A stretch of 64,000 nt of DNA from Sphingobacterium bambusae (GTDB lineage: Bacteria > Bacteroidota > Bacteroidia > Sphingobacteriales > Sphingobacteriaceae). Below the pieces are notes generated by a model. It was not told the DNA's origin. It was given only the letters and a program-made list of their open reading frames with translations, and ran no database searches. Within the stretch, counting starts at the first letter, position 1. Each line of letters starts with the position of its first letter. Of this stretch, positions 1-64,000 are shown piece by piece. The position numbers and the translations under genes are program-made. The stretch is taken from assembly GCF_033955345.1 (NCBI RefSeq), contig NZ_CP138332.1, forward strand, positions 2,976,001 to 3,040,000, read 5' to 3'.

Positions 1-420
1 AATTGTCCGGGGCAATTGGTGATTTCAGGTAGTATCGAAGGTGTGGACAAGGCATGTGCACTATTGACAGAAGCAGGAGCTAAGCGCGCGCTAAAGCTAA
101 ATGTTGGTGGAGCATTTCACTCACCCTTGATGGAACCCGCAAAATTGGAGCTACAGGCGGCTATTGAAGCTACAGAGATCAAAGCTCCTGTATGTCCTAT
201 CTACCAAAATGTCGATGCAAAAGCCTATACGGAACCTGCAGACATTAAAGCAAATCTTATCGCACAATTAACTGGAGCCGTCCGTTGGACACAAACGGTA
301 CAGCATATGCTGGCAGATGGTGCTGAAGCATTTGTCGAAGTTGGTCCAGGAAACGTGTTGCAAGGTCTCGTGAAAAAAGTAGACCGTTCGGCACAAACTT
401 CCGCCGCAACGATCGCATAA
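1..420 (+). CDS. fabD: Malonyl-CoA:ACP transacylase, C-terminal part (cut by window edge)
   Basis: FabD moves the malonyl group from CoA to acyl carrier protein for fatty acid synthesis in the cytoplasm. The reading frame is open from base 1, so the gene starts outside the window; the nucleophile region (GHSLG motif) is missing for that reason. What is visible is the C-terminal half: the conserved catalytic-His segment (GGAFHSPLM), the PVYQNVDA-like strand (here PICPIYQNVDA-type) and the terminal EVGPGNVLQGLVKKV motif that closes this family. A strong hairpin terminator follows directly. The product call is firm; the start cannot be seen. Confidence 0.93.
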   Translation, partial: NCPGQLVISGSIEGVDKACALLTEAGAKRALKLNVGGAFHSPLMEPAKLELQAAIEATEIKAPVCPIYQNVDAKAYTEPADIKANLIAQLTGAVRWTQTVQHMLADGAEAFVEVGPGNVLQGLVKKVDRSAQTSAATIA

Positions 421-432
421 ATATTACCTAAG

Positions 433-459
433 AGCCTCGAATTTATCGAGGCTTTTTTA
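433..459 (+). terminator. Rho-independent terminator after fabD
   Basis: An 8-bp perfect stem (AGCCTCGA / TCGAGGCT) with a 5-base loop is followed by a run of T. It lies 13 bases after the fabD stop and just before the M28 peptidase start, so the peptidase is probably transcribed separately. Confidence 0.85.
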
Positions 460-471
460 TAGCTTGTCTGT

Positions 472-1893
472 ATGAAAATTTCATTAATAGTTTTACTTCT
501 TATATTTAGTATGCAAGGTTTTGCACAGGAACAGTTTGGAAGTGTATACACCAAAATCATCACCGAAGTGAATGCACACTCGCAGGCCTATTCTAATTTA
601 AAACAAGCGACGGAAGAGCTAGGGCACCGCCTGACAGGGTCGGAACATGGGAAAAGAGCTGAGCAGTTTGCTTTTGACCTCTTGAAATCCTACGGATACG
701 ATGTACGCTTCCAACCTTTCGAGATGGTGTCATGGAGCAGGAAGTCGCTGGCCATCGATATCGGCGGGCAAACGATTAAATCTGTCGCGTTAGCGCATTC
801 TCCAATTGCTGCACACAGCAAATCGCCTTTGATCGATCTAGGTAACGGACTAGAAGAAGATTATGTTGGTAAAGATGTGAACGGCAAGACGGTGTTGGTT
901 TATTTACATATTTTACCGGGATCGCCAGAAGGAACAAAGAATCTTCATCGTTCTGAGAAGACTGCCATCGCTATGCAGCATGGTGCTGATGGTATCATTT
1001 TTATTAACTCGGTGCCCCAAGGCGTGCTTTTAACCGGAACGGCTTCCATTACAGGAGATCTGATCAAAATTCCTGCCGCATGTATCGGTTACGAGGATGG
1101 GATGGCCATCAAACAACAGCTGGAAAAAGGCGAACGCCCCATTGCGACCATAGATATGGAAAATGAATCCTCGCGCGTTAGCGCCCGTAATGTGATTGCT
1201 ACCTTAAAAGGCAAGAGTAAAGAAAAAATTGTCGTTGGTGGGCATTTAGATTCGTGGGACTTGGCTACCGGAGCCATTGATAATGGTATAGGTTCCTTTG
1301 CGGTGATCGATATGGCGAGAACGTTAAAACGTCTTCGTATAAAACCTAAGCGGACTGTCGAGTTTGTCCTGTTTATGGGTGAAGAACAAGGTCTCTTAGG
1401 CTCGAAGGCCTATGTTGCAGCAGCAGAAGCAACTGGTAGTATAGACGAAGTGGCTTTTATGTTGAACTTCGATATGACCAATGCGCCGACGGCCTTTCAC
1501 AGCTCTCGCGAAGAGATGCAAAATCTGTATCGCGACTGGTTGGTTCAATTGCAGTCTGCCGACAGTACATTTAAGGGCAAGAATAATATCGGCGCAGGGC
1601 TACATAGCGATCATCAGCCTTTTATGCTAGCGGGTATTCCATATGGTGGCGGTGCTGGCGGGATCCTTCCTAATAATGCCGGCGCTTATTATCATTCCGA
1701 CAATGATGTCTTCAGTTTAGTGGATAAGGCGGGTCTGGAGCAAACGGTGAAGCTCGGCACCGCGCTGGCCTATAGCTTGGCGCAAACGGCTCATATCCCA
1801 GCATTACGACTGAAAGACCAAGAAGTTCCTGCTTATTTGGAACGATATGGACTAAAGGTGCCGCTTACGGTATCTGGCGAGTGGCGCTGGTAG
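472..1893 (+). CDS. Secreted M28 family metallopeptidase (carboxypeptidase Q-like)
   Basis: A predicted zinc aminopeptidase/carboxypeptidase exported to the periplasm or surface. The first ~19 residues form a signal peptide (ending GFAQ). A PA-type insert around residues 130-230 precedes the M28 catalytic domain. Visible metal-binding or catalytic elements are GGHLDSWD (about residue 255), the Asp in AIDNG, the Glu pair in GEEQGLLG (about 303) and the late His in YYHSDNDVF (about 406). At 473 residues the length is normal for secreted M28 enzymes. The gene has terminators on both sides, so it is monocistronic. Substrate unknown; amino-acid or dipeptide release is inferred from the family. Confidence 0.9.
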   Translation: MKISLIVLLLIFSMQGFAQEQFGSVYTKIITEVNAHSQAYSNLKQATEELGHRLTGSEHGKRAEQFAFDLLKSYGYDVRFQPFEMVSWSRKSLAIDIGGQTIKSVALAHSPIAAHSKSPLIDLGNGLEEDYVGKDVNGKTVLVYLHILPGSPEGTKNLHRSEKTAIAMQHGADGIIFINSVPQGVLLTGTASITGDLIKIPAACIGYEDGMAIKQQLEKGERPIATIDMENESSRVSARNVIATLKGKSKEKIVVGGHLDSWDLATGAIDNGIGSFAVIDMARTLKRLRIKPKRTVEFVLFMGEEQGLLGSKAYVAAAEATGSIDEVAFMLNFDMTNAPTAFHSSREEMQNLYRDWLVQLQSADSTFKGKNNIGAGLHSDHQPFMLAGIPYGGGAGGILPNNAGAYYHSDNDVFSLVDKAGLEQTVKLGTALAYSLAQTAHIPALRLKDQEVPAYLERYGLKVPLTVSGEWRW

Positions 1894-1901
1894 TATAAAA
1901 T

Positions 1902-1937
1902 AAAGGGCGATGAATAATAAAACATCGCCCTTTTTCT
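1902..1937. terminator. Bidirectional terminator between M28 peptidase and trhO
   Basis: An 11-bp stem (AAAGGGCGATG / CATCGCCCTTT) around a 10-base A-rich loop is followed by T on the plus strand and has A on its 5' side. It lies between two convergent genes and can serve both. Confidence 0.85.
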
Positions 1938-1942
1938 ATTTT

Positions 1943-2929
1943 TTACACCGTTTCCTTCGGTGGGAAATTTTTGTGTTTCCTTTTGCTAATCTTCTCGTAG
2001 TTGACCGGCTGCGGTACTTTGATGTAATAGCCTGTTCCGTCATACTCCCTTTTACGAGGGTGCTCCATACAGGTCGTTGAACAACATCCAGACAGTTCCC
2101 ATCCACATTCATCACACTGGGTGAAGTGTTCGTTACAATCAGGGTTTGCGCAGTTGATCATTTTTGGGGTTACTTTGCCGCAATTTTTGCAGGTTGAAAC
2201 CACCGTAGGGTTGACAGCATTTACATCGACCGTAACGCGGTTGTCGAAAACGTAGCACTTCCCGTCAAAATCTTTACCACCAGCCTCTTTTCCGTATTTA
2301 ATGATACCTCCATGGAGCTGGTAAACATCTTCAAAACCTTCTTTTAAGAGTAGCGCGGAAGCTTTTTCGCATTTAATGCCCCCTGTGCAATAGGTGAGGA
2401 TCTTTTTACCTTTATACTGTTCTAGTTCCTTTACTTTCTCCGGAAATTCTCTGAAATTATCAATGTCCAAGGTTACTGCGTTCTTGAAACGACCCACACT
2501 ATGTTCATAGTTGGAGCGGACGTCTAGGATGACGACATCTTCCTGATCTTTCATTTCCATGAACTCGGTGGGCTCCAGATGTTTCCCCGTTTGTATGTTG
2601 GGATCGATGATCTCCGGATTCCGCAGACCTGAATGTACGATTTCTGGCTTGTAACGACAGTGCATCTTTATGAAAGAGGGCTCCTCAACATCGTCTATCT
2701 TAAATTCAGTCTTCGCAAAACGTGCATCAGCATGAACCGTATCCATATACTGCTTACAAGCTTCCGCTGTGCCTGATACGGTGCCGTTCAAGCCTTCTTC
2801 GGCGACGATAATCCGGCCTACAAGGCCTAGGGACTGACAAAATTCCAAGTGTTTGGCCGCGAAATCTTCGGCATGCTCGATAGGGCTGTAACAATAGTAC
2901 AGCAGTGTTTGATAATTACTCATATGCAT
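1943..2929 (-). CDS. trhO: tRNA uridine(34) hydroxylase TrhO (YceA, rhodanese family)
   Basis: TrhO hydroxylates U34 in the anticodon of several tRNAs, an oxygen-dependent modification step. The 328-residue protein has the N-terminal acylphosphatase-like domain (starting NYQTLLYYCY), a central rhodanese domain (DVRSNYEHSVGRF) with the active-site loop TYCTGGIKCEKA near residue 180, and the Cys-rich C-terminal extension with CxxC pairs (CKNCGK, CDECGW) typical of this family. The start at 2929 is followed two codons later by another Met (2923); either could be used. It faces the M28 gene across a shared terminator. Confidence 0.93.
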   Translation of the reverse strand: MHMSNYQTLLYYCYSPIEHAEDFAAKHLEFCQSLGLVGRIIVAEEGLNGTVSGTAEACKQYMDTVHADARFAKTEFKIDDVEEPSFIKMHCRYKPEIVHSGLRNPEIIDPNIQTGKHLEPTEFMEMKDQEDVVILDVRSNYEHSVGRFKNAVTLDIDNFREFPEKVKELEQYKGKKILTYCTGGIKCEKASALLLKEGFEDVYQLHGGIIKYGKEAGGKDFDGKCYVFDNRVTVDVNAVNPTVVSTCKNCGKVTPKMINCANPDCNEHFTQCDECGWELSGCCSTTCMEHPRKREYDGTGYYIKVPQPVNYEKISKRKHKNFPPKETV

Positions 2930-3014
2930 TGATACCGCTGCAAACGGCGTTTAATGTGTTTAAAATTTATTGGTGCAAAGTTACGGAAAAAAAGCAGTTC
3001 TCATTTGATGCTCG

Positions 3015-3251
3015 TCACTTTTTGATCAATGGTGTCAAAAGATAGGTCAACCCATTCATTTTGATTTCATATAGTGTTGCTAACTGCATACCTAACTTCC
3101 CCTTGGGAAATCCCTTTTGTCTATACCAAACAAGATAAGGTTCGGGGAGTCGACACAACAGCCAACCTTCATATTTGCCAAATGGCATCTTTGTATTTGC
3201 GAGCTCGACCAGTAAGCTCGGATCTAGTGGATTAATCTCTTGTTTTTCCAT
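3015..3251 (-). CDS. DUF3820 family small protein
   Basis: A 78-residue protein with the family core MPFGKYEGWLLCRLPEPYLVW followed by a KGFPKGKLG segment, which is the recognisable DUF3820 signature. The biochemical role is not established; some homologues were named quorum-sensing-regulated virulence factors, but that does not define a function here. It overlaps the end of the upstream glycosyltransferase gene by 20 bases, so the two are probably co-transcribed and translationally coupled. Confidence 0.8.
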   Translation of the reverse strand: MEKQEINPLDPSLLVELANTKMPFGKYEGWLLCRLPEPYLVWYRQKGFPKGKLGMQLATLYEIKMNGLTYLLTPLIKK

Positions 3252-3990
3252 GCTTTAGACGGTGTAGCAATAAGCGGAGTGCGATGACCCCGTGATTGAT
3301 TATATTCGGTAGCGTGCCGTAGTATTTTTTTAGTATGGCATAGCGTTCCTGCAAGCTCTGCCGATGCCGTTTTTGCGAGGTTCCCCCAACGAGGTATTTT
3401 GCTACATATCGCTCGACGTTGACGGTTTTATTTGCCTTTTTTGCAGCCTTTATGATCCAATCGATGTCCGAACTGAGTTGGTATTGTGTGTCATAAGGTG
3501 CGGCCAAGCTCCGCTTGATATAAATGGCTTGATGGCATACGTTCATGCCGTATCGGAAAGACTTCCAATTGAACGTGGCGGGCACTTTATGCCGGCGATC
3601 GCCGATGATAAGACGGTCTTCGTCAACCAATTTTGTCTCCCCATAGAAAATGTCTGCATCGATACCCAAGGAAAAGATGTCTTCCAAGGTTTGGCTGTCG
3701 TAGAGCTCATCCCCAGAATTAAGAAACAGAACATAGTCGCCACTTGCTTTTTTTAGCCCTTTGTTCATAGCATCATAAATGCCCTTGTCCCTTTCCGAAA
3801 CGAGCACATCGATATGTGTGCGATAACGGTCGATCAGATCCAAAGTGCCATCTGTAGATCCACCGTCGATCACGATATATTCCACCTGCTTGTAGGTTTG
3901 TGTAGCGACCGATTGAAGCGTGAACTCTAGGTCGCGTACATTGTTGTATACGATGGTGATGATCGATATCGTGGGCTTAAATGTTGTCAT
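3232..3990 (-). CDS. Family 2 glycosyltransferase (WcaA-like)
   Basis: A cytoplasmic GT-A fold enzyme that probably adds one sugar during surface-polysaccharide assembly. It opens with the GT2 pattern ISIITIVYNNVRDLEFTLQS, continues with YIVIDGGSTDGTLD (nucleotide-sugar binding), DKGIYDAMNKGLKKASGDY and a LNSGDEL metal-binding DxD-like site near residue 95. At 252 residues it is a typical short GT2 without membrane segments. Donor and acceptor cannot be read from the sequence. It lies at the edge of the polysaccharide cluster and overlaps the DUF3820 gene. Confidence 0.88.
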   Translation of the reverse strand: MTTFKPTISIITIVYNNVRDLEFTLQSVATQTYKQVEYIVIDGGSTDGTLDLIDRYRTHIDVLVSERDKGIYDAMNKGLKKASGDYVLFLNSGDELYDSQTLEDIFSLGIDADIFYGETKLVDEDRLIIGDRRHKVPATFNWKSFRYGMNVCHQAIYIKRSLAAPYDTQYQLSSDIDWIIKAAKKANKTVNVERYVAKYLVGGTSQKRHRQSLQERYAILKKYYGTLPNIINHGVIALRLLLHRLKHGKTRD

Positions 3991-4154
3991 TTAAATGTGA
4001 TTGTTTACAAAAATACGAATAAGCAAACAAGGATAGTAATAGGATGCATTAATTCTGTAAAGCGTTAAAAATGTGTGAAATCAATGCGGATTTGTTGGTG
4101 TATATCAAAAAATAGTACTAATTTGATGTCCAATTTAACTTGATAACCAACGCT

Positions 4155-4847
4155 ATGGTTTCGCTGAAAAAGACGATACTTAAATATATTCCGATCGATA
4201 AATTTTTTCATTCGCGCTCGTATTCGCAAGATGGTGAGGACATGATTATTCGTAGTTTCTATGAAAATGTGAAGCGCTATAAGGGCTACTATGTGGACGT
4301 AGGTGCGCATCATCCTTACCGTTTTTCTAATACTAAGTATTTTTATAACCAAGGTTGGCGCGGCATAAACATTGAACCTTCGCCGCAGGTTTTGGGTCTA
4401 TTCCGTTTTTTTCGACGTCGGGATGTCAATTTAAATATCGGTATCAGTGATAGTCCGCAGGAGCTCACCTATTATTGCTTTAACGAGCCTGCCTTGAATG
4501 GTTTCTCAAAAGAATTGTCGGAAGCGCGAGACCACACGCATGCGCGGTATCATTTGCTTAAGACCATCCCGGTGAAAACGTTGCCTCTTTCCGAAGTGTT
4601 GGATACCCATCTTCCGAAGGGGCAGAAGATAGATTTCTTGACTATTGATGCAGAAGGTTTTGATCTCATTGTGCTACAGTCTAACGACTGGAAGCGGTAT
4701 CGGCCGAAATTTGTATTGGTAGAAGATGCCGTTGATTTGTTACAGCTTGACGATTCCGAGATCTATCGATTTATGGTCGATGCCGGTTATCGGTTGATCG
4801 CCAAAACGATACGCACGATGGTGTTCGAAGATCTGCAGCGCGCTTAG
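4155..4847 (+). CDS. FkbM family SAM-dependent methyltransferase
   Basis: A 230-residue protein with the FkbM architecture: an N-terminal SYSQDGEDMIIRSFY segment, the SAM-binding motif YYVDVGAHHPYRFSNT, an acidic strand end (NIEPSP) and the late DFLTIDAEGFDLIVLQ motif. Members O-methylate sugars or polyketides; in this setting methylation of a surface-polysaccharide sugar is the likely role (inference). The ATG at 4155 is preferred over an in-frame TTG 15 bases upstream. Its stop overlaps the convergent glycosyltransferase stop by four bases. Confidence 0.86.
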   Translation: MVSLKKTILKYIPIDKFFHSRSYSQDGEDMIIRSFYENVKRYKGYYVDVGAHHPYRFSNTKYFYNQGWRGINIEPSPQVLGLFRFFRRRDVNLNIGISDSPQELTYYCFNEPALNGFSKELSEARDHTHARYHLLKTIPVKTLPLSEVLDTHLPKGQKIDFLTIDAEGFDLIVLQSNDWKRYRPKFVLVEDAVDLLQLDDSEIYRFMVDAGYRLIAKTIRTMVFEDLQRA

Positions 4848-5758
4848 TTCTTGCCAAATCGCTTCTGCCAATGCTTGTGGATGTAACGGAGCAATCTTTC
4901 GGGTAAGGATCCTTTTCGGGTTGCATAAAACTGCTTGATGGCCTCGTAAGCTTTCTTGTTTTCTTCTATTTCTGCCGGAAAATACTTGATTTTGCTCTGG
5001 GCAAGCTGTACCTGATAGACGTTGTCTAGGTCAGAGTGTGTGCCCGAACCGTCGGTGCCAATATTTTGCACCATAGATTCACGCGAGTAAAGGACAAGTC
5101 CTTCGGCGCGAAAAACAGAGAGGTACCATCGGATTGCCCAAGAGTTTATCGTACCAGCTTTAAAAGCCTTCACCTGTTTCCAAAAATTTTCGCTACCATC
5201 TATGCTGAATCGCTTGATGTCCGATCGGCTAAAGTCTTTGGTAAGTTGATTTATGTCTGGATTGAATTTATCCCAAGCGCGTTTCCAGGTTGCCCAGCCC
5301 CAACTATTGGCAACCCGGAAGAAGAATGATTTTGGCAGTCGTTTCGGGTGTTGTACCGGGTACATATAGCCGCTGATTTCCATCACACGTTCTTCATCTT
5401 GGTAGCGCGTAAGCGCATCATTGAAATAGTTCAGCGCGTAAGGAGATGTTTCTAGGTCATCTTCCAATACAATGATCTGTCCATGTTCATCGATGATCTT
5501 TGTTACGCCATCGATTACGTTATCTGCCAACCCCCAGTTGCGGCTGCGCTCCATGATGGTAATATGTTTGAAATTCCAAGGTTCTCGGATAATGGAACGT
5601 ACTTCGTTGACCGCCTCTACGGCATCAGCATTCTTAGGGGCATCCGCAATAATGTAAAGAAGGGATTGCGCCGCCAAGAGGTTCTTCTCCAACGCGACCA
5701 GCGTTTTTCTGGTGTGTTTGGGCCGGTTGTAGACAAATAAGACAATAGGTGCTAGCAT
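4844..5758 (-). CDS. Glycosyltransferase, GT-A fold (sugar transferase family)
   Basis: A predicted 304-residue glycosyltransferase. After the start come APIVLFVYNRPKHTRKTL, then IIVLEDDLETSPYALNYF, where EDD is the metal/nucleotide-sugar site, and NSWGWATWKRAWDKFN, a motif seen in Bacteroidota enzymes annotated as sugar transferases. The open frame extends 57 codons further upstream, but that part has no family match, is low-quality coding and would cross the flippase promoter; the ATG at 5758 is therefore chosen. Acceptor unknown. It converges on the FkbM gene and diverges from the flippase gene. Confidence 0.85.
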   Translation of the reverse strand: MLAPIVLFVYNRPKHTRKTLVALEKNLLAAQSLLYIIADAPKNADAVEAVNEVRSIIREPWNFKHITIMERSRNWGLADNVIDGVTKIIDEHGQIIVLEDDLETSPYALNYFNDALTRYQDEERVMEISGYMYPVQHPKRLPKSFFFRVANSWGWATWKRAWDKFNPDINQLTKDFSRSDIKRFSIDGSENFWKQVKAFKAGTINSWAIRWYLSVFRAEGLVLYSRESMVQNIGTDGSGTHSDLDNVYQVQLAQSKIKYFPAEIEENKKAYEAIKQFYATRKGSLPERLLRYIHKHWQKRFGKN

Positions 5759-5854
5759 CGCATTACAATCATTCCTAAAAATCAAAGATATAAAGTAATT
5801 CCAGTTTTGGTTCCTTTTTGCCTCTTTTTCTCTGTTTCCCTTGGATATGTTTGC

Positions 5855-5862
5855 TAACTTTG
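5855..5862 (+). promoter_or_regulatory. Candidate -7 box for the flippase operon
   Basis: TAACTTTG matches the Bacteroidota -7 consensus TAnnTTTG exactly and lies 17 bases before the chosen ATG. Its position inside the longer open frame argues against the upstream TTG/ATG starts. Confidence 0.5.
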
Positions 5863-5879
5863 TTGTTTTAAAAGGTTTC

Positions 5880-7331
5880 ATGAGCGAAAATGCCAAACAA
5901 AATACGCTGAAGGGATTATTCTGGAACACGATCGATCGCTTTGGTTTTCAGTTGGTGGCCACTATTGTGGGCATTATAACGGCGAGAGCGCTCAGTCCTG
6001 ACGATTTCGGCGTGATGACAGCTTTAGCCATTTTTACGACTATAGCTACCACGTTTGTAGATAGCGGATTGGCGACCTCGTTGGTTCGCTCTCCAGAAGT
6101 AGATGAAAGAGACTATTCCAGCATGTTCGTGTTCAATTTGGTGGTGAGTATATCGCTATATGGTATCCTTTTTTTTACGGCTCCTTACATCGAGCGTTTT
6201 AATGGTATTGAAGGATTGACGATTTATGCCCGGGTTTTGTTTCTTCAGCTCATCATACATTCCATGGGAATCGTGCAGTATGTTAAGCTGTTGAAAAAGT
6301 TCGCGTTTAAAGAAACTGCACGAATCAATGTCCTCGCAGTAGTTTTTTCCGGATCTTCGGTCATTGTATTGGCGATGACTGGATTTGGTGTTTGGGCAAT
6401 CTTGTTGCAATCGTTGCTGTATTCGTCTTTTCGAACAATTATGTTATGGATATGGGGCGATTGGCGATTGGATCTGTCTTTTTCTAGAAAAGTTTTGCGA
6501 AGACACCTGCAGTTTTCGCTGTCCTTCATGGCGGGAAGCATGTTGAGGAAAGTGTTTTCCGATAGTTATTACGCTTTTATCGTGAAGCACTTCCCCCTTC
6601 GGCAAGCAGGCTTTTACTTTCAGGCGAATAAGTGGGGAGAAACGTCTAATTTGATGATATCTTCCATTATTCAGGGAACAACCTTGTCCACCTTGGCGCC
6701 GATCCAAAATGACTACCCCCGCTTCTTAAATGCCTGCCGAAAGTCAATGAAAACGTTGGGATTTATTTTGTTCCCCGTTAGTCTATTGGCGGTTGCCGTT
6801 GCTCGACCGGCTTTCGTCTTCTTCCTGACGGACACTTGGGAAAACTCTATACCGTATTTCCAACTGCTTTGTTTTGGTGGGATTTTTATTTCCCTGACCG
6901 ATCTCAACGTCAATTTTTTGAATATTAAAGGCAAATCCACGTACACCTTATGGTTGGAATTAATTAAGATTATTTTAGCCGTGGGACTTTTAATTGCGAC
7001 CTATAAACAGGGAATCTTAGCGATTATATATGGGCAGATAGCAGTGCGGCTGATTTTCTTTGTCGTTAGTGCGATCTTGAGCGGTAAAATATATGGTTAC
7101 TCCTTTATGCTGCAGATGAAAGATCTGTCGGGTACTTTTTTAAGCAGTCTGTTAGCTTTTGTTGGAGCTTTCTTTTTTGCTTACTACTTTGTGGACTTGC
7201 CAGAGCTACTATTGCTTGCCCTACAAACAATCTTGTTTGCTGGGATATACCTTCTATGTAGCCAACTGAGCAAAAACGAAATATGGATTGAATTGTTACA
7301 GATGTTAAAGAGTAAATTAGCGAAACAATAA
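5880..7331 (+). CDS. Polysaccharide flippase (Wzx-type, MOP superfamily)
   Basis: An integral membrane protein that likely flips undecaprenyl-linked oligosaccharides across the inner membrane. About 483 residues with roughly 12-14 hydrophobic segments and the hallmark N-terminal region: KGLFWNTIDRFGFQLV, IITARALSPDDFGVM and a SGLATSLVRSPEVDERDYS loop. This pattern belongs to the WzxC/lipopolysaccharide-biosynthesis branch of MOP exporters. The start at 5880 (MSENAKQN) is supported by family alignment from memory and the promoter box upstream. One base separates its stop from the next gene, so the flippase, amidotransferase-like and CapA-like genes form an operon. Confidence 0.9.
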   Translation: MSENAKQNTLKGLFWNTIDRFGFQLVATIVGIITARALSPDDFGVMTALAIFTTIATTFVDSGLATSLVRSPEVDERDYSSMFVFNLVVSISLYGILFFTAPYIERFNGIEGLTIYARVLFLQLIIHSMGIVQYVKLLKKFAFKETARINVLAVVFSGSSVIVLAMTGFGVWAILLQSLLYSSFRTIMLWIWGDWRLDLSFSRKVLRRHLQFSLSFMAGSMLRKVFSDSYYAFIVKHFPLRQAGFYFQANKWGETSNLMISSIIQGTTLSTLAPIQNDYPRFLNACRKSMKTLGFILFPVSLLAVAVARPAFVFFLTDTWENSIPYFQLLCFGGIFISLTDLNVNFLNIKGKSTYTLWLELIKIILAVGLLIATYKQGILAIIYGQIAVRLIFFVVSAILSGKIYGYSFMLQMKDLSGTFLSSLLAFVGAFFFAYYFVDLPELLLLALQTILFAGIYLLCSQLSKNEIWIELLQMLKSKLAKQ

Positions 7332-7332
7332 G

Positions 7333-8694
7333 ATGGAAGTTGCAAGAGGCCATTGGGTAGGTTACGAGACTATTTTTTACAATCTAAAAAATAATAGATA
7401 TAGCACGTCGATAGATAAAGTTATCGATTACGGTAACTTGGAGATCGATATGGAAGGCCTATCGGCATATTTGGATTATGGATATAGTGTTTTTGGGCAT
7501 ACTCCCGTCAAGCATGTCCGTTATTTGCTTTCCAACGAAGTGCTCCATGAAGAAAATGGCAAGCTCTATATCCGAAAGGAAGACGATCGGGTTGCGAAAA
7601 GAATTGGCATCAGAAGTCATGAAGATGATGTTTTGGGTAAAATTTCTGGAGCGATCAATCACTGGGCTGCGGGCTTTTCCGAAGACGTGCTGATCCCAAC
7701 AAGCGGTGGGTTTGATTCGCGCCTGATGAATGTGTTGTTGCAGGATAAACAAAGAATTCATGCATACACCTATGGCACTTCCTTTAATCAACATATGTCT
7801 CGTGAGACTGTCTACGCACAGACTCTTTCCGAGCGGTTGGGTGTATTTTGGGATCAGGTAGATCTTGGTACCTTCAACAGCTATATGAACGATTGGTATG
7901 GACTTTTCGGACCTTCCGTAGGAGCCTCGGGTACCTACCATATGGAGTTTTACGAGGTCATTGCAAAGCGGGAAAGCCATATGAAGCTGCACTTATTGAG
8001 CGGAATAATCGGAGATGCTTGGGCAGGAGCGGTGAATGTGCCTGCTGTGCCTGATGCCGATTCTTACCTGAAGCTGGGCTATACACATGGAATGAGTGCC
8101 GATGCGGCCTTAGCAACTGGTGTGGATTATCGTTCGTTGGTAGAACCAATCTTTGAAGAACAAAAAATAGCGCTTCAGCAACCGGAGTATCGTATTATTA
8201 CGGCTATGCGAACGAAAATGATGCTCTTGCAGTACTTGATCAAAGTGCCAGCAGCATACGGTTTTCCGGGCTACTCGCCTTTCTTAGATGAAGATATCGC
8301 CTTGGCGATGCTGAATCTTCCGGCCGAAAGGAAAGCTGACCGGCAATGGCAACGGGATTTCTTTAGAAAGAACGGGGTACTTTTCGAAGAAGAGAAGCAT
8401 AATTATACCTATCAAAATTCGTTAAACTATCATGCCTTGCTTCACCATCCTTTAGAACCGCTGGATATAAATATCTTACGCGAGGTGATTAAACCGGTCT
8501 ATCTGGATTGGATCAACAGCAGAGTGGCGACGATTGGCGCTAAGGAAAAACTATTCCAAAGACTAATGCATACCCCTAAAGTGAAAGAGGTGTTGAAGAG
8601 GCTAGGGTTTAAAAATGGGCTCCTTCGTGCATATTTCGCATACATCACGTTGAAACCTATAGAAATCATGTTAAAGAAACGGAATGCGTCATAA
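7333..8694 (+). CDS. Asparagine-synthase-like protein without glutaminase domain
   Basis: The protein carries the PP-loop ATPase motif PTSGGFDSRL (about residue 122) of the asparagine synthase C-terminal domain, which adenylates a carboxylate before amide or ester formation. Family members in polysaccharide clusters often amidate uronic acids. The usual N-terminal glutaminase domain, which needs a Cys at position 2, is absent: the chain starts MEVARG and its first ~110 residues show no GATase motif. Ammonia or another amine may be used, or the protein acts on a peptide or sugar acid (inference). It is sandwiched between flippase and CapA-like genes and overlaps the latter by 11 bases. Confidence 0.75.
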   Translation: MEVARGHWVGYETIFYNLKNNRYSTSIDKVIDYGNLEIDMEGLSAYLDYGYSVFGHTPVKHVRYLLSNEVLHEENGKLYIRKEDDRVAKRIGIRSHEDDVLGKISGAINHWAAGFSEDVLIPTSGGFDSRLMNVLLQDKQRIHAYTYGTSFNQHMSRETVYAQTLSERLGVFWDQVDLGTFNSYMNDWYGLFGPSVGASGTYHMEFYEVIAKRESHMKLHLLSGIIGDAWAGAVNVPAVPDADSYLKLGYTHGMSADAALATGVDYRSLVEPIFEEQKIALQQPEYRIITAMRTKMMLLQYLIKVPAAYGFPGYSPFLDEDIALAMLNLPAERKADRQWQRDFFRKNGVLFEEEKHNYTYQNSLNYHALLHHPLEPLDINILREVIKPVYLDWINSRVATIGAKEKLFQRLMHTPKVKEVLKRLGFKNGLLRAYFAYITLKPIEIMLKKRNAS

Positions 8695-9784
8695 ATTACT
8701 TTTCGTGGGCGATGTCGTACTGCAATCGGCACCAATGTTTTCTGAGGAACTGCAAGCGTTGATAGAAGATCAAGATTTTTGCTGTTGTAACGTAGAGGCT
8801 CCTTTGGCTGGATTCGGTGCTGCGGTAAAAAAGACTGGTCCTTTGGTGAATCAGCGTGCTGACGCGGCTCCTTTGTTACGTAATTTGGGGTTCGATCTGT
8901 TTGCGATGGCCAATAATCATATTCTGGATTATGGAGATATGGCTTTACAACATACGATGCAGGCTTTTGGTGCGGATGTATTTGGCGTGGGGACAGAAGA
9001 AGAGGCTTACGGTATGTTGGTAAAGGAATTGGATGGCATTCGTTATGGATTTGTTGCCTATGGCGAGAACGGTTTTGGTGCACTTAACGGCGATCGGGAA
9101 TACGGGCATGCTTGGGTCAACAGTCCGCGAGTAGATCGAGATCTTGCTACTTATAAAATGCAGGTCGATACCTTGATCGTGCAAGTGCATGCTGGCGTAG
9201 AAATGGTCGATGTGCCGATTCCCGAATGGCGGGAACGTTATCGGCAGCTGATCGATCAAGGGGCGGATGTCGTTATTGCACATCACCCACATGTGGTGCA
9301 GGGGCGAGAGGTCTATAAGGGTAAATCTATTTTTTATAGCCTTGGCAATTTTTACTTCGATGGTATTTCGGACTCGGAAATGTGGAATACTGGAGGAGTC
9401 CTGCAGCTGGTAGTCGATAATGGGGAGATACAAATTGCAGATTTACTGCTCGTATCGAAACAGGGAAATATGTTGTCGATCAAGCCAAAAGCGGAGATAC
9501 AGCAATGGTTGGAACAGCTGGACAGGAAATTAATGGATGCAGAAGCTTATCAAAAGTATGTAGATCGTGTTGCAATAGATCAGTGGGAACAGCATCATAA
9601 AAACTACTATGCGAAGCCATTTAATGGGCTTGCTCGTTATTCATTGAAAGCGCTGGCCAAGCACGTAAAGCGACTGTTTTTTAATCGAGAGGTCGATTAT
9701 AGTCTTCTGTGGCACAATATGGAGATTGAAAGCAACTTTTGGATCGTTCGACGGGCGATCCAAAAGTTGCATAAAAGCAAATAG
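8684..9784 (+). CDS. CapA-family metallophosphatase-fold protein
   Basis: A 366-residue member of the CapA/YwtB family, named for poly-gamma-glutamate capsule synthesis but widespread in surface-polymer clusters. Motifs in order: LLFVGDVVL (metal site), CCNVEAPLAGF, FDLFAMANNHILDYG and VIAHHPHVVQG...SIFYSLGNFYFD, all characteristic of the calcineurin-like CapA fold. No signal peptide is obvious, so a cytoplasmic or membrane-associated location is likely. It is translationally coupled to the gene before it (11-base overlap). Whether it acts as a ligase partner or a phosphatase is not known. Confidence 0.85.
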   Translation: MRHKLLFVGDVVLQSAPMFSEELQALIEDQDFCCCNVEAPLAGFGAAVKKTGPLVNQRADAAPLLRNLGFDLFAMANNHILDYGDMALQHTMQAFGADVFGVGTEEEAYGMLVKELDGIRYGFVAYGENGFGALNGDREYGHAWVNSPRVDRDLATYKMQVDTLIVQVHAGVEMVDVPIPEWRERYRQLIDQGADVVIAHHPHVVQGREVYKGKSIFYSLGNFYFDGISDSEMWNTGGVLQLVVDNGEIQIADLLLVSKQGNMLSIKPKAEIQQWLEQLDRKLMDAEAYQKYVDRVAIDQWEQHHKNYYAKPFNGLARYSLKALAKHVKRLFFNREVDYSLLWHNMEIESNFWIVRRAIQKLHKSK

Positions 9785-10528
9785 TTAGATGACCTCTATC
9801 TGCTTGGCAAATTCTCTTAATTTCGGATGTGTAGGATCAAGGTCCGTTACCAGATAAGACACGTCGCGCAATGGCGCAACCCGCATTTTTTGGTTGGAAT
9901 TTAGCTTCTCTGTGATGCTCAAAATCGCTAAGTTCTTAGAACATTTGATCATCGCGCGCTTTATTTGTACAACTTCCCAGTCCGAATCGGTAATACCTTC
10001 ATCCAGTGAAAGACTGTTGGTGCCCAATAGACAAAGGTCTACGCGCAAGTCAGATAGTTCATTGATGACCTGTGCACCGGTGACAATGTTGGTGTTTCTT
10101 GATAATTTTCCGCCAACTAATATGACATCGATGTTTTCTTTTTCTGCGAGCTCAAGAGCAACCAAAGGGCTGATCGTGAAGAATGTACATTGTATGTCGT
10201 TGGGTACGAGCCGTGCCAACTCAATCATTGTCGTTCCGCCGCCAACCAAAACTGTCATCCCATTTTTTATCAATGAAATAGCTTTTTTCGCGATATCTTT
10301 CTTCGACTCTTTAGCATAAACGTTTCCTTCCTGAAAAGGAAATTGAAAGGATTTGGACAAGGCTCCGCCATATACCTTCAATACTTGCCCATTTTCAGCT
10401 AATTCATTGAGGTCTCTTCTTATAGTATCTTCCGATACGTTGAGCTGCACGCTCAAGTCAGATGATAATACCTTGTTATGTAAGTTTATCTGGTGGATGA
10501 TATAGGCTTGTCTTTCTTCCTTTAACAT
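9785..10528 (-). CDS. DeoR/GlpR family transcriptional regulator
   Basis: A DNA-binding repressor responding to a sugar phosphate in most characterised relatives. The 247-residue protein opens with the DeoR helix-turn-helix (ERQAYIIHQIN...SDLSVQLNVSEDTIRRDLNEL) followed by KVYGGALS; the C-terminal ISOCOT-type sensor domain includes VLVGGGTTMIELAR and VILVGGKLSRNTNIVTG. Its stop directly abuts the convergent CapA-like stop. It lies 36 bases downstream of the tandem-repeat gene on the same strand and may be read through from it. No carbohydrate gene sits beside it, so its target is not obvious. Confidence 0.9.
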   Translation of the reverse strand: MLKEERQAYIIHQINLHNKVLSSDLSVQLNVSEDTIRRDLNELAENGQVLKVYGGALSKSFQFPFQEGNVYAKESKKDIAKKAISLIKNGMTVLVGGGTTMIELARLVPNDIQCTFFTISPLVALELAEKENIDVILVGGKLSRNTNIVTGAQVINELSDLRVDLCLLGTNSLSLDEGITDSDWEVVQIKRAMIKCSKNLAILSITEKLNSNQKMRVAPLRDVSYLVTDLDPTHPKLREFAKQIEVI

Positions 10529-10564
10529 AATTCAATCGATTAATTGTTGATAGCTATTTCCATA

Positions 10565-11587
10565 TTATTCTGACTGATTTTCATCAGTTGGTTTATTTTT
10601 CGTTACGCCTGCTTTGAAACGCGGCTTAAAGCCAGCAGGTTTGTTTGCTTGTGGCTGTTCAGGTCCTGTCTCGGCCTTTGCTTGTTCCGCTGGGGCTTCT
10701 TCCTGCGCGGCTTGTTCGGTAGTTGCAGGTTTTGTTACACCTGCTTTAAAACGCGGCTTAAAGCCAGCAGGTTTGTTTGCTTGTGGCTGTTCAGGTTCTG
10801 TCTCGGCCTTTGGTTGTTCCGTTGGCGCTTCTTCCTGTACGGATTGTTCGGTAGTTGCAGGCTTTGTTACGCCTGCTTTGAAACGCGGCTTGAAGCCAGC
10901 AGGTTTGTTTGCTTGTGGCTGTTCAGGTTCTGTCTCGGCCTTTGGTTGTTCCGTTGGTGCTTCTTCCTGTGCGGATTGTTCGGTAGCTGCAGGCTTTGTT
11001 ACGCCTGCTTTGAAACGCGGCTTGAAGCCAGCAGGTTTGTTTGCTTGTGGCTGTTCAGGTTCTGTCTCGGCCTTTGGTTGTTCCGTTGGTGCTTCTTCCT
11101 GTGCGGCTTGTTCGGTAGCTGCAGGTTTTGTTACACCTGCTTTAAAACGTGGCTTAAAGCCACTTGGTTTAGCTGCCTGAGCGTCTTCCGTTTCTGCTTT
11201 AGGTGCTTCAGAGGTACTGCTCTGTGTCGCAGGAACGATTTCCGGAGCATTGCCAGCCTGTTCTTCCACATTCGTGGATGGTGCGACCGTTGTTTTAAAA
11301 CGAGGTTTAAAACCGGCGGGCTTTTTCGATATTTCTGTTGGAGGTGAAGCAGGCTGTACCGTTTCTTTGGCAGAAATAGTCGTTGCTGCTTGTTTTTCCA
11401 CTTCAACATCTACCAAAAGGTACTTTTTGCGTAGTTTATTAAACCAAAATTTCTTGGTATGATCGAAGCTTTTTTCACCCATTTGGGCATAGTGAACCCT
11501 GAACTCTTCATATAAAGAGTGTTCCTCGTTTCTCAAAAGCGAAATGTCAATTTTCTTTTTCGCGAAAAAATCCTCAAATGTCGTCAT
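10565..11587 (-). CDS. Tandem-repeat protein with six GFKPRFK motifs
   Basis: Not assigned to a family with known function. Residues 1-60 form a compact, non-repetitive region (TTFEDFFAKKKIDISLL, then GEKSFDHTKKFWFNKLR). The rest is low-complexity: six copies of K-P-A/S-G-F-K-P-R-F-K, five of them continuing AGV, separated by acidic, Gln/Glu/Pro/Ala-rich linkers. The last five motifs are spaced by exactly 44 residues (132 bp). Basic motifs alternate with acidic spacers; no signal peptide or membrane helix is seen, so it is probably cytoplasmic. The ATG at 11587 is preferred to a TTG two codons upstream. It may be co-transcribed with the DeoR gene. Confidence 0.8.
   Translation of the reverse strand: MTTFEDFFAKKKIDISLLRNEEHSLYEEFRVHYAQMGEKSFDHTKKFWFNKLRKKYLLVDVEVEKQAATTISAKETVQPASPPTEISKKPAGFKPRFKTTVAPSTNVEEQAGNAPEIVPATQSSTSEAPKAETEDAQAAKPSGFKPRFKAGVTKPAATEQAAQEEAPTEQPKAETEPEQPQANKPAGFKPRFKAGVTKPAATEQSAQEEAPTEQPKAETEPEQPQANKPAGFKPRFKAGVTKPATTEQSVQEEAPTEQPKAETEPEQPQANKPAGFKPRFKAGVTKPATTEQAAQEEAPAEQAKAETGPEQPQANKPAGFKPRFKAGVTKNKPTDENQSE
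10612..11157. repeat. 132-bp direct repeats inside the coding sequence
   Basis: A segment reading GCGGCTTAAAGCCAGCAGG-like recurs at about 10621, 10753, 10885, 11017 and 11149, each 132 bp apart, with only scattered differences. The period is a multiple of three and keeps the frame. Near-identity at the DNA level suggests recent expansion, and the copy number may vary between strains. Confidence 0.9.
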
Positions 11588-11702
11588 CTCCAAGCGCTAA
11601 ATTTAATAAATATTACCAAAATCCCATATGTATTTTATAGGGTAATAGCGATAAAGGTAAGATTGAAGGGGCACTGAAATAAATTGCTTCCTATACAAGA
11701 AA

Positions 11703-11722
11703 AGGGCTTACGCCCTCTTCCT
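11703..11722 (-). terminator. Candidate terminator after yebC
   Basis: On the minus strand a short hairpin (AGGGC-GTAA-GCCCT) is followed by TTTTCTT. The stem is only five pairs, so confidence is moderate. It lies about 30 bases past the yebC stop. Confidence 0.5.
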
Positions 11723-11747
11723 CTTATTTTGTCCCGTAGCAGGGGCG

Positions 11748-12473
11748 CTAATCCATATTGTGGTAAACGGCCTGTACATCGTCATCTTCTTCGATTTTAT
11801 CGATCATTTTCAAGACCTCAGCAGCCTGCTCCTCATTGATGCTGGTATTCGATAAAGCAATACGCTCTAGCTTTGCCGATTTCACTTCAATGCCTTTTTC
11901 CTCAAGTAGGTTTTGCATATTCCCGAAATCTTCAAAAGATGTTTGGACGACAACAACATCATTGCCTTCTTCATCTGCCTCCACATAAAGCTCTTCCAAT
12001 CCTCCATCAATCAGCTCCAATTCTAGTTCTTCTACATCTGTCTCTTCGGACGCGTTAAAGCGAAAGACAGATTTTCGTTGGAAAATAAAATCTAATGAAC
12101 CGGTTTTGCCAAGGGAACCTCCAGCTTTCGTGAAGTAGCTTCTGATGTTAGCAACAGTACGATTCGTGTTGTCCGTTGCTGTTTCAATCAACACGGGAAC
12201 CCCATGCGGGCCGTATCCTTCATATACATATTCTTCATAACCTTTGGCGTCTTTCTCGGAAGCGCGTTTGATGGCTGCTTCGACACGGTCTTTCGGCATG
12301 TTCACCGCCTTCGCATTCTGTACAGCTGTACGTAGACGTGAATTGTTCTCGGGGTGAGGGCCGCCCTCTTTTACGGCCATCGCGATTTCTTTTCCTAAAC
12401 GTGTAAACTGTACGGCCATTTTGGCCCAGCGTTTAAATTTTCTTTCTTTTCTGAATTCAAAGGCTCTACCCAT
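11748..12473 (-). CDS. yebC: YebC/PmpR (TACO1) family protein
   Basis: A conserved cytoplasmic protein, called a transcriptional regulator in some bacteria and a translation factor helping polyproline synthesis in others. The 241 residues are full-length, with the signature N-terminus (MGRAFEFRKERKFKRWAKMA...TRLGKEIAMAVKEGG), the RLRTAVQNAKAVNMPKDRVE helix and the YEGYGPHGVPVLIE motif. The adjacent tdh gene ends three bases upstream on the same strand, so both are likely in one transcript. Confidence 0.93.
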   Translation of the reverse strand: MGRAFEFRKERKFKRWAKMAVQFTRLGKEIAMAVKEGGPHPENNSRLRTAVQNAKAVNMPKDRVEAAIKRASEKDAKGYEEYVYEGYGPHGVPVLIETATDNTNRTVANIRSYFTKAGGSLGKTGSLDFIFQRKSVFRFNASEETDVEELELELIDGGLEELYVEADEEGNDVVVVQTSFEDFGNMQNLLEEKGIEVKSAKLERIALSNTSINEEQAAEVLKMIDKIEEDDDVQAVYHNMD

Positions 12474-12476
12474 GTT

Positions 12477-13424
12477 TTATAATGCTCTTTTGAGGTTTTC
12501 AATCATGTCTTTTGTCATGGCTGCCAGATCAAAATCTGGTTTCCATCCCCAATCGTTACGTGCGTAAGCGTCATCGATACTGGCTGGCCAAGAGTTGGCG
12601 ATAGCTTGCCGGGGATCATTTTCGACATAGGACATCTCAAAATTAGGAAGAATTTTTTTAATTTCTTCCGCAATTTGAGCCGGTGTAAAAGATAGACCAG
12701 CCAAATTATAACTGGAGCGTATGCTGATCTGCTCAGCTGGCGCATCCATCAAGGCGATTGTGCCACGAACGGCGTCTTCCATGTATAGCATGGGTAATTC
12801 TGTTTCTGCTGAGAGGAAAGACGCATATTTACCCTGTTTTAAAGCTTCGAAAAAGATGTGTACAGCATAGTCCGTGGTGCCTCCCCCAGGGGCTGTTTTC
12901 CAAGAGATGATGCCCGGATAACGGATGCTACGGATGTCAAGGCCATATCGGTTGTGGTAATATTCACATAGGCGCTCTCCAGCTAATTTACTGATACCAT
13001 AGATACTTGTCGGATCCATGATGCAGTATTGATCCGTATCTTTCTTGGGTGAATGGGGACCGAAAACGGCAATGGAGCTTGGCCAAAATATCTTGTTAAT
13101 GCCTAGTTCCAAAGCCAGATCCAAGACGTGTAAGAGGCCATTCATGTTTAAATCCCATGCTTTTTGAGGATACTGCTCACCAGTGGCCGATAACATGGCA
13201 GCAAGCAGATAGATCTGTGTGGGTTTATATTTTTCAAACAGGGCTTTTAGGGCTTCCTTGTCCAATACATTAATTGTTTCGAAAATCTCACCTTCTTTGC
13301 GATTGTTAGGCTCCCTAATATCAGAAGTGATGACATTTTCGTTGCCAAATTTTTGGCGGAGGGCAGCAGCCAATTCTGATCCGATTTGACCATTTGCCCC
13401 AATCATAATAATACGCTCTTTCAT
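12477..13424 (-). CDS. tdh: L-threonine 3-dehydrogenase (short-chain/epimerase type)
   Basis: It oxidises L-threonine to 2-amino-3-ketobutyrate with NAD+, first step of threonine breakdown. The 315-residue protein is an extended short-chain dehydrogenase: Rossmann motif MIGANGQIGSEL, YLLAAMLSATGE, FWPSSIAVFGPHSP, the catalytic YGISKLAGE (Tyr-x3-Lys) and the family-specific IRYPGIISWKTAPGGGTTDY stretch. The last motif separates TDH from ordinary sugar epimerases. The partner ligase (kbl) is not in the window. It is upstream of yebC in the same direction. Confidence 0.88.
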   Translation of the reverse strand: MKERIIMIGANGQIGSELAAALRQKFGNENVITSDIREPNNRKEGEIFETINVLDKEALKALFEKYKPTQIYLLAAMLSATGEQYPQKAWDLNMNGLLHVLDLALELGINKIFWPSSIAVFGPHSPKKDTDQYCIMDPTSIYGISKLAGERLCEYYHNRYGLDIRSIRYPGIISWKTAPGGGTTDYAVHIFFEALKQGKYASFLSAETELPMLYMEDAVRGTIALMDAPAEQISIRSSYNLAGLSFTPAQIAEEIKKILPNFEMSYVENDPRQAIANSWPASIDDAYARNDWGWKPDFDLAAMTKDMIENLKRAL

Positions 13425-13463
13425 TGCTGCAAAGATAGGTCATTTTTTGCGCAACTGCACATA

Positions 13464-15125
13464 CTATTTCCCTGCGTTGATTAATACAAAGCTGCCTTTA
13501 AACTGTTGATAATGACCTTCTGATGTGTGTATTTCGGATTGATAGATATAGATGCCAGAGGGGCATAGCGCTCCCTGTTCATTCCGCCCATCCCAGATGA
13601 CTTCGCCAGCCAAACCTGCACTTTTGTTGCGAATCAATCGGTTGACTACTCTTCCATTGCTATCGTAAATTGTCAGGTTTAACATCGGATTACGTTCCGA
13701 AAATGCGTAATTAAAAACAAGTATGCTTTCCGATCCATTACCACTTGGAGTAAAGGTTTTTCGATCGAGCCACCACGAATTTTTTTCCACTTTTTTTTCC
13801 ACATCGGTCGAATTTCGATATCCGGGCGTTGCGCCTCCCACCAAAGTGGATGCTGAACTGAAATTTCCTTTGCTGTTGGTGTCTTCTTCACTGGATTGTC
13901 TTTCCAAAGAGATGCCTTTGACATCCGCCAAAAAAGGTTGATGCATACTGCTTTGATAGAAGAGGCTATCGATTAGCCGTTGTTGATCGTATAATAAGAC
14001 TATACCACGTTCATTGGGGTACGCTGGTAAGCTTTGCATGGCGATAAAGTTTTCGCTTACCGCATTTGGATAATCTTCCTGCACGCGTTGCGGTGAGCTG
14101 CTTAGCACTCGATAGTCGTCAGGTTCCATAAGCAGGTCTTCCGTACTGATTACCCGGTTTCCAATCCGCCATCCGCGAAGGTTGATGGTTTTGTTTGACC
14201 GATTGTAGAGCTCGACAAAATCTACACCGTTGACTTTCGGATTGAAGAGAACTTCGTTTATGACGAGATCGTTGTAAAGGCTCGTAGACGAGCGGAAGAG
14301 CGAGATCGATACCGTTTGAGATTGTCCGCAATAGCGGATGTCGCGAAAGTGTATAGCGATAGGTGTGTCCCATGTCAACGCTGCGGATGTGTACAAGGTG
14401 AGGCTTTCTGTGCCGAGCTCGTAACGGGCTATGGAAAGGTCGACGGTTTCGACCGTAATTTCGCTATGTTGACCGAAGGAAACGTCTGCGACGGAAGGAA
14501 AGACACCAAATACAATGCTTTCGTCGTTGATCTCTTGAACAGTAAGCCTAATAGTAGGCACGTAACGCTCGTCCCAAATAGAATTTTGTTGCGCGGGCGT
14601 GCCACCGTTTGCTGCTTCGGAAGCCCTCCAGGTGTTGCCGTTGTTACACGGAAGATTGGGATTAATGCGTTCAAGGCTCCATCCACCATTTCTTTTTTGC
14701 GGGTTTCCATACCAGTTGTTGCTATACGAGACGTGGTCGACGACCATTTGCTCCTTATTCAATAAACTAACGGTTCCGTTGATGTTGTTCAATATGCGCC
14801 AAGTTTGTATGGGCATGACATTACCGTATCGTTCGAAATGCGGTGCGGCGCTGGCTGCCACCAGTAGGATATATTGTCGAGGCGCCAAGTAGTAGTTCCC
14901 AAGTCGAATGGAGGTGTTGGCGACCTGTAGCGTGTAATCTTCAAGTGCAATAACCTGCGTACCATTATTATAAAGTTCTATGTACTCATTTGTAAACACA
15001 GCATTACTTAGGGGGTGAACCATCAGTTCCGATACAACTAAGCCTGTTTGTGCGTATCCATCCAATATTGATAATATTGAAAAAATTAACAAACATTTTT
15101 GTTTGATTTTTATTGAATTGAGCAT
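13464..15125 (-). CDS. Secreted lamin-tail-domain protein
   Basis: A 553-residue exported protein with an N-terminal signal peptide (ending DGYAQ). Two lamin-tail-like domains are visible: VVSELMVHPL...NEYIELYNNG (about residues 28-135) and VINEVLFNPKVNGVDFVELYNRSNKTI (about 285-400). The C-terminal ~95 residues (TFTPSGNGSE...LTIYDSNGRVV...VIWDGRNEQG...PSGIYIY) resemble the FlgD-Ig/gliding-motility C-terminal fold seen in Bacteroidota surface proteins. Role unknown; lamin-tail domains in bacteria are often linked to surface adhesion or nuclease fusions, but no nuclease is present here. Confidence 0.8.
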   Translation of the reverse strand: MLNSIKIKQKCLLIFSILSILDGYAQTGLVVSELMVHPLSNAVFTNEYIELYNNGTQVIALEDYTLQVANTSIRLGNYYLAPRQYILLVAASAAPHFERYGNVMPIQTWRILNNINGTVSLLNKEQMVVDHVSYSNNWYGNPQKRNGGWSLERINPNLPCNNGNTWRASEAANGGTPAQQNSIWDERYVPTIRLTVQEINDESIVFGVFPSVADVSFGQHSEITVETVDLSIARYELGTESLTLYTSAALTWDTPIAIHFRDIRYCGQSQTVSISLFRSSTSLYNDLVINEVLFNPKVNGVDFVELYNRSNKTINLRGWRIGNRVISTEDLLMEPDDYRVLSSSPQRVQEDYPNAVSENFIAMQSLPAYPNERGIVLLYDQQRLIDSLFYQSSMHQPFLADVKGISLERQSSEEDTNSKGNFSSASTLVGGATPGYRNSTDVEKKVEKNSWWLDRKTFTPSGNGSESILVFNYAFSERNPMLNLTIYDSNGRVVNRLIRNKSAGLAGEVIWDGRNEQGALCPSGIYIYQSEIHTSEGHYQQFKGSFVLINAGK

Positions 15126-15277
15126 GTTTTTATAGAATTTAAAAAAGTTCGGGCGAAGCTTTTGATAAATTTTACATAATAAATTATAAAAGGAGCAGCT
15201 TATTTCGTATGTTTGGTTCCTTGAAATAAATTTACAAAAAATTTAATCATTCACATACAAACAAAACAAATTTAACT

Positions 15278-16267
15278 ATGAAAGTTGCAGTAGTAGGCGC
15301 AACAGGCCTTGTTGGGTCAGAGATCTTGACCGTTTTAGCAGAACGTAATTTCCCGGTAACAGAATTGATTCCTGTAGCATCTGAGAAGAGCAAGGGTAAG
15401 GAAATCGAGTTTAAGGGAAAGAAGTATAAGGTCGTGACACCAGCCGAAGCTATTGCACTAAAACCACAAGTGGCTTTGTTTTCTGCTGGAGGCGGCACAT
15501 CTACTGAATTTGCCCCCCTTTATGCAGAGGCAGGAATTACCGTGGTAGATAATTCATCTGCTTGGCGGATGGATCCAACAAAGAAGCTTGTTGTGCCAGA
15601 AGTTAACGGTGATGTGTTGACGGCTGACGACAAGATTATTGCCAATCCGAATTGTTCGACCATACAAATGGTGGTCGTACTAAAACCTTTGCACGAAAAG
15701 TATAAGATTAAGCGTGTTGTTGTTTCAACATACCAATCCGTTACGGGGACAGGTGTGAAGGCTGTTACACAATTAATGGATGAGCGCGCTGGAAAAGAAG
15801 GCGAAAAGGCATACCCTTATCAAATCGATTTAAATGTCATTCCGCATATCGATGTATTCCAAGAAAATGGTTATACAAAAGAGGAAATGAAGATGATCAA
15901 GGAAACGAATAAGATTATGGGCGATGATAGCATTCGCGTCACGGCAACAACCGTTCGTATCCCTGTGATGGGTGGTCACTCGGAATCGGTCAATATCGAA
16001 TTTGAGAACGATTTTGATCTAGATACCGTACGTGCTCTTTTATCAGAACAAGAAGGGGTAATTGTTGTAGATGATCCGGCGAATCTTAAATACCCGATGC
16101 CGAAGGATGCGCATGGTAAAGATGAAGTTCTTGTTGGTCGTATCCGTCGGGACGAGTCTCAAGATAATACCTTGAATCTTTGGGTTGTTGCAGATAACCT
16201 TCGTAAAGGTGCTGCTACCAATGCTGTTCAAATCGCAGAATTGTTAGACAAAAAGGGATTGATCTAG
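15278..16267 (+). CDS. asd: Aspartate-semialdehyde dehydrogenase
   Basis: It reduces aspartyl phosphate to aspartate semialdehyde with NADPH, the branch point to lysine/diaminopimelate, threonine and methionine. The 329 residues include the nucleotide-binding start VAVVGATGLVGSEIL, the SAGGGTS motif, the catalytic Cys in NPNCSTIQMVV (about residue 128), and the conserved His in MGGHSESV. Length and motifs are complete. It is divergent from the lamin-tail gene and followed by a strong terminator, so it is monocistronic. Confidence 0.96.
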   Translation: MKVAVVGATGLVGSEILTVLAERNFPVTELIPVASEKSKGKEIEFKGKKYKVVTPAEAIALKPQVALFSAGGGTSTEFAPLYAEAGITVVDNSSAWRMDPTKKLVVPEVNGDVLTADDKIIANPNCSTIQMVVVLKPLHEKYKIKRVVVSTYQSVTGTGVKAVTQLMDERAGKEGEKAYPYQIDLNVIPHIDVFQENGYTKEEMKMIKETNKIMGDDSIRVTATTVRIPVMGGHSESVNIEFENDFDLDTVRALLSEQEGVIVVDDPANLKYPMPKDAHGKDEVLVGRIRRDESQDNTLNLWVVADNLRKGAATNAVQIAELLDKKGLI

Positions 16268-16295
16268 TTTTCAATCTATCCAGTTAATACTACGG

Positions 16296-16327
16296 AAGGC
16301 TACACTATAACACGTGTAGCCTTTTTT
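16296..16327 (+). terminator. Terminator after asd
   Basis: A 10-bp perfect stem (AAGGCTACAC / GTGTAGCCTT) with an 8-base loop and a six-T tail, about 30 bases after the asd stop. Confidence 0.88.
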
Positions 16328-16561
16328 GATGCTTATTTTTTCTAGCTTGTTACCTGTTGTTCGGATCGATACGTGCTTAGCCGTGGGATAACGATTTTTA
16401 GCGAAGTATATGTGTAGTACATTCATTCTCTTTCATGAAATGGGCTGGCGGTAATGGTTCTGCTTTTGATAATTGGAAGATTGTTTTGCTTAGTTAGCGA
16501 GATCGAAATCCTTAAAGCGCTGGAGTTCTTCTCCTATCTTCTATACGTTAGGTAAAGGCAC
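16328..16561. other. Intergenic stretch with no recognised feature
   Basis: This is the middle of a 348-base gap between the convergent asd and kelch genes. It is bracketed by two terminators. I see no tRNA, no ORF with family resemblance and no clear repeat in it. Confidence 0.6.
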
Positions 16562-16591
16562 AAAAAAAGCGGACTTTCGTCCGCTTTTTTT
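16562..16591. terminator. Bidirectional terminator, mainly for the kelch gene
   Basis: Six GC-rich pairs (GCGGAC / GTCCGC) with a TTTC loop are flanked by seven A and seven T, so a U-tract exists on either strand. It lies just past the end of the minus-strand kelch gene. Confidence 0.85.
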
Positions 16592-16615
16592 GTGGTATGA
16601 TAAATCGTTGAACGA

Positions 16616-17614
16616 TTAACGTACTTGTGTAAATTCCCAGGTGTTATCAAAGATGAATGCACCATTCAATCCAGTTGTGATATATCCTTTTCCGTTTAAG
16701 GCGAATCCTACTGCTTTTTCACGAGCGTCTGCAGGAAGTGCTTGATGCTTGTCTGTCCAAGAGTCAGATGCAGGCTCATATTTCCATACTGTACTGGTGA
16801 TGCTAGATCCGCTGCGACCGCTAACCACATAACCTGCATTGCCTACAACAAATGCACTAGCATTGTATTTTCTTGCATCGTATGTATAGGTATCGTCATT
16901 ACGGTTCAAATCAGCAAGAGCTGTCCAGTTTGTTCCATCAAAGGAGTAGAAATCTTCAGGTAAGCTGGAGCTGTTTGCATATCCACCGCCTACGTAAGCT
17001 CTGTCGCCAATAACGAACGCAAAGGCAAACGCTTTCTTGTATTTAAAAGGAACAGAGATTTCTGACCATGTGTTCGTCGCAGGATCGTAGCGGTAAAAAT
17101 CGCTAAACTTAGCATCTGTGCGAGTTGATCCTAACCCAACATAAGCAAAGTTACCTAAAGTGAAGGCTACAGCGCCATAGCGAGCTCGGCCTGGGAAAGG
17201 AGCGATAGCAGTCCATACCTTGGTTGCTGGATCGTAACTATAGAAGTCATCAAGATCTTCGGAACCTGTAGATCCTGTACCAACATAACCTTTTCCGTTG
17301 ATCGAAAATCCTACGGCCATTTGGCGGGCTTCGCCAGGGAAATCAGTAATGTCAGTCCATGTCGAACCATTAAAACTGGAACCATCATTAACGACACCTT
17401 CATTTCTGACAAATCCACCTACCACGTAAGCTTCGTTGCCAATAGTGAAAGAAGCTGCCCCATTTCTAGGATCGTTTTTGAAAACAATCGATCTTACCCA
17501 TTCCGTTGGTCCCGTATCGGTAGTATCCTCATCATTATCCTTCTTGCACGAGTTGAACGATGTAAAAGCAATAGTGCAGGCTAAGATTAACAATAGCCAA
17601 TTTTTCTTATTCAT
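16616..17614 (-). CDS. Kelch-repeat lipoprotein
   Basis: A 332-residue exported protein with a lipoprotein signal (lipobox FNSC, Cys about residue 23) followed by a disordered Asp/Thr-rich linker. The remainder consists of about six kelch-like blades, each with a pattern such as GKGYVGTGSTGSEDLDDFYS then YDPATKVWTAIAPFPG; together they make a beta-propeller. No catalytic residues are apparent, so a binding or structural role outside the inner membrane is likely. It starts three bases after the DUF4270 gene ends, so the two form an operon. Confidence 0.87.
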   Translation of the reverse strand: MNKKNWLLLILACTIAFTSFNSCKKDNDEDTTDTGPTEWVRSIVFKNDPRNGAASFTIGNEAYVVGGFVRNEGVVNDGSSFNGSTWTDITDFPGEARQMAVGFSINGKGYVGTGSTGSEDLDDFYSYDPATKVWTAIAPFPGRARYGAVAFTLGNFAYVGLGSTRTDAKFSDFYRYDPATNTWSEISVPFKYKKAFAFAFVIGDRAYVGGGYANSSSLPEDFYSFDGTNWTALADLNRNDDTYTYDARKYNASAFVVGNAGYVVSGRSGSSITSTVWKYEPASDSWTDKHQALPADAREKAVGFALNGKGYITTGLNGAFIFDNTWEFTQVR

Positions 17615-17617
17615 AAA

Positions 17618-19000
17618 TTATCTAAATTTAGTGTACAATATATTCAATTTTATTTTGGGTCTTGCATTTTCGACGGCGATAAATGCAGTATTAAATGTGC
17701 TGAAGGTGCTAGCCGTGCCAGGAAACACCGAGCTCAGGTAGAGCGAAGTGTTATCGTAGGTGCCGGTAGACTTGAGATTCTTCATATACAAAATCATGTT
17801 GAAGGTATACCTTCCATTTCTTCCTGCTTGATTGCCTCCTGCAAAAGCCGCCTGCTGAACGGTTCCTGTGCCAAACGGTGTTGGTATGAATGATGTGGGA
17901 ACCCCCTCGTGGTTCGCAACAAATAGCATCAGGCTACCTGGAATAGGATACATCGTGTTGGCCGGCGAACTGGTCTCGATAACCAATTCAGCCTTGTTGA
18001 TCGATATATTTTCATCCTGTAAAAATTCTTTTAACGAAGGAAAGTCTAACTTCGCTACAACACCAGTTCCCGATTGTACATAGGTAAGGCCAGATGTGGT
18101 ACTCGTTTGCATCTCGCGGTTGACTGCCGTCAAGGGTTCGAATACAGTTCCTTCACGGTCATATGCAATATGGTTAAACTGCAAGCTGCGGTCAACAAGA
18201 CTCAATATTTTTGATCCTGATCTTCTAAAACCGTCCGTACCGGTGTAGCTATAGTTGATCTTTACTTGTACGGTATCATTAAAGGCAAGTACCGCCGTAT
18301 TTTCTTCGTCAGGCACCAACACTAAGCCTTTAAAATAATCGCGAAAGTTTTCGTTGGATGACACGCGTAGATCATTCGCTTTGATAAGGTCGAAAAAATT
18401 CTGCCCTATGGACGCGTCTAGACGAATATTTAGGGAATCCAACGCCCGCACACGCGGAGCAAAGCTCGCAGCGCCTATACTTACGGGATTGTAGTCGAAG
18501 GTTTGGTCATTGAAAATAGATGCTCCGGTTACATAAATTGGCAAGGCAGTATTTTGGATTCCTCCGGTAAGCGTTTTGGATTCCAATACTTGATCCAGTT
18601 GGTGAACGCTGATGCGTTGCACTTTTGTCGTGTCTCCGAAATAATAACGATTTGTTGTCGGTCTTAATACCAAATTCAAGGAATCGAATACCGCTGCTTC
18701 GGGAATGTCGTTGGCTATACTGGAGAAACCTATCCTGAAGTAAGAGGTCGATTTAACTTCGCCAAAGCGACTGTCGGCGGCTTTTCCTACCAATACACTG
18801 CCCGTACCTGCAGATGGCATATTGTTCAGTTGAACCGTAGAAGTATTAACCGTAAAGGAGTCGATAAAAGATACGCCCACATTGTTCGTGGCGGTATTAT
18901 CCAACATCACGCTCATATCTTTGTCGCACGCTCCCGCTATGATTAGTATAAAAACTGGTAGTGCAAAAAAGGTAATACTTCTCTTTAAAAATTGATTCAT
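17618..19000 (-). CDS. DUF4270 family lipoprotein
   Basis: A 460-residue exported lipoprotein of the Bacteroidota DUF4270 family (function unknown). Its signal sequence ends in the lipobox AGAC (ATG at 19000 chosen because the open frame upstream begins with TTG and adds ten unneeded residues). Family-like features are the early DNTATNNVGVSFIDSFTVNT segment, the GSVLVGKAADSRFGEVKSTSYFRI motif and a beta-rich body with a conserved FRDYFKGLVLV element. It heads an operon with the kelch lipoprotein, and is divergent from a two-component system that may control it. Confidence 0.85.
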   Translation of the reverse strand: MNQFLKRSITFFALPVFILIIAGACDKDMSVMLDNTATNNVGVSFIDSFTVNTSTVQLNNMPSAGTGSVLVGKAADSRFGEVKSTSYFRIGFSSIANDIPEAAVFDSLNLVLRPTTNRYYFGDTTKVQRISVHQLDQVLESKTLTGGIQNTALPIYVTGASIFNDQTFDYNPVSIGAASFAPRVRALDSLNIRLDASIGQNFFDLIKANDLRVSSNENFRDYFKGLVLVPDEENTAVLAFNDTVQVKINYSYTGTDGFRRSGSKILSLVDRSLQFNHIAYDREGTVFEPLTAVNREMQTSTTSGLTYVQSGTGVVAKLDFPSLKEFLQDENISINKAELVIETSSPANTMYPIPGSLMLFVANHEGVPTSFIPTPFGTGTVQQAAFAGGNQAGRNGRYTFNMILYMKNLKSTGTYDNTSLYLSSVFPGTASTFSTFNTAFIAVENARPKIKLNILYTKFR

Positions 19001-19017
19001 ACTTATTATTTGACTAG

Positions 19018-19025
19018 CAAAAGTA
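19018..19025 (-). promoter_or_regulatory. Candidate -7 box for the DUF4270-kelch operon
   Basis: Read on the minus strand this is TACTTTTG, an exact TAnnTTTG match, 17 bases before the ATG at 19000. One copy of a 20-bp repeat (19046-19065) sits just upstream, covering the -33 region. Confidence 0.5.
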
Positions 19026-19045
19026 ATCAAATGAAACAGTTAACG

Positions 19046-19065
19046 AGTGTTATATTTTGTTAAAA
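19046..19065 (+). repeat. 20-bp element, copy 1 (candidate operator)
   Basis: AGTGTTATATTTTGTTAAAA, identical to a second copy at 19152-19171. The flanks are also alike (GTTAA ahead of both). It overlaps the -33 area of the DUF4270 promoter. Confidence 0.6.
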
Positions 19066-19151
19066 TACCCTTTGACTTAACGCTTGCGAAATGGCGTTTC
19101 TAGGGATTTATGATGTATTCTTCTCGTTTTCGTTCCAGCGAACTGTTAATC

Positions 19152-19171
19152 AGTGTTATATTTTGTTAAAA
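19152..19171 (+). repeat. 20-bp element, copy 2 (candidate operator)
   Basis: Same 20 bases as 19046-19065, same orientation, 106 bp further on. It ends 12 bases before the -33 TTG of the sensor-kinase promoter, a place where an activator or autoregulator could bind. Confidence 0.6.
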
Positions 19172-19183
19172 CTAGCCGATTAC

Positions 19184-19215
19184 TTGTGCGTTGCAAATCT
19201 ACTAATTTAAATTTG
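19184..19215 (+). promoter_or_regulatory. Candidate promoter of the kinase/regulator operon
   Basis: TTG at 19184-19186 (-33 region) and TAAATTTG at 19208-19215 (exact TAnnTTTG) with 21 bases between. The kinase ATG follows nine bases after the -7 box, leaving a very short leader. Confidence 0.5.
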
Positions 19216-19223
19216 TATTAATA

Positions 19224-20654
19224 ATGTTAAAAAAGTATAAAATCCTGCTTGCACTGATCGTCTTAACGGCTACTGGAATGGCCATGGTGTTGTTGTTTTG
19301 GCTGGTTGGGAGCTATAAAAGTGAACGCGAACTATTTCTTGGAACGGCAGAACGTTCCTTGTTCAATGTGCTACAAAAGTATTACCAAAATGAGTTTGCG
19401 GAGTCCCCGAAACGAGCGCGTACCGATAGTTTAGAGAGCCAACGCCGACATAAAGGAATGCTCAATTTGTTAAAACATGTCTATCCAGATTTGGATGTCG
19501 CCCCTATGCGTACTTATCTAGATACCGCTGATTTCCGACGCGGCAGAAATCGACGAGGGCGGGATGACGAGCATGCTAAAGAAACACCGAACGAACTATT
19601 GCCGCTGTACTTACTGGAAAAGATGGACTTTAACGCGCAATTGGTAGACACCTTGGAAGCACGTTTGGCGAAAGCTTTGGCTCGAAACGGCATTCAGGCC
19701 AAATTTCAGCTTTCTACGGAAATTATTCCGCGTGAACGTTTTGATCAACATGTCCGAGATAGGAAGAAACAGGCCTACTTATTTACTCGTCCCATCTTAA
19801 TCAACCCCGAGAACGAACAATTCCTTTTGGCGAGATTCGATAACCCTTGGCCATATTTGGCTGTTAAGTTGGGTGGACAATTTGTTTTCTCCTTGCTCTT
19901 GCTCACGGCGTTGATAGGTACCTTTATTTATCTATTGAAAACCATTCGAAAGCAGAATCAATCAGCCATTCTAAGGAAGGCATTTGTTAATAATATGACG
20001 CATGAGTTGAAAACACCGGTGTCTACCGTAATGGCGGCCGTCGAAGCTATACAACGTTTTGTGGCCAAAGACGATAAAGTACGGATGCATAAGTACTTGG
20101 ATATTTCGAAGGCAGAGCTAGAGCATTTGAATGATATGATTGAACGGGTGCTTGCGCTTGATGTGGACGAGACACATCGGGTGCGTTTGACCAAAAGTAC
20201 GTTTGATTTGGTACCTTTTGTCCGAAGCTGTCTAGAAGTGGCTACTATTGCTACACAAAAGCAGGTGAAGGTGATTTTTAATCCCGATGTGGAACGCTTA
20301 GATTTACTTGCGGACGAGGCACATTTAAAGAATGTTCTTGGTAATTTGTTGGACAATGCAATAAAGTACTCCGATGATCCCGTGCAGATAACGGTGACCT
20401 TAAAAGACCGCACAAATGATGTGGTATTGTCCATCGCTGATAAAGGGAAGGGGATTCCTGCTGAGCATCTACCTAGGGTTTTTGATATGTTTTTCCGTGT
20501 CCCAGCCGGGACAGTACATGAGGTCAAGGGATTCGGCTTAGGTCTCGCCTACGTCAAACATGTGCTTGAGCAGCATGCTGGCCGCATTCGGGTGCAAAGT
20601 GAAATTGGAAAAGGTAGTATATTTACAATCAATATTCCTAAAAACCAGCTATAA
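19224..20654 (+). CDS. Membrane sensor histidine kinase
   Basis: A 476-residue kinase of a two-component system. One membrane helix lies near residues 8-30, a periplasmic sensing region of roughly 185 residues follows (no recognised domain), then a second helix (FVFSLLLLTALIGTFIYLL, about 219-237). The HisKA motif FVNNMTHELKTPVS places the phospho-accepting His at residue 260. The ATPase domain shows N box NLLDNAIKYSD, G1 ADKGKGIP, F box DMFFRVP and G2 GFGLGLAYVKHVL. It overlaps the response regulator by one base (TAATG), so they are coupled. Confidence 0.93.
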   Translation: MLKKYKILLALIVLTATGMAMVLLFWLVGSYKSERELFLGTAERSLFNVLQKYYQNEFAESPKRARTDSLESQRRHKGMLNLLKHVYPDLDVAPMRTYLDTADFRRGRNRRGRDDEHAKETPNELLPLYLLEKMDFNAQLVDTLEARLAKALARNGIQAKFQLSTEIIPRERFDQHVRDRKKQAYLFTRPILINPENEQFLLARFDNPWPYLAVKLGGQFVFSLLLLTALIGTFIYLLKTIRKQNQSAILRKAFVNNMTHELKTPVSTVMAAVEAIQRFVAKDDKVRMHKYLDISKAELEHLNDMIERVLALDVDETHRVRLTKSTFDLVPFVRSCLEVATIATQKQVKVIFNPDVERLDLLADEAHLKNVLGNLLDNAIKYSDDPVQITVTLKDRTNDVVLSIADKGKGIPAEHLPRVFDMFFRVPAGTVHEVKGFGLGLAYVKHVLEQHAGRIRVQSEIGKGSIFTINIPKNQL

Positions 20655-21328
20655 TGGTAGACGTATTATATGTAGAAGACGAAACAAGCTTAGCTCTAAT
20701 CGTTTCGGATAGTTTGGAAGCGCACGGTTTTCAGGTCGTTCATAAGCAAAATGGACGTGATGCGGTTATCGCCTTCAAACATAAGAAGCCCGATATTGTT
20801 GTTTTGGATATCATGATGCCGATGATGGATGGATTTTCCGTAGCGCAAGAAATTCGAAAAGTCGATTTGCATACACCGATTATCTTTCTGACCGCCATGA
20901 CGCAGACCGAAGATGTGGTTAAAGGATTCCACCTTGGAGCCAACGACTATGTGCGTAAGCCTTTTAAGATCGAAGAGCTTATCGTGCGTATTGAGGCGCT
21001 TACGAAAAAGGCAAACATTGTACAGGCACAAAAGCAGTATCAAATTGGTCATTTTACCTTAGACACGATTAAATCAACCTTAAGCTTGGGCAACGAGCAG
21101 GAGAAATTGTCTTTCCGCGAAGTGGAGCTACTGCGAAGGCTGTACGAGCATAAAGACGAGGTGGTGCCGCGGGAAGAGATTATCCGTGCCTACTGGAACG
21201 ATGATACCTATTTTACCGGACGAAGCCTAGATGTTTTTATCAGTCGCATACGAAAATACCTCTCTAAAGACGAAAGGATCAAGATAACCAATATCCGTAG
21301 CATTGGATATATGTTGACGATTGACTAA
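20654..21328 (+). CDS. OmpR-family response regulator
   Basis: The 224-residue partner of the kinase upstream. The receiver domain has the acidic pocket (YVEDE), the phospho-acceptor Asp52 in VVLDIMMPMMDG, the conserved Thr in FLTAM and Lys in VRKPFK. The C-terminal winged helix (about 128-224) contains SFREVELLRRLYEHKDEVVPREEII and ends with the ISRIRKYLS...ITNIRSIGYML recognition/wing part. Regulators of this type bind direct repeats; the paired 20-bp element upstream of its own operon is a candidate site (inference). Confidence 0.94.
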   Translation: MVDVLYVEDETSLALIVSDSLEAHGFQVVHKQNGRDAVIAFKHKKPDIVVLDIMMPMMDGFSVAQEIRKVDLHTPIIFLTAMTQTEDVVKGFHLGANDYVRKPFKIEELIVRIEALTKKANIVQAQKQYQIGHFTLDTIKSTLSLGNEQEKLSFREVELLRRLYEHKDEVVPREEIIRAYWNDDTYFTGRSLDVFISRIRKYLSKDERIKITNIRSIGYMLTID

Positions 21329-21337
21329 ATTGTGCTG

Positions 21338-21928
21338 ATGAAAGCACTTGTTATCGTTGACATGCAATATGACTTTTTGCCCGGTGGACGCTTGGCAGTC
21401 CCTAATGGCGAAGAGATTATTGACGTTATTAATACTATTCAAAAGGACTATGATCTTGTTGTTGCTACGCAAGACTGGCACCCTGCCGACCATTATAGTT
21501 TTATCTCCCAACATCTTGGGCAAAATGTTTACGATACGATCATGCTGCAGGGACTCGAGCAAACACTCTGGCCAGATCACTGCGTACAAGGGTCACCTGG
21601 TGCCGATTTTGTCGCTGAATTGGATACGCTTAAGGTAGCGGCTATTTTTCGAAAAGGAATGGACAGACATATCGATAGTTACTCTGGTTTTTTCGATAAT
21701 GGACATCTTCAGGCCACCGGTTTGGCGGGCTATCTTCACGCCAAAGGTGTGAATGAGGTGCACGTCTGTGGCCTCGCTGCTGACTACTGCGTTTTTTTTA
21801 CGGCTATGGATAGTTTGCAAATGGGCTTTGAAACCAGCATCCTGCTTGACGCGACTCGAGCAATCGACCCGGCAAAACTAGCGGAAAAGTTGGCGTTGTT
21901 CCGTTCCAAAGGAGGGAAAGTTCGTTAG
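21338..21928 (+). CDS. pncA: Nicotinamidase
   Basis: It hydrolyses nicotinamide to nicotinate for NAD salvage, and would activate pyrazinamide. The cysteine-hydrolase fold shows the catalytic triad: Asp in LVIVDMQYDF, Lys in IFRKGMD and Cys in LAADYCVFF, plus the metal-binding His residues in TQDWHPADHYSF and TLWPDHCVQGS. At 196 residues it is full-length. An ATG at 21338 is chosen; a GTG six bases earlier is also in frame. It follows the response regulator by only ten bases and may be transcribed with it. Confidence 0.94.
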   Translation: MKALVIVDMQYDFLPGGRLAVPNGEEIIDVINTIQKDYDLVVATQDWHPADHYSFISQHLGQNVYDTIMLQGLEQTLWPDHCVQGSPGADFVAELDTLKVAAIFRKGMDRHIDSYSGFFDNGHLQATGLAGYLHAKGVNEVHVCGLAADYCVFFTAMDSLQMGFETSILLDATRAIDPAKLAEKLALFRSKGGKVR

Positions 21929-22155
21929 TAGACCTGTTGGTACAGTGCGCTGAATAGCCATTTAAAAGTCTCGATTGTGTTGTGCTTTATAAGGCAGCTG
22001 TTTCTATGTACGGTATCCGCTAATTAGCTGTTAGAAAATTTTGTGAATATCAGGGCGGCCATGTTTGATGGTACGGCTATTGCACGAAAGCTTTGGGTGA
22101 TGTGCGTGACTGTTTTGTGGATTGGTAAAAATAGCGGACGACATCCTAAATTTGA

Positions 22156-22163
22156 TATCTTTG
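22156..22163 (+). promoter_or_regulatory. Candidate -7 box for the TetR gene
   Basis: TATCTTTG matches TAnnTTTG exactly and lies 14 bases before the ATG. No convincing -33 element was found. Confidence 0.45.
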
Positions 22164-22177
22164 TAAAAAAATAATAC

Positions 22178-22720
22178 ATGAAAGATACGACGTTAAGCCG
22201 TAAAGAGAAAATAATGAAAGTAGCACTTTCGCTTTTTGCTACGAAAGGCTATGTAGATACGTCAACGAAAGAGATATCGGTAGAAGCGGGCGTTTCCGAG
22301 GCTCTTATATTTAAGCATTTTGGGAATAAAGATTCTTTGCTAGCGCATATCATAAAAGCTGGCTATCGTCGTGTGCTATCGCATCATAGGGGCATGATGA
22401 CCTACCGAAACCCAAAGGAATTTCTGCAGAATATGATTTTTCTCCCCAGTAAATTGGTGGCTGAAGAACCTCTTTTTTGGAAACTGCAGGAACGACTTTC
22501 GCATAATAGCTTTTCTAAGCAACAACACGAGCAATTTATGAAACCTGTGCAGCCCATTTTGGTTAAAGCTTTTACTGAGCTGGGTTATAGAGATCCGGAG
22601 TTGGAAACACAGCTCCTGTTGTTACTCATCGATATGCTTTGGAAGCGTGAAGCTAGCGGCGATATCAATAATGGCGTAAGTTTGTCGCAGCTGCTGGAAA
22701 AGAAATATGAACTACTATAG
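22178..22720 (+). CDS. TetR/AcrR family transcriptional regulator
   Basis: A 180-residue repressor-type regulator. The N-terminal helix-turn-helix is clear: KEKIMKVALSLFATKGYVDTSTKEISVEAGVSEALIFKHFGNKDSLL. The C-terminal ligand domain is variable and gives no ligand. The gene stands 89 bases ahead of the GH3 gene in the same direction, so it could control that gene or itself, but this is only positional. No efflux genes are next to it, which are the commonest TetR partners. Confidence 0.9.
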   Translation: MKDTTLSRKEKIMKVALSLFATKGYVDTSTKEISVEAGVSEALIFKHFGNKDSLLAHIIKAGYRRVLSHHRGMMTYRNPKEFLQNMIFLPSKLVAEEPLFWKLQERLSHNSFSKQQHEQFMKPVQPILVKAFTELGYRDPELETQLLLLLIDMLWKREASGDINNGVSLSQLLEKKYELL

Positions 22721-22809
22721 TGCATGTTTTTGCGTGTTTTTATTTTAAATATGCAAAAATTTGACATTTTCTTTTTTTCATGTATATTCGAGGCGATAAA
22801 TTACTAGAT

Positions 22810-24513
22810 ATGATCAAGAAACTTTTGCTTTTTTTAATATTGGCTGTGTGTATGCTTGCCGCCAAGGCGCAAAAAAAGCCCGATTTCGTACAGGTAATAA
22901 ACAGCAAGAATGCCTGGGTCGATTCTGTTTTCAATAAGCTGAGTCAAAAAGAGCGCATTGCCCAATTGTTTCTCGTTAGAGCACATACGAATTTGGGTAA
23001 GAAATATATTGACTCCGTTGCGCAGGTGATTCGCAAAGAGCAACTTGGGGGGCTAGTGGTCTTTCAAGGTGGCCCTGTGCGTCACGCCCAAATGTTCAAC
23101 CAGTATCAAAAGTTGAGCAAAGTTCCTTTGTTGATTACCTACGATGGAGAATGGGGCCTTGGGATGCGTATGCCGGACTCCACGCTATCCTATCCTTACC
23201 AAATGACACTGGGTGCTATTCAGAACGAACACCTTATCTATGAGATGGGAAGGCAAATCGCACGCGATTTTCAACGCATAGGTATGCACTTTAATTTTGC
23301 TCCCGTGGTGGATATTAATAATAATCCGAAAAATCCGGTGATCAACTTCCGCTCTTTTGGTGACAACAAATATAATGTCACCCGCAAAGCAAAGGCCTAT
23401 ATGGATGGAATGATTGATGGTGGAATAATTGCATCACTAAAGCATTTTCCCGGTCACGGGGATACAGATGTCGACTCGCACCATGATCTCCCTCAATTAA
23501 ACTTCTCCAAGAAACGTTTGGACACCTTAGAAATTTTTCCATTCCGAGCGTTGATCAAGGCGGGTGCGCCAGCCATTATGGTGGCGCATATGAACATTCC
23601 ATCCTTGGATGCTGCGCCTAATATCCCTTCTTCCATATCAAAGAAAGTAGTCACGGATCTTCTGCGTAAAGAGCTAGGCTTTCGTGGGCTTGCCGTAACC
23701 GATGCTATGGACATGAATGGCGTGAAGAAGTTCTTCCCGAATGGCGAAGCTGATGTTATGGCAATCGAAGCTGGCCATGACCTCTTGGAGGTGTCAGAAA
23801 ACAGTGCCCGCGCCATTGATCTGGTTGAAAAGGCCGTAAAAAGCGGTCGCATCAAGCAAGCGGATTTAGACCAGCGTGTCAAGCGCGTACTGGCCGCGAA
23901 ATACTGGGTTGGGCTCCATCAATATAGGCCCGTGCCGATGCAAAATCTGTTTACAGACTTAAACAGTAGCGCGGCAAAGCAGCTTGTGCAGCGTCTTGCC
24001 GATGCGGCGGTGACCGTCTTAAAGGCCGATCGGCGCATAAAGACCTTTGATCGTCGTGCAGAGACCGCGATTGTATCGGTGGGGATTGGACAGGCGCAGG
24101 ACTTTGAAAAGGAGATAGCCACGCAGCTAACGGAAAAGACACAGTTTTTTGTTACAGGGAAGGAGACAGAAGATCAGTTAAAGGAATTGCTGAAGGAAAT
24201 CCGAGGTTCGCGTCAGATTCTTTTGGTTGTTCATGACAACAGGCCGCGTCCGCGCAGTGAGTCAGACCTTTCGGAGCCTGTTCGGGAGTTTGTCGACAAG
24301 CTTGCCGGAAGGCGAACGATTACCGTGATGTTCACTAATCCTTACATGTTGGATAACCTTTCTGTCGATCGAAGTAGTGGCATCATCATGGCTTACCAAA
24401 ATGATGGTTTTATGCAGAAAGCTGCCGTTAAGCTTCTACTTGGGCAGATCAAAGCACAAGGAAAGCTTCCTGTAGCGATCAATAAGAAGTTTCAATATGG
24501 CGATGGGCTTTAG
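22810..24513 (+). CDS. Secreted GH3 glycosidase, beta-N-acetylhexosaminidase type (NagZ-like)
   Basis: A periplasmic glycoside hydrolase likely removing terminal N-acetylglucosamine, possibly from muropeptides or glycan strands. The ATG at 22810 gives a classic signal peptide (ending LAAKAQ); the open frame runs 10 codons further up without improving the family match. The NagZ fingerprint KHFPGHGDTDVDSHHDLP (about residue 215, with the acid/base Asp-His pair) and the nucleophile motif LAVTDAMDMNGV (about 298) are present. After the TIM barrel a C-terminal alpha/beta domain of ~200 residues follows. NagZ of E. coli is cytoplasmic, this one is exported. A strong terminator follows. Confidence 0.9.
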   Translation: MIKKLLLFLILAVCMLAAKAQKKPDFVQVINSKNAWVDSVFNKLSQKERIAQLFLVRAHTNLGKKYIDSVAQVIRKEQLGGLVVFQGGPVRHAQMFNQYQKLSKVPLLITYDGEWGLGMRMPDSTLSYPYQMTLGAIQNEHLIYEMGRQIARDFQRIGMHFNFAPVVDINNNPKNPVINFRSFGDNKYNVTRKAKAYMDGMIDGGIIASLKHFPGHGDTDVDSHHDLPQLNFSKKRLDTLEIFPFRALIKAGAPAIMVAHMNIPSLDAAPNIPSSISKKVVTDLLRKELGFRGLAVTDAMDMNGVKKFFPNGEADVMAIEAGHDLLEVSENSARAIDLVEKAVKSGRIKQADLDQRVKRVLAAKYWVGLHQYRPVPMQNLFTDLNSSAAKQLVQRLADAAVTVLKADRRIKTFDRRAETAIVSVGIGQAQDFEKEIATQLTEKTQFFVTGKETEDQLKELLKEIRGSRQILLVVHDNRPRPRSESDLSEPVREFVDKLAGRRTITVMFTNPYMLDNLSVDRSSGIIMAYQNDGFMQKAAVKLLLGQIKAQGKLPVAINKKFQYGDGL

Positions 24514-24628
24514 GAGGTTCGTTTGGAGATCTGTACAATGTCATGCGGGTTGCTCTATTTGACGTCAACGATTCAAAAAGTAAAAACATATTATAGACAG
24601 AATATACAGGAACATCCCCTGCAATATG

Positions 24629-24676
24629 AATGTTGCCCGTTTCTACGCTAGATAGAAACGGGCAACATTTTTTTTA
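24629..24676 (+). terminator. Terminator after the GH3 gene
   Basis: A perfect 17-bp stem (AATGTTGCCCGTTTCTA and its complement) with a 7-base loop, followed by eight T. Very strong. It is about 115 bases past the stop; the rest of this ~290-base gap shows only the sdaA promoter box. Confidence 0.92.
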
Positions 24677-24775
24677 ATGCGATATTGTTAAGTAAAGCGA
24701 TTCGCTATTAGCATATTGCTAAATCTTTCTCCCAAAAATTGCTACGAATAATGGCGGATATTGATGCATAAACGA

Positions 24776-24783
24776 TATTTTTG
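24776..24783 (+). promoter_or_regulatory. Candidate -7 box for sdaA
   Basis: TATTTTTG fits TAnnTTTG and lies 20 bases before the ATG. Confidence 0.4.
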
Positions 24784-24803
24784 TGAGAGCTTAAATTTTG
24801 AAA

Positions 24804-26231
24804 ATGGCAAACGAGCGAATCTCTATTTTTGATATGTTTAAAATCGGTATCGGACCTTCGAGTTCGCATACGCTTGGCCCTTGGCGGGCGGCGCAACGTT
24901 TCGTTGACCTGCTTAAACAACGGGGAGCGTTACAACATACCGTCGGCGTAAACATATTGTTGTATGGTTCGCTTGCAAAAACTGGCGTGGGCCATGGAAC
25001 GGATATAGCGACCCTTCTTGGGCTTAGCGGAGACGATCCCGTCACGTTCGATGTGTATCAAGTGATGCCCAAGGTGCATGATATAAAAACTTCCGGAAAG
25101 ATTTTCTTGGGCGGAGAGAAGGAGGTGCCTTTTTCGTACAAAACGGATCTTATGTTTCTGTACGCCGAAAGCTTACCCTTCCATCCCAATGCCGTTACCT
25201 TTCAAGCTTTTTTGGCTGATGGTACGGCGATTTCGGAAACATATTATTCTATCGGCGGCGGTTTTGTGGTTCAGGAGAACGATGCTGATGGCGTGTTGAG
25301 CGAGGTGGACCTGCCTTTTCCAGTGGATACGGCACAGGAGCTGATGGTGTGGTGCATGCGTACGGGATTGAAGATCTCGGAGCTAGTGATGGAGAATGAG
25401 CTCTCTTGGCGCAGCGAGGAAGAGACGAAGACCGGCGTACTACAGATATTCCATACACTCAAAGATTGTATATACAAGGGCTGCCATACCGCCGGCGTAC
25501 TTCCCGGCGGGTTGCTCGTGGAACGTCGGGCGGCCAAAATGAACCAGCGGCTTTTAAAAGGTCGGTCCTATGCTGATTACGATACTTGGCTTGCTGCGAT
25601 ACGCGAGGGAGGAAAGGATTTCGGTTATATCCTAGATTGGGTAAGTTGCTTCGCTTTGGCAGTCAATGAAGAAAATGCATCTTTCGGTAGGGTCGTTACG
25701 GCGCCAACAAATGGCGCCTCAGGCGTTATTCCTGCCGTGTTACAATACTATATCACTTTCCATGACAGCTACCGCGAGGATAAGATTATGCAGTTTATTG
25801 CGACGGCCTCCGAAATTGGTTCTATCTTTAAAAAAGGAGCTACAATATCTGCTGCGATGGGGGGCTGTCAAGCGGAAATAGGCGTGTCATCAGCGATGGC
25901 TGCAGGAGCATTGACGGAATGCTTGGGCGGATCCCAGCGACAGGTGCTGATGGCTGCTGAGATTGCCATGGAGCATCATCTCGGCCTTACCTGTGATCCG
26001 ATTGGCGGCTTGGTGCAGATTCCCTGTATCGAACGTAATACCATGGGTGCGGTGAAGGCAATAACAGCAGCACAGCTGGCGTTAAATTCTAATCCGGATA
26101 AGGCCAAGGTAAGCTTGGATGCTGTGGTGAGCACCATGTGGGATACAGCGCAAGATATGAACGTGAAATATAAGGAAACTGCCGATGGTGGTTTGGCGAT
26201 TAAGGTGCCGCTCAGTCTTCCAGAATGTTAG
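24804..26231 (+). CDS. sdaA: L-serine ammonia-lyase (iron-sulfur, single chain)
   Basis: It deaminates L-serine to pyruvate and ammonia using a [4Fe-4S] cluster. The beta domain opens with [20 protein letters not shown], the alpha domain contains [39 protein letters not shown] and [16 protein letters not shown], which carry the cluster cysteines and substrate loops. Both domains are in one 475-residue polypeptide as in proteobacterial SdaA. An ATG at 24804 is used; the in-frame TTG two codons earlier is not needed. Confidence 0.95.
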
Positions 26232-26294
26232 GCCTTGATTAACGGGATAGAACAATATGCTTGAAACCGCAGGGATTAAAGAAAGGATTTTAAT

Positions 26295-27143
26295 ATGAAA
26301 TATTGTGCCCTAGCTTCAGGGAGTAATGGTAATAGCTATTACATAGCGAATGGGAGCGATGCCGTGCTAGTCGACGTGGGTATAAATACCAAGCATATGG
26401 AGTTGCGTATGGCGAGGTTGGGTATTAATCCAGCAAGTATCTCGGCTATTTTCATTACCCATGAGCATTCCGATCATATTTGCGGCCTGTCGGTATTCTG
26501 TAAGCGCTATCAAATACCTGTTTATATCACCGCGGGCTCCTACAAAGGATCCCGGTTGCAGCTGCCGGATTATCTGGTGCACATCATCGAGCCCAACGCC
26601 AAAGTCGATGTCGGATCCATCTCAGTATATGGAATTCCGAAATACCACGATGCGAAAGAGCCATGCAGCTTTTTGGTAAGCAATGGAGCCTTTAATATTG
26701 GTGTGTTGACGGATTTAGGCCGAGCTTGCGATAATGTAAAGCATGTGATCAAGCATGCTGATGTGCTGCTGCTGGAGGCCAACTATGATGAGGAGATGCT
26801 CGAAAAGGGTCGGTATTCTTTTTATTTGAAAAATCGAATTCGTAGTGGTTGGGGGCATATCTCGAATCGTTTATCGTTGGAGGTTTTTTTGGAAAGTCGA
26901 ACACCGCGTTTACGACATTTGATCTTATCGCACTTGTCTGGACAGAACAATACGGTTGAATTGGTGCATGCCACCTTTGCACCCCACTGTACAGATATCA
27001 AGCTATCGGTAGCCACTAGGTTCCAGGAAACGGAACTCTTTGATTTATACGCCCTCGCCAAAGAGGAAACGGTTGAAATCCGTTTGGAACAACAATACAT
27101 GGGATGCCAAACAAGTCTATTTACAAAGGTTGACGAAGCCTAG
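26295..27143 (+). CDS. MBL-fold metallohydrolase (YycJ/WalJ-like)
   Basis: A 282-residue cytoplasmic metallo-beta-lactamase-fold hydrolase. It begins with the YycJ-type signature CALASGSNGNSYYI and contains the metal motif FITHEHSDHICGL (about residue 54), the downstream Asp in GVLTDLGRA and a late His in LILSHLSGQNN. Relatives act as 5'-3' exonucleases or unknown phosphodiesterases; the exact substrate is not proven for this branch. The next gene (HTH protein) starts 22 bases downstream in the same direction. Confidence 0.85.
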   Translation: MKYCALASGSNGNSYYIANGSDAVLVDVGINTKHMELRMARLGINPASISAIFITHEHSDHICGLSVFCKRYQIPVYITAGSYKGSRLQLPDYLVHIIEPNAKVDVGSISVYGIPKYHDAKEPCSFLVSNGAFNIGVLTDLGRACDNVKHVIKHADVLLLEANYDEEMLEKGRYSFYLKNRIRSGWGHISNRLSLEVFLESRTPRLRHLILSHLSGQNNTVELVHATFAPHCTDIKLSVATRFQETELFDLYALAKEETVEIRLEQQYMGCQTSLFTKVDEA

Positions 27144-27165
27144 CTGGCGAAAGGGACGTGGCTTT

Positions 27166-27534
27166 ATGACGATCAAAGAGCGAGTGCTGCATATCGCAGA
27201 AGAGAAAGGCCTTTCGAAGGTTGCTTTTTTTAAAGAGTTAGGTCTATCCTATGCCAACTTTAAAGGTCCACAGATGCGATCTTCTTTAAGTGCAGATGCA
27301 TTGGTCGTTGTGCTGCATAAATATCCTGAAATTAGTCCGGCTTGGTTACTGTTGGGAGAAGGGGTGATGCTACGCGCTACATCTGCTGATGCGGTTTCTA
27401 CGGATGCATCCCTGACAATCGAGCCGCTCAACAGTGCTTTACAACAGGTTGTGTCTGCACAGGAAAAAACCATAACGCTGTTGGAGCGGCAAATTAGCCT
27501 GTTAGAGCAGGAGTTGCAGGCCTATAAGAAATAA
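27166..27534 (+). CDS. Small HTH regulator with C-terminal coiled coil
   Basis: A 122-residue protein with an N-terminal cI-repressor-like helix-turn-helix (ERVLHIAEEKGLSKVAFFKELGLSYANF, then YPEISPAWLLLGEG, a strand common to Bacteroidota phage-like repressors). The C-terminal third (QQVVSAQEKTITLLERQ) forms a heptad coiled coil, suggesting dimerisation. The open frame extends upstream into the MBL gene, but the ATG at 27166 begins the recognisable domain. Target unknown. Such small HTH proteins are common as chromosomal regulators without any phage nearby; none is seen here. Confidence 0.82.
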   Translation: MTIKERVLHIAEEKGLSKVAFFKELGLSYANFKGPQMRSSLSADALVVVLHKYPEISPAWLLLGEGVMLRATSADAVSTDASLTIEPLNSALQQVVSAQEKTITLLERQISLLEQELQAYKK

Positions 27535-27556
27535 GTTTCTACGCTTTTTGGGCAAG

Positions 27557-28285
27557 CTATAAATTTTGTGTACCGTTGATCAACAGCATGCCAAACAAGG
27601 CTGCAATATGCTGCTTGAGTTTTTCTTTCACTTCCTCAATATCGAGTTTTCTACCCAGCTCACGCTCCAATGAAGTGACATCTTTGTCGTCAATTCCACA
27701 GGGGATAATATGACCAAAATAACTTAGATCAGTATTCACGTTGAAAGCAAAGCCATGCATCGTTACCCAGCGTGATGCCCGCACGCCCATGGCGCATATT
27801 TTTCTTGCTTTCTCGTTGTCCGCATCGATCCATACACCCGTAAATCCATCATAACGTCCTGCACTGATTCCGTAGTCCGCACAGGTGCGAATAACAGCCT
27901 CTTCTAAGGTGCGCAAGTACAGGTGGATATCCGTAAAGAAATTGTCGAGATCAATAATAGGGTAACCTACAATCTGTCCCGGTCCATGGTAGGTGATATC
28001 TCCGCCGCGGTTAATCTTATAAAAGGTAGCCTGTTTAGCTTGTAGGCCTTCATCGTCCAATAACAGGTATTCCGGATGTCCGCTTTTTCCTAGGGTATAC
28101 ACATGGGGATGCTCCGTGAAGATCAAGTAATTTGGCGTGATGGTGTTCGTGTCATTTACGCGATTGTCATGCTTGATGGCAAGCGTGCTCGCAAAAACAG
28201 CTTCCTGCTTATCCCACGCTTCTTGGTAATCCAGCAATCCCCAATCCATGAATTGAACCTCTTTATTCTGCATCTGTTGTTCCAT
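27557..28285 (-). CDS. lipB: Lipoyl(octanoyl) transferase
   Basis: LipB transfers octanoate from acyl carrier protein to the lipoyl domains of 2-oxoacid dehydrogenases and GcvH. Motifs: FTEHPHVYTLGKSG, GGDITYHGPGQIVGYPI, the conserved Lys in KICAMGVRASRWVTMHG and the catalytic Cys in HIIPCGIDDKDVTSL. About 242 residues from the ATG at 28285 (another ATG at 28273 is equally possible; the track of open codons upstream starts with TTG and has no family match). It is convergent with the HTH gene and divergent from hflX. Confidence 0.94.
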   Translation of the reverse strand: MEQQMQNKEVQFMDWGLLDYQEAWDKQEAVFASTLAIKHDNRVNDTNTITPNYLIFTEHPHVYTLGKSGHPEYLLLDDEGLQAKQATFYKINRGGDITYHGPGQIVGYPIIDLDNFFTDIHLYLRTLEEAVIRTCADYGISAGRYDGFTGVWIDADNEKARKICAMGVRASRWVTMHGFAFNVNTDLSYFGHIIPCGIDDKDVTSLERELGRKLDIEEVKEKLKQHIAALFGMLLINGTQNL

Positions 28286-28402
28286 TATCTCTTTTACCCA
28301 CTGCGGAAGGAGTACAGCAATGTTGTCCTGCAAATTTACACAATTCGAAGAGAAAACATGCTTATCAATATCCGGCCGATGTCAAGAGTGAATAAAAACG
28401 AT

Positions 28403-28410
28403 TATCTTTG
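28403..28410 (+). promoter_or_regulatory. Candidate -7 box for hflX
   Basis: TATCTTTG, exact TAnnTTTG match, about 90 bases before the hflX ATG, which would give a leader of moderate length. Confidence 0.4.
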
Positions 28411-28501
28411 TATCCTTATACAAAAAGTACGATAAGCAATTGTAGGCCAACAAGGAAAATGAAGGCTCGCATGATGAATTATCGAAATAGCGAGGAACAT
28501 T

Positions 28502-29692
28502 ATGGCAAGAACAAAAATATACGATACAGCAATAAAACCCGAAACAGCTGTTTTGGTATCGGTCATCACGCCCGATAATACCGAAGCAAAAGCCCATGAA
28601 TACTTGGAAGAGCTTGCTTTTTTGGTAGAAACGGCTGGTGGTGTGAATAAGGGTGCATTTACGCAAAAGTTGGCCTATCCTGATCGGGCAACCTTTGTGG
28701 GAAGCGGAAAGTTGGAGGAAATAAAAGCATACATCATTGCTGAGGAGATCGATATGGTGGTGTTTGATGATGAGCTATCGCCTTCGCAGCTGCGTAATAT
28801 TGAGAAGGAGTTTCAAATAAAGGTTTTGGACCGCTCGAATCTGATTTTAGATATCTTCGCACGACATGCCCAAACGGCACAGGCGAAAACGCAGGTTGAA
28901 CTTGCTCAACTACAATATCTATTGCCCCGTTTAACGCGTATGTGGACCCACTTGGAGCGGCAGCGTGGAGGTATCGGTATGCGCGGTCCTGGGGAAAGCC
29001 AGATCGAGTCGGATAGACGGATGATCCTGAACAAAATTTCCCTGCTGAAAGACCGTTTAAAGCAAATAGATAAGCAAAATGAGACGCAACGCAAAAATCG
29101 AGGTGAGCTTATCCGTGCTGCTTTGGTAGGATATACCAACGTGGGTAAATCGACGATCATGAATATGATCTCTAAATCGGATGTACTGATCGAGAATAAG
29201 CTTTTTGCGACTCTGGACACCACGGTACGAAAAGTGGTCATCGACAACTTGCCTTTCTTGCTTTCCGATACGGTCGGGTTTATTCGCAAGCTGCCGCACC
29301 ATTTGGTGGAATGCTTTAAATCCACCTTGGATGAGGTTCGCGAAGCGGATATTCTCATCCATGTGGTTGATATCTCTCATCCGAATTTTGAAGACCATAT
29401 CCTTGCAGTCAATGAAACATTGAAAGAGCTCGGCGCTTTGGATAAACCGGTGATTACGGTATTCAACAAGATTGACGCCTACAAGCCGGCCGTAACCGAA
29501 AGCGAGGATGGTGAAGAAATCAAAACCACTTTGGACGACTTCCGTAATTCTTGGATGGCGAAAAATGCAAATCCTGCGATTTTTATTTCTGCAACGGACA
29601 AAACCAATTTGGAGGAGTTCAAAGAAAAGCTTTATGAAATTGTGGTTGCGCTGCACAATGTGCGCTACCCGTACAATAATTTGTTGTATTAA
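28502..29692 (+). CDS. hflX: Ribosome-associated GTPase HflX
   Basis: HflX splits stalled or hibernating ribosomes, notably in stress. The 396-residue protein has the N-terminal HflX domain (FVGSGKLEEIKAY, FDDELSPSQLRNIEKEF), the coiled linker with RQRGGIGMRGPGESQIESDRR that is diagnostic for the family, and the G domain: G1 GYTNVGKST (about residue 210), G3 DTVGFIRKLPHHLVE and G4 NKID. The C-terminal extension is short. Neighbour recG converges on it. Confidence 0.96.
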   Translation: MARTKIYDTAIKPETAVLVSVITPDNTEAKAHEYLEELAFLVETAGGVNKGAFTQKLAYPDRATFVGSGKLEEIKAYIIAEEIDMVVFDDELSPSQLRNIEKEFQIKVLDRSNLILDIFARHAQTAQAKTQVELAQLQYLLPRLTRMWTHLERQRGGIGMRGPGESQIESDRRMILNKISLLKDRLKQIDKQNETQRKNRGELIRAALVGYTNVGKSTIMNMISKSDVLIENKLFATLDTTVRKVVIDNLPFLLSDTVGFIRKLPHHLVECFKSTLDEVREADILIHVVDISHPNFEDHILAVNETLKELGALDKPVITVFNKIDAYKPAVTESEDGEEIKTTLDDFRNSWMAKNANPAIFISATDKTNLEEFKEKLYEIVVALHNVRYPYNNLLY

Positions 29693-29701
29693 GCGTATTA
29701 A

Positions 29702-29736
29702 CGTTTGTTGGCCACTGCTTGGCAAGCCAACAAACG
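29702..29736. terminator. Hairpin between hflX and recG (no T-tract)
   Basis: An 11-bp perfect stem (CGTTTGTTGGC / GCCAACAAACG) with a 13-base loop lies exactly between the convergent stops. There is no run of T on either side, so it may act as an RNA-stabilising 3' end or a weak bidirectional terminator. Confidence 0.45.
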
Positions 29737-29737
29737 C

Positions 29738-31843
29738 TTAAGAAATCTTGTCCCAAGAGATGTTTGGTCCGCGTTGCGCCAAGTAAGCCACCAGCCGTCC
29801 ATTTTTTTGCTGTGCAAGGCCGGGATCTTCCTTAAATATTTCTATAACAGCATTTCGTGCCTCGCTAAGTATCGCTTGGTCGGATGTGAGGTTGGCTATT
29901 TTCATTTCCAATATACCTGATTGCTGCGTGCCCGATATATCACCAGGACCGCGCAATTGCAGATCCACTTCAGCAATTTCAAAGCCATCGGATGTACGCA
30001 CCATGGTCTCTAGCCTTGTTCTACCCTCCTTACTGAGCTTGTTGCCTGACATTAGGATGCAGAATGATTGCTCTGCACCACGACCAACGCGTCCGCGGAG
30101 CTGGTGTAACTGGGATAGTCCAAAGCGTTCCGAATTTTCGATAATCATCACGGAAGCATTCGGTACGTTTACGCCAACCTCTATCACCGTGGTGGCCACC
30201 ATGATCTGTGTCTCTCCTTTCACAAAACGTTGCATCTCAAAGTCCTTATCCTTGACGGGCATTTTTCCGTGCACAATGCTGATCTTGAAGTTAGGTAGCG
30301 GGAATTCGCGCTGCAGGTTTTCCAGTCCGGCCTCTAGATACAGGAGATCCATCTTTTCACTTTCCTTTATCAACGGAAACACCACGTAAACCTGACGCCC
30401 CTTGGCGATTTCGTCCCGCATAAAGCCAAACACCCGGAGGCGCTGGTTTTCAAAAAAATGAACGGTTTTAATAGGCTTTCTCCCTGCGGGCAGTTCATCA
30501 ATCACGGAGATATCGAGATCGCCATACATCGTCATGGCCAATGTCCTGGGTATCGGGGTTGCGGTCATGACGAGCATATGCGGAGGGATACTGTTTTTGC
30601 GCCATAACTTGGCCCGTTGTTCGACGCCGAAGCGGTGCTGCTCATCGATTACCACAAAACCTATGTTCTTAAATTTTACCTTATCTTCGATAAGTGCATG
30701 TGTGCCAATCAGTATATCTAATGTCCCTTCCTCCAGCTGTTGGTGGATAATCCGGCGCTCTTTTGTGCTCGTGGAGCCTGTTAACAGTTTAACGGTACAG
30801 ATATCCTCTCCCAAAAGTGCGCTGATGCCTGCAAAATGCTGTTGTGCGAGAATTTCTGTCGGCGCCATCATACAGGCCTGGTAACCATTGTCGATGGCTA
30901 GTAGCATGGACATTAGCGCAACGACCGTCTTGCCAGAGCCGACGTCGCCCTGAACTAAGCGATTCATTTGTGCCCCGGTATTGGTATCTAATCGTATTTC
31001 CTTCATTACGCGTTTTTGCGCACCCGTCAATGGGAAGGGCAGTCGTTCGTTGAAAAATGTGTTGAAGGAATTGCCGACTTGGTCGAAACGATGCCCACGA
31101 TACTTCTGTGTGTTAAGCTGTTTGTTGCGTAGTAACCGGAGCTGAATGAAGAATAGCTCCTCGAATTTGAGCCTCCTTATTGCAGCATTAAGGTCGTGTA
31201 CCGTTTGCGGGAAATGTATGGATAGTAGTGCTTGCTGATAGCCGATCAGTTTATGCTTTTCAAGAAGGTATTCGGGTAAAGGCTCTTGAAGAGAACGCAA
31301 GATTGCCTCTAAGGCAGTTTGTTGCAACTTCTGTATGCCTTTAGTGTCCAGATTGAACTTTTTAAGCTTCTCTGTCGACGAATAAACGGGCTGCATGGTG
31401 AGGTTGCCTATCTTTTTTTCCTTGTTATCGAAAAGCTCCATCTCTGGATGCGTAATGGAAACTTGCCCATTAAATGCTGTGGGCTTGCCGTACGCAATAT
31501 AGGCGGATCCTACTTTTAGGGATTTCTTTAGCCATGGGATGCTTTGGAACCAAACAAGCTCCATACTGCCTGTATCGTCTCGGAACTGTGCAACAAGGCG
31601 CTTACCTCGTTTCTCGCCCAGCTCCTGCAGGCTTATCAATCGACCAAGAATCTGCGCACCCACCATATCGGCATGTACTTCTTTTATTTTATGGAACTTC
31701 GTCCGATCGATATATCGAAAAGGATAGTATTGGAGCAGATCGCCGATGCTAAATAGCTGTAGCTCCAATTTAAGGACATCCGCCTTTTGTGGTCCTACAC
31801 CTTTCAGGTACGCTATCGGGGTTATTGCAGATAAATCAGCCAT
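29738..31843 (-). CDS. recG: ATP-dependent DNA helicase RecG
   Basis: RecG remodels stalled replication forks and branch-migrates recombination intermediates. The 701-residue protein carries an N-terminal wedge/OB domain (about 1-170), the helicase core with Walker A GDVGSGKTVVALM (about 297-304), Walker B-like VIDEQHRFG (DEQH at about 395), the TATPIPRTLA motif and the second RecA-like domain with QLRGRVGRG. The C-terminal segment with LQLRGPGDISGTQQSG is complete. It is monocistronic as far as the sequence shows. Confidence 0.96.
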   Translation of the reverse strand: MADLSAITPIAYLKGVGPQKADVLKLELQLFSIGDLLQYYPFRYIDRTKFHKIKEVHADMVGAQILGRLISLQELGEKRGKRLVAQFRDDTGSMELVWFQSIPWLKKSLKVGSAYIAYGKPTAFNGQVSITHPEMELFDNKEKKIGNLTMQPVYSSTEKLKKFNLDTKGIQKLQQTALEAILRSLQEPLPEYLLEKHKLIGYQQALLSIHFPQTVHDLNAAIRRLKFEELFFIQLRLLRNKQLNTQKYRGHRFDQVGNSFNTFFNERLPFPLTGAQKRVMKEIRLDTNTGAQMNRLVQGDVGSGKTVVALMSMLLAIDNGYQACMMAPTEILAQQHFAGISALLGEDICTVKLLTGSTSTKERRIIHQQLEEGTLDILIGTHALIEDKVKFKNIGFVVIDEQHRFGVEQRAKLWRKNSIPPHMLVMTATPIPRTLAMTMYGDLDISVIDELPAGRKPIKTVHFFENQRLRVFGFMRDEIAKGRQVYVVFPLIKESEKMDLLYLEAGLENLQREFPLPNFKISIVHGKMPVKDKDFEMQRFVKGETQIMVATTVIEVGVNVPNASVMIIENSERFGLSQLHQLRGRVGRGAEQSFCILMSGNKLSKEGRTRLETMVRTSDGFEIAEVDLQLRGPGDISGTQQSGILEMKIANLTSDQAILSEARNAVIEIFKEDPGLAQQKNGRLVAYLAQRGPNISWDKIS

Positions 31844-31948
31844 TTTAGGAACGGCTAATTTAAGAAAATATTTTTTGTTTAGCCCGTTTTAAGCGATCTA
31901 TGCTTTAGACGAAGATAGTACAGTTGATCTGTTGCAGCGAAGCATGGA

Positions 31949-32356
31949 TCAATAGGTCAAAATGGGTTTTCCATCTCGACAAGAGATTCCCTTGGGCTTT
32001 CTGTAGGCCATGCAGTTGATCCGCGGAGCAATCATTGGGCGATAAATTGCGATGACCAATTCATAATCTTCAATAAGTTCCTGCAGTTGCTGTTTATCCG
32101 TTGTATTGTGATAGACTAAATGATCCAATCCACAGATCGTCTGTATATCTATCATTTTCCAATCCTTCGCATTGGTACATGGTTTACTATGAGCTAGGTT
32201 AATGATAGCTTCGTACTTTCGGTTGGCCATTTTTTCCAACTCTGGTTCAGGGTGGTCACTATAAGGATTGCTTTGCATCTCTCCTTTACTGCAGCCTGTC
32301 AATAGCACGACGAACGCAATAATTCTTAAAAGGGGATTTTTGATTAATAACGGCAT
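31949..32356 (-). CDS. Small Cys-rich lipoprotein, paralogue A
   Basis: About 135 residues with a lipoprotein signal (LLTGCSKGE). The mature part has the layout KPCTNAKDW...IDIQTICGL...LVYH...LIEDYELVIAIYRP...RINC...KPKGISCRDGKPIL, i.e. four or so spaced cysteines and a W. This matches the neighbouring gene's product at the same spacing, so the two are paralogues. The function is not known. The ATG at 32356 is preferred over a TTG five codons upstream because it gives the normal signal peptide. Tandem arrangement suggests a duplicated gene; only four bases separate the pair's open frames. Confidence 0.7.
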   Translation of the reverse strand: MPLLIKNPLLRIIAFVVLLTGCSKGEMQSNPYSDHPEPELEKMANRKYEAIINLAHSKPCTNAKDWKMIDIQTICGLDHLVYHNTTDKQQLQELIEDYELVIAIYRPMIAPRINCMAYRKPKGISCRDGKPILTY

Positions 32357-32375
32357 AAGTAACTCGATCAAGTGG

Positions 32376-32765
32376 TTATGGGTTTATGAAGACAGGTCGG
32401 TTGTTTTCGCAGCGGATACCTGATGGGGGCATGACAAGCATACAATCCGATATTGTTCCATATTTTTTATTAAAAGCTAACTGTGCCTCCGTAAATCGCT
32501 CTACGAGATTCAGGAAGTGTTGGGTCTCGCTGTTTTTGGGATAGGCAATATACGATGCAGGACCTCCACAGGCCTTGCTGCCTAGCGCCGTAAAGTCCCA
32601 TTGTGCAGGATCTGTACAGGGCGTTTTATTTGTGAGGGCTTGTATTGCGGTGTGTAGTTGGCGAAGCTCTTCCTCCGCAGCTGGCCGAGTGTTAAGTTCT
32701 GCTTTGTCACATGCTGCGTAGCATATAGCCAAAATGCTGAAAAAAATCAACAGTAAGGATTTCAT
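32376..32765 (-). CDS. Small Cys-rich lipoprotein, paralogue B
   Basis: 129 residues; signal peptide with lipobox YAAC, then a mature domain with TPCTDPAQWDFTALGSKACGG, ASYIAYPKNSETQHFLN and SDCMLVMPPSGIRCENNRP. I recognise this spacing (PC...W...G..ACGGP..YIAY...DC...P.G..C..N.P) from small Bacteroidota secreted proteins without assigned function; the cysteines probably form disulfides. It is upstream of paralogue A in the same direction. Confidence 0.75.
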   Translation of the reverse strand: MKSLLLIFFSILAICYAACDKAELNTRPAAEEELRQLHTAIQALTNKTPCTDPAQWDFTALGSKACGGPASYIAYPKNSETQHFLNLVERFTEAQLAFNKKYGTISDCMLVMPPSGIRCENNRPVFINP

Positions 32766-32882
32766 ATCTTTTACGTTTCGTTGGTTCGTTTCTCTTTATA
32801 CGAAGGCGACCATGCAAACGCGACAGTGGTCAATTCTTTTATTTAGGAATTTTTCGAAAAATAGATCGTTGATTGCGTTTCG

Positions 32883-33776
32883 TTAGCGAATTAAGAATTT
32901 TCGTAAGGTCTGGAAGTTAAAAAGGATAATGGCCATTAGTAATATGCCGTAGGCTATGTACTTGCGTGGATCAACGGGCTCTCTAAAATAAAAGATGGCT
33001 AATAGAAACGCGATAATTGGATTTATATAAAGTAGTACGCCTGTTGTACCGGAGGAGATTCGCGTCAATGCATACATGCTTAAAAACAATGGAATGATAG
33101 TAAAAACCACTGCAATGAGGATGATCGATGTCCAAAATACGTAGCCTTGGGGAATGGGGTGCCCCTGAAGGATGAGGATAGGGATAATAAACAGGGAGCA
33201 AATGGAGAGCTGAATGGCCAATACATTAAGTTTGTCAAAGCCCTGCAGTACGCGCCCGCTAATGAGATAGAAAGCATATAGGGCGGCAATAGCCAAAGAC
33301 CACATTCCATCGATAAGGGATCCGCTAGCAAGTAAACTGACACTGACAAGCGCGAAGGCCAAGGCCGCCCATTTCCAAGCGTTGAGCTTTTCCTTGAGAA
33401 CAATAAATGCGGTAAAAGTAGTAATCAGCGGGCAGATCATATAGCCAAATGCAGCCGACTGGACGCTGATGTAGTTGATCGCGTAGATGTAGGTGTACCA
33501 ATTGCCAAAAATACATATTGAGGCAAACAGCGTCAGCATTATTGCTCTTTTCTGTCCGTTAAAGGGTAGGCTACTGAAGTGTTTGATATCTTGATGTAGT
33601 GCCTTCTTTCTAAATATTAAGATGTACATCCATAAGATTACCAATCCGCTTAGGATACGAAAATTCAGGATGTCGTCAGCAGGCCATCCTTTGAGCCAGC
33701 GTACAGGGATGGACATAAAGCCCCAAATCAGGGGGGCTAAAAAAGCCGCAAAAAAGTAGGTTTTGCGGCTCTCCAT
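32883..33776 (-). CDS. EamA/DMT-superfamily transporter
   Basis: A ten-helix inner-membrane transporter, likely an exporter of amino acids or metabolites. The repeat structure of the EamA family is visible: MESRKTYFFAAFLAPLIWGFMSIPV in the first half and a second half beginning near SLIDGMWSLAIAALYAFYLI, closing with INPIIAFLLAIFYFREPVD. The ATG at 33776 is chosen; an in-frame GTG at 33797, three bases after the RidA stop, could also be used. Its gene follows ridA in the same direction, so they are probably co-transcribed. Substrate cannot be assigned. Confidence 0.85.
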   Translation of the reverse strand: MESRKTYFFAAFLAPLIWGFMSIPVRWLKGWPADDILNFRILSGLVILWMYILIFRKKALHQDIKHFSSLPFNGQKRAIMLTLFASICIFGNWYTYIYAINYISVQSAAFGYMICPLITTFTAFIVLKEKLNAWKWAALAFALVSVSLLASGSLIDGMWSLAIAALYAFYLISGRVLQGFDKLNVLAIQLSICSLFIIPILILQGHPIPQGYVFWTSIILIAVVFTIIPLFLSMYALTRISSGTTGVLLYINPIIAFLLAIFYFREPVDPRKYIAYGILLMAIILFNFQTLRKFLIR

Positions 33777-33800
33777 ATTTTCGGTATGTTTTTCCACCTA

Positions 33801-34187
33801 TTAATCTTTCCAGGCAATCACGGATATTTCGACATTCACATTTTTAGGAAGCGTTTTTACAGCGACACACTCGCGTGCCGGCTGGTTCTCCGTGAAATAT
33901 TGCGCGTAGACCTCGTTGATGGTAGCAAAATCGCCCATATCGCTGATAAAGATGCTGGCTTTTACCACATCGTTAAAGCTATATCCCGCGTTTTCCAATA
34001 TAGCGGCTACATTTTTTAGTACTTGGTGGGTTTCGTCTGCAACGCCCGAGCTAACAAGTTCCATGCTTCCTGGGATCAACGGGATCTGCCCAGATACATA
34101 GAGGGTTTTTCCGGCTTGGATTGCTTGGTTGTAAGGGCCGATTGCCGCAGGCGCATTTTCTGTATTTAAGATTTGTTTTTGTGACAT
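33801..34187 (-). CDS. ridA: RidA family enamine/imine deaminase
   Basis: RidA hydrolyses reactive enamine/imine intermediates such as 2-aminoacrylate made by PLP enzymes. The 128-residue protein shows the family core: ENAPAAIGPYNQAIQAG, LYVSGQIPLIPGS, VLKNVAAILENAGYSFNDVVKA and the conserved Arg/Glu region ARECVAVKTLPKNVNVEIS. A serine deaminase gene (sdaA) elsewhere in the window would not itself release 2-aminoacrylate in the same way, so no direct link is claimed. Confidence 0.93.
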   Translation of the reverse strand: MSQKQILNTENAPAAIGPYNQAIQAGKTLYVSGQIPLIPGSMELVSSGVADETHQVLKNVAAILENAGYSFNDVVKASIFISDMGDFATINEVYAQYFTENQPARECVAVKTLPKNVNVEISVIAWKD

Positions 34188-34253
34188 GTTTTAAAGCGTT
34201 ATAAGAAGATGTAAAAGTTAAGCCAAGTAGGCCGAATTGACTAGCACCAAAAG

Positions 34254-34388
34254 CTATTTGTCGAAAAATATTTTGTAGACAATAGCCAATACAAACATCG
34301 TTATGGCGATTATATTCATAACGCGCATTGCTCTTCGGTTGAAACGAGAAGAAGCCGATAGTTCGGGTTGATTGTCCTTTGGTTTCAT
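34254..34388 (-). CDS. Very small single-helix membrane protein (44 residues)
   Basis: An ORF of 45 codons including the stop, upstream of ridA on the same strand. The product reads MKPKDNQPELSASSRFNRRA then MRVMNIIAITMFVLAIVYK with a short IFFDK tail: a charged, Arg-rich N-terminus followed by one 18-residue hydrophobic helix, the layout of a small inner-membrane protein (N-in). The frame has no rare features and ends in TAG. No family is recognised. It could be a member of the short membrane peptides common in Bacteroidota; translation is not shown. Confidence 0.55.
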   Translation of the reverse strand: MKPKDNQPELSASSRFNRRAMRVMNIIAITMFVLAIVYKIFFDK

Positions 34389-34552
34389 GCAGCTAATTTA
34401 CAATCCAAAATCTGAAATAGCAAAATTGCATAGCCGAATAAATAAACGGAGGATTCTTTCGTTTGTTGTAAAATCATTAACTTGTCTATATTGTCATCGG
34501 TGATCTGCGTATGGAGCCTTCCTTATCGTCTTCACCAAAAAAGAGGGATTGT

Positions 34553-35668
34553 ATGCAAAAACAAAAAATAGCACTTGTTAACGGACAAATCATCAATGGG
34601 CATGATGTATTTCTGGGCCACGGATTGCTTATGGATGCGGGGCGGATTCAGGGGATATTTCCTAGACAAAATATTCCAGTGGATTACACTCAGGTTGACG
34701 TACATAAAAGCATCATCTGTCCGGGACTCATAGATCTACAGATTTACGGAACGGGGAATGATCTGTTCTCTGCGGAACTAACCGTGGATAGCTTAGGCCG
34801 AATCGAAGATGGCTTGCTGAGGCAGGGATGTACGTCCTTCATGTTGACTTTGGCAACCAATAGTGCTGCTGTGTTTAAGGAGGCTATTCACGTCTTTCAA
34901 CAAGCTCCGAGGAAGACCGCCTTAGGTTTGCATTTGGAAGGCCCCTTTCTGAATGCAGCAAAAAAAGGAGCGCACCCAGCGGAACATATGCTTATCCCAT
35001 CACTTGAAAATATAGAAAGTTTATTGTCTGAAGACCAAGGTGCAGTCAAGATGATGACCGTCGCGCCGGAGTTGATTCATCAAGCGGCTATCGATGTACT
35101 ACAGAGACGCGGCATCTTGCTGAGTGCGGGACATAGCGCAGCCTCATTTGAAGAAGCGATGCTCGGATTTTCGAAGGGAATACCTGCAGTGACGCATCTA
35201 TGGAATGCCATGTCGAGTTTCCACCATCGCGATACCGGACTGCCTGGAGCTACCGTTCGGCATGAAGGTGTAATGGCTTCCATCATTGCAGACGGCGTGC
35301 ACGTGGATTTTGAGGCGCTGAAAATTAGTAAACAGTTGTTGGGCGAGCGGCTTTTCCTTATCACAGATGCGGTAGCAGCCTGCGACAAGGATATTTATCA
35401 ACATGTGCGGCATGAGGATCACTACACGATGCCGGATGGTACCCTTAGCGGTTCTGCACTCACACTGCTGCAAGCCGTGAAGAATTGTGTTGAGCATGCA
35501 GATATCGCGTTGGACGAGGCTTTACGAATGGCTACATCCTACCCTGCGCAGCTTTTGGGAAGAACAGATATCGGAAATCTAAACAGCGGATCTTTGGCTA
35601 ATGTGTTGGTGTTCGATGCTGATTTTGTGCTGCAACAGGTGTATCTTGAAGGAGAACGTTTCGCTTAA
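34553..35668 (+). CDS. nagA: N-acetylglucosamine-6-phosphate deacetylase
   Basis: It converts GlcNAc-6-phosphate to GlcN-6-phosphate and acetate, the step after MurQ in murein sugar breakdown. The amidohydrolase shows the metal-site motif LGLHLEGPFLNAAKKGAHP (about residue 123), SAGHSAASFEEA, VTHLWNAMSSFHHRDTG and LITDAVAAC (catalytic Asp). The ATG at 34553 is preferred: it has a GAGGG Shine-Dalgarno six bases ahead, whereas an in-frame ATG 42 bases upstream has none and adds 14 unneeded residues. At 371 residues it is full-length. It leads the peptidoglycan-linked block. Confidence 0.94.
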   Translation: MQKQKIALVNGQIINGHDVFLGHGLLMDAGRIQGIFPRQNIPVDYTQVDVHKSIICPGLIDLQIYGTGNDLFSAELTVDSLGRIEDGLLRQGCTSFMLTLATNSAAVFKEAIHVFQQAPRKTALGLHLEGPFLNAAKKGAHPAEHMLIPSLENIESLLSEDQGAVKMMTVAPELIHQAAIDVLQRRGILLSAGHSAASFEEAMLGFSKGIPAVTHLWNAMSSFHHRDTGLPGATVRHEGVMASIIADGVHVDFEALKISKQLLGERLFLITDAVAACDKDIYQHVRHEDHYTMPDGTLSGSALTLLQAVKNCVEHADIALDEALRMATSYPAQLLGRTDIGNLNSGSLANVLVFDADFVLQQVYLEGERFA

Positions 35669-35725
35669 AAAAGATAAGTAACGGACTAAAATAGGGCATT
35701 TTTCGTCGCGTAGGCTTAAAAAGTG

Positions 35726-35733
35726 TAGTTTTG
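35726..35733 (+). promoter_or_regulatory. Candidate -7 box for the first GHL10 gene
   Basis: TAGTTTTG (exact TAnnTTTG) sits seven bases before the ATG at 35740; transcription would start practically at the start codon. Confidence 0.45.
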
Positions 35734-35739
35734 CAATCT

Positions 35740-37383
35740 ATGAATTTGAAACCGATAAAAAGTGCAGCAGCTTTGACCCTTGTGGCATCTGTACTGCTGT
35801 TTTCTTGTGCATCGCGTAAGAATAGAAAAAAGGCAAAGGAGCTGAAGTCTCCTGCTGTCGAGCTTGTGCTAGCGGATACCGCGAAATTGGATAAGCCATT
35901 GTCTGCGGTCACGCCTCCAGTCGTGACACGGGCGAAGCCCGCGGCAGACGCCCCTATTGAAGCCCCCTTGCGTGTAGAACTGCCGACGGTGAGCCGTGAG
36001 TTCCGCGGGGCTTGGGTTGCTACGGTCGCCAATATCAATTGGCCCACGAAAGGTAATTACAACACGGAATCTCAAAAACAGGAAGCTATTGAGTTGCTTG
36101 ACTTCCTAAAAGATAATAATTTTAATGCCGTTATTTTTCAGGTTAGACCATCCGGAGATGCCCTGTATGATAGTCCTTATGAACCATGGTCCTATTTTTT
36201 GACGGGCACAACCGGTAAGCGTCCTGCTCCTTACTATGACCCATTGACATTTTGGGTAGAGGAAGCGCATAAAAGAGGCTTGGAGCTTCATGTGTGGTTA
36301 AATCCATATCGCGCTCACCATTCTAGTGGAGGAGCGGTTGGTAGCGAGTCAATGGTACGCAAGGCTCCCGAGATGGTGCTGCGGCTGCGCAACGGGATGT
36401 ATTGGTTCGATCCGGCAAATCCTAAAACACAAGACCACGCGGCAAAAGTGGTCATGGATATTGTGAAACGCTACGATATTGATGGGGTGCACTTTGATGA
36501 CTACTTCTATCCCTACGCCGAGTATAATGGTGGAGCTGACTTCCCTGATGACGCATCGTGGAGTGCCTACCGTGGCTCCGGAGGCAAACTTTCGCGAGGC
36601 GATTGGCGTAGAGATAATGTGAATCGCTTTATCGAAAGGGTATATAAAGGCATTAAGGCCGAAAAAAACTACGTGAAATTCGGAATCAGTCCTTTTGGTA
36701 TCTGGAAGCCTGGCTATCCGGCCGGAATCACGGGTTCTTCGCAATATGATGAGTTGTATGCCGACGCTAAACTATGGTTGAATCGTGGGTGGATCGATTA
36801 TTTTACCCCACAGCTTTACTGGCCGATTGATCCGGCGCGGCAGAGCTTTACAGCACTTTTGCGCTGGTGGGAGTCCGAAAATACGCAAAAGAGGCATGTG
36901 TGGCCAGGCTTGAATACGGTGGAAGTGCGCTCGCCAAATCGGCCGCAGGAAATCGTTCGCCAAATAGAGGCCACCCGGCAGCTTATCCCCAACAGTGTGG
37001 GCGCCGCACATTGGAGTATTGCGGGCTTGACCAAAAGTCCCAATATGGTGCGCGCGTTGAAAGACGGACCCTACCATAGCAAAGCCCTAATACCGAGGAC
37101 GCCGTGGTTGCAGGTTAATCCGCTATTGGCACCTACATTGATCTTGACCTCCGAGAAGAGTAGCGTATTTGCAAAATGGCTACACAAACAGCCTGATCAG
37201 GTTTTTCAATGGGTAGCATATGCGCAGTATGGCGATGTGTGGGAATATGAGATCCTTGATGGCAGGCAGAGCGAAAGAAGCTTTCCGAAAATGAAAAACG
37301 GCCGAGAACTAAGGGCTATTGCGATAAAGGCCATAGATCGTTTAAGCAATGAGAGTGAGTATGTTGCTAAAAGAGCAATTTAG
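35740..37383 (+). CDS. GHL10 (DUF187) glycosyl hydrolase-like lipoprotein, copy 1
   Basis: A 547-residue outer- or inner-membrane lipoprotein (lipobox LLFSC, Cys 23). After a linker of ~65 residues the GHL10 TIM-barrel domain starts: FRGAWVATVANINWPTKGN, VIFQVRPSGDALYDS, ELHVWLNPYRAH, DGVHFDDYFYPYAEY (acidic active-site strand) and FGISPFGIWKPG. E. coli DigH (YddW), a GHL10 protein, binds peptidoglycan stripped of peptides and cuts the glycan; a similar role is likely here given nagA and the amidase on either side. Gene start overrides an in-frame TTG at 35731. Its terminator abuts the next gene. Confidence 0.88.
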   Translation: MNLKPIKSAAALTLVASVLLFSCASRKNRKKAKELKSPAVELVLADTAKLDKPLSAVTPPVVTRAKPAADAPIEAPLRVELPTVSREFRGAWVATVANINWPTKGNYNTESQKQEAIELLDFLKDNNFNAVIFQVRPSGDALYDSPYEPWSYFLTGTTGKRPAPYYDPLTFWVEEAHKRGLELHVWLNPYRAHHSSGGAVGSESMVRKAPEMVLRLRNGMYWFDPANPKTQDHAAKVVMDIVKRYDIDGVHFDDYFYPYAEYNGGADFPDDASWSAYRGSGGKLSRGDWRRDNVNRFIERVYKGIKAEKNYVKFGISPFGIWKPGYPAGITGSSQYDELYADAKLWLNRGWIDYFTPQLYWPIDPARQSFTALLRWWESENTQKRHVWPGLNTVEVRSPNRPQEIVRQIEATRQLIPNSVGAAHWSIAGLTKSPNMVRALKDGPYHSKALIPRTPWLQVNPLLAPTLILTSEKSSVFAKWLHKQPDQVFQWVAYAQYGDVWEYEILDGRQSERSFPKMKNGRELRAIAIKAIDRLSNESEYVAKRAI

Positions 37384-37405
37384 TACTATAACTAATAATT
37401 TACAG

Positions 37406-37438
37406 AACTACCTAAAATTTTTGGGTAGTTTTGTTTTT
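37406..37438 (+). terminator. Terminator after the first GHL10 gene, touching the amidase start
   Basis: A 7-bp stem (AACTACC / GGTAGTT) with an 11-base loop is followed by TTGTTTTTA, ending one base before the amidase ATG. The 3' arm also holds the -7 box of the amidase (37426-37433). Confidence 0.65.
37426..37433 (+). promoter_or_regulatory. Candidate -7 box for the amidase, inside the terminator
   Basis: TAGTTTTG matches TAnnTTTG and is six bases before the ATG at 37439. It is made from the 3' arm and T-tract of the upstream terminator, so the amidase mRNA would be nearly leaderless. Confidence 0.4.
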
Positions 37439-38104
37439 ATGGGTAAGCGGATTGTAGGATTTTTTGTGTTTTTTGTTTGGTGGGTTCTGTCTTTTCAACT
37501 GCGGGCGCAGGAACGCCCTACTATCGTGCAGCGTCCGATTACTTGGAATAGCACACGTGAAGATCTTTCGCTGTCCTATCTGGAACAGCGTCATGGCATC
37601 AAAAGCGCTTCGGTGGAGATCGTTCCAAAGATGGTGGTGGTGCACTGGACGGATGTGCTTTCTGTAAGTAAAACCATCCGTACCTTTGATCCGGTGCAGC
37701 TTCCGGGAAGGCCCGGCCTCAAGAAAGCTAGTCTGCTAAATGTTTCTGCACAGTTTGTTATTGGACGAGATGGTACGATTTTTCAGCTCCTTCCCGAAAC
37801 AACTTTCGCTCGCCATACAATAGGTCTCAACTATTGTGCTATTGGGATAGAAAATATAGGGTCTGCCCGTTATCCGCTAACCGAAGCGCAGCTCAAAGCC
37901 AATACAGCCTTGATCAAATATTTGATGTCGAAGTATGATATTCAGTATGTCATCGGGCATCACGAGTATCAAGCCTTTCAAGGAACCGAATGGTGGAAAG
38001 AAACCGACCCCGGTTATTTTACCAAGAAATCTGATCCAGGGAATGCTTTTATGGAACAGCTTCGTTTGAACTTGGGCATGCAGCAGTCGATTGTGGCGAA
38101 GTAG
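37439..38104 (+). CDS. Secreted N-acetylmuramoyl-L-alanine amidase (amidase_2 family)
   Basis: It cuts the bond between MurNAc and the stem peptide, yielding denuded glycan. The ATG at 37439 gives a signal peptide (ending QLRAQ), while the longer open frame overlapping the GHL10 gene does not. Zinc-amidase motifs: VVVHWTDV (first His), VSAQFVIGRDGTIFQLLPE, HTIGLNYCAIGIENIG and IGHHEYQ; the last ligand-type Asp lies in DPGYFTKKSDPG. About 221 residues. Located between GHL10 and the SusC gene, consistent with a periplasmic role in murein turnover (inference). Confidence 0.9.
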   Translation: MGKRIVGFFVFFVWWVLSFQLRAQERPTIVQRPITWNSTREDLSLSYLEQRHGIKSASVEIVPKMVVVHWTDVLSVSKTIRTFDPVQLPGRPGLKKASLLNVSAQFVIGRDGTIFQLLPETTFARHTIGLNYCAIGIENIGSARYPLTEAQLKANTALIKYLMSKYDIQYVIGHHEYQAFQGTEWWKETDPGYFTKKSDPGNAFMEQLRLNLGMQQSIVAK

Positions 38105-38313
38105 TGTCATGCGATAAAATCGAAATTTTCGTTTCTAATGACTTGTCTGCTTTTTTTAATATTTTCTTTCCAAGAGTAGGGGTTTTCATCTACTCAATGT
38201 CTGTGTTTTCGTGTTTCTGCATACTTTGTCTGCCTTTTTATGGTTATTTTTATTTAAAAAGTGCATAGTGTTGCAGTTTAAGGAAAAATAACTTACTATT
38301 GCTTGAGAAATAG

Positions 38314-38373
38314 ATGAAAAGACTTCCATTGAGCCTTTTTATGAATAAACTTCAAAACAACTACCATGAATAA
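38314..38373 (+). CDS. Possible 19-residue upstream ORF before susC1
   Basis: A short frame (MKRLPLSLFMNKLQNNYHE) begins at 38314 and its stop (38371-38373) lies five bases inside the susC1 coding sequence, in a different frame. Such overlap would couple the two translationally. No Shine-Dalgarno of note precedes it, and chance occurrence is possible. Confidence 0.22.
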   Translation: MKRLPLSLFMNKLQNNYHE

Positions 38374-41300
38374 AGCTTTACTCGTAGCAGTTGCTTTGGG
38401 AGGTGTGATACAAGGTGCCTATGCAGGCATTGTTCCAGAGATATTTGGGACAAGTTATCATGCATCGCCCAAAGGTAACTTTCCTAATCAAATTGAGGTT
38501 TCCGGAATCGTACGTGATGCTTCTGGACCCGTAGCTGGTGTAACTGTAACGGTGGTCGGTACCTCCGCCGTCGCACAGACCGATCAGAACGGAGCCTTCT
38601 CCATTTCGGCAGCATCAGGCAACACACTGCGCTTTTCTGCAATCGGCTACAAATCCAAGGATGTGTCCGTCGAGGGTTCGACCGCAAACGTGCTGTTGGA
38701 AAATGATGATACCTCGTTGGATGAGGTGATTGTCACAGCCCTAGGCATAAAACGGGAGAAAAAGGCACTGGGATATGCTGCGCAGGATATTAATGCTGAT
38801 GAGCTTATGAAAAATAAGAATCCAAATATTATTAATTCGTTGAACGGAAAAATTGCTGGTGTGAATGTTACAAATTCCGGCGGCGCGCCAGGAGCCTCTT
38901 CTAATATCGTGATTCGTGGTGGAACTTCTTTGGAGCGCGATAACCAACCTCTTTTTGTTATCGATGGTGTTCCCATGGATAATTCAACTGGGCAAGGAGA
39001 TAACTCCGCATTTGATGGAAATACCAATATTTCAACGACTAATGGAAACCGAGCGCTCGATCTGAATCCTGAAGACATAGAATCGATCTCCGTTTTGAAA
39101 GGGCCATCTGCTGCTGCGCTTTATGGATTGCGAGCTGCTTCTGGAGCTGTGGTTATTACAACGAAGAAGGGTAAAGATGGAGCTACACAGGCATCTATCA
39201 GCTCCCGATTTGGAACGAATTGGGTGAATAAGCTTCCCGAGCAGCAAACGTTATATGGTCAAGGGTCCTATTACAATGGATCTCTCGTCGAGCAAACCTT
39301 TGAGTCTTGGGGAGATCCCATTGCAGCTGGAGAACTGCGCTATAACAATTTGCGCGACTTTTATGAAACAGCAACTTCCTACGACAATTCTTTTAACATT
39401 TCTGGTGGATCGGCAAAAGGGAATTTCTTTTTATCGGGATCTAACATATATCAAACTGGTGTGGTTCCAACGACAGATTTTAATCGATCGACTGTTAGAT
39501 TCAATGGTGAGCAGAAGCTTGGACGTGTTACCGTCGGCGCAAATGCTTCGTATGCTATGAGTGATACACGTAAAACACTAACCGGATCTGGGCTGTGGGG
39601 GGCAGGAGGAAATGGCTATATGGAAGGCGTCCTGATTTGGCCGGGCAATGCGAATATGAAAGATTATTTAAATCCAGATGGTTCCAATAAGCTTCTACTC
39701 CCGGAAGTAGCTTTAGAAAATAATATGGATAATCCTTATTGGTTAATTAATAAGAATCCTCAAAATGACAAGACGGATCGGATCATTGGAAATATTTATA
39801 CCAATATTAATGTTGCGGATTGGTTTGATATTACATATAGACTCGGTATAGATAATTTTACTACGCAGTTTAATTCATTGGTGTCTGAAGGTTCGAGTGT
39901 GAAATTGGCATGGCAACAGGGGATGATGTCGAATACGGATAGAAAATACCAATACCTGAATAGCAATTTGATGTTGAATTTCAAGAAGCAAGTGAACGAT
40001 TGGGACTTTGGTCTTTTGCTGGGTACGACTGCTGAGGATACAAAAATCAAATCTACATCCGTGAGAGGTGAGGGGTTTGTCATTAAAGGATTCGAGAGCA
40101 TTGAAAATTTTGATCAAACGGATAAGTATTATGCACAGGTATTTAATGACAAGAGATTAGTCGGTGTATATGGTGATTTAAGGATCGGGTATAAAAACTA
40201 TGCTTACTTGAACTTTACAGGGAGAAATGACTGGTCTTCCACTTTACCAATAGCGAATAGATCATTCTTCTACCCATCGGTTTCAGGATCATTTATTTTT
40301 ACAGAATTATTGGCAAAGAACGATTTCTTGACATTTGGTAAGTTACGAGCGTCATGGGCTTCGGTAGGCAAGGATGCTACTCCTTACGTTACCAATACTT
40401 ACCTTTTTGGCCCGGAATTAACGATAGGCGGAGGATTTAGAAATCACTGGACAAGAGGGAATAACCAGTTGCAACCAGAAAAAACTAACGCTTTCGAGGT
40501 AGGAACTGATTTACGTTTCTTAAAAGATCGCTTGGGCTTGGAGTTTACCTATTATCAAACAAATTCAATCAACCAAATTTTACAACCAAGAGTTTCCAAT
40601 GCTACGGGCTATATCTTGACATACTACAATATTGGGGAGCTGAACAATAAAGGTATTGAGTTGACTTTAAATGCGACACCCATAAAAAGGGAAAATTTCA
40701 CTTGGAATACGGCATTGAATCTATCGCACAATACGGGTAGGGTGGCTGAATTGATAGGCGGATTGGATATTTTATATGTCACCGATGTGCAGGTAGGAAC
40801 TGGTAAAGCTGCATCTTATAATGACGGAGATTTTATGGCTTTGAGTGGTTCCGTTTGGCAAACAGATGATGATGGAAATCTTTTGCTAGACTACGCGACA
40901 GGAAGACCACTGACAACCAATACAACGACGACTTATGTAGGAAACAGAGAGCCTGATTTTATTGGCGGATGGAACAACTCCTTCACATATAAAAATTGGG
41001 ATCTTTCGTTTTTATTTGATTTTCGTAAAGGAGGTGATGTCTATAACGCATCGGAATATTTGATGACCGTGTATGGTACAGGCCAAAAGACTGGACAGCG
41101 AGGAGAGACGTTGCAGTTTACAGGCCGTGCATTGAATCCTGAGACGCAGCAATATGAGACGATTACGAGAGATGTTGTGGCAGATGAGGCATTTTATAAA
41201 GATGTATACACAAAGCACACACCAAATTTTATAGAAAATGTCAATTGGTTCAGATTACGCTCTGTTTCGTTGAGTTATTCGTTAAACACGGAATATCTCA

Positions 41301-41497
41301 AAAGAAGCAAGTTTATCAAGGGGGCAACCTTTAATGCTACGGGGAACAATCTTTGGCTGCTTACGAACTATTCAGGTGTAGATCCTGAGACTAGCGCTGC
41401 AGGAGCTGGCGTTGTCGGTTCTGGCTCTGTGGGTGTTGATTACGCGGGAGTTCCCGCAACAGCCGGATTTACGGTAGGTGTTAACTTAAAATTTTAG
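38366..41497 (+). CDS. SusC/RagA-type TonB-dependent transporter, pair 1
   Basis: A 1043-residue outer-membrane importer. After a signal peptide (ending GAYA) comes a carboxypeptidase-like CNA_B domain (VSGIVRDASGPVAGVTVTVV, about residues 47-115), a TonB-box region (DEVIVTALGIKREKK), the plug (NIINSLNGKIAGVNVTNSGG, IVIRGGTSL, DGVPMDN) and a long beta-barrel ending GFTVGVNLKF. SusC proteins take up oligosaccharides together with a SusD lipoprotein. Cargo is not readable from the sequence, but its setting suggests murein-derived glycans (inference). The SusD partner begins three bases after its stop. Confidence 0.95.
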   Translation: MNKALLVAVALGGVIQGAYAGIVPEIFGTSYHASPKGNFPNQIEVSGIVRDASGPVAGVTVTVVGTSAVAQTDQNGAFSISAASGNTLRFSAIGYKSKDVSVEGSTANVLLENDDTSLDEVIVTALGIKREKKALGYAAQDINADELMKNKNPNIINSLNGKIAGVNVTNSGGAPGASSNIVIRGGTSLERDNQPLFVIDGVPMDNSTGQGDNSAFDGNTNISTTNGNRALDLNPEDIESISVLKGPSAAALYGLRAASGAVVITTKKGKDGATQASISSRFGTNWVNKLPEQQTLYGQGSYYNGSLVEQTFESWGDPIAAGELRYNNLRDFYETATSYDNSFNISGGSAKGNFFLSGSNIYQTGVVPTTDFNRSTVRFNGEQKLGRVTVGANASYAMSDTRKTLTGSGLWGAGGNGYMEGVLIWPGNANMKDYLNPDGSNKLLLPEVALENNMDNPYWLINKNPQNDKTDRIIGNIYTNINVADWFDITYRLGIDNFTTQFNSLVSEGSSVKLAWQQGMMSNTDRKYQYLNSNLMLNFKKQVNDWDFGLLLGTTAEDTKIKSTSVRGEGFVIKGFESIENFDQTDKYYAQVFNDKRLVGVYGDLRIGYKNYAYLNFTGRNDWSSTLPIANRSFFYPSVSGSFIFTELLAKNDFLTFGKLRASWASVGKDATPYVTNTYLFGPELTIGGGFRNHWTRGNNQLQPEKTNAFEVGTDLRFLKDRLGLEFTYYQTNSINQILQPRVSNATGYILTYYNIGELNNKGIELTLNATPIKRENFTWNTALNLSHNTGRVAELIGGLDILYVTDVQVGTGKAASYNDGDFMALSGSVWQTDDDGNLLLDYATGRPLTTNTTTTYVGNREPDFIGGWNNSFTYKNWDLSFLFDFRKGGDVYNASEYLMTVYGTGQKTGQRGETLQFTGRALNPETQQYETITRDVVADEAFYKDVYTKHTPNFIENVNWFRLRSVSLSYSLNTEYLKRSKFIKGATFNATGNNLWLLTNYSGVDPETSAAGAGVVGSGSVGVDYAGVPATAGFTVGVNLKF

Positions 41498-41500
41498 AAG

Positions 41501-43141
41501 ATGAAGAAGATATTATACCTTTTGGCCATATTGGGCAGTTTTTTTCTGGAAGGCTGTAACAAATGGTTGGATATTAATAATAATCCCAATAGCGCAAATT
41601 CGACTGTTCCTTTACCGGAGCAACGTCTGCCTTCCATACTTGCTCAATTTGCGGATGGGTACGAAAGTGCGGGTACAAGAGCTGTCCATGTGACCCATCA
41701 ATTAGCAAATGTTTATGGGGCAACTACGCGCAACTACTTGCTTACACGGTGGTACTCCGACGCCGCTGCTGCGAATTGGCCTTGGCAAGCTTGGTATGTA
41801 AATACCGCGGTAAACATTCAGCCTATGATAGAGGCTGCCGAAAAATTGGAGGCTTATCACTATGTTGGTGTGGGCAAGATCATGAAGGCATGGGGCTTTG
41901 GGTATTTGGCTGACTTTTACGGTATACTACCTTATCGGGAGTTCGATAATCCAGAGATTATCACGCCGGCGTTTGATGATGCTGAGTATGTTTACAGTCA
42001 AGTTATTCCGCTTTTGGATGAGGCGGTTGTAGATCTTCAAAAAACGCAAGGTGTTGCTGCGCCAGATTTGTCTCTAGGAGACACCTATAACCGAGGTAAT
42101 GTGGACAACTGGATTAAGCTTGCTTATGGTTTAAAAGCTAGGTTCTTGTCCCATCTCAACAAAAAATCCGTTTACGATGAAGATGCCATTTTACAGGCGT
42201 TGCAGAACGCTCCTCAGACAGCGGAAGAATCTACTATTTTCCAATATATTGATCAAACGGAAACGACAACTTCTACAGCTCAATCTGCTCTACAATATGT
42301 GAATACATCTGCATCGACTAGATTATCGAAAATGTATTTGGACTACATATTAAATAGATATACCGGTGCGCCAACAGGGGGACAAGATATGCAAGATCCC
42401 CGTTTTCAACTTTTGGTTCCGCATGCTCAAGAACCTGATGGAACACTACGGCCATCTATTGGGGTGGATTTTTCCTCAGATGTGGTCTTAACCGGGCCGG
42501 TAGCTTATAGTTATTCTCCAACGACCAATAAATTTAGCAATAAAGATTCTGTGTACGTACAATTGCGCGAGGCAGTAGCGGCAAATGGAAGGGTTTTGTC
42601 AACGGGAACTTGGTATAACCATAAAGACTCAAAAGGTTTGTTGTTGACTGGCGCCGAGATGAAATTTATTGAAGCGGAAGTTCGTTTTCGAAAGGGTGAG
42701 TCGGCTCTTGCCTTAGCGGCTTACAAAGAGGGGATTCGTATTCATATGCAAATCATGGATATTGCTGCGAATGATATAAGTGGCTTCCTAGCAAGTTCTT
42801 CTGTCATTCAGAACGCTTCTTCATTGACGTTGAGTCATATCATGATTCAGAAATATATCGCGTTATCTTATTCTCCAGAACAATGGGTGGATATGCGTCG
42901 GTTAAACTTTTGTACAGATGCGTCCGGCAATTATAATGAGTTGACAGGTGTATACAAAGGTTATAAGCGGCCTGTACATGTATATACCGAGGCCTATCCT
43001 TCAGCAACAGATTGGCCTCGTCGTTTCGCTATGGCAACCTATGAAGTGAATTATAATAGTCAGCAATTGCGCTTGGCTGCTCCTACATTTGATTTACCAA
43101 CTTATATCAACGAACCGATATGGTGGGATAAGGAAGACTAG
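41501..43141 (+). CDS. SusD/RagB family lipoprotein, pair 1 (SusD-like_2 type)
   Basis: A 546-residue surface lipoprotein (lipobox FLEGC) that binds glycan over the SusC pore. The sequence NKWLDINNNPNSAN and PLPEQRLPSILAQFADG start the mature region, and the TPR-like helices include AVNIQPMIEAAEKLEAYHYVGVGKIMKAWGF; the closing SPEQWVDMRRLNF motif is the SusD-family element. The NNNPNSA start and residue pattern fit the SusD-like_2 (PF12771) branch better than the classical one. It is coupled to susC1 and followed by a strong terminator. Confidence 0.92.
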   Translation: MKKILYLLAILGSFFLEGCNKWLDINNNPNSANSTVPLPEQRLPSILAQFADGYESAGTRAVHVTHQLANVYGATTRNYLLTRWYSDAAAANWPWQAWYVNTAVNIQPMIEAAEKLEAYHYVGVGKIMKAWGFGYLADFYGILPYREFDNPEIITPAFDDAEYVYSQVIPLLDEAVVDLQKTQGVAAPDLSLGDTYNRGNVDNWIKLAYGLKARFLSHLNKKSVYDEDAILQALQNAPQTAEESTIFQYIDQTETTTSTAQSALQYVNTSASTRLSKMYLDYILNRYTGAPTGGQDMQDPRFQLLVPHAQEPDGTLRPSIGVDFSSDVVLTGPVAYSYSPTTNKFSNKDSVYVQLREAVAANGRVLSTGTWYNHKDSKGLLLTGAEMKFIEAEVRFRKGESALALAAYKEGIRIHMQIMDIAANDISGFLASSSVIQNASSLTLSHIMIQKYIALSYSPEQWVDMRRLNFCTDASGNYNELTGVYKGYKRPVHVYTEAYPSATDWPRRFAMATYEVNYNSQQLRLAAPTFDLPTYINEPIWWDKED

Positions 43142-43150
43142 TTCGGCTAT

Positions 43151-43185
43151 AAATTCCCGAAAGTTCGCTTTCGGGAATTTTTTTT
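43151..43185 (+). terminator. Terminator after SusCD pair 1
   Basis: A 13-bp perfect stem (AAATTCCCGAAAG / CTTTCGGGAATTT) with a UUCG tetraloop, followed by eight T. It separates the first SusCD pair from namZ. Confidence 0.93.
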
Positions 43186-43201
43186 ATTAGCATTTCTTGT
43201 T

Positions 43202-43209
43202 TATGTTTG
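43202..43209 (+). promoter_or_regulatory. Candidate -7 box for namZ
   Basis: TATGTTTG, exact TAnnTTTG match, 24 bases before the namZ ATG. The shared AAAAACGCAT element (43220-43229) sits between this box and the start codon. Confidence 0.5.
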
Positions 43210-43219
43210 TTGTACAATT

Positions 43220-43229
43220 AAAAACGCAT
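43220..43229 (+). promoter_or_regulatory. Shared 10-bp element, namZ copy
   Basis: AAAAACGCAT, also present upstream of susC2 (44535-44544) and, inverted, upstream of murQ (55108-55117). Here it lies downstream of the expected transcription start, a place where a bound protein would block elongation. Confidence 0.4.
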
Positions 43230-43233
43230 AAAT

Positions 43234-44466
43234 ATGAAAAGAATAATTGTTGGATGTGCTGTTCTAGCGCTGTTCTTCACATCATGTTCAGCCAATAATC
43301 GGCAAAATACCGAAGGTGCAGTCAATGTTGATAGCGCTATGGATACGGCTAGAGCCGAGATTTTGCCTGGTGCCGATCAGCTGCAGGCTTACCTACCATT
43401 GTTGAAAGCAAAAAAAGTCGGCTTGATGGGGAATCAGACGTCTATCGTCGGCGCTGAAAAAGAGCATTTGGTGGACGTGTTGTTCAAAGAGAAGGTAGAT
43501 CTTAAATTTGCCTTTGCGCCAGAACACGGTTTCCGTGGTGAGGTAGAGCGTGGTGAGAAGGTCAGCAATGAGGTGGATACAAAGACAGGTTTGCCGCTTT
43601 TTACTTTATATGGAGGAAATGAAAAGCAAGACTCGATTGTAAAGTCGATTGATGTGATGATTTTCGATCTGCAGGATGTTGGTGCACGCTTCTATACCTA
43701 TATCACTTCGCTACATCGCGTGATGGAGTTGTGTGTAAAACATGGTAAGGAATTGATTGTCTTGGATAGACCTAACCCATGCGGCGACCAAGTGGATGGT
43801 CCTGTTCGTCAGGATAATAAGTTCAAATCAAACGTTTCTTTCCATAAGATTGCCATGGTACACGGCCTTACCGTAGGAGAATTGGCAAAAATGATTAATG
43901 GTGAGCAATGGCTGGAAAACGGAAAGCAATGTGCACTAACGGTCATTCCGGTTCAACATTGGGATCATAAGGTTCGCTACGAGTTGCCGGTTGTTCCCTC
44001 GCCAAGCTTGCCAAACCATCTGTCGATCCGTCTCTATTCGTCTTTGTGCCTGTTTGAAGCAACAGATATATCTATTGGTCGTGGAACAGATTGGCCTTTT
44101 CAAGTGATTGGTTACAGCGATCCCGTGTATGGTGACTTCACGTTTACTCCTGGAGAGAAATCCGGCATGACCAAGCATGTAGAAGGTAAAGGGGAGATGT
44201 TATATGGTGTTGACCTGCGTAAGCTGGATGCCGATAAACAAAGATTTACCTTGCAATATGTATTAGATTTCTATAAAAAGATGCCAGATAAGGGGAAGTT
44301 CTTTGCGCGACCGGAATTCTTTGATAAACTCGCTGGAACAGACCAGCTTCGCAAGATGATTCTTGCGGGAAAAAGTGAGGCCGAGATACGGGATAGTTGG
44401 AAGTCTGATCTGGCAGATTATAGGGTAATGCGCAAAAAATACTTGCTTTATCCCGATTTTGAATAA
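43234..44466 (+). CDS. namZ: Exo-beta-N-acetylmuramidase NamZ (GH171, DUF1343)
   Basis: NamZ removes MurNAc from the non-reducing end of murein glycan fragments. The 410-residue lipoprotein (lipobox FTSC, Cys 18) has the family motifs GLMGNQTSIVG, FAPEHGFRGEVERGEKV, IFDLQDVGARFYTYITS (about residue 142), LDRPNPCGD and ATDISIGRGTDWPFQVIG. In Bacillus subtilis the founding member is in an operon with nagZ, amiE, murQ and murP, the same activities found around it here. It stands alone between terminators. Confidence 0.9.
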   Translation: MKRIIVGCAVLALFFTSCSANNRQNTEGAVNVDSAMDTARAEILPGADQLQAYLPLLKAKKVGLMGNQTSIVGAEKEHLVDVLFKEKVDLKFAFAPEHGFRGEVERGEKVSNEVDTKTGLPLFTLYGGNEKQDSIVKSIDVMIFDLQDVGARFYTYITSLHRVMELCVKHGKELIVLDRPNPCGDQVDGPVRQDNKFKSNVSFHKIAMVHGLTVGELAKMINGEQWLENGKQCALTVIPVQHWDHKVRYELPVVPSPSLPNHLSIRLYSSLCLFEATDISIGRGTDWPFQVIGYSDPVYGDFTFTPGEKSGMTKHVEGKGEMLYGVDLRKLDADKQRFTLQYVLDFYKKMPDKGKFFARPEFFDKLAGTDQLRKMILAGKSEAEIRDSWKSDLADYRVMRKKYLLYPDFE

Positions 44467-44487
44467 CACACTATACCGAAAAGTTGA

Positions 44488-44514
44488 AACACGCCTTTGT
44501 GCGTGTTTTTTTTT
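44488..44514 (+). terminator. Terminator after namZ
   Basis: A 7-bp stem (AACACGC / GCGTGTT) with a 6-base loop and nine T, about 20 bases past the namZ stop. Confidence 0.85.
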
Positions 44515-44534
44515 GATTTTGCATAAAAGCGTTA

Positions 44535-44544
44535 AAAAACGCAT
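44535..44544 (+). promoter_or_regulatory. Shared 10-bp element, susC2 copy
   Basis: AAAAACGCAT, part of an inverted repeat GCGTT-AAAA-AACGC (44529-44542). It lies upstream of an AATATTTG -7-like box (44560-44567) and covers the -33 area of susC2. Confidence 0.4.
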
Positions 44545-44679
44545 AAAAATTTTGATTTTAATATTTGTTAACTATATTAGTGCAGGTTTTAGCGTTTACC
44601 TTTATTTTATGATGTAAGAAAACGCAGTTTTATTACCTTATTATGGCGTGATTGCTTATTAACAACTAACTAATTAACA

Positions 44680-47600
44680 ATGAGAAAATCATTATTATTT
44701 TCTTTGACGGCAACCGCATTTCTGAGTCTCGAAATGGATTCTCTAATTGCGCATCCTTACCGAGTAGTCGTCCCGATGCATGATCATTCTCCGCAACAAG
44801 CGCAAGTGAATGGGGTTGTACGGGATGCACGAGGTCCTGTTTCTGGCGTAACGGTAAGCGTCGTAGGCTCGTCGACCTCGTCGATAACGGCGGCGGATGG
44901 GAGCTATTCTATTGCCGTTCCAAACAACGCGATACTTCGGTTTTCTTCGATAGGTTATAAACCGCAAGAAGTACGCGTATCTGGAACTTCGCTGGATGTC
45001 CTTTTGGAGATCGATGAAAACTCCTTAGAGCAAGTAGTGGTTGTCGGTTATGGTCAGCAGAAAAAGGCAAACCTAACCGGAGCCGTGTCGTCGGTAGATG
45101 TGGAGAAGACTTTAGGAAGCCGCCCAATTCCAGATTTCGCTAGGGGTTTGCAAGGAACTGTTCCTGGGCTTTCCATACAGGTTCCCAGCGGAGAAGTTGG
45201 CTCTAACCCTGTAATGCGTATACGTGGGCAAATTGCGTCACAAAATGGCTCTAGTAATCCTTTGGTTTTAGTTGACAATGTGGAGGTGCCCAGCGTGCAG
45301 GTGGTAAACCCGGACGATATAGAGACGATTACCGTATTAAAGGACGCTGCCGCGAGCTCGATTTATGGTGCTAAAGCGGCCTTTGGTGTTGTCTTGATAA
45401 CCACAAAAAAAGGAGCTAAAACAGATCGTACGGATGTAAGCTACTCGGGGAATTATTCGTTGCAGTCTCCTTTTGCCGATATACAGCTTGCCGGGATTGA
45501 AGGGTTACAATATACCTTGGATGCTCATGATAATATGAAGCAGGCTGGTCCGGCAGGAGGTTTTTGGCGATTAAATTGGGAGAGTTTTGAGAAGATCAAA
45601 GCCTGGCAAGAGCAATACGGTGGAACTGTAAAAAACAGCGATCCGGTAGTTTATGGTCGGGATTGGTATTTTGACGGTGTCGATAAATACGGCTATCGTG
45701 TCTATGACGCTGCTGATGCGATGATCAAAGATCGTGCATTTTCACAGCTACATAACGTAGGCCTCAACGGCAAGCGTGGCGATACCCAGTACAATTTCTC
45801 TGTTGGCTATTTGGGACAGGAGGGTATGATGAAGCCAGCGAAGCATGATGATTATAAACGGTTGACATCCAATTTGAATGTGTCGACAAAAGTATCCGAT
45901 TTCCTAACCCTACGTGGGGGCGCTATGTATGCAGATGGTACCAAGCGTTATCCAAACTCCACTAATTCTGGCGGATTTACGGCCGACCCTTGGTTGTACT
46001 TATACCGTTGGAGCTCGTTATTTCCGATAGGTGTGCAAGAGAATGGTGTAGACCTTCGCGATCCAGCAACAGATGCTTCTTTGGCCCACACAACGACCAA
46101 GCGTGATCGTTTCATCAACCTGAACGTGGGTACAACCATTCAGTTAATGAAAAATTGGGATGTTAAAGCTGACTATGCTTACACTTCACAAGTGAATAGC
46201 TTGTTTCGCTCACAGCCGACGATTACGGCTGCAGAGCCTTGGTACAGCCCAGTCGTGTGGAATGACGAACTGGGAAATCGCGTGTTTGTGGATGAAAATG
46301 GGAATCCAACAGATACCGGTGGTATACCGGGATATAAGTTTCCGATGGTAAATTACGGGACCAAGGCAAACTCCTATGTGTATCGCAATGCTTTTGAATC
46401 GCAGAAGCACACCTTCAACGCATTTACCACCTTCCAAAAGAATTTTGCCGATGCGCATGATCTGAAGGTTATGTTGGGTACCAACATTGTGGCGGATGAC
46501 GAGTTGTCGAACTGGTCCAACCGAACGGAGCTTATCAATAATGACAATCCACAGTTTGATTTTGCAACAGGCGTGCAGACCTCCGGTGGGGCGGCAGATT
46601 GGCAGTCTCAGTTTGGTGTTTTTGGCCGTGTCAACTACGCATTTAAGGATAAATATCTGCTGGAAGGGAATCTACGTTATGATGGAACATCGTTGTTTCC
46701 GGAACGTTTGAGATGGAGATGGTACCCATCTGCATCCGCAGGATGGGTGGTGAGCAACGAGTCGTTCTTAGAGCAATTAAATCCAGTGTTAAGCTTCCTA
46801 AAGCTTAGAGGATCCTACGGTATTATCGGTGATCAATCGGTCTCTAATGGGCTTTATTGGGCACGGATGGGCATTTCTCAAAATAACTGGCTGAGCTCCG
46901 ATGGACAGCGGTTTTTTCAGCTAGGTACACCGAATCTTATCTCCGATGGTATCGGTTGGCAAAATATCGAACACTTGAATGTCGGTGCGGATGTGCGTTT
47001 GTTCAATAATAAATTAGGTTTTGTGTTCGAGTGGTTTCAGCGTTCAACGACTGATATGATTATAGCTGGAGATGCCCTTCCTGCAACACTCGGTGCGGCG
47101 GCTCCGAATGGGAATTACGGTAATCTTCAAACAAGAGGTTGGGAAATAGCTGCGGATTACAGCTTGCAATTCGAGAGTGGTCTTCGTTTGAACATCAATG
47201 CAAATTTAGCGGATGCTGTAACAATGATAACCAAAGCCGCGGATTACAACACACCTTTTGAAAATAGGAATATCCACAATACTTGGGTAACAGGGAAGCG
47301 GTATGGGGATGTGTATGGTTACGTAACGGATCGTCTCTATCAAAAAGATGATTTTATTTACGATGCGAATGGAAATTTTACGCAGACTACCATCGTGTTC
47401 GACGGAAATGCCAAACGTACAAATATGTTAGCGGGGGATAATCCGGTTTATCAAACCTTTTTTGAAGATGGCAACCAGATTCTTTTGATGTCTCCCGGCG
47501 ACGTTAAGTTTGTTGATGTCAATGGTGATGGGTATATCACGCCAGGGAATAATACTTTTGGAAATATGGGGGATCAGGTGGTTATCGGTAACTCTACGCC

Positions 47601-48135
47601 ACGTTACGATTTTGGTTTTCGTTTAGGAGCGGAATATAAGGGCTTTGATTTTGCGGTGTTTGTACAGGGAATTGGTGAAAGGAAAATTTGGGGTGACGGA
47701 CAGCTCGCTATACCGGGGTATTTCTCGAAAGAAGGAGGCATGCCGAAAGTTTTTGCGACAGATTATTGGCGCGAAGATCGTACCGACGCCTTCTATCCAC
47801 GTGCATGGAATTACAATGGCTCGAACTCCAGTTTTGTGATGCGTCCGCAGACGAGATACATGCTGGATATGGCCTATGTCAGGATAAAAAACATAAATTT
47901 TGGATACAGCGTGCCCACCAAAGTCCTGAACAAGATGCACCTGTCTAGAGCAAGAATTTATGTGTCGCTGGAGAATATGTTCACCTTCGATAACTTGAGA
48001 GGCCTGCCGATAGATCCGGAGACGATCTCGGGTAGTTCAATGTTGTTGTCCAACGGTAATTATAACCTAGGTCGCACAGGAACTGCAAACCCGACATTTA
48101 AGTCGGCTTCTATGGGTATACAGATTGGTTTATAG
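44680..48135 (+). CDS. SusC/RagA-type TonB-dependent transporter, pair 2
   Basis: A 1151-residue outer-membrane transporter, first gene of a five-gene run. It has an N-terminal signal-like region, a carboxypeptidase-like domain (VNGVVRDARGPVSGVTVSVV, about residues 44-112), the TonB-box-type segment LEQVVVVGYGQQKKANLTG, the plug (GLQGTVPGLSIQV, MRIRGQIASQNG) and the barrel, ending FKSASMGIQIGL. It differs from pair 1 in plug and loop sequence. Fifteen bases separate it from its SusD. Confidence 0.95.
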   Translation: MRKSLLFSLTATAFLSLEMDSLIAHPYRVVVPMHDHSPQQAQVNGVVRDARGPVSGVTVSVVGSSTSSITAADGSYSIAVPNNAILRFSSIGYKPQEVRVSGTSLDVLLEIDENSLEQVVVVGYGQQKKANLTGAVSSVDVEKTLGSRPIPDFARGLQGTVPGLSIQVPSGEVGSNPVMRIRGQIASQNGSSNPLVLVDNVEVPSVQVVNPDDIETITVLKDAAASSIYGAKAAFGVVLITTKKGAKTDRTDVSYSGNYSLQSPFADIQLAGIEGLQYTLDAHDNMKQAGPAGGFWRLNWESFEKIKAWQEQYGGTVKNSDPVVYGRDWYFDGVDKYGYRVYDAADAMIKDRAFSQLHNVGLNGKRGDTQYNFSVGYLGQEGMMKPAKHDDYKRLTSNLNVSTKVSDFLTLRGGAMYADGTKRYPNSTNSGGFTADPWLYLYRWSSLFPIGVQENGVDLRDPATDASLAHTTTKRDRFINLNVGTTIQLMKNWDVKADYAYTSQVNSLFRSQPTITAAEPWYSPVVWNDELGNRVFVDENGNPTDTGGIPGYKFPMVNYGTKANSYVYRNAFESQKHTFNAFTTFQKNFADAHDLKVMLGTNIVADDELSNWSNRTELINNDNPQFDFATGVQTSGGAADWQSQFGVFGRVNYAFKDKYLLEGNLRYDGTSLFPERLRWRWYPSASAGWVVSNESFLEQLNPVLSFLKLRGSYGIIGDQSVSNGLYWARMGISQNNWLSSDGQRFFQLGTPNLISDGIGWQNIEHLNVGADVRLFNNKLGFVFEWFQRSTTDMIIAGDALPATLGAAAPNGNYGNLQTRGWEIAADYSLQFESGLRLNINANLADAVTMITKAADYNTPFENRNIHNTWVTGKRYGDVYGYVTDRLYQKDDFIYDANGNFTQTTIVFDGNAKRTNMLAGDNPVYQTFFEDGNQILLMSPGDVKFVDVNGDGYITPGNNTFGNMGDQVVIGNSTPRYDFGFRLGAEYKGFDFAVFVQGIGERKIWGDGQLAIPGYFSKEGGMPKVFATDYWREDRTDAFYPRAWNYNGSNSSFVMRPQTRYMLDMAYVRIKNINFGYSVPTKVLNKMHLSRARIYVSLENMFTFDNLRGLPIDPETISGSSMLLSNGNYNLGRTGTANPTFKSASMGIQIGL

Positions 48136-48149
48136 TAAAAGGGAAAAAA

Positions 48150-49952
48150 ATGAAACTATCAAAAATAACATATGCTTTAGTTGCACTATCTATTGCCTTC
48201 ACTGGATGTGACAAATTTCTAGATAGACCTCCCCTGACGACAGAACAGGATGAAACCGCTTGGGTAACGGAGGACAACGTACGTTTGTATGCAAATAAAT
48301 TCCTGCCTGATTTTTTTGTAGGATATAATACTGGATTTACCACAACTTCTGCTCCATTGATGGGGTATACGTTTAGCGACGATGTCCTGTCCTTGGGTAA
48401 CCAGAGCAATTTTACGCGAGCTGTACCCATAAGTGCTATTTGGAGCTATTCCAATATTCGATCATTAAATGTTATGGTGGATCGAATCGAAAATAGAATG
48501 GGTGCGATTCTTTCTGACGAAGCCAAGTCGCATTGGTTGGGCGTAGCCAAGTTCTACAGAGCCTGGCGCTATGCACAGCTTGTGTTTACATATGGCGATG
48601 TCCCCTATTACGATTATCCTGTTAGCGATACCGATTTGGATGCGCTTTATAAGCCGAGAGATCAGCGTGACATGGTGATGGATGCGGTGTTTGATGATCT
48701 GAAGTATGCTATGGAGGTTGTTCGTTTAAATGATGGCGACCAGAACTTAAATAGGTATGTTGTGGCCGGTATGATTGCGCGGATAGCTCTGCAAGAAGGT
48801 ACCTGGCAAAAATATTACTACGAAAACAATGCGCGAGCGCAGAAATTCCTGGAATTGGCGGTCACTGCTGCAGATTTACTCATGAGTAGTGGGCGCTATG
48901 ATATCGTCACAGAGTATCGCGCGCTATTTACTGCTGAAAGCTTGAAGGATAATCGAGATTGTATTTTCTACAGACATTACGACGAAGCGATTGCTGTGCA
49001 GCATTCTATTGCGACCTATTCCAATCTAAGAGAGACCTTGGCGATAGGGCCGACAACAGATCTGCTAAAATCTTACTTATGTCATGACGGGCGTGTGTGG
49101 GAGAATTCATCACTTGCTGACGCGGATAAATTTGACTTGTCCACGATGATAAAAACTCGTGATCCGCGTTTCGAGGCTACGTTCCATCGTAATCCTTCCG
49201 CGTTGAATAGGGCGTCGTTGTTTTACATCACGAAGTTTCTTCCGAGAAATATTGAGGCAATTCATGAGAATCCGGCAAACTCGCCTGTGGTAAACTTTAC
49301 GTCTAACCGTAACACGACAGATTATCCTGTGCTACGCTATGCAGAGGTGTTGCTGAACTGGATCGAAGCTAAAGCAGAACTATCCACGTTGGGAGGTGTG
49401 GCTGTTACCCAAGACGATATCGAAAAAAGTATAAACAAAATTAGGCAACGGCCGGTTGCGGCGGAAGCTATTGCGAGAGGTGTTGAAAAGACAGCCGGTT
49501 TACAATTAAATAGTATACCGGCAGATCCGCAGCGCGATATTTCTGTAAGTCCGCTCTTGTGGGAGATACGTAGAGAGCGGCGGATGGAGTTTGCCTTTGA
49601 GTATTCTCGAGTGGCAGACTTAGAACGCTGGAAAAAACTGGAATATATGGATACGCAGGCGAATCCTGATTTGCTATCCGGTGGCTGGATAAATTTTCAA
49701 GCGCAGCTTCCGGCATTAATCAATACGGATCTTGGTGTAGTATCGCTTAACGGTACTTATGTAGCCTACAATGGATCCAATGCAGCACAGATGAATGGGT
49801 TTTACAGACATCGCAGCAATGCGGATAGGTTGCCGTTTATCAACCAAGTAAATATCAATCCATATTTATCTCCAGTGGGGCGTAACCAAATTGATGATTA
49901 TGCAGCAAGGGGGTATGTGCTTCGACAAACCCAAGGATGGCCTGAGAACTAA
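48150..49952 (+). CDS. SusD/RagB family lipoprotein, pair 2
   Basis: A 600-residue surface lipoprotein (lipobox FTGC) with classical SusD features: CDKFLDRPPLTTEQDETAWV, the SHWLGVAKFYRAWRYAQLVF TPR helix, YKPRDQRDMVMDAVFDDL, DYPVLRYAEVLLNWIEAKAE and RRERRMEFAFEYSRVADLERW. It forms the glycan-capture lid of SusC pair 2. The next gene starts 26 bases downstream, so the transcript continues into it. Confidence 0.95.
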   Translation: MKLSKITYALVALSIAFTGCDKFLDRPPLTTEQDETAWVTEDNVRLYANKFLPDFFVGYNTGFTTTSAPLMGYTFSDDVLSLGNQSNFTRAVPISAIWSYSNIRSLNVMVDRIENRMGAILSDEAKSHWLGVAKFYRAWRYAQLVFTYGDVPYYDYPVSDTDLDALYKPRDQRDMVMDAVFDDLKYAMEVVRLNDGDQNLNRYVVAGMIARIALQEGTWQKYYYENNARAQKFLELAVTAADLLMSSGRYDIVTEYRALFTAESLKDNRDCIFYRHYDEAIAVQHSIATYSNLRETLAIGPTTDLLKSYLCHDGRVWENSSLADADKFDLSTMIKTRDPRFEATFHRNPSALNRASLFYITKFLPRNIEAIHENPANSPVVNFTSNRNTTDYPVLRYAEVLLNWIEAKAELSTLGGVAVTQDDIEKSINKIRQRPVAAEAIARGVEKTAGLQLNSIPADPQRDISVSPLLWEIRRERRMEFAFEYSRVADLERWKKLEYMDTQANPDLLSGGWINFQAQLPALINTDLGVVSLNGTYVAYNGSNAAQMNGFYRHRSNADRLPFINQVNINPYLSPVGRNQIDDYAARGYVLRQTQGWPEN

Positions 49953-49978
49953 ATTCCACATTATTAAACTAAATAGAG

Positions 49979-51415
49979 ATGAAAAATAATATCCTGATTA
50001 ATAGATATATCACATCGATGTGGCTCCTGTGCGGGATAGTGGCCGTTTTGCTGTCTGGCTGCAAGGATGATTTTCCGGAAAATGTGGCCTCCGACAAGTT
50101 TACAGAACTTTCAACAATAAGGATAACGAATGCGGGTGCTGATGGTGCAACTAGTATTGAAGGGGTTATCGATGAAGATCGTAAGACAATTTCTTTTCCT
50201 CGAATAGATCCAGAAACGGATTTTGAAAATATTCAATTTGAAGCGGTATTGTCTGATGGCGCTAAATTGGATAAAGAGCGTTATACCTTTCCGTTTACGG
50301 AAGGCGACTCGGAGAAAACAATCGTTATCAAAGTGACGAACGCTCCAAGGTACAAGGAGTATTTTGTCACCTTGCGTTTGCGAATTCCCGTTTTTGGTGC
50401 AGATGTAGCGAAGCGTAATGTGTTTGACTTTACGAACAATGAATTAGGAAATCCGATCTACGAAACATTTGTGTCGGCCTTAACTCGTGGATCCGGATTT
50501 GACGGAGAGCATGTTTTGGTAGTTACGCGTCATGTTGCGGGATCACACCTGTTGAAAGTTAGTGATCTACGGAACGGGGTGGCCAATAAAATTCCATTAA
50601 ATCTAAGTGGTGTATCTCAGGGTACTTTCGCGGTATCCGTAGGTGATATTGTCAACGGACATACATACATTGCTAATCTTTCCGGTAATACTGCGGCAAG
50701 TCCTTTAAAGATTTATCATTGGACCGACCCTAATGTTGCGCCACAAGTTATCGCGAACATCAATGTTGGGACTATTGCCGGTGCAGGTGTTAGGCATGGA
50801 GATAACTTCACCATCAATTTAGATGACTCGGGGAATGGTTTTATCTTCTTCGGCGACAATGCAGGGACAAAGGTTTTGCGACTAACGGTTACAAATTATA
50901 CCACCGTTGGTGATCCGTTAGTAATTACCTCAACGGTGAATGTAGGCTCATGGAGCTCCTTCACGCGGGTGGGTAATACCGATAACTACCTTTTTACAGG
51001 GCATGATGCTCCGATTATGGTTGTTAATAGCGCTGGAGCTTTAACGCACACGCTGGGTCGTACGGCAATACCTATCCGCAGCTCGGCCGCAAGAGTGGTG
51101 GAGTTCAATGGGGAGCGTTACCTTCTGACAACGACGGCTGCACGTACTGGTTCAGAAGGTACAGTAATGTATCTGTACGATATCACGCGTGGAGCAAATA
51201 TTGTTGATGCGTTAACCGCTTTTGAACAGTCGGAAAGAAGGCCGCTACTGGAGTACTCCTTTTTGGGTCCAGCAAATACTTCGCCTTCTACACAAACTGG
51301 ATGGGCTGTGATCAAGGATGAGGAAGGAAACGACGAGACACTTCTGCTTTACTCAGGAGCTAGTGATGCCGGTTTTGTGGTGATGGAAATTCCAAAGAAG
51401 GAACCTGAAGATTAA
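49979..51415 (+). CDS. PUL-linked lipoprotein (possibly DUF4623 family)
   Basis: A 478-residue lipoprotein (lipobox LLSGC) in the position where SusE/SusF-like surface glycan-binding proteins lie. After the Cys comes an Ig-like beta region (IRITNAGADGATSIEGVID, FPRIDPETDFENI) and then a repetitive beta-rich part, likely a propeller, with VLVVTRHVAGSHLLKV and later MYLYDITRGANIVDALTAF. I believe it corresponds to DUF4623, but this should be treated as tentative. No catalytic residues are apparent. Role in glycan binding is inferred from its place only. Confidence 0.6.
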   Translation: MKNNILINRYITSMWLLCGIVAVLLSGCKDDFPENVASDKFTELSTIRITNAGADGATSIEGVIDEDRKTISFPRIDPETDFENIQFEAVLSDGAKLDKERYTFPFTEGDSEKTIVIKVTNAPRYKEYFVTLRLRIPVFGADVAKRNVFDFTNNELGNPIYETFVSALTRGSGFDGEHVLVVTRHVAGSHLLKVSDLRNGVANKIPLNLSGVSQGTFAVSVGDIVNGHTYIANLSGNTAASPLKIYHWTDPNVAPQVIANINVGTIAGAGVRHGDNFTINLDDSGNGFIFFGDNAGTKVLRLTVTNYTTVGDPLVITSTVNVGSWSSFTRVGNTDNYLFTGHDAPIMVVNSAGALTHTLGRTAIPIRSSAARVVEFNGERYLLTTTAARTGSEGTVMYLYDITRGANIVDALTAFEQSERRPLLEYSFLGPANTSPSTQTGWAVIKDEEGNDETLLLYSGASDAGFVVMEIPKKEPED

Positions 51416-51429
51416 TGTTAAAATTATAA

Positions 51430-51470
51430 AGGGTAAGCGCGGCCGTAAAGTGGTGCTTACCCTGCTCTTT
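51430..51470 (+). terminator. Possible attenuator between lipoprotein and second GHL10 gene
   Basis: A 9-bp stem (AGGGTAAGC / GCTTACCCT) with a 16-base loop; the trailing T-run is short (TTTT after GCTC). It could partly reduce read-through within the operon. Confidence 0.35.
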
Positions 51471-51492
51471 TGTCTACTGATATTTTGCTGTG

Positions 51493-52956
51493 ATGAACCA
51501 TTTAATGAAAAGAAAGATTTTTATGCTTGCCTGCTCCATTGTGTTGCTTTGGGCTAGCAGTTGTAGTAAAAGTTCGGATGTACCATCTCCAGAACCAGAA
51601 CCGCCAACCGGCGAAGGAGCACTGTTATTTCCTAAGAAAGAAATGCGTGCCGTCTGGATGACGACGGCTTGGGGCTTAGATTGGCCGCTTGGAGATTACA
51701 CAGAGGCGGGGCAAAAGCAAAAGTATATTCAATATTTGGACAAGTTCAAGCAGATGAATATAAACGCCATTTTTTTTCAGGTTCGTGCGATGGGCGATGC
51801 CTACTATAATTCGGCATATGAACCCTGGAGCGCTTCCCTAACCGGTGCTAGAGGGAATGCTCCAAGTTATGACGTGTTAAAATTCTTGATCGATGAAGCC
51901 CACGCTCGAGGCATAGAGTTTCATGCGTGGATGAATCCATATCGAATTGCTACTCGTGCTGGTACATCGACAGCTTATCCGGCATTGCACAGCTCCATCA
52001 ATGCCAGTTGGGTGGTTAGTCATGAAAAGATTCAAATATACAACCCGGCGCGGCCGGAGGTACGCGAGCGTATTGTCAACATTGTGAAAGAATTGATCTC
52101 AACATACCCTGTCGATGGGTTGCACTTGGATGATTATTTTTATCCAGATCCTGCGTCGGCAGGAACCATGGTGTCTGATCAGCAAGATTATGAGACCTAT
52201 GGGACGGGTTTTGGTACTATTCAAGCATGGCGACGAGATAACGTAGATAAAGCGATACAGGGCATACATCAGGCGGTCGTCGCCACAAGGCCTGAAGTTG
52301 TTTTTTCGATATCGCCAGCTGCCAACAAGGATTATAATTTCAATACCTTGTACGCGGATTTAGGAAAGTGGTGTCAACAAGGTTGGGTCGATTTGCTTAT
52401 TCCGCAACTTTATCAGGAGATTGGCAACAGCTCGAATAATTTTCAGACGAATCTTTCGATTTGGGCACAGTATAATTATAGTGCGGCGCTGGTTATCGGT
52501 CACGGTCTTTATAAGTTTGGTGATGCCAGCCAACCGGCAGCATTTCAGACGACGCAGGAACTCGATAGACAGTTCAATTTGACTAAGCTCAATAAAAAGG
52601 CTGTAGGTAGTGCGATGTATAGTGCCAAATATATTCTCGACAATAAAATTGGAATCGCCGATAGGCTGTCTGTCTTGTACGAAAATCCTGGGGTTATTCC
52701 ATTTATGGGGCGGCAAGTGGCCGCTGCGCCTGCAGTCCCCGGATCTTCTAGTATAACGTCCGCTACATTGCGTTGGACAAATACTTCCGGTCGATCGGTT
52801 GTTTATCGATTCTCCGATCTCAAGGCGGAAGGGCAGGTCGTTGCGGTCACCAATGCTAATTCTTTGCTGTTAAATCAGCCGGGGTTTTATGTGATCACAG
52901 CTTTAAATGTGGACAATCAAGAGAGTGGTGCTACTGTACCAATTGAATTTAAGTAG
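51493..52956 (+). CDS. GHL10 (DUF187) glycosyl hydrolase-like lipoprotein, copy 2
   Basis: A ~487-residue lipoprotein (lipobox ASSC) and paralogue of the 35.7-kb GHL10 protein. Motifs: MRAVWMTTAWGLDWPLGDY, IFFQVRAMGDAYYNSAYEPW, EFHAWMNPYRIA, DGLHLDDYFYPDPA (acidic strand), FSISPAANKDYN and LLIPQLYQE. The C-terminal ~90 residues form an extra beta domain (RSVVYRFSDLKAEGQ). A DigH-like role on denuded murein glycan is likely by family. The ATG at 51493 is one of three nearby starts (GTG 51490, ATG 51505). Its stop overlaps the next gene's GTG. Confidence 0.85.
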   Translation: MNHLMKRKIFMLACSIVLLWASSCSKSSDVPSPEPEPPTGEGALLFPKKEMRAVWMTTAWGLDWPLGDYTEAGQKQKYIQYLDKFKQMNINAIFFQVRAMGDAYYNSAYEPWSASLTGARGNAPSYDVLKFLIDEAHARGIEFHAWMNPYRIATRAGTSTAYPALHSSINASWVVSHEKIQIYNPARPEVRERIVNIVKELISTYPVDGLHLDDYFYPDPASAGTMVSDQQDYETYGTGFGTIQAWRRDNVDKAIQGIHQAVVATRPEVVFSISPAANKDYNFNTLYADLGKWCQQGWVDLLIPQLYQEIGNSSNNFQTNLSIWAQYNYSAALVIGHGLYKFGDASQPAAFQTTQELDRQFNLTKLNKKAVGSAMYSAKYILDNKIGIADRLSVLYENPGVIPFMGRQVAAAPAVPGSSSITSATLRWTNTSGRSVVYRFSDLKAEGQVVAVTNANSLLLNQPGFYVITALNVDNQESGATVPIEFK

Positions 52957-54854
52957 TGTTTTTACGTTTTCGACAGACAGTGGGGGTATTAAATTTATTG
53001 GTTAAAGCTGGTGTTTTTTGTTTTTTTCTGACTGCTGTGCCGCTGCTGGGGATTACCCAACAACCATTCAAGTTTGCTCAGGTTACAGATACACATGTGG
53101 GCAGTTCTACGGGTGCGGAGGACTTGCGTTGTACAGTTCGGGATCTCAACAATCAAAAAGATATCGACTTCGTTCTGCTCTCGGGCGATGTTACCGAGTT
53201 CGGTTCCGATGAAGAGCTTCAGCTTGCCAAACAAATTTTGGACAGCCTGTATTTGCCACTTTACGTAATTCCGGGGAACCACGATAGCAATTGGTCGGAA
53301 AGTGGTGCTAATTCCTTTCGTAAGGTTTTTAATGGAGAGACATTTTTCTTCAGGCACAAGGGCTACATGTTTATGGGGACGGCCTCTGGGCCTAATATGC
53401 GCATGGGGCCTGGGCAGGTTCCACGGGAAAACCTTGTTTGGATGGATTCGGTTTTTGCCGCCCATTCGGATGTGGAAACTCCGCTCATCTATATCAATCA
53501 TTATCCGCAGGACTCTTCGCTCAACAATTGGTACGAAGCTATTGATCGCGTAAAGCAGCGTAATGTGCAGCTTATGCTTTGTGGGCATGGTCATGTTAAC
53601 AAACTTTACGACTGGGAGGGGATTCCAGGGGCTATGGGACGCTCGAACCTGCGTGCTAAAGATTCGATCGGTGGATACAATATCATCAGCATTGCCAATA
53701 ACAAGGCTGTTTATCAGGTTCGTCGACCCGCCGTAAAAACGGAAGATCCTTGGTTGCAGGTGGACTTGTTGGATCATCGGATTGGGCAACATGATGTTAG
53801 GTCTGGCAGACCAGATTATTCGGTCAATGAAAAATATAAAGCACAGGTGTCGGAGCTGTGGCGGTTTGAAGATGAAGCGGATTTGGGCGCAGGTTTCGCG
53901 GAGTACAAGCAGCTCCTGATTACCGGAAATACGGCGGGTTACGTATTTGCGCTGGATAACAAAAGCGGCAGAAAAATCTGGGCGTATAAAACCGGTGGAA
54001 AGATCTATGGAACACCTGCTGTCTGGAAAAGGATGGTGGTTGTGGGTTCGTCTGACGGCAATATCTACGGTTTAGACGCAGACAGTGGGAAAGAAAAATG
54101 GCGAATACGTACGCCAAAAGCGGTGTTGGGTAGTCCGGTCGTTAATCATGGTGTTGCATTTATTGGATCTTCAGACGGTGTTTTTCGCGCTATTGATGCG
54201 GTTTCCGGAAAGATCCGATGGACATTCAATGAAGTCGCTGGTTATGTCTCTGCGAGGCCGACCCTTTACAATGGATTGGTAATCTTTGGCTCTTGGGGCA
54301 ATGGTTTTTACGCCTTAAATCAGCAGACTGGAAAATTGGTCTGGAGCTGGAGCAATGGGCAGTCGAGCCGTATGTTATCTGCGGCGGCCTGCTATCCTGT
54401 GGTGCAGCATGATAAGCTCTACCTCGTGGCTCCAGATCGGTACATGACCTGCTTGAATGCTAAAACGGGCGCTGTTATTTGGCGTAACAAAATGGACGAT
54501 GTGCGTGTTCGGGAATCGATGGGGATCTCCAAAGATGGTCAATATGTCTATGTCAAAACGATGGACGGTAATTTGTTAGGCGTATCAACAGCGGCTGAGG
54601 AAATGCATATCGGATGGCATTCTACCTTGCAGTTGCCCTATGAACTTAATCCGACAGCGATAGAAACCGCAGGTTCGCAGGTTTTGGTGCCTAGCCATTC
54701 CGGCCTGCTTTCTGGCGTAGATGCGGTAAGTGGGCAGGTATTATGGCAGTATAAGCTGTCTAATTCAATGATTAATCCTATGTGCGTATCGAAAGGCGGG
54801 CATGTAATCGTTTCTTCGATGGATGGCAAAATCGTTAAGTTGAAAGTGAAGTAG
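52956..54854 (+). CDS. Secreted metallophosphatase fused to a PQQ-type beta-propeller
   Basis: A 632-residue two-domain exported protein with a GTG start that overlaps the previous stop (TAGTG). A signal peptide precedes the calcineurin-type domain: FAQVTDTHVGSS (Asp-His, about residue 43), SGDVTEF, VIPGNHDSNW (Asn-His-Asp, about 106), IYINHYPQD and LCGHGHVN (about 209). From about residue 300 a PQQ-like propeller follows, with repeats such as IWAYKTGGKIYGTPAVWK and KIRWTFNEVAGYVSARPTLY. All metal-ligand positions look intact. A phosphate- or lipid-pyrophosphate-releasing role in cell wall breakdown is possible but unproven. Confidence 0.82.
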   Translation: MFLRFRQTVGVLNLLVKAGVFCFFLTAVPLLGITQQPFKFAQVTDTHVGSSTGAEDLRCTVRDLNNQKDIDFVLLSGDVTEFGSDEELQLAKQILDSLYLPLYVIPGNHDSNWSESGANSFRKVFNGETFFFRHKGYMFMGTASGPNMRMGPGQVPRENLVWMDSVFAAHSDVETPLIYINHYPQDSSLNNWYEAIDRVKQRNVQLMLCGHGHVNKLYDWEGIPGAMGRSNLRAKDSIGGYNIISIANNKAVYQVRRPAVKTEDPWLQVDLLDHRIGQHDVRSGRPDYSVNEKYKAQVSELWRFEDEADLGAGFAEYKQLLITGNTAGYVFALDNKSGRKIWAYKTGGKIYGTPAVWKRMVVVGSSDGNIYGLDADSGKEKWRIRTPKAVLGSPVVNHGVAFIGSSDGVFRAIDAVSGKIRWTFNEVAGYVSARPTLYNGLVIFGSWGNGFYALNQQTGKLVWSWSNGQSSRMLSAAACYPVVQHDKLYLVAPDRYMTCLNAKTGAVIWRNKMDDVRVRESMGISKDGQYVYVKTMDGNLLGVSTAAEEMHIGWHSTLQLPYELNPTAIETAGSQVLVPSHSGLLSGVDAVSGQVLWQYKLSNSMINPMCVSKGGHVIVSSMDGKIVKLKVK

Positions 54855-54907
54855 GTTAGTGGGTGGTTTTGTATGCAAACATCAACCCCTGTTTTGCTGT
54901 GATTTTC

Positions 54908-54949
54908 AGTAAACTAGTCGTTATCGTAACAAATAGTTTACTTTTTTTT
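54908..54949 (+). terminator. Terminator closing the SusCD2-metallophosphatase operon
   Basis: AGTAAACTA / TAGTTTACT stem enclosing an inner GTTA-TCG-TAAC stem, followed by eight T. It marks the end of the operon. Confidence 0.85.
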
Positions 54950-55107
54950 AAGCGGAAATTATAAATACATATAAAATTATCTATGTTTGACGTTGATTAT
55001 CAGAAGGGATACAGCTGTGTAGGTCGTTGCTGATCATTCTTGCACGAAGGCTCGCTCTACGACGAGTCGATGGCAAAAAAAGAGGGTTAAGGAAAAATAA
55101 AAAATAG
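54950..55107. other. Intergenic stretch before murQ
   Basis: Part of a 320-base gap between the metallophosphatase and murQ. Apart from the terminator at its left end and the murQ promoter region at its right end I see no gene or repeat. Confidence 0.5.
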
Positions 55108-55117
55108 ATGCGTTTTT
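55108..55117 (-). promoter_or_regulatory. Shared 10-bp element, murQ copy (inverted)
   Basis: ATGCGTTTTT, the complement of AAAAACGCAT. It covers the -33 TTTG (55115-55118) of a promoter whose -7 box is CATATTTG (55142-55149), so a bound repressor would block it. Confidence 0.4.
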
Positions 55118-55174
55118 GTGCGTGTTTCATTTTGAAATTTGCATATTTGTAAGAAAGTAGAATTTGCTGTTAAT

Positions 55175-55990
55175 ATGATACGAGTTACGGAAAAGGAGTC
55201 GAATTATCAGGACTTGGATAAAATGTCTGTTCATGATCTCTTGACGAACATGAATAAGGAGGATCGTTCGGTTCCATTGGCTGTGGAGAAAGCTATTCCG
55301 CAGTTGGAGCGGTTGGTTAAAGTGACGGTTGAGAAAATGAGCCAAGGTGGTCGACTCTTCTATATTGGTGCCGGAACAAGCGGTCGTTTAGGAATATTGG
55401 ATGCCTCCGAGTGTCCTCCAACTTTTGGTGTGCCCTTCGATTGGGTAATTGGATTGATAGCCGGAGGCGATACAGCGATACGGAGAGCCGTAGAGTTTGC
55501 CGAAGATGATAAAGAACAAGCATGGAAGGACATGCTGGCCTACAACGTGAACAAAAACGATGTGGTTATTGGTATAGCTGCTTCTGGTACGACGCCTTAC
55601 GTTATTGGCGGGCTGACGCGTGCCAACGAAGAAGGCCTGATCACTGGCTGTATCGTTTGTAACACGGATTCGCCCATAGCGCAGGTGGCGCAGTATCCTG
55701 TAGAAGTGGTCGTGGGACCAGAGTTTGTTACAGGTTCCACGCGCATGAAATCGGGTACGGCCCAAAAGTTGGTTCTCAATATGTTGAGCACGTCGGTGAT
55801 GATACAGCTGGGGCGCGTCAAAGGAAATAAAATGGTGGACATGCAGCTTTCTAACGTGAAGCTGGTTGATCGTGGCGTACGCATGGTGATGGATGAAACC
55901 GGAGCCGATGAGGAAACGGCAACCATCTTGTTGGAACGCTACGGCAATGTTCGTAAAGCCATAGAGAATAGCAAAGCTTTTAAAGAGTAG
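55175..55990 (+). CDS. murQ: N-acetylmuramic acid 6-phosphate etherase
   Basis: MurQ removes the lactyl ether from MurNAc-6-phosphate to give GlcNAc-6-phosphate, the NagA substrate. The 271-residue SIS-fold protein has the phosphosugar-binding motif IGAGTSGRLGILDASECPPTFG (catalytic Glu, about residue 78), VIGLIAGGDTAIRRAVE, IGIAASGTTPYVIGG and TGSTRMKSGTAQKLVLNM. The start at 55175 is chosen over 12 extra upstream codons lacking family match. The transporter gene follows 60 bases later in the same direction. No kinase gene that would make its substrate is seen. Confidence 0.95.
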   Translation: MIRVTEKESNYQDLDKMSVHDLLTNMNKEDRSVPLAVEKAIPQLERLVKVTVEKMSQGGRLFYIGAGTSGRLGILDASECPPTFGVPFDWVIGLIAGGDTAIRRAVEFAEDDKEQAWKDMLAYNVNKNDVVIGIAASGTTPYVIGGLTRANEEGLITGCIVCNTDSPIAQVAQYPVEVVVGPEFVTGSTRMKSGTAQKLVLNMLSTSVMIQLGRVKGNKMVDMQLSNVKLVDRGVRMVMDETGADEETATILLERYGNVRKAIENSKAFKE

Positions 55991-56050
55991 TATGGTCTAA
56001 CTCGACCTGCTACTCCTCATACCATCTATATACCCACTTTTATACCGAAA

Positions 56051-57538
56051 ATGTCACCTTTTATACTATTAGCCTTCTTATTTGTCTATTTTGGGATGCT
56101 GCTTGCAGTGTCATATTTTACCTCACGCAATTCGTCGGATAACTCCACTTTTTTTGTTGCAAACCGTAACTCCAAGTGGTACATGGTTGCCTTCGGGATG
56201 ATTGGTACTGCACTTTCTGGTGTAACTTTTATCTCGGTTCCGGGTGCGGTGGGTACCTCCAACTTTAGCTATTTTCAATTTGTTCTGGGAAACGCATTGG
56301 GATTCTTGGTTATAGCCTACGTTTTGCTTCCACTGTATTATCGGATGAACCTCACGTCGATCTATACCTATTTGGAAGAGCGTCTTGGGCATAAGAGCTA
56401 TAAAACTGGGGCGATGATCTTTTTGGTGTCGCGCACGATCGGATCGGCCTTTCGGCTGTACTTGGTGGCCATCATTCTCCAGAAATTTATTTTTGATGCA
56501 TGGGCAGTTCCCTTTGGGGTTACTGTGGGCGGTTGCTTGGTGCTTATTTGGTTATACACGAATAAAGGCGGATTGAAGACGATCATTATTACCGATACCC
56601 TGCAAACGTTCTGTTTGCTGTTAGCGGTGCTTTTGTCAATCTATTTTATGGCGGACGGCCTTGGTATTTCCGTGTTGGACGCATTTGAGCGTGTCAAAGA
56701 AAGTTCGTATGCGCAGATTGTGGTGTGGGAAGATTTATTGGGCAATAAGAACCACTTCTGGAAACACGTCATTGGCGGCGCATTTGCCACTATTGCCATG
56801 ACCGGGCTAGATCAAGATCTGATGCAGAAGAACCTCAGCATGCGCACCATCGGCGAAGCTCAAAAGAATATGCTGACCTTTACAGCGATCTTTGTTGTGA
56901 TCAACCTTTTTTTCTTGGCTGTGGGAGCTCTGCTCTACATTTATGTTGCCGATAAAGGGATCGATATTTCCATGTTGCGCACGCCCGATTACCTTTATCC
57001 GGAAATTGCGTTGAATAATCTCTCGGTCGCTGCAGGTATCATCTTTATGATGGGTTTGACCGCGGCCACATTTGCGACAACAGATTCTGCATTAACCGCG
57101 CTAACCACCTCGTACTGTGTTGATTTTCTGAATTTCAACAAGAAGGAAAACCCGAATGACCCTGCATTGGTGCGTCAACGAAATATTGTGCATTTTGTGT
57201 TTAGCGTGGTGATGCTTTTGGTTATTCTTGTTTTTAGATTGATAAACGATGATTCGGTGGTTACGGCCATATTTACGGCTGCCAGCTATACCTATGGCCC
57301 GTTACTTGGTCTTTTTGCCTTCGGTATCTTGACTCGCTATACCGTGAACGATAAGCTGGTGCCTTACTTCTGCTTGTTATCCCCGGCGATTTGGTTTGTG
57401 CTGAATACGTATTATATCATACCGCATACAGCTTACCGTATCGGTTTTGAGCTGATCGTCTACAACGGATTAACGACATTCCTGTTGCTCTGGATTACCT
57501 CGCCCGGAAAGTTGGAGAAGGGAAGCCGTACATTTTAG
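56051..57538 (+). CDS. Sodium:solute symporter (SSS family), likely amino-sugar uptake
   Basis: A 495-residue inner-membrane transporter with about 13 hydrophobic segments. SSS signatures include FFVANRNSKWYMVAFGMIGT, GVTFISVPGA, NKGGLKTIIITDTLQT and GLDQDLMQKNLS, then ATFATTDSALTALTTS. The family carries sugars, amino acids and sialic acid with Na+. Placement directly after murQ suggests MurNAc or a related sugar as cargo, replacing a PTS permease; in Tannerella forsythia a MurNAc transporter, a kinase and MurQ are clustered in a comparable way. Cargo is an inference. Confidence 0.88.
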   Translation: MSPFILLAFLFVYFGMLLAVSYFTSRNSSDNSTFFVANRNSKWYMVAFGMIGTALSGVTFISVPGAVGTSNFSYFQFVLGNALGFLVIAYVLLPLYYRMNLTSIYTYLEERLGHKSYKTGAMIFLVSRTIGSAFRLYLVAIILQKFIFDAWAVPFGVTVGGCLVLIWLYTNKGGLKTIIITDTLQTFCLLLAVLLSIYFMADGLGISVLDAFERVKESSYAQIVVWEDLLGNKNHFWKHVIGGAFATIAMTGLDQDLMQKNLSMRTIGEAQKNMLTFTAIFVVINLFFLAVGALLYIYVADKGIDISMLRTPDYLYPEIALNNLSVAAGIIFMMGLTAATFATTDSALTALTTSYCVDFLNFNKKENPNDPALVRQRNIVHFVFSVVMLLVILVFRLINDDSVVTAIFTAASYTYGPLLGLFAFGILTRYTVNDKLVPYFCLLSPAIWFVLNTYYIIPHTAYRIGFELIVYNGLTTFLLLWITSPGKLEKGSRTF

Positions 57539-57578
57539 AATAATTTATTCGAATATTTCCGCAAATGCGCAAAAAATG

Positions 57579-57586
57579 TATCTTTG
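57579..57586 (+). promoter_or_regulatory. Candidate -7 box for tRNA-Val(GAC)
   Basis: TATCTTTG (exact TAnnTTTG) 25 bases before the tRNA. Confidence 0.5.
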
Positions 57587-57611
57587 TGCCACACGGAGAA
57601 ATTCGAAAAGA

Positions 57612-57686
57612 GGGAAATTAGCTCAGCTGGTTTAGAGCACTACCTCGACAAGGTAGGGGTCACTGGTTCGAACCCAGTATTTCCCA
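57612..57686 (+). tRNA. tRNA-Val (anticodon GAC)
   Basis: A 75-base cloverleaf: acceptor GGGAAAT/ATTTCCC, D arm GCTC...GAGC, anticodon stem CTACC/GGTAG with loop TCGACAA (anticodon GAC), T arm ACTGG-TTCGAAC-CCAGT. The discriminator is A; CCA is not encoded. Confidence 0.96.
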
Positions 57687-57690
57687 CAAG

Positions 57691-57721
57691 AGGTTCAATC
57701 GGTTACGATTGAACCTTTTTT
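57691..57721 (+). terminator. Terminator after tRNA-Val(GAC)
   Basis: An 11-bp perfect stem (AGGTTCAATCG / CGATTGAACCT) with a GTTA loop and a T-run, five bases after the tRNA. Confidence 0.9.
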
Positions 57722-57795
57722 GCGTTTGAATCGTAATCATCTCGGCGATGGTAGGGGTTAATCTTTGTTAAAGAGGTGGCGAGGATTTGATGAAG

Positions 57796-57827
57796 TTTGT
57801 GGGAGAGCAAAAAATAAACTAAGTTTG
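57796..57827 (+). promoter_or_regulatory. Candidate promoter of the purine nucleoside phosphorylase gene
   Basis: TTTG at 57796-57799 and TAAGTTTG at 57820-57827 with a 20-base spacer, 22 bases before the ATG; both boxes fit the Bacteroidota consensus. Confidence 0.55.
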
Positions 57828-57849
57828 AATAAACAGATCTTTTACACCC

Positions 57850-58665
57850 ATGTATCATTTAATCGTAGAGGCGGTTAGCGCCATCCGTCGTAAAGTAGGT
57901 GACTTTGCTCCCGAGTTTGGAATCATCCTGGGCACCGGCTTGGGTAAGCTGGTTAACGAAATCGAAGTCGAACATCAATTGATGTATGCCAATATTCCCA
58001 ATTTTCCCATCTCTACCGTTGAATTTCATACGGGCAAGCTTATCTTCGGCAAGCTCAACGGCAGGAACGTGGTGGCGATGCAGGGACGTTTGCACTACTA
58101 CGAAGGGTATAACATGCAAGAGATTACCTTTCCGGTACGTGTGATGAAGGCGCTCGGAATTCAAAAACTTTTCGTTTCCAATGCTTCAGGATCCTTAAAT
58201 CCAAGCATTCTGAAGGGAGATATCGGCATTATTGACGACCATATCAATCTATTGCCCGATAATCCTTTGCGCGGACCAAATGATGAAGATTTTGGACCCC
58301 GCTTCCCAGATATGAGTGAGCCTTATAGTAGGGGCATGATTCATCAGGCATTGGATATTGCCGATAGGCTGAAGATCAGAGCGCATAAGGTGGTGTATGT
58401 ATCTGCTCCAGGGCCTAATTTGGAAACACGGGCGGAATACCGTTACATGCGTATTATAGGTGGCGATATTGTGGGTATGAGCACCGTGCCGGAAGTGATT
58501 GTGGCGAATCATATGGGTTTGCCTGTCTTCGCTATTTCTGCCATAACAGATGAAGGTTTTCATGCTGACTTAAAGCCGGTATCGCTCCAAGAGATCGTGG
58601 ACGTGGCAGCTGCAGCGGAACCAAAAATGACAAAGATTCTAAAAGAATTGATCGCATTGCAATAA
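57850..58665 (+). CDS. punA: Purine nucleoside phosphorylase
   Basis: It splits purine nucleosides with phosphate to base plus (deoxy)ribose-1-phosphate in salvage. The 271-residue trimeric-type PNP has FGIILGTGLGKLVNEI (phosphate loop), MQGRLHYYEGYNMQEITFP, VSNASGSLNP, the DHINLLPDNPLRGPND loop and the signature VYVSAPGPNLETRAEYRY then GMSTVPEVIVANH (Met-Ser, purine pocket). Complete. The porin gene follows 51 bases later but has its own promoter-like box. Confidence 0.95.
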   Translation: MYHLIVEAVSAIRRKVGDFAPEFGIILGTGLGKLVNEIEVEHQLMYANIPNFPISTVEFHTGKLIFGKLNGRNVVAMQGRLHYYEGYNMQEITFPVRVMKALGIQKLFVSNASGSLNPSILKGDIGIIDDHINLLPDNPLRGPNDEDFGPRFPDMSEPYSRGMIHQALDIADRLKIRAHKVVYVSAPGPNLETRAEYRYMRIIGGDIVGMSTVPEVIVANHMGLPVFAISAITDEGFHADLKPVSLQEIVDVAAAAEPKMTKILKELIALQ

Positions 58666-58681
58666 ATGTGAATTTTAGCCT

Positions 58682-58689
58682 TATTTTTG
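58682..58689 (+). promoter_or_regulatory. Candidate -7 box for the putative porin
   Basis: TATTTTTG, TAnnTTTG-type, 27 bases before the ATG at 58717. Confidence 0.35.
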
Positions 58690-58716
58690 GCATAATTTTA
58701 AGAACAACAGGCATTG

Positions 58717-60717
58717 ATGAACAGGTATGTAAAGAAGCTTTTCCTTTTTTTTGTGTTGGCTTTAGCCGGAATTTCCCGGCTTTCGGCGCAGGTCGAGGAA
58801 GAATTCAGTAGCGCATTGGATTCCGCCCGGGCGAAGGAAGACAACAAGAAGGACTCGGTTGTTTTTACGGCGAGGTATGTGCGTTATACCACATTGGCGA
58901 TGATGAAGCAGTCCACACGTACCGTGCAGATCGATACCTCACATGTCAACTTTCAATATTACAACAAACAAAATCTGCCTTGGAATCCGTCGATTAACCT
59001 CGGTTCTTACGGATTGGCCACTAGGGATTTGCTTTTTAATCCAAATAAAAGTATAGGTTTTCAGGCTGGTTTTCATGCGATGGAGCGTTATCTACTCCAT
59101 TCGGATTCCATTCAGTACTTTAGGGCAAGGGCACGTTATTCTGAACTTTATACGGTCGGATTTTTCTTTGATGATCAGGTCTTTCGTGCCCGCTTGGCAC
59201 AAAACATCACGCCGCAATGGAACGTCGGGGCAGAATATCACGCGACGAATACAGATGGATATTACCTCAACCAAGATTACAATGATCGGAAAGCGGCTGT
59301 GTTCAGTTGGTACGAATCGAAAGATAAGCGCTATAATATGTTGTTGAACGCAACCTTTAATAACCTTAATGCTGCAGAAAATGGTTCGGTGGTGGATGAG
59401 GGGATTATCGGTGGTGACGTCTTTCAGGATCCGACCAGTACGTCTAATATGGGGTACCGCACACGGCTTATGGGGCAAAATGCTACGCGTCCCTATAACA
59501 AATGGCGCGACAATGGCATGTTTGTGCGGCAAGCTTATTTTCTCGGTCATTTGGATACGTTGAATGTCGGGACGCCAGAAATGGAGATACATCCTACCAA
59601 CGTGCTCGCACACAATTCGTCTATTAGGCAGCGCCAATTTATCTTCTTCAAGAACGAAGCCGATGTTAGTGCGGCATTTCCGATTAACGACGTGGATCTT
59701 GTGAATGACACTACAAGCATCACCACCATATCTAATGAGTTTACCTACAGCTTTTATTTGCGTGGTAAGGGAGTCTTCAAAAACGAAGCGAAGCTCGATC
59801 TAGCTTTTCAAAATGATCTCATTTGGTATAGGGATAGTTTGACGTCTGATTTCTACCAAAATAGCATGTTGAAAGGTAATTTGGGTTACAAGTTTAGTGA
59901 TCGCATCGATGTGCGTGCTGCGGTTAACCAGATCGTCGTTGGTCAGCAGGCCGGTGATTTTCTATATGAGGCCAATGCCGATGTCTTTCTAAGTGAAAAT
60001 GCCGGGGTCATTCATTTAGGAGCGTATTCGCAGAATAAGTCGCCCGAGATGGCTTTTAATCGTTTGAACTATACCTACCACCAGTGGAATAATAGTTTTA
60101 ATAAGACAAAAACGCAGAACCTGTCCTTTGCTTACGAGAATAAGAAGATTGGATTTTCCGGAAAGGCGGAATATTTTTTAATGGACAATTACCTCTATTT
60201 TAGAGAGGTGGACAACCCAGATAATGATGAGCTATTGCTTCGGCAGATTACGCCGGCGCAATCTGGAGCCCTCAACTTGCTCAAGGTAACTGTGGGGCAG
60301 AACTTTCGGGTAGGACGGTTCCATTTGGACAATCGCGTTGTGTATCAAAAGACAGATGCACCAGATATACTCGCCACGCCAGAGCTGTATACTTGGCATA
60401 GCTTCTATTATGCCAATATTTTGTACAAGGTGATGGATTTCCGTTTAGGGATGGATGTGCGCTTCAATACGCCATTCCGTTCGCCTTCCTATGCTATTAA
60501 TGCTGGGCAGTTTTATAATGATAATGTGGGAATCAACTATTCCACCTATCCTATTGGTGATGTTTGGTTCACCGGGAACATCGATCGGGTGAATTTGTTC
60601 CTGTCTTATAATTTCTTCAATCAGGCGTTTTATCCGAAAGGATACTACACCGTCAGAAGATACCCTATGAACGACGCTAATTTTAGGTTTGGCGTATCAT
60701 GGAAATTCTATGATTAG
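58717..60717 (+). CDS. Putative outer-membrane porin (Bacteroidota family)
   Basis: A 666-residue beta-barrel protein with signal peptide (ending RLSAQ). It matches the Bacteroidota putative-porin layout: SINLGSYGLATRDLLFNPNK, ARARYSELYTVGFFFDDQVF, FVRQAYFLGHLDTL and a C-terminal strand finishing FRFGVSWKFYD, with aromatic ends that favour barrel insertion. No TonB or plug region is visible, so it is not SusC-like. The ATG at 58717 is used rather than a TTG one codon earlier. Pore specificity unknown. Confidence 0.82.
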   Translation: MNRYVKKLFLFFVLALAGISRLSAQVEEEFSSALDSARAKEDNKKDSVVFTARYVRYTTLAMMKQSTRTVQIDTSHVNFQYYNKQNLPWNPSINLGSYGLATRDLLFNPNKSIGFQAGFHAMERYLLHSDSIQYFRARARYSELYTVGFFFDDQVFRARLAQNITPQWNVGAEYHATNTDGYYLNQDYNDRKAAVFSWYESKDKRYNMLLNATFNNLNAAENGSVVDEGIIGGDVFQDPTSTSNMGYRTRLMGQNATRPYNKWRDNGMFVRQAYFLGHLDTLNVGTPEMEIHPTNVLAHNSSIRQRQFIFFKNEADVSAAFPINDVDLVNDTTSITTISNEFTYSFYLRGKGVFKNEAKLDLAFQNDLIWYRDSLTSDFYQNSMLKGNLGYKFSDRIDVRAAVNQIVVGQQAGDFLYEANADVFLSENAGVIHLGAYSQNKSPEMAFNRLNYTYHQWNNSFNKTKTQNLSFAYENKKIGFSGKAEYFLMDNYLYFREVDNPDNDELLLRQITPAQSGALNLLKVTVGQNFRVGRFHLDNRVVYQKTDAPDILATPELYTWHSFYYANILYKVMDFRLGMDVRFNTPFRSPSYAINAGQFYNDNVGINYSTYPIGDVWFTGNIDRVNLFLSYNFFNQAFYPKGYYTVRRYPMNDANFRFGVSWKFYD

Positions 60718-60784
60718 CCGTTTAAATTATATGCCTGAGCATAAGCTGGTTGCTGTTTTGTTCGATAAAAAGTAAAAAAATAAT

Positions 60785-60814
60785 TTTGCAAATCAGATTT
60801 TACACCTATATTTG
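60785..60814 (+). promoter_or_regulatory. Promoter of the tRNA-Val(TAC) pair
   Basis: TTTG (60785-60788), 18 bases, then TATATTTG (60807-60814), followed 25 bases later by the first tRNA. Both boxes match the Bacteroidota consensus. Confidence 0.65.
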
Positions 60815-60838
60815 CACACGCAATAAGCAAAAAGGCAT

Positions 60839-60913
60839 GGAGAATTAGCTCAGCTGGTTCAGAGCATCTGCCTTACAAGCAGAGGGTCACTGGTTCGAAC
60901 CCAGTATTCTCCA
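60839..60913 (+). tRNA. tRNA-Val (anticodon TAC), copy 1
   Basis: A 75-base cloverleaf with acceptor GGAGAAT/ATTCTCC, anticodon stem TCTGC/GCAGA, loop CTTACAA (anticodon TAC) and T loop TTCGAAC. The discriminator A (60913) is followed by CCA at 60914-60916, so the 3' end is encoded. Confidence 0.96.
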
Positions 60914-60924
60914 CCAATTAAAAA

Positions 60925-60999
60925 GGAGGCTTAGCTCAGCTGGTTCAGAGCATCTGCCTTACAAGCAGAGGGTCACTGGTTCGAATCCAGTAGCCTCCA
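60925..60999 (+). tRNA. tRNA-Val (anticodon TAC), copy 2
   Basis: Same D arm, anticodon arm and almost the same T arm as copy 1, but the acceptor stem is GGAGGCT/AGCCTCC. The anticodon is TAC. CCA is not encoded (ACAG follows). It lies 11 bases after copy 1 and shares its promoter. Confidence 0.96.
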
Positions 61000-61006
61000 C
61001 AGATTA

Positions 61007-61037
61007 AAGTCGGAAGTTTTTACTTTCGACTTTTTTA
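61007..61037 (+). terminator. Terminator after the tRNA-Val pair
   Basis: An 11-bp stem (AAGTCGGAAGT / ACTTTCGACTT, one G-U pair) with a T loop and a six-T tail, eight bases after the second tRNA. Confidence 0.85.
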
Positions 61038-61130
61038 TTTAGCGCAGAGTTGGATTTTTGGGAAAAAATTATACTTTTTTAGCTTCAGCCAGCAGTGAAA
61101 GTATTAGATGCTTTGATTCGTCTTTTTGAT

Positions 61131-62348
61131 TTATTTAGGTTGCGTATTGTCCTTATAGTCTAGAGGAAGCATTGTGCTTAGCTTGCTGTACCAAGCCCAG
61201 TATCCCTCTTGTATCCAGTTTGCCGCGGGAGCGAAGTTCCCCAAGGCGTCGATGTATACGACGGATTGAGGGGCGAGCAATAAAAGAGATGAGCCATCAG
61301 CCTTTTTGTTCCAAAACAGGTAAGCCTCTTCGGGGACAATCGAAGCATGCGTTATACGAAGGTAATTTTCGTAGTGTATTGTCTGCATATCATCTTTGCT
61401 CGTTTTTTTTATGACTTGCTCTTCGCTAAGCTCCTCCTTCAGTACATCATATGCTTTTGGTTGTTGAAGTGTAGATCTGAAACGTTCGACGGAGTCTACC
61501 GTATAACTGTTTTGAGCGGCATAAAATGCTGGCCAATCGCCACGGAAATCGGTATAGACGCGTTTATTGATCAGCTTCATCAAGCTGTCTACGCGCTGTC
61601 GTTCCTGATTCACAACACGTATCAGCTCCCGAACGTTATATCCATCTGCCTTCCAGCTGTGGGAATAGGTGCTTCTTATGAAACGCATGAAAGAGGTCAT
61701 GTAAGCTGCTTGTCTATTTTTATGCATCTTGTTCGATATTTTTTTACTGTCTTGAAAAGATGCGAAGCCTTCATAATAGAGATGTCCACTGCGGAAGTCC
61801 ATATGATAATCAAGGAGGTCGTAATTTATCTCGTAGCCAAGCGCTCGGTTGGATATTTGGAGTGGTTCGGTAGCAGATACCTGCAGCACCTTTTCTGTCG
61901 CTTGGTATCGAAAACGTAAAACCTCGGGGTTTAGGATCTTTGTTTGCTTAGCAAAGGAGCTCATCCCAATAAAGCTTTCCGTAAAATACATACCCCATTG
62001 TTTCCAGCCGTCTTTTAAATAGGCCGTAACCGTGACTTCGTCTATTTCAAGGTTTTTTTGTTGTAATACGGCGTCTTTCTTCGTGTTCCCGTCCACCACC
62101 AGTTCAAAGCTAGCCAGCTCGTGTCCCATGGCTGATATGACAAGCTCATACCGGCCTGCAGCGGGAAGCTGAAGGTAGTATTCGCCCGCTTTGTTTGTGC
62201 TTGTCCGAACGGTTGAATTGTTGATATACACCGTGGCACCCGCTACAGCTTCGCGCTTTTCCGCATCGATCACCTTGCCTTGCACGACGTGCTGTGCCCA
62301 GGTGTTGTGCGCTGTCAAGATCAAGCAGAAGAAAAGGAAATACTTCAC
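61131..62348 (-). CDS. Secreted protein with carboxypeptidase-like regulatory domain
   Basis: A 405-residue exported protein. The start is GTG: an in-frame stop lies only four codons upstream and the signal peptide (MKYFLFFCLILTAHNTWAQ) begins at once. Residues 22-95 form a CarboxypepD_reg-like beta-sandwich (VVQGKVIDAEKREAVAGATV...VTAYLKDGW), as seen in front of SusC-like proteins, but no barrel follows; the remaining ~280 residues (beta-rich, with YFTESFIGMSSFAKQTKILN and HLYYEGFASFQDSKKIS) match no family I can name. Many such proteins act at the cell envelope. Confidence 0.72.
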   Translation of the reverse strand: MKYFLFFCLILTAHNTWAQHVVQGKVIDAEKREAVAGATVYINNSTVRTSTNKAGEYYLQLPAAGRYELVISAMGHELASFELVVDGNTKKDAVLQQKNLEIDEVTVTAYLKDGWKQWGMYFTESFIGMSSFAKQTKILNPEVLRFRYQATEKVLQVSATEPLQISNRALGYEINYDLLDYHMDFRSGHLYYEGFASFQDSKKISNKMHKNRQAAYMTSFMRFIRSTYSHSWKADGYNVRELIRVVNQERQRVDSLMKLINKRVYTDFRGDWPAFYAAQNSYTVDSVERFRSTLQQPKAYDVLKEELSEEQVIKKTSKDDMQTIHYENYLRITHASIVPEEAYLFWNKKADGSSLLLLAPQSVVYIDALGNFAPAANWIQEGYWAWYSKLSTMLPLDYKDNTQPK

Positions 62349-62413
62349 GATAGCAAATTACGGGAAATTATTAATAATGAGGCTCTTTTCTAGATTTGCA
62401 ATCTAGCTTTCTG

Positions 62414-62421
62414 TATATTTG
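62414..62421 (+). promoter_or_regulatory. Candidate -7 box for the gene at 62475
   Basis: TATATTTG, exact TAnnTTTG match, 53 bases before the ATG; a moderate-length leader would result. Confidence 0.35.
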
Positions 62422-62474
62422 TTTTTGATAGCTAAGCTAATTTAAGACTTTAATTTGGAGCTTATATTTACAAC

Positions 62475-63470
62475 ATGAAGATAATAACACTGCTTGTTAC
62501 ATTGTGTTCGCTCAGCGGTTTCTTGACTGGCAATGCTCAAAGCTCTTCATATCGGAAAGCTTTCCAAAGAGTTTTTGACAATTTTCATAATAACCACGAT
62601 ACTGTTTTTCATGTCAGCTACCAGTACCAAGAGTTTTCTTCCGAGAAAGCGACGGATAGCCTGCTAATGGGTGTGGATGTTTCTGGTTATATTAAAAATA
62701 GAAGTATTTTCTTAGACAAAAATGTCGATAGGGATGTGTTTGCGATATCGGCAGACCAGTATGGGATGGACAGTTCGAGGATGGATGTCGCGTCGCTTAT
62801 GTTTCAGGGAACAAGGTTGACGGACTTTCTCTTATCAAGGCTTGAACCTTCAGTTTTCGGAGACAAGGCTTTGGATGCAGCGATCAAGGGTAATAAAGTG
62901 CAATATGAATATGCGATAAAATCCATCCTAGAAGGGGGGAATGAGTATGTCATGCTTATAAAAAAGACCGTTATAGATTTTCATTCCCCAAAAACAAATA
63001 GTCCTCACCTTCTCCCGATTAGTCGGGAGATTACCGAATATCTCAAGGTCAACAAGTCCGATGCAGCTATCGAGGAATGTTATGTGCTAAGTGAGGATTT
63101 TCATTCCTACGAGGTCTACACCAGCAGGCATTACGAGAGGTTGAAGAAGATGGGTAGTAAATATGTTCCGGTGGAAGTTTATCAATCTGGGCCGAAACAC
63201 GAGCAAAGGGGAGAAAAAAAGTACGCCTATGCGAATAATTTGGGCATGGTTGTGATGAGGCAGAAGCCCATCGATCTCCAGCTCTTGGAAAAAATTTCCA
63301 ATATGCAACAGATCGACAACATACAAAGGGATTTAAGAAATATCATATACCACAATTTTGATTCCTTCTGTGTACTTCAGCCTATGAATGAAGAGGTGCG
63401 AACAAAATTCCAAGAAGAGAAGCTGTTTTTGATGACGTTGCATGCTCGCTTTGTGGGCTATTTGGACTGA
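62475..63470 (+). CDS. Secreted protein of unknown function
   Basis: A 331-residue exported protein with a signal peptide (ending LTGNAQ). The body is mixed alpha/beta without recognisable domain; it has regularly spaced aromatic residues (HVSYQYQEF, VYQSGPKHE) and no cysteine pattern pointing to a known fold. It is divergent from the gene at 61131 and stands alone. No function is suggested. Confidence 0.7.
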   Translation: MKIITLLVTLCSLSGFLTGNAQSSSYRKAFQRVFDNFHNNHDTVFHVSYQYQEFSSEKATDSLLMGVDVSGYIKNRSIFLDKNVDRDVFAISADQYGMDSSRMDVASLMFQGTRLTDFLLSRLEPSVFGDKALDAAIKGNKVQYEYAIKSILEGGNEYVMLIKKTVIDFHSPKTNSPHLLPISREITEYLKVNKSDAAIEECYVLSEDFHSYEVYTSRHYERLKKMGSKYVPVEVYQSGPKHEQRGEKKYAYANNLGMVVMRQKPIDLQLLEKISNMQQIDNIQRDLRNIIYHNFDSFCVLQPMNEEVRTKFQEEKLFLMTLHARFVGYLD

Positions 63471-63511
63471 GTGTGCTGGTTGTTTCCGGTTTTTTTACTG
63501 CATATTTATGG

Positions 63512-63553
63512 AGAACTCGTCCGACAGGGCATTGTTGGACAAGTTCGCTTTTA
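63512..63553 (+). terminator. Possible terminator after the gene at 62475
   Basis: An imperfect stem (GAACTCGTCC with GGACAAGTTC, one mismatch) around a ~20-base loop is followed by GCTTTTAA. Weak T-tract. The rest of the ~225-base gap up to the Lrp gene shows nothing clear. Confidence 0.35.
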
Positions 63554-63697
63554 ATCGTCCAATGACAAGGTGAGGCAGTGAAGCAGCTCGTCGCTCAAAA
63601 AATAGTAGTAGCGCGCGTTAGAACAACAGGAAAAAATTTACATATATCAACTAATAAATAGACTTTTTCACATTATTCATTTCGCTTTAAAAAGTAT

Positions 63698-64000
63698 TTA
63701 AATCGGATAGGCCGTCTCGCTCTTGGTTTCAGACAATACAAAATAGGTCTGCACGGTGTTCACCTGTGGCAGCACGGCCAATTTATGTCGTAAGAAGATG
63801 TGATAGGCTTCCATGTCCTTTGTCGCGATTCGCAACATAAAGTCGTAGGAGCCGGCCATTTGATAGCACTCCATCACTTCGGGGAATTTGGCCACTTCGC
63901 GCTCAAACTCGTTGAGTACTTCCGCGGTATGTGCCTTTAAAAATACTTGGGAGAATGAAATGAGATCTATGCCTACGCGTTTTCTGTCTAGAATGGCCAC
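63698..64000 (-). CDS. Lrp/AsnC family regulator, C-terminal part (cut by window edge)
   Basis: About 100 residues with the RAM/AsnC effector domain: DRKRVGIDLISFSQVFLKAH, FPEVMECYQMAGSYDFMLRI, DMEAYHIFLRHKL and VNTVQTYFVLSETK. The N-terminal DNA-binding half lies beyond base 64000, and the Met at the edge is an internal residue rather than a start. The family senses amino acids and forms octamers. The gene continues to the right. Confidence 0.88.
   Translation of the reverse strand: MAILDRKRVGIDLISFSQVFLKAHTAEVLNEFEREVAKFPEVMECYQMAGSYDFMLRIATKDMEAYHIFLRHKLAVLPQVNTVQTYFVLSETKSETAYPI

Follow-up and report, generated by a model that had tools for sequence, protein, structure and literature searches.

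The window (the whole stretch of 64,000 nt analysed here, positions 2,976,001-3,040,000 of the forward strand of NZ_CP138332.1, Sphingobacterium bambusae, GCF_033955345.1) contains at 34.5-57.5 kb a MurNAc/peptidoglycan-sugar locus with every gene on the + strand, which we consider, with fairly good confidence, to be best explained by an outer-membrane importer for peptidoglycan fragments, the predicted substrate, joined to a MurT/MurK/MurQ-type route. The NamZ, MurQ and Amidase_2 families act on such a substrate. A preliminary description had proposed such a locus with SusCD import, and this was partly supported: the locus, with its SusCD genes, is conserved genus-wide and partly in the family. 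We regard it as a variant, with good support, of a type of system already known; no SusCD had been seen described for murein glycan in that description, but one murein-type SusCD locus was drawn in 2023, in the text available of PMC10199937.

Gene content of the locus

All the genes named beforehand (NagA, two GHL10 proteins, amidase, two SusCD pairs, NamZ, MurQ, symporter and GH3) were present and had profile matches. The open frame of nagA (GlcNAc-6-phosphate deacetylase; TIGR00221, 286.7 bits, cut-off 225.65; NF008371, 317 bits, under the cut-off of 483) extends from 34511 to 35668, and not from 34553 as first described, although the latter position is an in-frame ATG and a likely start. 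It is followed by the lipoprotein GHL10a (35731-37383, ATG at 35740; PF02638, 221.9 bits; Cwp19 structure 5oq2, E 2.2e-73) and by an Amidase_2 N-acetylmuramoyl-L-alanine amidase (37349-38104; PF01510, 75.9 bits), whose likely start, ATG 37439, is located past a terminator-like hairpin (37402-37434) and whose N-terminus resembles a signal peptide by eye.

Two adjacent susC-susD pairs were found, as in polysaccharide utilisation loci (PULs), co-located with glycan-degrading enzymes (the two GHL10 proteins, NamZ and the amidase). The first consists of the TonB-dependent outer-membrane transporter susC1 (38366-41497; TIGR04056, 638.5 bits) and susD1 (41501-43141; SusD-like_2 type, PF12771, 117 bits), and the second of the TonB-dependent transporter susC2 (44680-48135; TIGR04056, 739.8 bits) and susD2 (48150-49952; PF07980, 99 bits; SusD fold), a predicted surface lipoprotein lid. 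Among the matches listed for the SusD2 fold search, no SusD title named a murein ligand. Between the pairs lies namZ (GH171; 43234-44466), with both domains above cut-off (PF07075, NamZ_N, 236.3 bits, cut-off 26.9; PF20732, 102.9 bits); by family its lipoprotein product is a predicted exo-beta-N-acetylmuramidase acting on MurNAc-GlcNAc.

Downstream of susD2 are a DUF4623 beta-propeller lipoprotein (49979-51415; PF15416, 636.4 bits; 4ftd, E 1.1e-107; structure model), possibly a surface glycan-binding protein, the lipoprotein GHL10b (51490-52956; PF02638, 215.7 bits; Cwp19, E 3.4e-72), a metallophosphatase with a PQQ-type propeller (52956-54854; PF00149, PF13360), murQ (MurNAc-6-phosphate etherase; 55139-55990; TIGR00274, 325.2 bits, cut-off 302) and a sodium:solute symporter (SSF; 56051-57538; PF00474, 71.7 bits). 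The DUF4623 and phosphoesterase/propeller genes had gone unmentioned in the earlier inventory. A GH3 gene with a signal-peptide-like start (22780-24513, + strand; PF00933, 264.6 bits) lies 10 kb upstream of the cluster; since its score against the beta-N-acetylhexosaminidase family NF003740/PRK05337 was under the cut-off (150.7 against 207 bits), the label "NagZ-like" given to it previously is the right one.

The GHL10 proteins had been called DigH-like, E. coli DigH being a protein that binds murein stripped of peptides. The solved relative that we found was Clostridioides difficile Cwp19, which both proteins matched at E <1e-71, placing them in the GHL10/Cwp19 family. The available text of PMC6016235 gives the GHL10 domain of Cwp19 lytic transglycosylase activity on peptidoglycan, and GHL10a and GHL10b are predicted to be peptidoglycan enzymes like it.

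Genes of the MurNAc route outside the locus

Breakdown of MurNAc via MurQ and NagA, as proposed earlier, needs in addition a kinase between symporter and MurQ. A MurK-family homologue, also missing from the earlier inventory, was found at G000:C1:1377012, unlinked to the locus, and matched the solved T. forsythia MurNAc kinases (8ow7, K1058, E 5.4e-60; 8ow9, MurK, E 1.7e-55; span for solved MurK and K1058, 2e-55 to 3e-60); by homology it is a putative MurNAc kinase. AnmK, likewise unmentioned, was also unlinked (C1:2813633). The symporter may be MurT-like, judging from its SSF family and gene context; relatives of 43-45% occur in three namZ/murK loci (L223, L225 and L260). No PTS gene was found within the locus, in agreement with the route without PTS first proposed, and one AmpG-type query gave no match.

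Transcription units and possible regulators

Terminator-like hairpins were located within the locus at 37402, in the susD1/namZ gap (43151-43180, + strand, 13 pairs, T tail) and in the namZ/susC2 gap (44486-44509, + strand, 9 pairs, T tail), suggesting that the locus probably comprises several transcription units; the signal is weak, the region having 24 hairpins against 18.5 +/- 3.6 in shuffled sequences. None of the genes of 34.5-57.5 kb was a regulator, linked regulators being a feature of PULs. A DeoR-type gene (9785-10528, - strand), with 46-56% identity to DeoR genes in SusC2 loci of Pedobacter (L187, L189) and Niabella (L197, L215), could speculatively regulate the locus. Other regulatory genes of the window are a two-component pair (19.2-21.3 kb) and, at 22.2 kb, a TetR gene.

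Conservation in Sphingobacterium and beyond

Conservation of gene order in Sphingobacteriaceae, named as a check in the preliminary description, was observed in the genus and partly in the family; because the linkage comes partly from shared ancestry, the counts are not independent events. In the stretches fetched around the locus from 47 other Sphingobacterium genomes, namZ and murQ occurred together in 43, with SusCD between them in 39, just before namZ in one (G032) and lacking in three (G003, G019 and G036), where the namZ and murQ frames were 0-198 bp apart. The pairs between namZ and murQ were of the SusC2D2 type (42-64%) in 36 of the 43, and a SusC1D1-type pair upstream of namZ was absent from the fetched stretch of several congeners (e.g. 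G011, G012 and G040). The symporter directly followed murQ in all 44 same-genus records with murQ, the metallophosphatase/PQQ-propeller gene was at the locus in 41/47 genomes, and DUF4623 and GHL10b were present in exactly the 15 genomes having the window's SusC2D2 type. GH9, deacetylase, GH18 and NAGPA genes were additionally seen at the locus in other species. Eight second namZ loci of the genus had neither murQ nor symporter, and SusC/SusD appeared in three of them, all distant (24-28%).

We found 35 SusD2 relatives in 33 genomes from the family's other genera. Either namZ or murQ lay within 20 kb of a relative in 18 of these genomes (18 hits; both genes in 12), when 0.94 of 35 hits would be expected by chance in a 4.7-Mb genome, and for a control SusD this was so in 1/19 hits (Fisher p 0.0005); the other 15 genomes had neither gene on the contig at a distance of 20 kb or less. 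The 33 genomes also contained four relatives of SusD1 (61-62%), all 6-14 kb from namZ, and nine weaker SusD1 matches had no namZ or murQ within 20 kb.

The order SusC2-SusD2-DUF4623-GHL10b recurred as a block in other genera, sometimes beside T. forsythia-like salvage genes. DUF4623 occurred in 28 of 60 non-Sphingobacterium loci and GHL10b in 26 of those 28; namZ, murQ and murK were all absent from the examined stretch in 26/28. At least one of seven markers (namZ, murQ, murK, SpoIID, AmpG-like MFS, NlpC/P60 and an MR_MLE epimerase-type gene) was present in 20/60 loci, and 15/60, seven of them shorter than 12 kb, had no marker and no GHL10. SusC1 relatives of 44% or more were found in 7/60. 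Examples of linkage are murK-susC2-susD2-DUF4623-GHL10b-namZ-symporter (L223), NlpC/P60-MR_MLE-susC2-susD2-symporter-namZ with AmiA-like, murQ and murK genes on the opposite strand (L225), and susC2-susD2-DUF4623-GHL10b-GT2-DUF4922-SpoIID-MFS-namZ (L192), close to the T. forsythia order as far as given in PMC5388701. At class level, no SusD2 relative was detected at E 1e-20 in 31 genomes, and 20 of 29 namZ genomes (one per family) had no match to the window's SusCD, murQ or symporter in 20 kb around namZ.

Lipoprotein tails and topology

The signal for surface export of lipoproteins is K-(D/E)2 in the portion available of PMC5080379, and readable tails were scored as surface-type when at least two acidic residues followed the lipid cysteine. 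Such residues were found in 70/91 SusD2, 29/38 DUF4623 and 22/27 GHL10b tails, and in none of the GHL10a (0/25) and NamZ (0/42) tails; the 25 readable same-genus GHL10a tails had no acid at all. Within the genus, 18/33 SusD2 and 5/8 GHL10b tails had at least two. The window's own tails are CDKFLD (SusD2), C-K-D-D (DUF4623), CSKSSD with one acid (GHL10b), CASRKN (GHL10a) and CSANNR (NamZ). This suggests that SusD2 and DUF4623 are outside and that NamZ is periplasmic; GHL10b, by sequence the candidate for the surface-exposed enzyme of a PUL, is probably on the surface in most orthologues, and GHL10a probably faces the periplasm. The order of steps in the earlier scheme, peptide stripping and glycan cutting before import, needs changing: GHL10a and NamZ look periplasmic, while SusD2, DUF4623 and most GHL10b have surface-type tails, so that a large part of the cutting probably takes place after import.

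Discussion

From these data we infer that SusC2D2 binds and imports murein glycan, and the sugars of bacterial walls captured in this way would probably serve the cell as food. At the surface, DUF4623 and SusD2 would bind murein glycan or muropeptides, GHL10b would cut long strands, and SusC2, perhaps also SusC1D1, would import the products of this cutting. In the periplasm, stem peptides would be taken off by the amidase (a predicted location), GHL10a would shorten the chain, and NamZ and GH3 would alternately release MurNAc and GlcNAc. MurNAc would be moved across the inner membrane by the symporter, phosphorylated by MurK and freed of lactate by MurQ, and the resulting GlcNAc-6-P deacetylated to GlcN-6-P by NagA; AnmK could rescue 1,6-anhydro ends left by lytic GHL10.

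The three congeners retaining namZ-murQ-symporter without SusCD have genomes of 3.1-3.6 Mb and indicate that this core can stand without SusCD; together with AnmK, they would fit salvage of the cell's own wall turnover, the SusCD pairs recapturing fragments lost through the outer membrane and other bacteria not serving as food. We find this unlikely, as DUF4623 and GHL10b, whose tails are mostly of the surface type, accompany SusC2D2 as a unit and recycling in the periplasm would need neither, and the extra enzymes of other species suggest varied external substrates. It is similarly improbable that the substrate of SusC2D2 is a different amino-sugar glycan, resembling chitin or capsule, whose breakdown also gives GlcNAc-6-P, and that the pair adjoins the MurNAc genes on account of NagA as the shared outlet. 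The many DUF4623 loci of other genera lacking namZ, murQ and murK, and GH18, or GH9 with a deacetylase, in some relatives, would agree with it, but the enzyme tied to this SusC2D2 type is GHL10, whose solved relative cuts peptidoglycan, and the genes found next to it elsewhere are NlpC/P60, MR_MLE, SpoIID, AmpG-like MFS, AmiA-like amidase and murK.

That SusC1D1 is the murein importer instead, or that the pairs divide peptide-bearing and denuded fragments, seems rather unlikely: the close SusD1 relatives near namZ and the SusC1 relatives in SusD2 loci speak for it, and the congeners without the upstream pair and the predominance of SusC2D2-type pairs between namZ and murQ speak against it. A chance neighbourhood of unrelated genes, to which the splitting of the locus by hairpins might point, is exceedingly improbable given the recurrence of the gene set in the genus (SusCD beside namZ in 40/43) and the excess of namZ or murQ near SusD2 in the family.

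Among known systems, the Bacillus subtilis MurNAc operon, nagZ-amiE-namZ-murQ-murP, shares GH3, amidase, NamZ and MurQ with the locus, but uses the PTS transporter MurP in an organism with no outer membrane, where the locus has SusCD and no PTS. The ybbC gene of T. forsythia is of the NamZ kind. The T. forsythia MurNAc/muropeptide operon Tanf_08345-08385 comprises xanthan lyase, two gtf, lytB, ampG, ybbC, murT, murK and murQ (PMC5388701, PMC5790795, PMC7670621; available portions). It resembles the system here, which has a MurK homologue, in its sodium symporter, MurQ, MurK and lack of PTS, but murK is within the operon, and unlinked here, and the descriptions available name no SusCD, DUF4623 or GHL10, all three present here; in four loci (L192, L211, L228 and L261) members of the SusC2D2 family stand together with genes like those of T. 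forsythia. NagZ, AmiE and MurP of B. subtilis are mentioned in the available part of PMC6987092.

In Idas mussels, the Urechidicola symbiont (Flavobacteriaceae; PMC10199937) carries, in the portions available, a murein-type PUL of ~27 kb that likewise has two susCD pairs, a sodium/iodide-type symporter, murQ, amidase, GH3, GH171, GH10, GH18 and deoR. This PUL differs in having ampG, nagB, an epimerase and dacA and in listing neither DUF4623 nor the phosphoesterase/propeller gene; its authors did not there read it as a murein importer, and the likeness is one of gene descriptions. Cwp19 is an autolysin of a Gram-positive bacterium, whereas the GHL10 proteins here are lipoproteins in a SusCD locus. 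SusC/SusD pairs, enzymes and lipoproteins with surface-type tails are shared with Sus-like PULs, from which the locus differs in its likely substrate, bacterial wall glycan, and in having no regulator inside.

We give about even chances to a broader reading in which SusC2D2 belongs to a Bacteroidota-wide SusCD subfamily dedicated to peptidoglycan fragments and forms with the propeller DUF4623 and a lytic GHL10 enzyme at the surface an outer-membrane murein "utilisome". On this reading the four genes have moved between genera as a unit, which in Sphingobacterium became linked to the MurT/MurK/MurQ-type route and in Bacteroidales to operons of the AmpG/NamZ type. Other organisms are already known to have the inner half of the route, whereas the outer gate is a candidate. 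The T. forsythia accounts, as available (PMC5388701, PMC5790795, PMC7670621), mention transporters for wall fragments at the inner membrane only, which seems to leave the outer-membrane step without a named carrier, and the SusCD-DUF4623-GHL10 module, with its fixed order, is a testable candidate for it. If this is true, murein would count among the glycans that enter via Sus-type gates, and a function would be provided for the unannotated propeller family DUF4623 and for GHL10 in Bacteroidota.

Organisation of the locus

The preliminary description had proposed a locus for the utilisation of MurNAc and peptidoglycan sugars, and the ORFs and families that it named were confirmed by ORF calls and family profiles; a DUF4623 lipoprotein and a phosphoesterase/propeller gene, absent from its list, were also found there. 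The locus occupies 34.5 to 57.5 kb of the + strand. Its first half contains, in this order, nagA, GHL10a (35731-37383), Amidase_2, susC1, susD1 and namZ, followed up to 57.5 kb by susC2, susD2, the DUF4623 lipoprotein, GHL10b (51490-52956), a metallophosphatase with a PQQ-type propeller (52956-54854), murQ and a sodium:solute symporter. The intergenic gaps measured -1 to 74 bp from susC2 through susD2, DUF4623 and GHL10b to the phosphoesterase gene, and 284 bp preceded murQ. A single operon was rejected, hairpins at three places in the locus arguing weakly against it.

Directly after the symporter comes a tRNA-Val gene, then genes for purine nucleoside phosphorylase and a Porin_10 protein; in all, three tRNA-Val genes occur soon after the locus, at 57612-57687 (gac), 60839-60916 (tac) and 60925-61000 (tac). 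A GH3 protein with a signal-peptide-like start is encoded at 22.8-24.5 kb, and genes for a histidine kinase, a response regulator, an isochorismatase-like protein and a TetR regulator lie immediately upstream of it (window 19224-24513). On the - strand a DUF4270 protein adjoins a Kelch-repeat protein (16616-19030).

Conservation of the locus in the genus and the family

Judged by SusD2, the closest named relatives among the best 80 of 561 candidates were S. griseoflavum (88%) and S. paludis (87%). Both namZ and murQ were present in the fetched stretch of 43 of the 47 same-genus genomes, the stretch being cut by contig ends in the other four (G001, G020, G031 and G039). A SusCD pair was located between the two genes in 39 of these 43 congeners, 36 having SusC2D2-like pairs of 42-64% and three (G006, G018 and G035) more distant ones. 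In G032 SusCD was immediately upstream of namZ. G003, G019 and G036 lacked it at this locus, their namZ and murQ frames being spaced by 198, 24 and 0 bp, so the core seems to be namZ-murQ-symporter, with SusCD as the part gained or lost. DUF4623 and GHL10b occurred in exactly the 15 genomes with a window-type SusC2D2 (14 with a full stretch, plus G031 on a separate contig). Eight second namZ loci in the genus had neither murQ nor symporter (0/8), and 3/8 had only a distant SusC or SusD.

Other genes accompany the locus in the genus. The metallophosphatase with PQQ-propeller was found in 41/47 genomes. GH9 and/or a polysaccharide deacetylase, possibly forming a deacetylate-then-cut route for GlcNAc units, were detected upstream of murQ in 30 genomes; they sit between the phosphoesterase gene and murQ (L127:1410-3889 and equivalents) and form one 828-aa frame in G002. 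GH18 was found in four genomes and a NAGPA-type phosphodiester glycosidase in six, the latter upstream of namZ (e.g. L126:8340-9473 and L067:8372-9364); this enzyme could target sugar-phosphate links, for example in wall polymers. In one congener (L106, G037:C1:307264-327263, and L107) four genes are split into several frames, namely namZ and those for the phosphoesterase/propeller protein, symporter and porin, reflecting either locus decay or poor assembly.

The possibility that SusCD, namZ and murQ are neighbours by chance was weighed in 151 evenly drawn genomes of the family, using SusD2 (E <= 1e-75), a control SusD (1e-60) and SusD1 (1e-30). A SusD2 relative was present in 33 genomes of other genera, all of which carried namZ and murQ somewhere (33/33). 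Within 20 kb of SusD2 we found namZ in 14/33, murQ in 16/33, either in 18/33 and both in 12/33, against a chance expectation of 0.94 of 35 hits. An unrelated control SusD (25% identity) had 1 of 19 hits near namZ or murQ; the Fisher p for SusD2 versus this control is approximate, because hits were compared and some of them shared a genome. Four SusD1 relatives of 61-62% in these genomes were all within 14 kb of namZ, and none of nine weaker matches had either namZ or murQ less than 20 kb away. Chance was rejected on the linkage seen in the genus and in the 18 family genomes. In the other 15/33 genomes neither gene was within 20 kb of SusD2, some of these stretches being cut by contig ends.

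Distribution of the four-gene module in the phylum

Fourteen SusD2 queries in the phylum gave 561 confirmed candidates. Of these the best 80 were kept, so the set leans to close relatives: 20 Sphingobacterium and 60 others, including Pedobacter, Niabella, Bacteroides, Prevotella, Proteiniphilum and Draconibacterium. Among these 60 loci, DUF4623 was present in 28 and GHL10b in 26 of the 28, the exceptions (L196 and L229) being 5.6 and 7.6 kb long. L196, a contig with SusC2-SusD2-DUF4623, is assigned to a Nanoarchaeia MAG, probably through mis-binning of DNA from Bacteroidota. The same 60 loci contained namZ (13), murK (5), murQ of 50% or more (2), SpoIID (6), AmpG-like MFS (5), NlpC/P60 (5) and MR_MLE (7); 20/60 had at least one of these, and 45/60 when GHL10 was added. 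The metallophosphatase with PQQ-propeller occurred in 9/60. In 26 of the 28 DUF4623 loci namZ, murQ and murK were all absent, some stretches being cut by contig ends.

Neighbours were named by their best BLASTP match among the window proteins and a small number of additional genes from the loci examined, so SusC/SusD labels at 25-38% mean just "some SusC/SusD" and dissimilar SusCDs may escape naming; "AmpG-like" and "epimerase" were assigned from Pfam MFS_1/BT1 and MR_MLE. The order in L192 was susC2-susD2-DUF4623-GHL10b-GT2-DUF4922-SpoIID-MFS-namZ, comparable with the operon described for T. forsythia, in which a xanthan lyase gene precedes gtf, gtf, lytB, ampG and ybbC, with murT, murK and murQ after them (PMC5388701). 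In Bacteroides propionicifaciens (L223) it was murK-susC2-susD2-DUF4623-GHL10b-namZ-symporter, and in Draconibacterium (L234) GH3-susC-susD-namZ-phosphoesterase. No SusD2 relative was detected at E <= 1e-20 in 31 class-level genomes, and 20 of the 29 fetched class-level genomes with namZ had no window-like SusCD, murQ or symporter beside it. These two results, the family genomes and DUF4623 loci without the MurNAc genes nearby and the second namZ loci of the genus all count against the proposed reading. The distribution is patchy, and the counts are not independent because the genomes are related.

Predicted topology and structure

SusD2 served as yardstick: of its 91 readable tails, 70 had two or more acids after the lipid cysteine (18/33 in the genus). 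By this sequence measure DUF4623 (29/38) and GHL10b (22/27; 5/8 in the genus) look surface-exposed, and GHL10a (0/25) and NamZ (0/42) do not. The lipobox was readable in 25/28 GHL10a, 27/41 GHL10b, 42/59 NamZ, 38/40 DUF4623 and 91/99 SusD2 proteins; the count omitted 20 Sphingobacterium loci that mostly duplicate the genus set, as well as matches below the set identity and coverage limits. The mature start of the window DUF4623, C-K-D-D, fits the K-(D/E)2 surface export signal described for Capnocytophaga (PMC5080379), and a single acid is present in the window's own GHL10b tail, C-S-K-S-S-D. The model of DUF4623 is a predicted beta-propeller with 4ftd as sole close match; that of SusD2 has a predicted SusD fold (mean pLDDT 77.5), and the good matches in its fold search were SusD proteins only.

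Proposed route

The substrate of MurQ is MurNAc-6-P. The symporter would bring in MurNAc in unphosphorylated form, so a kinase is needed. A 285-aa kinase is encoded at C1:1377012 of the genome (one contig, 5.56 Mb), unlinked to the locus. Among solved structures it matched two MurNAc kinases of T. forsythia, K1058 (8ow7, 5.4e-60) and MurK (8ow9, 1.7e-55), as well as the related 1zxo and 1zbs, and it scored 22.2 bits against Pfam BadF, under the cut-off of 31.5. This MurK homologue led us to reject a kinase-less route. AnmK is encoded in the same genome; AmpG gave no match with a single distant query and no positive control, so its absence is not demonstrated. We infer that SusC2D2 takes up murein fragments. 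On the favoured reading, wall glycan would first be captured and cut at the surface, imported through SusCD and trimmed in the periplasm; symport across the inner membrane and phosphorylation would follow, with the etherase and then the deacetylase as last steps.

The catabolic half of such a route is already known in T. forsythia, as described in PMC5790795, PMC7670621 and PMC10465942. Literature searches for a SusCD acting on murein gave, among the matches listed, T. forsythia and general PUL papers and one pertinent locus, a murein-type SusCD locus of a mussel symbiont, drawn at least once with its substrate left open (PMC10199937); the available portion of the review PMC13209645 contains none. 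DUF4623 was not mentioned in the literature searched. The Rhodothermus NagZ-like GH3 gene is described as co-transcribed with genes for intracellular proteins in a paper whose PUL is for xylan (PMC6987092), and PMC10877868, in its accessible text, counts peptidoglycan genes and draws no link to SusCD. This analysis adds the four-gene module SusC2-SusD2-DUF4623-GHL10b, a proposed importer for peptidoglycan fragments, together with its spread, its linkage counts and its predicted topology.
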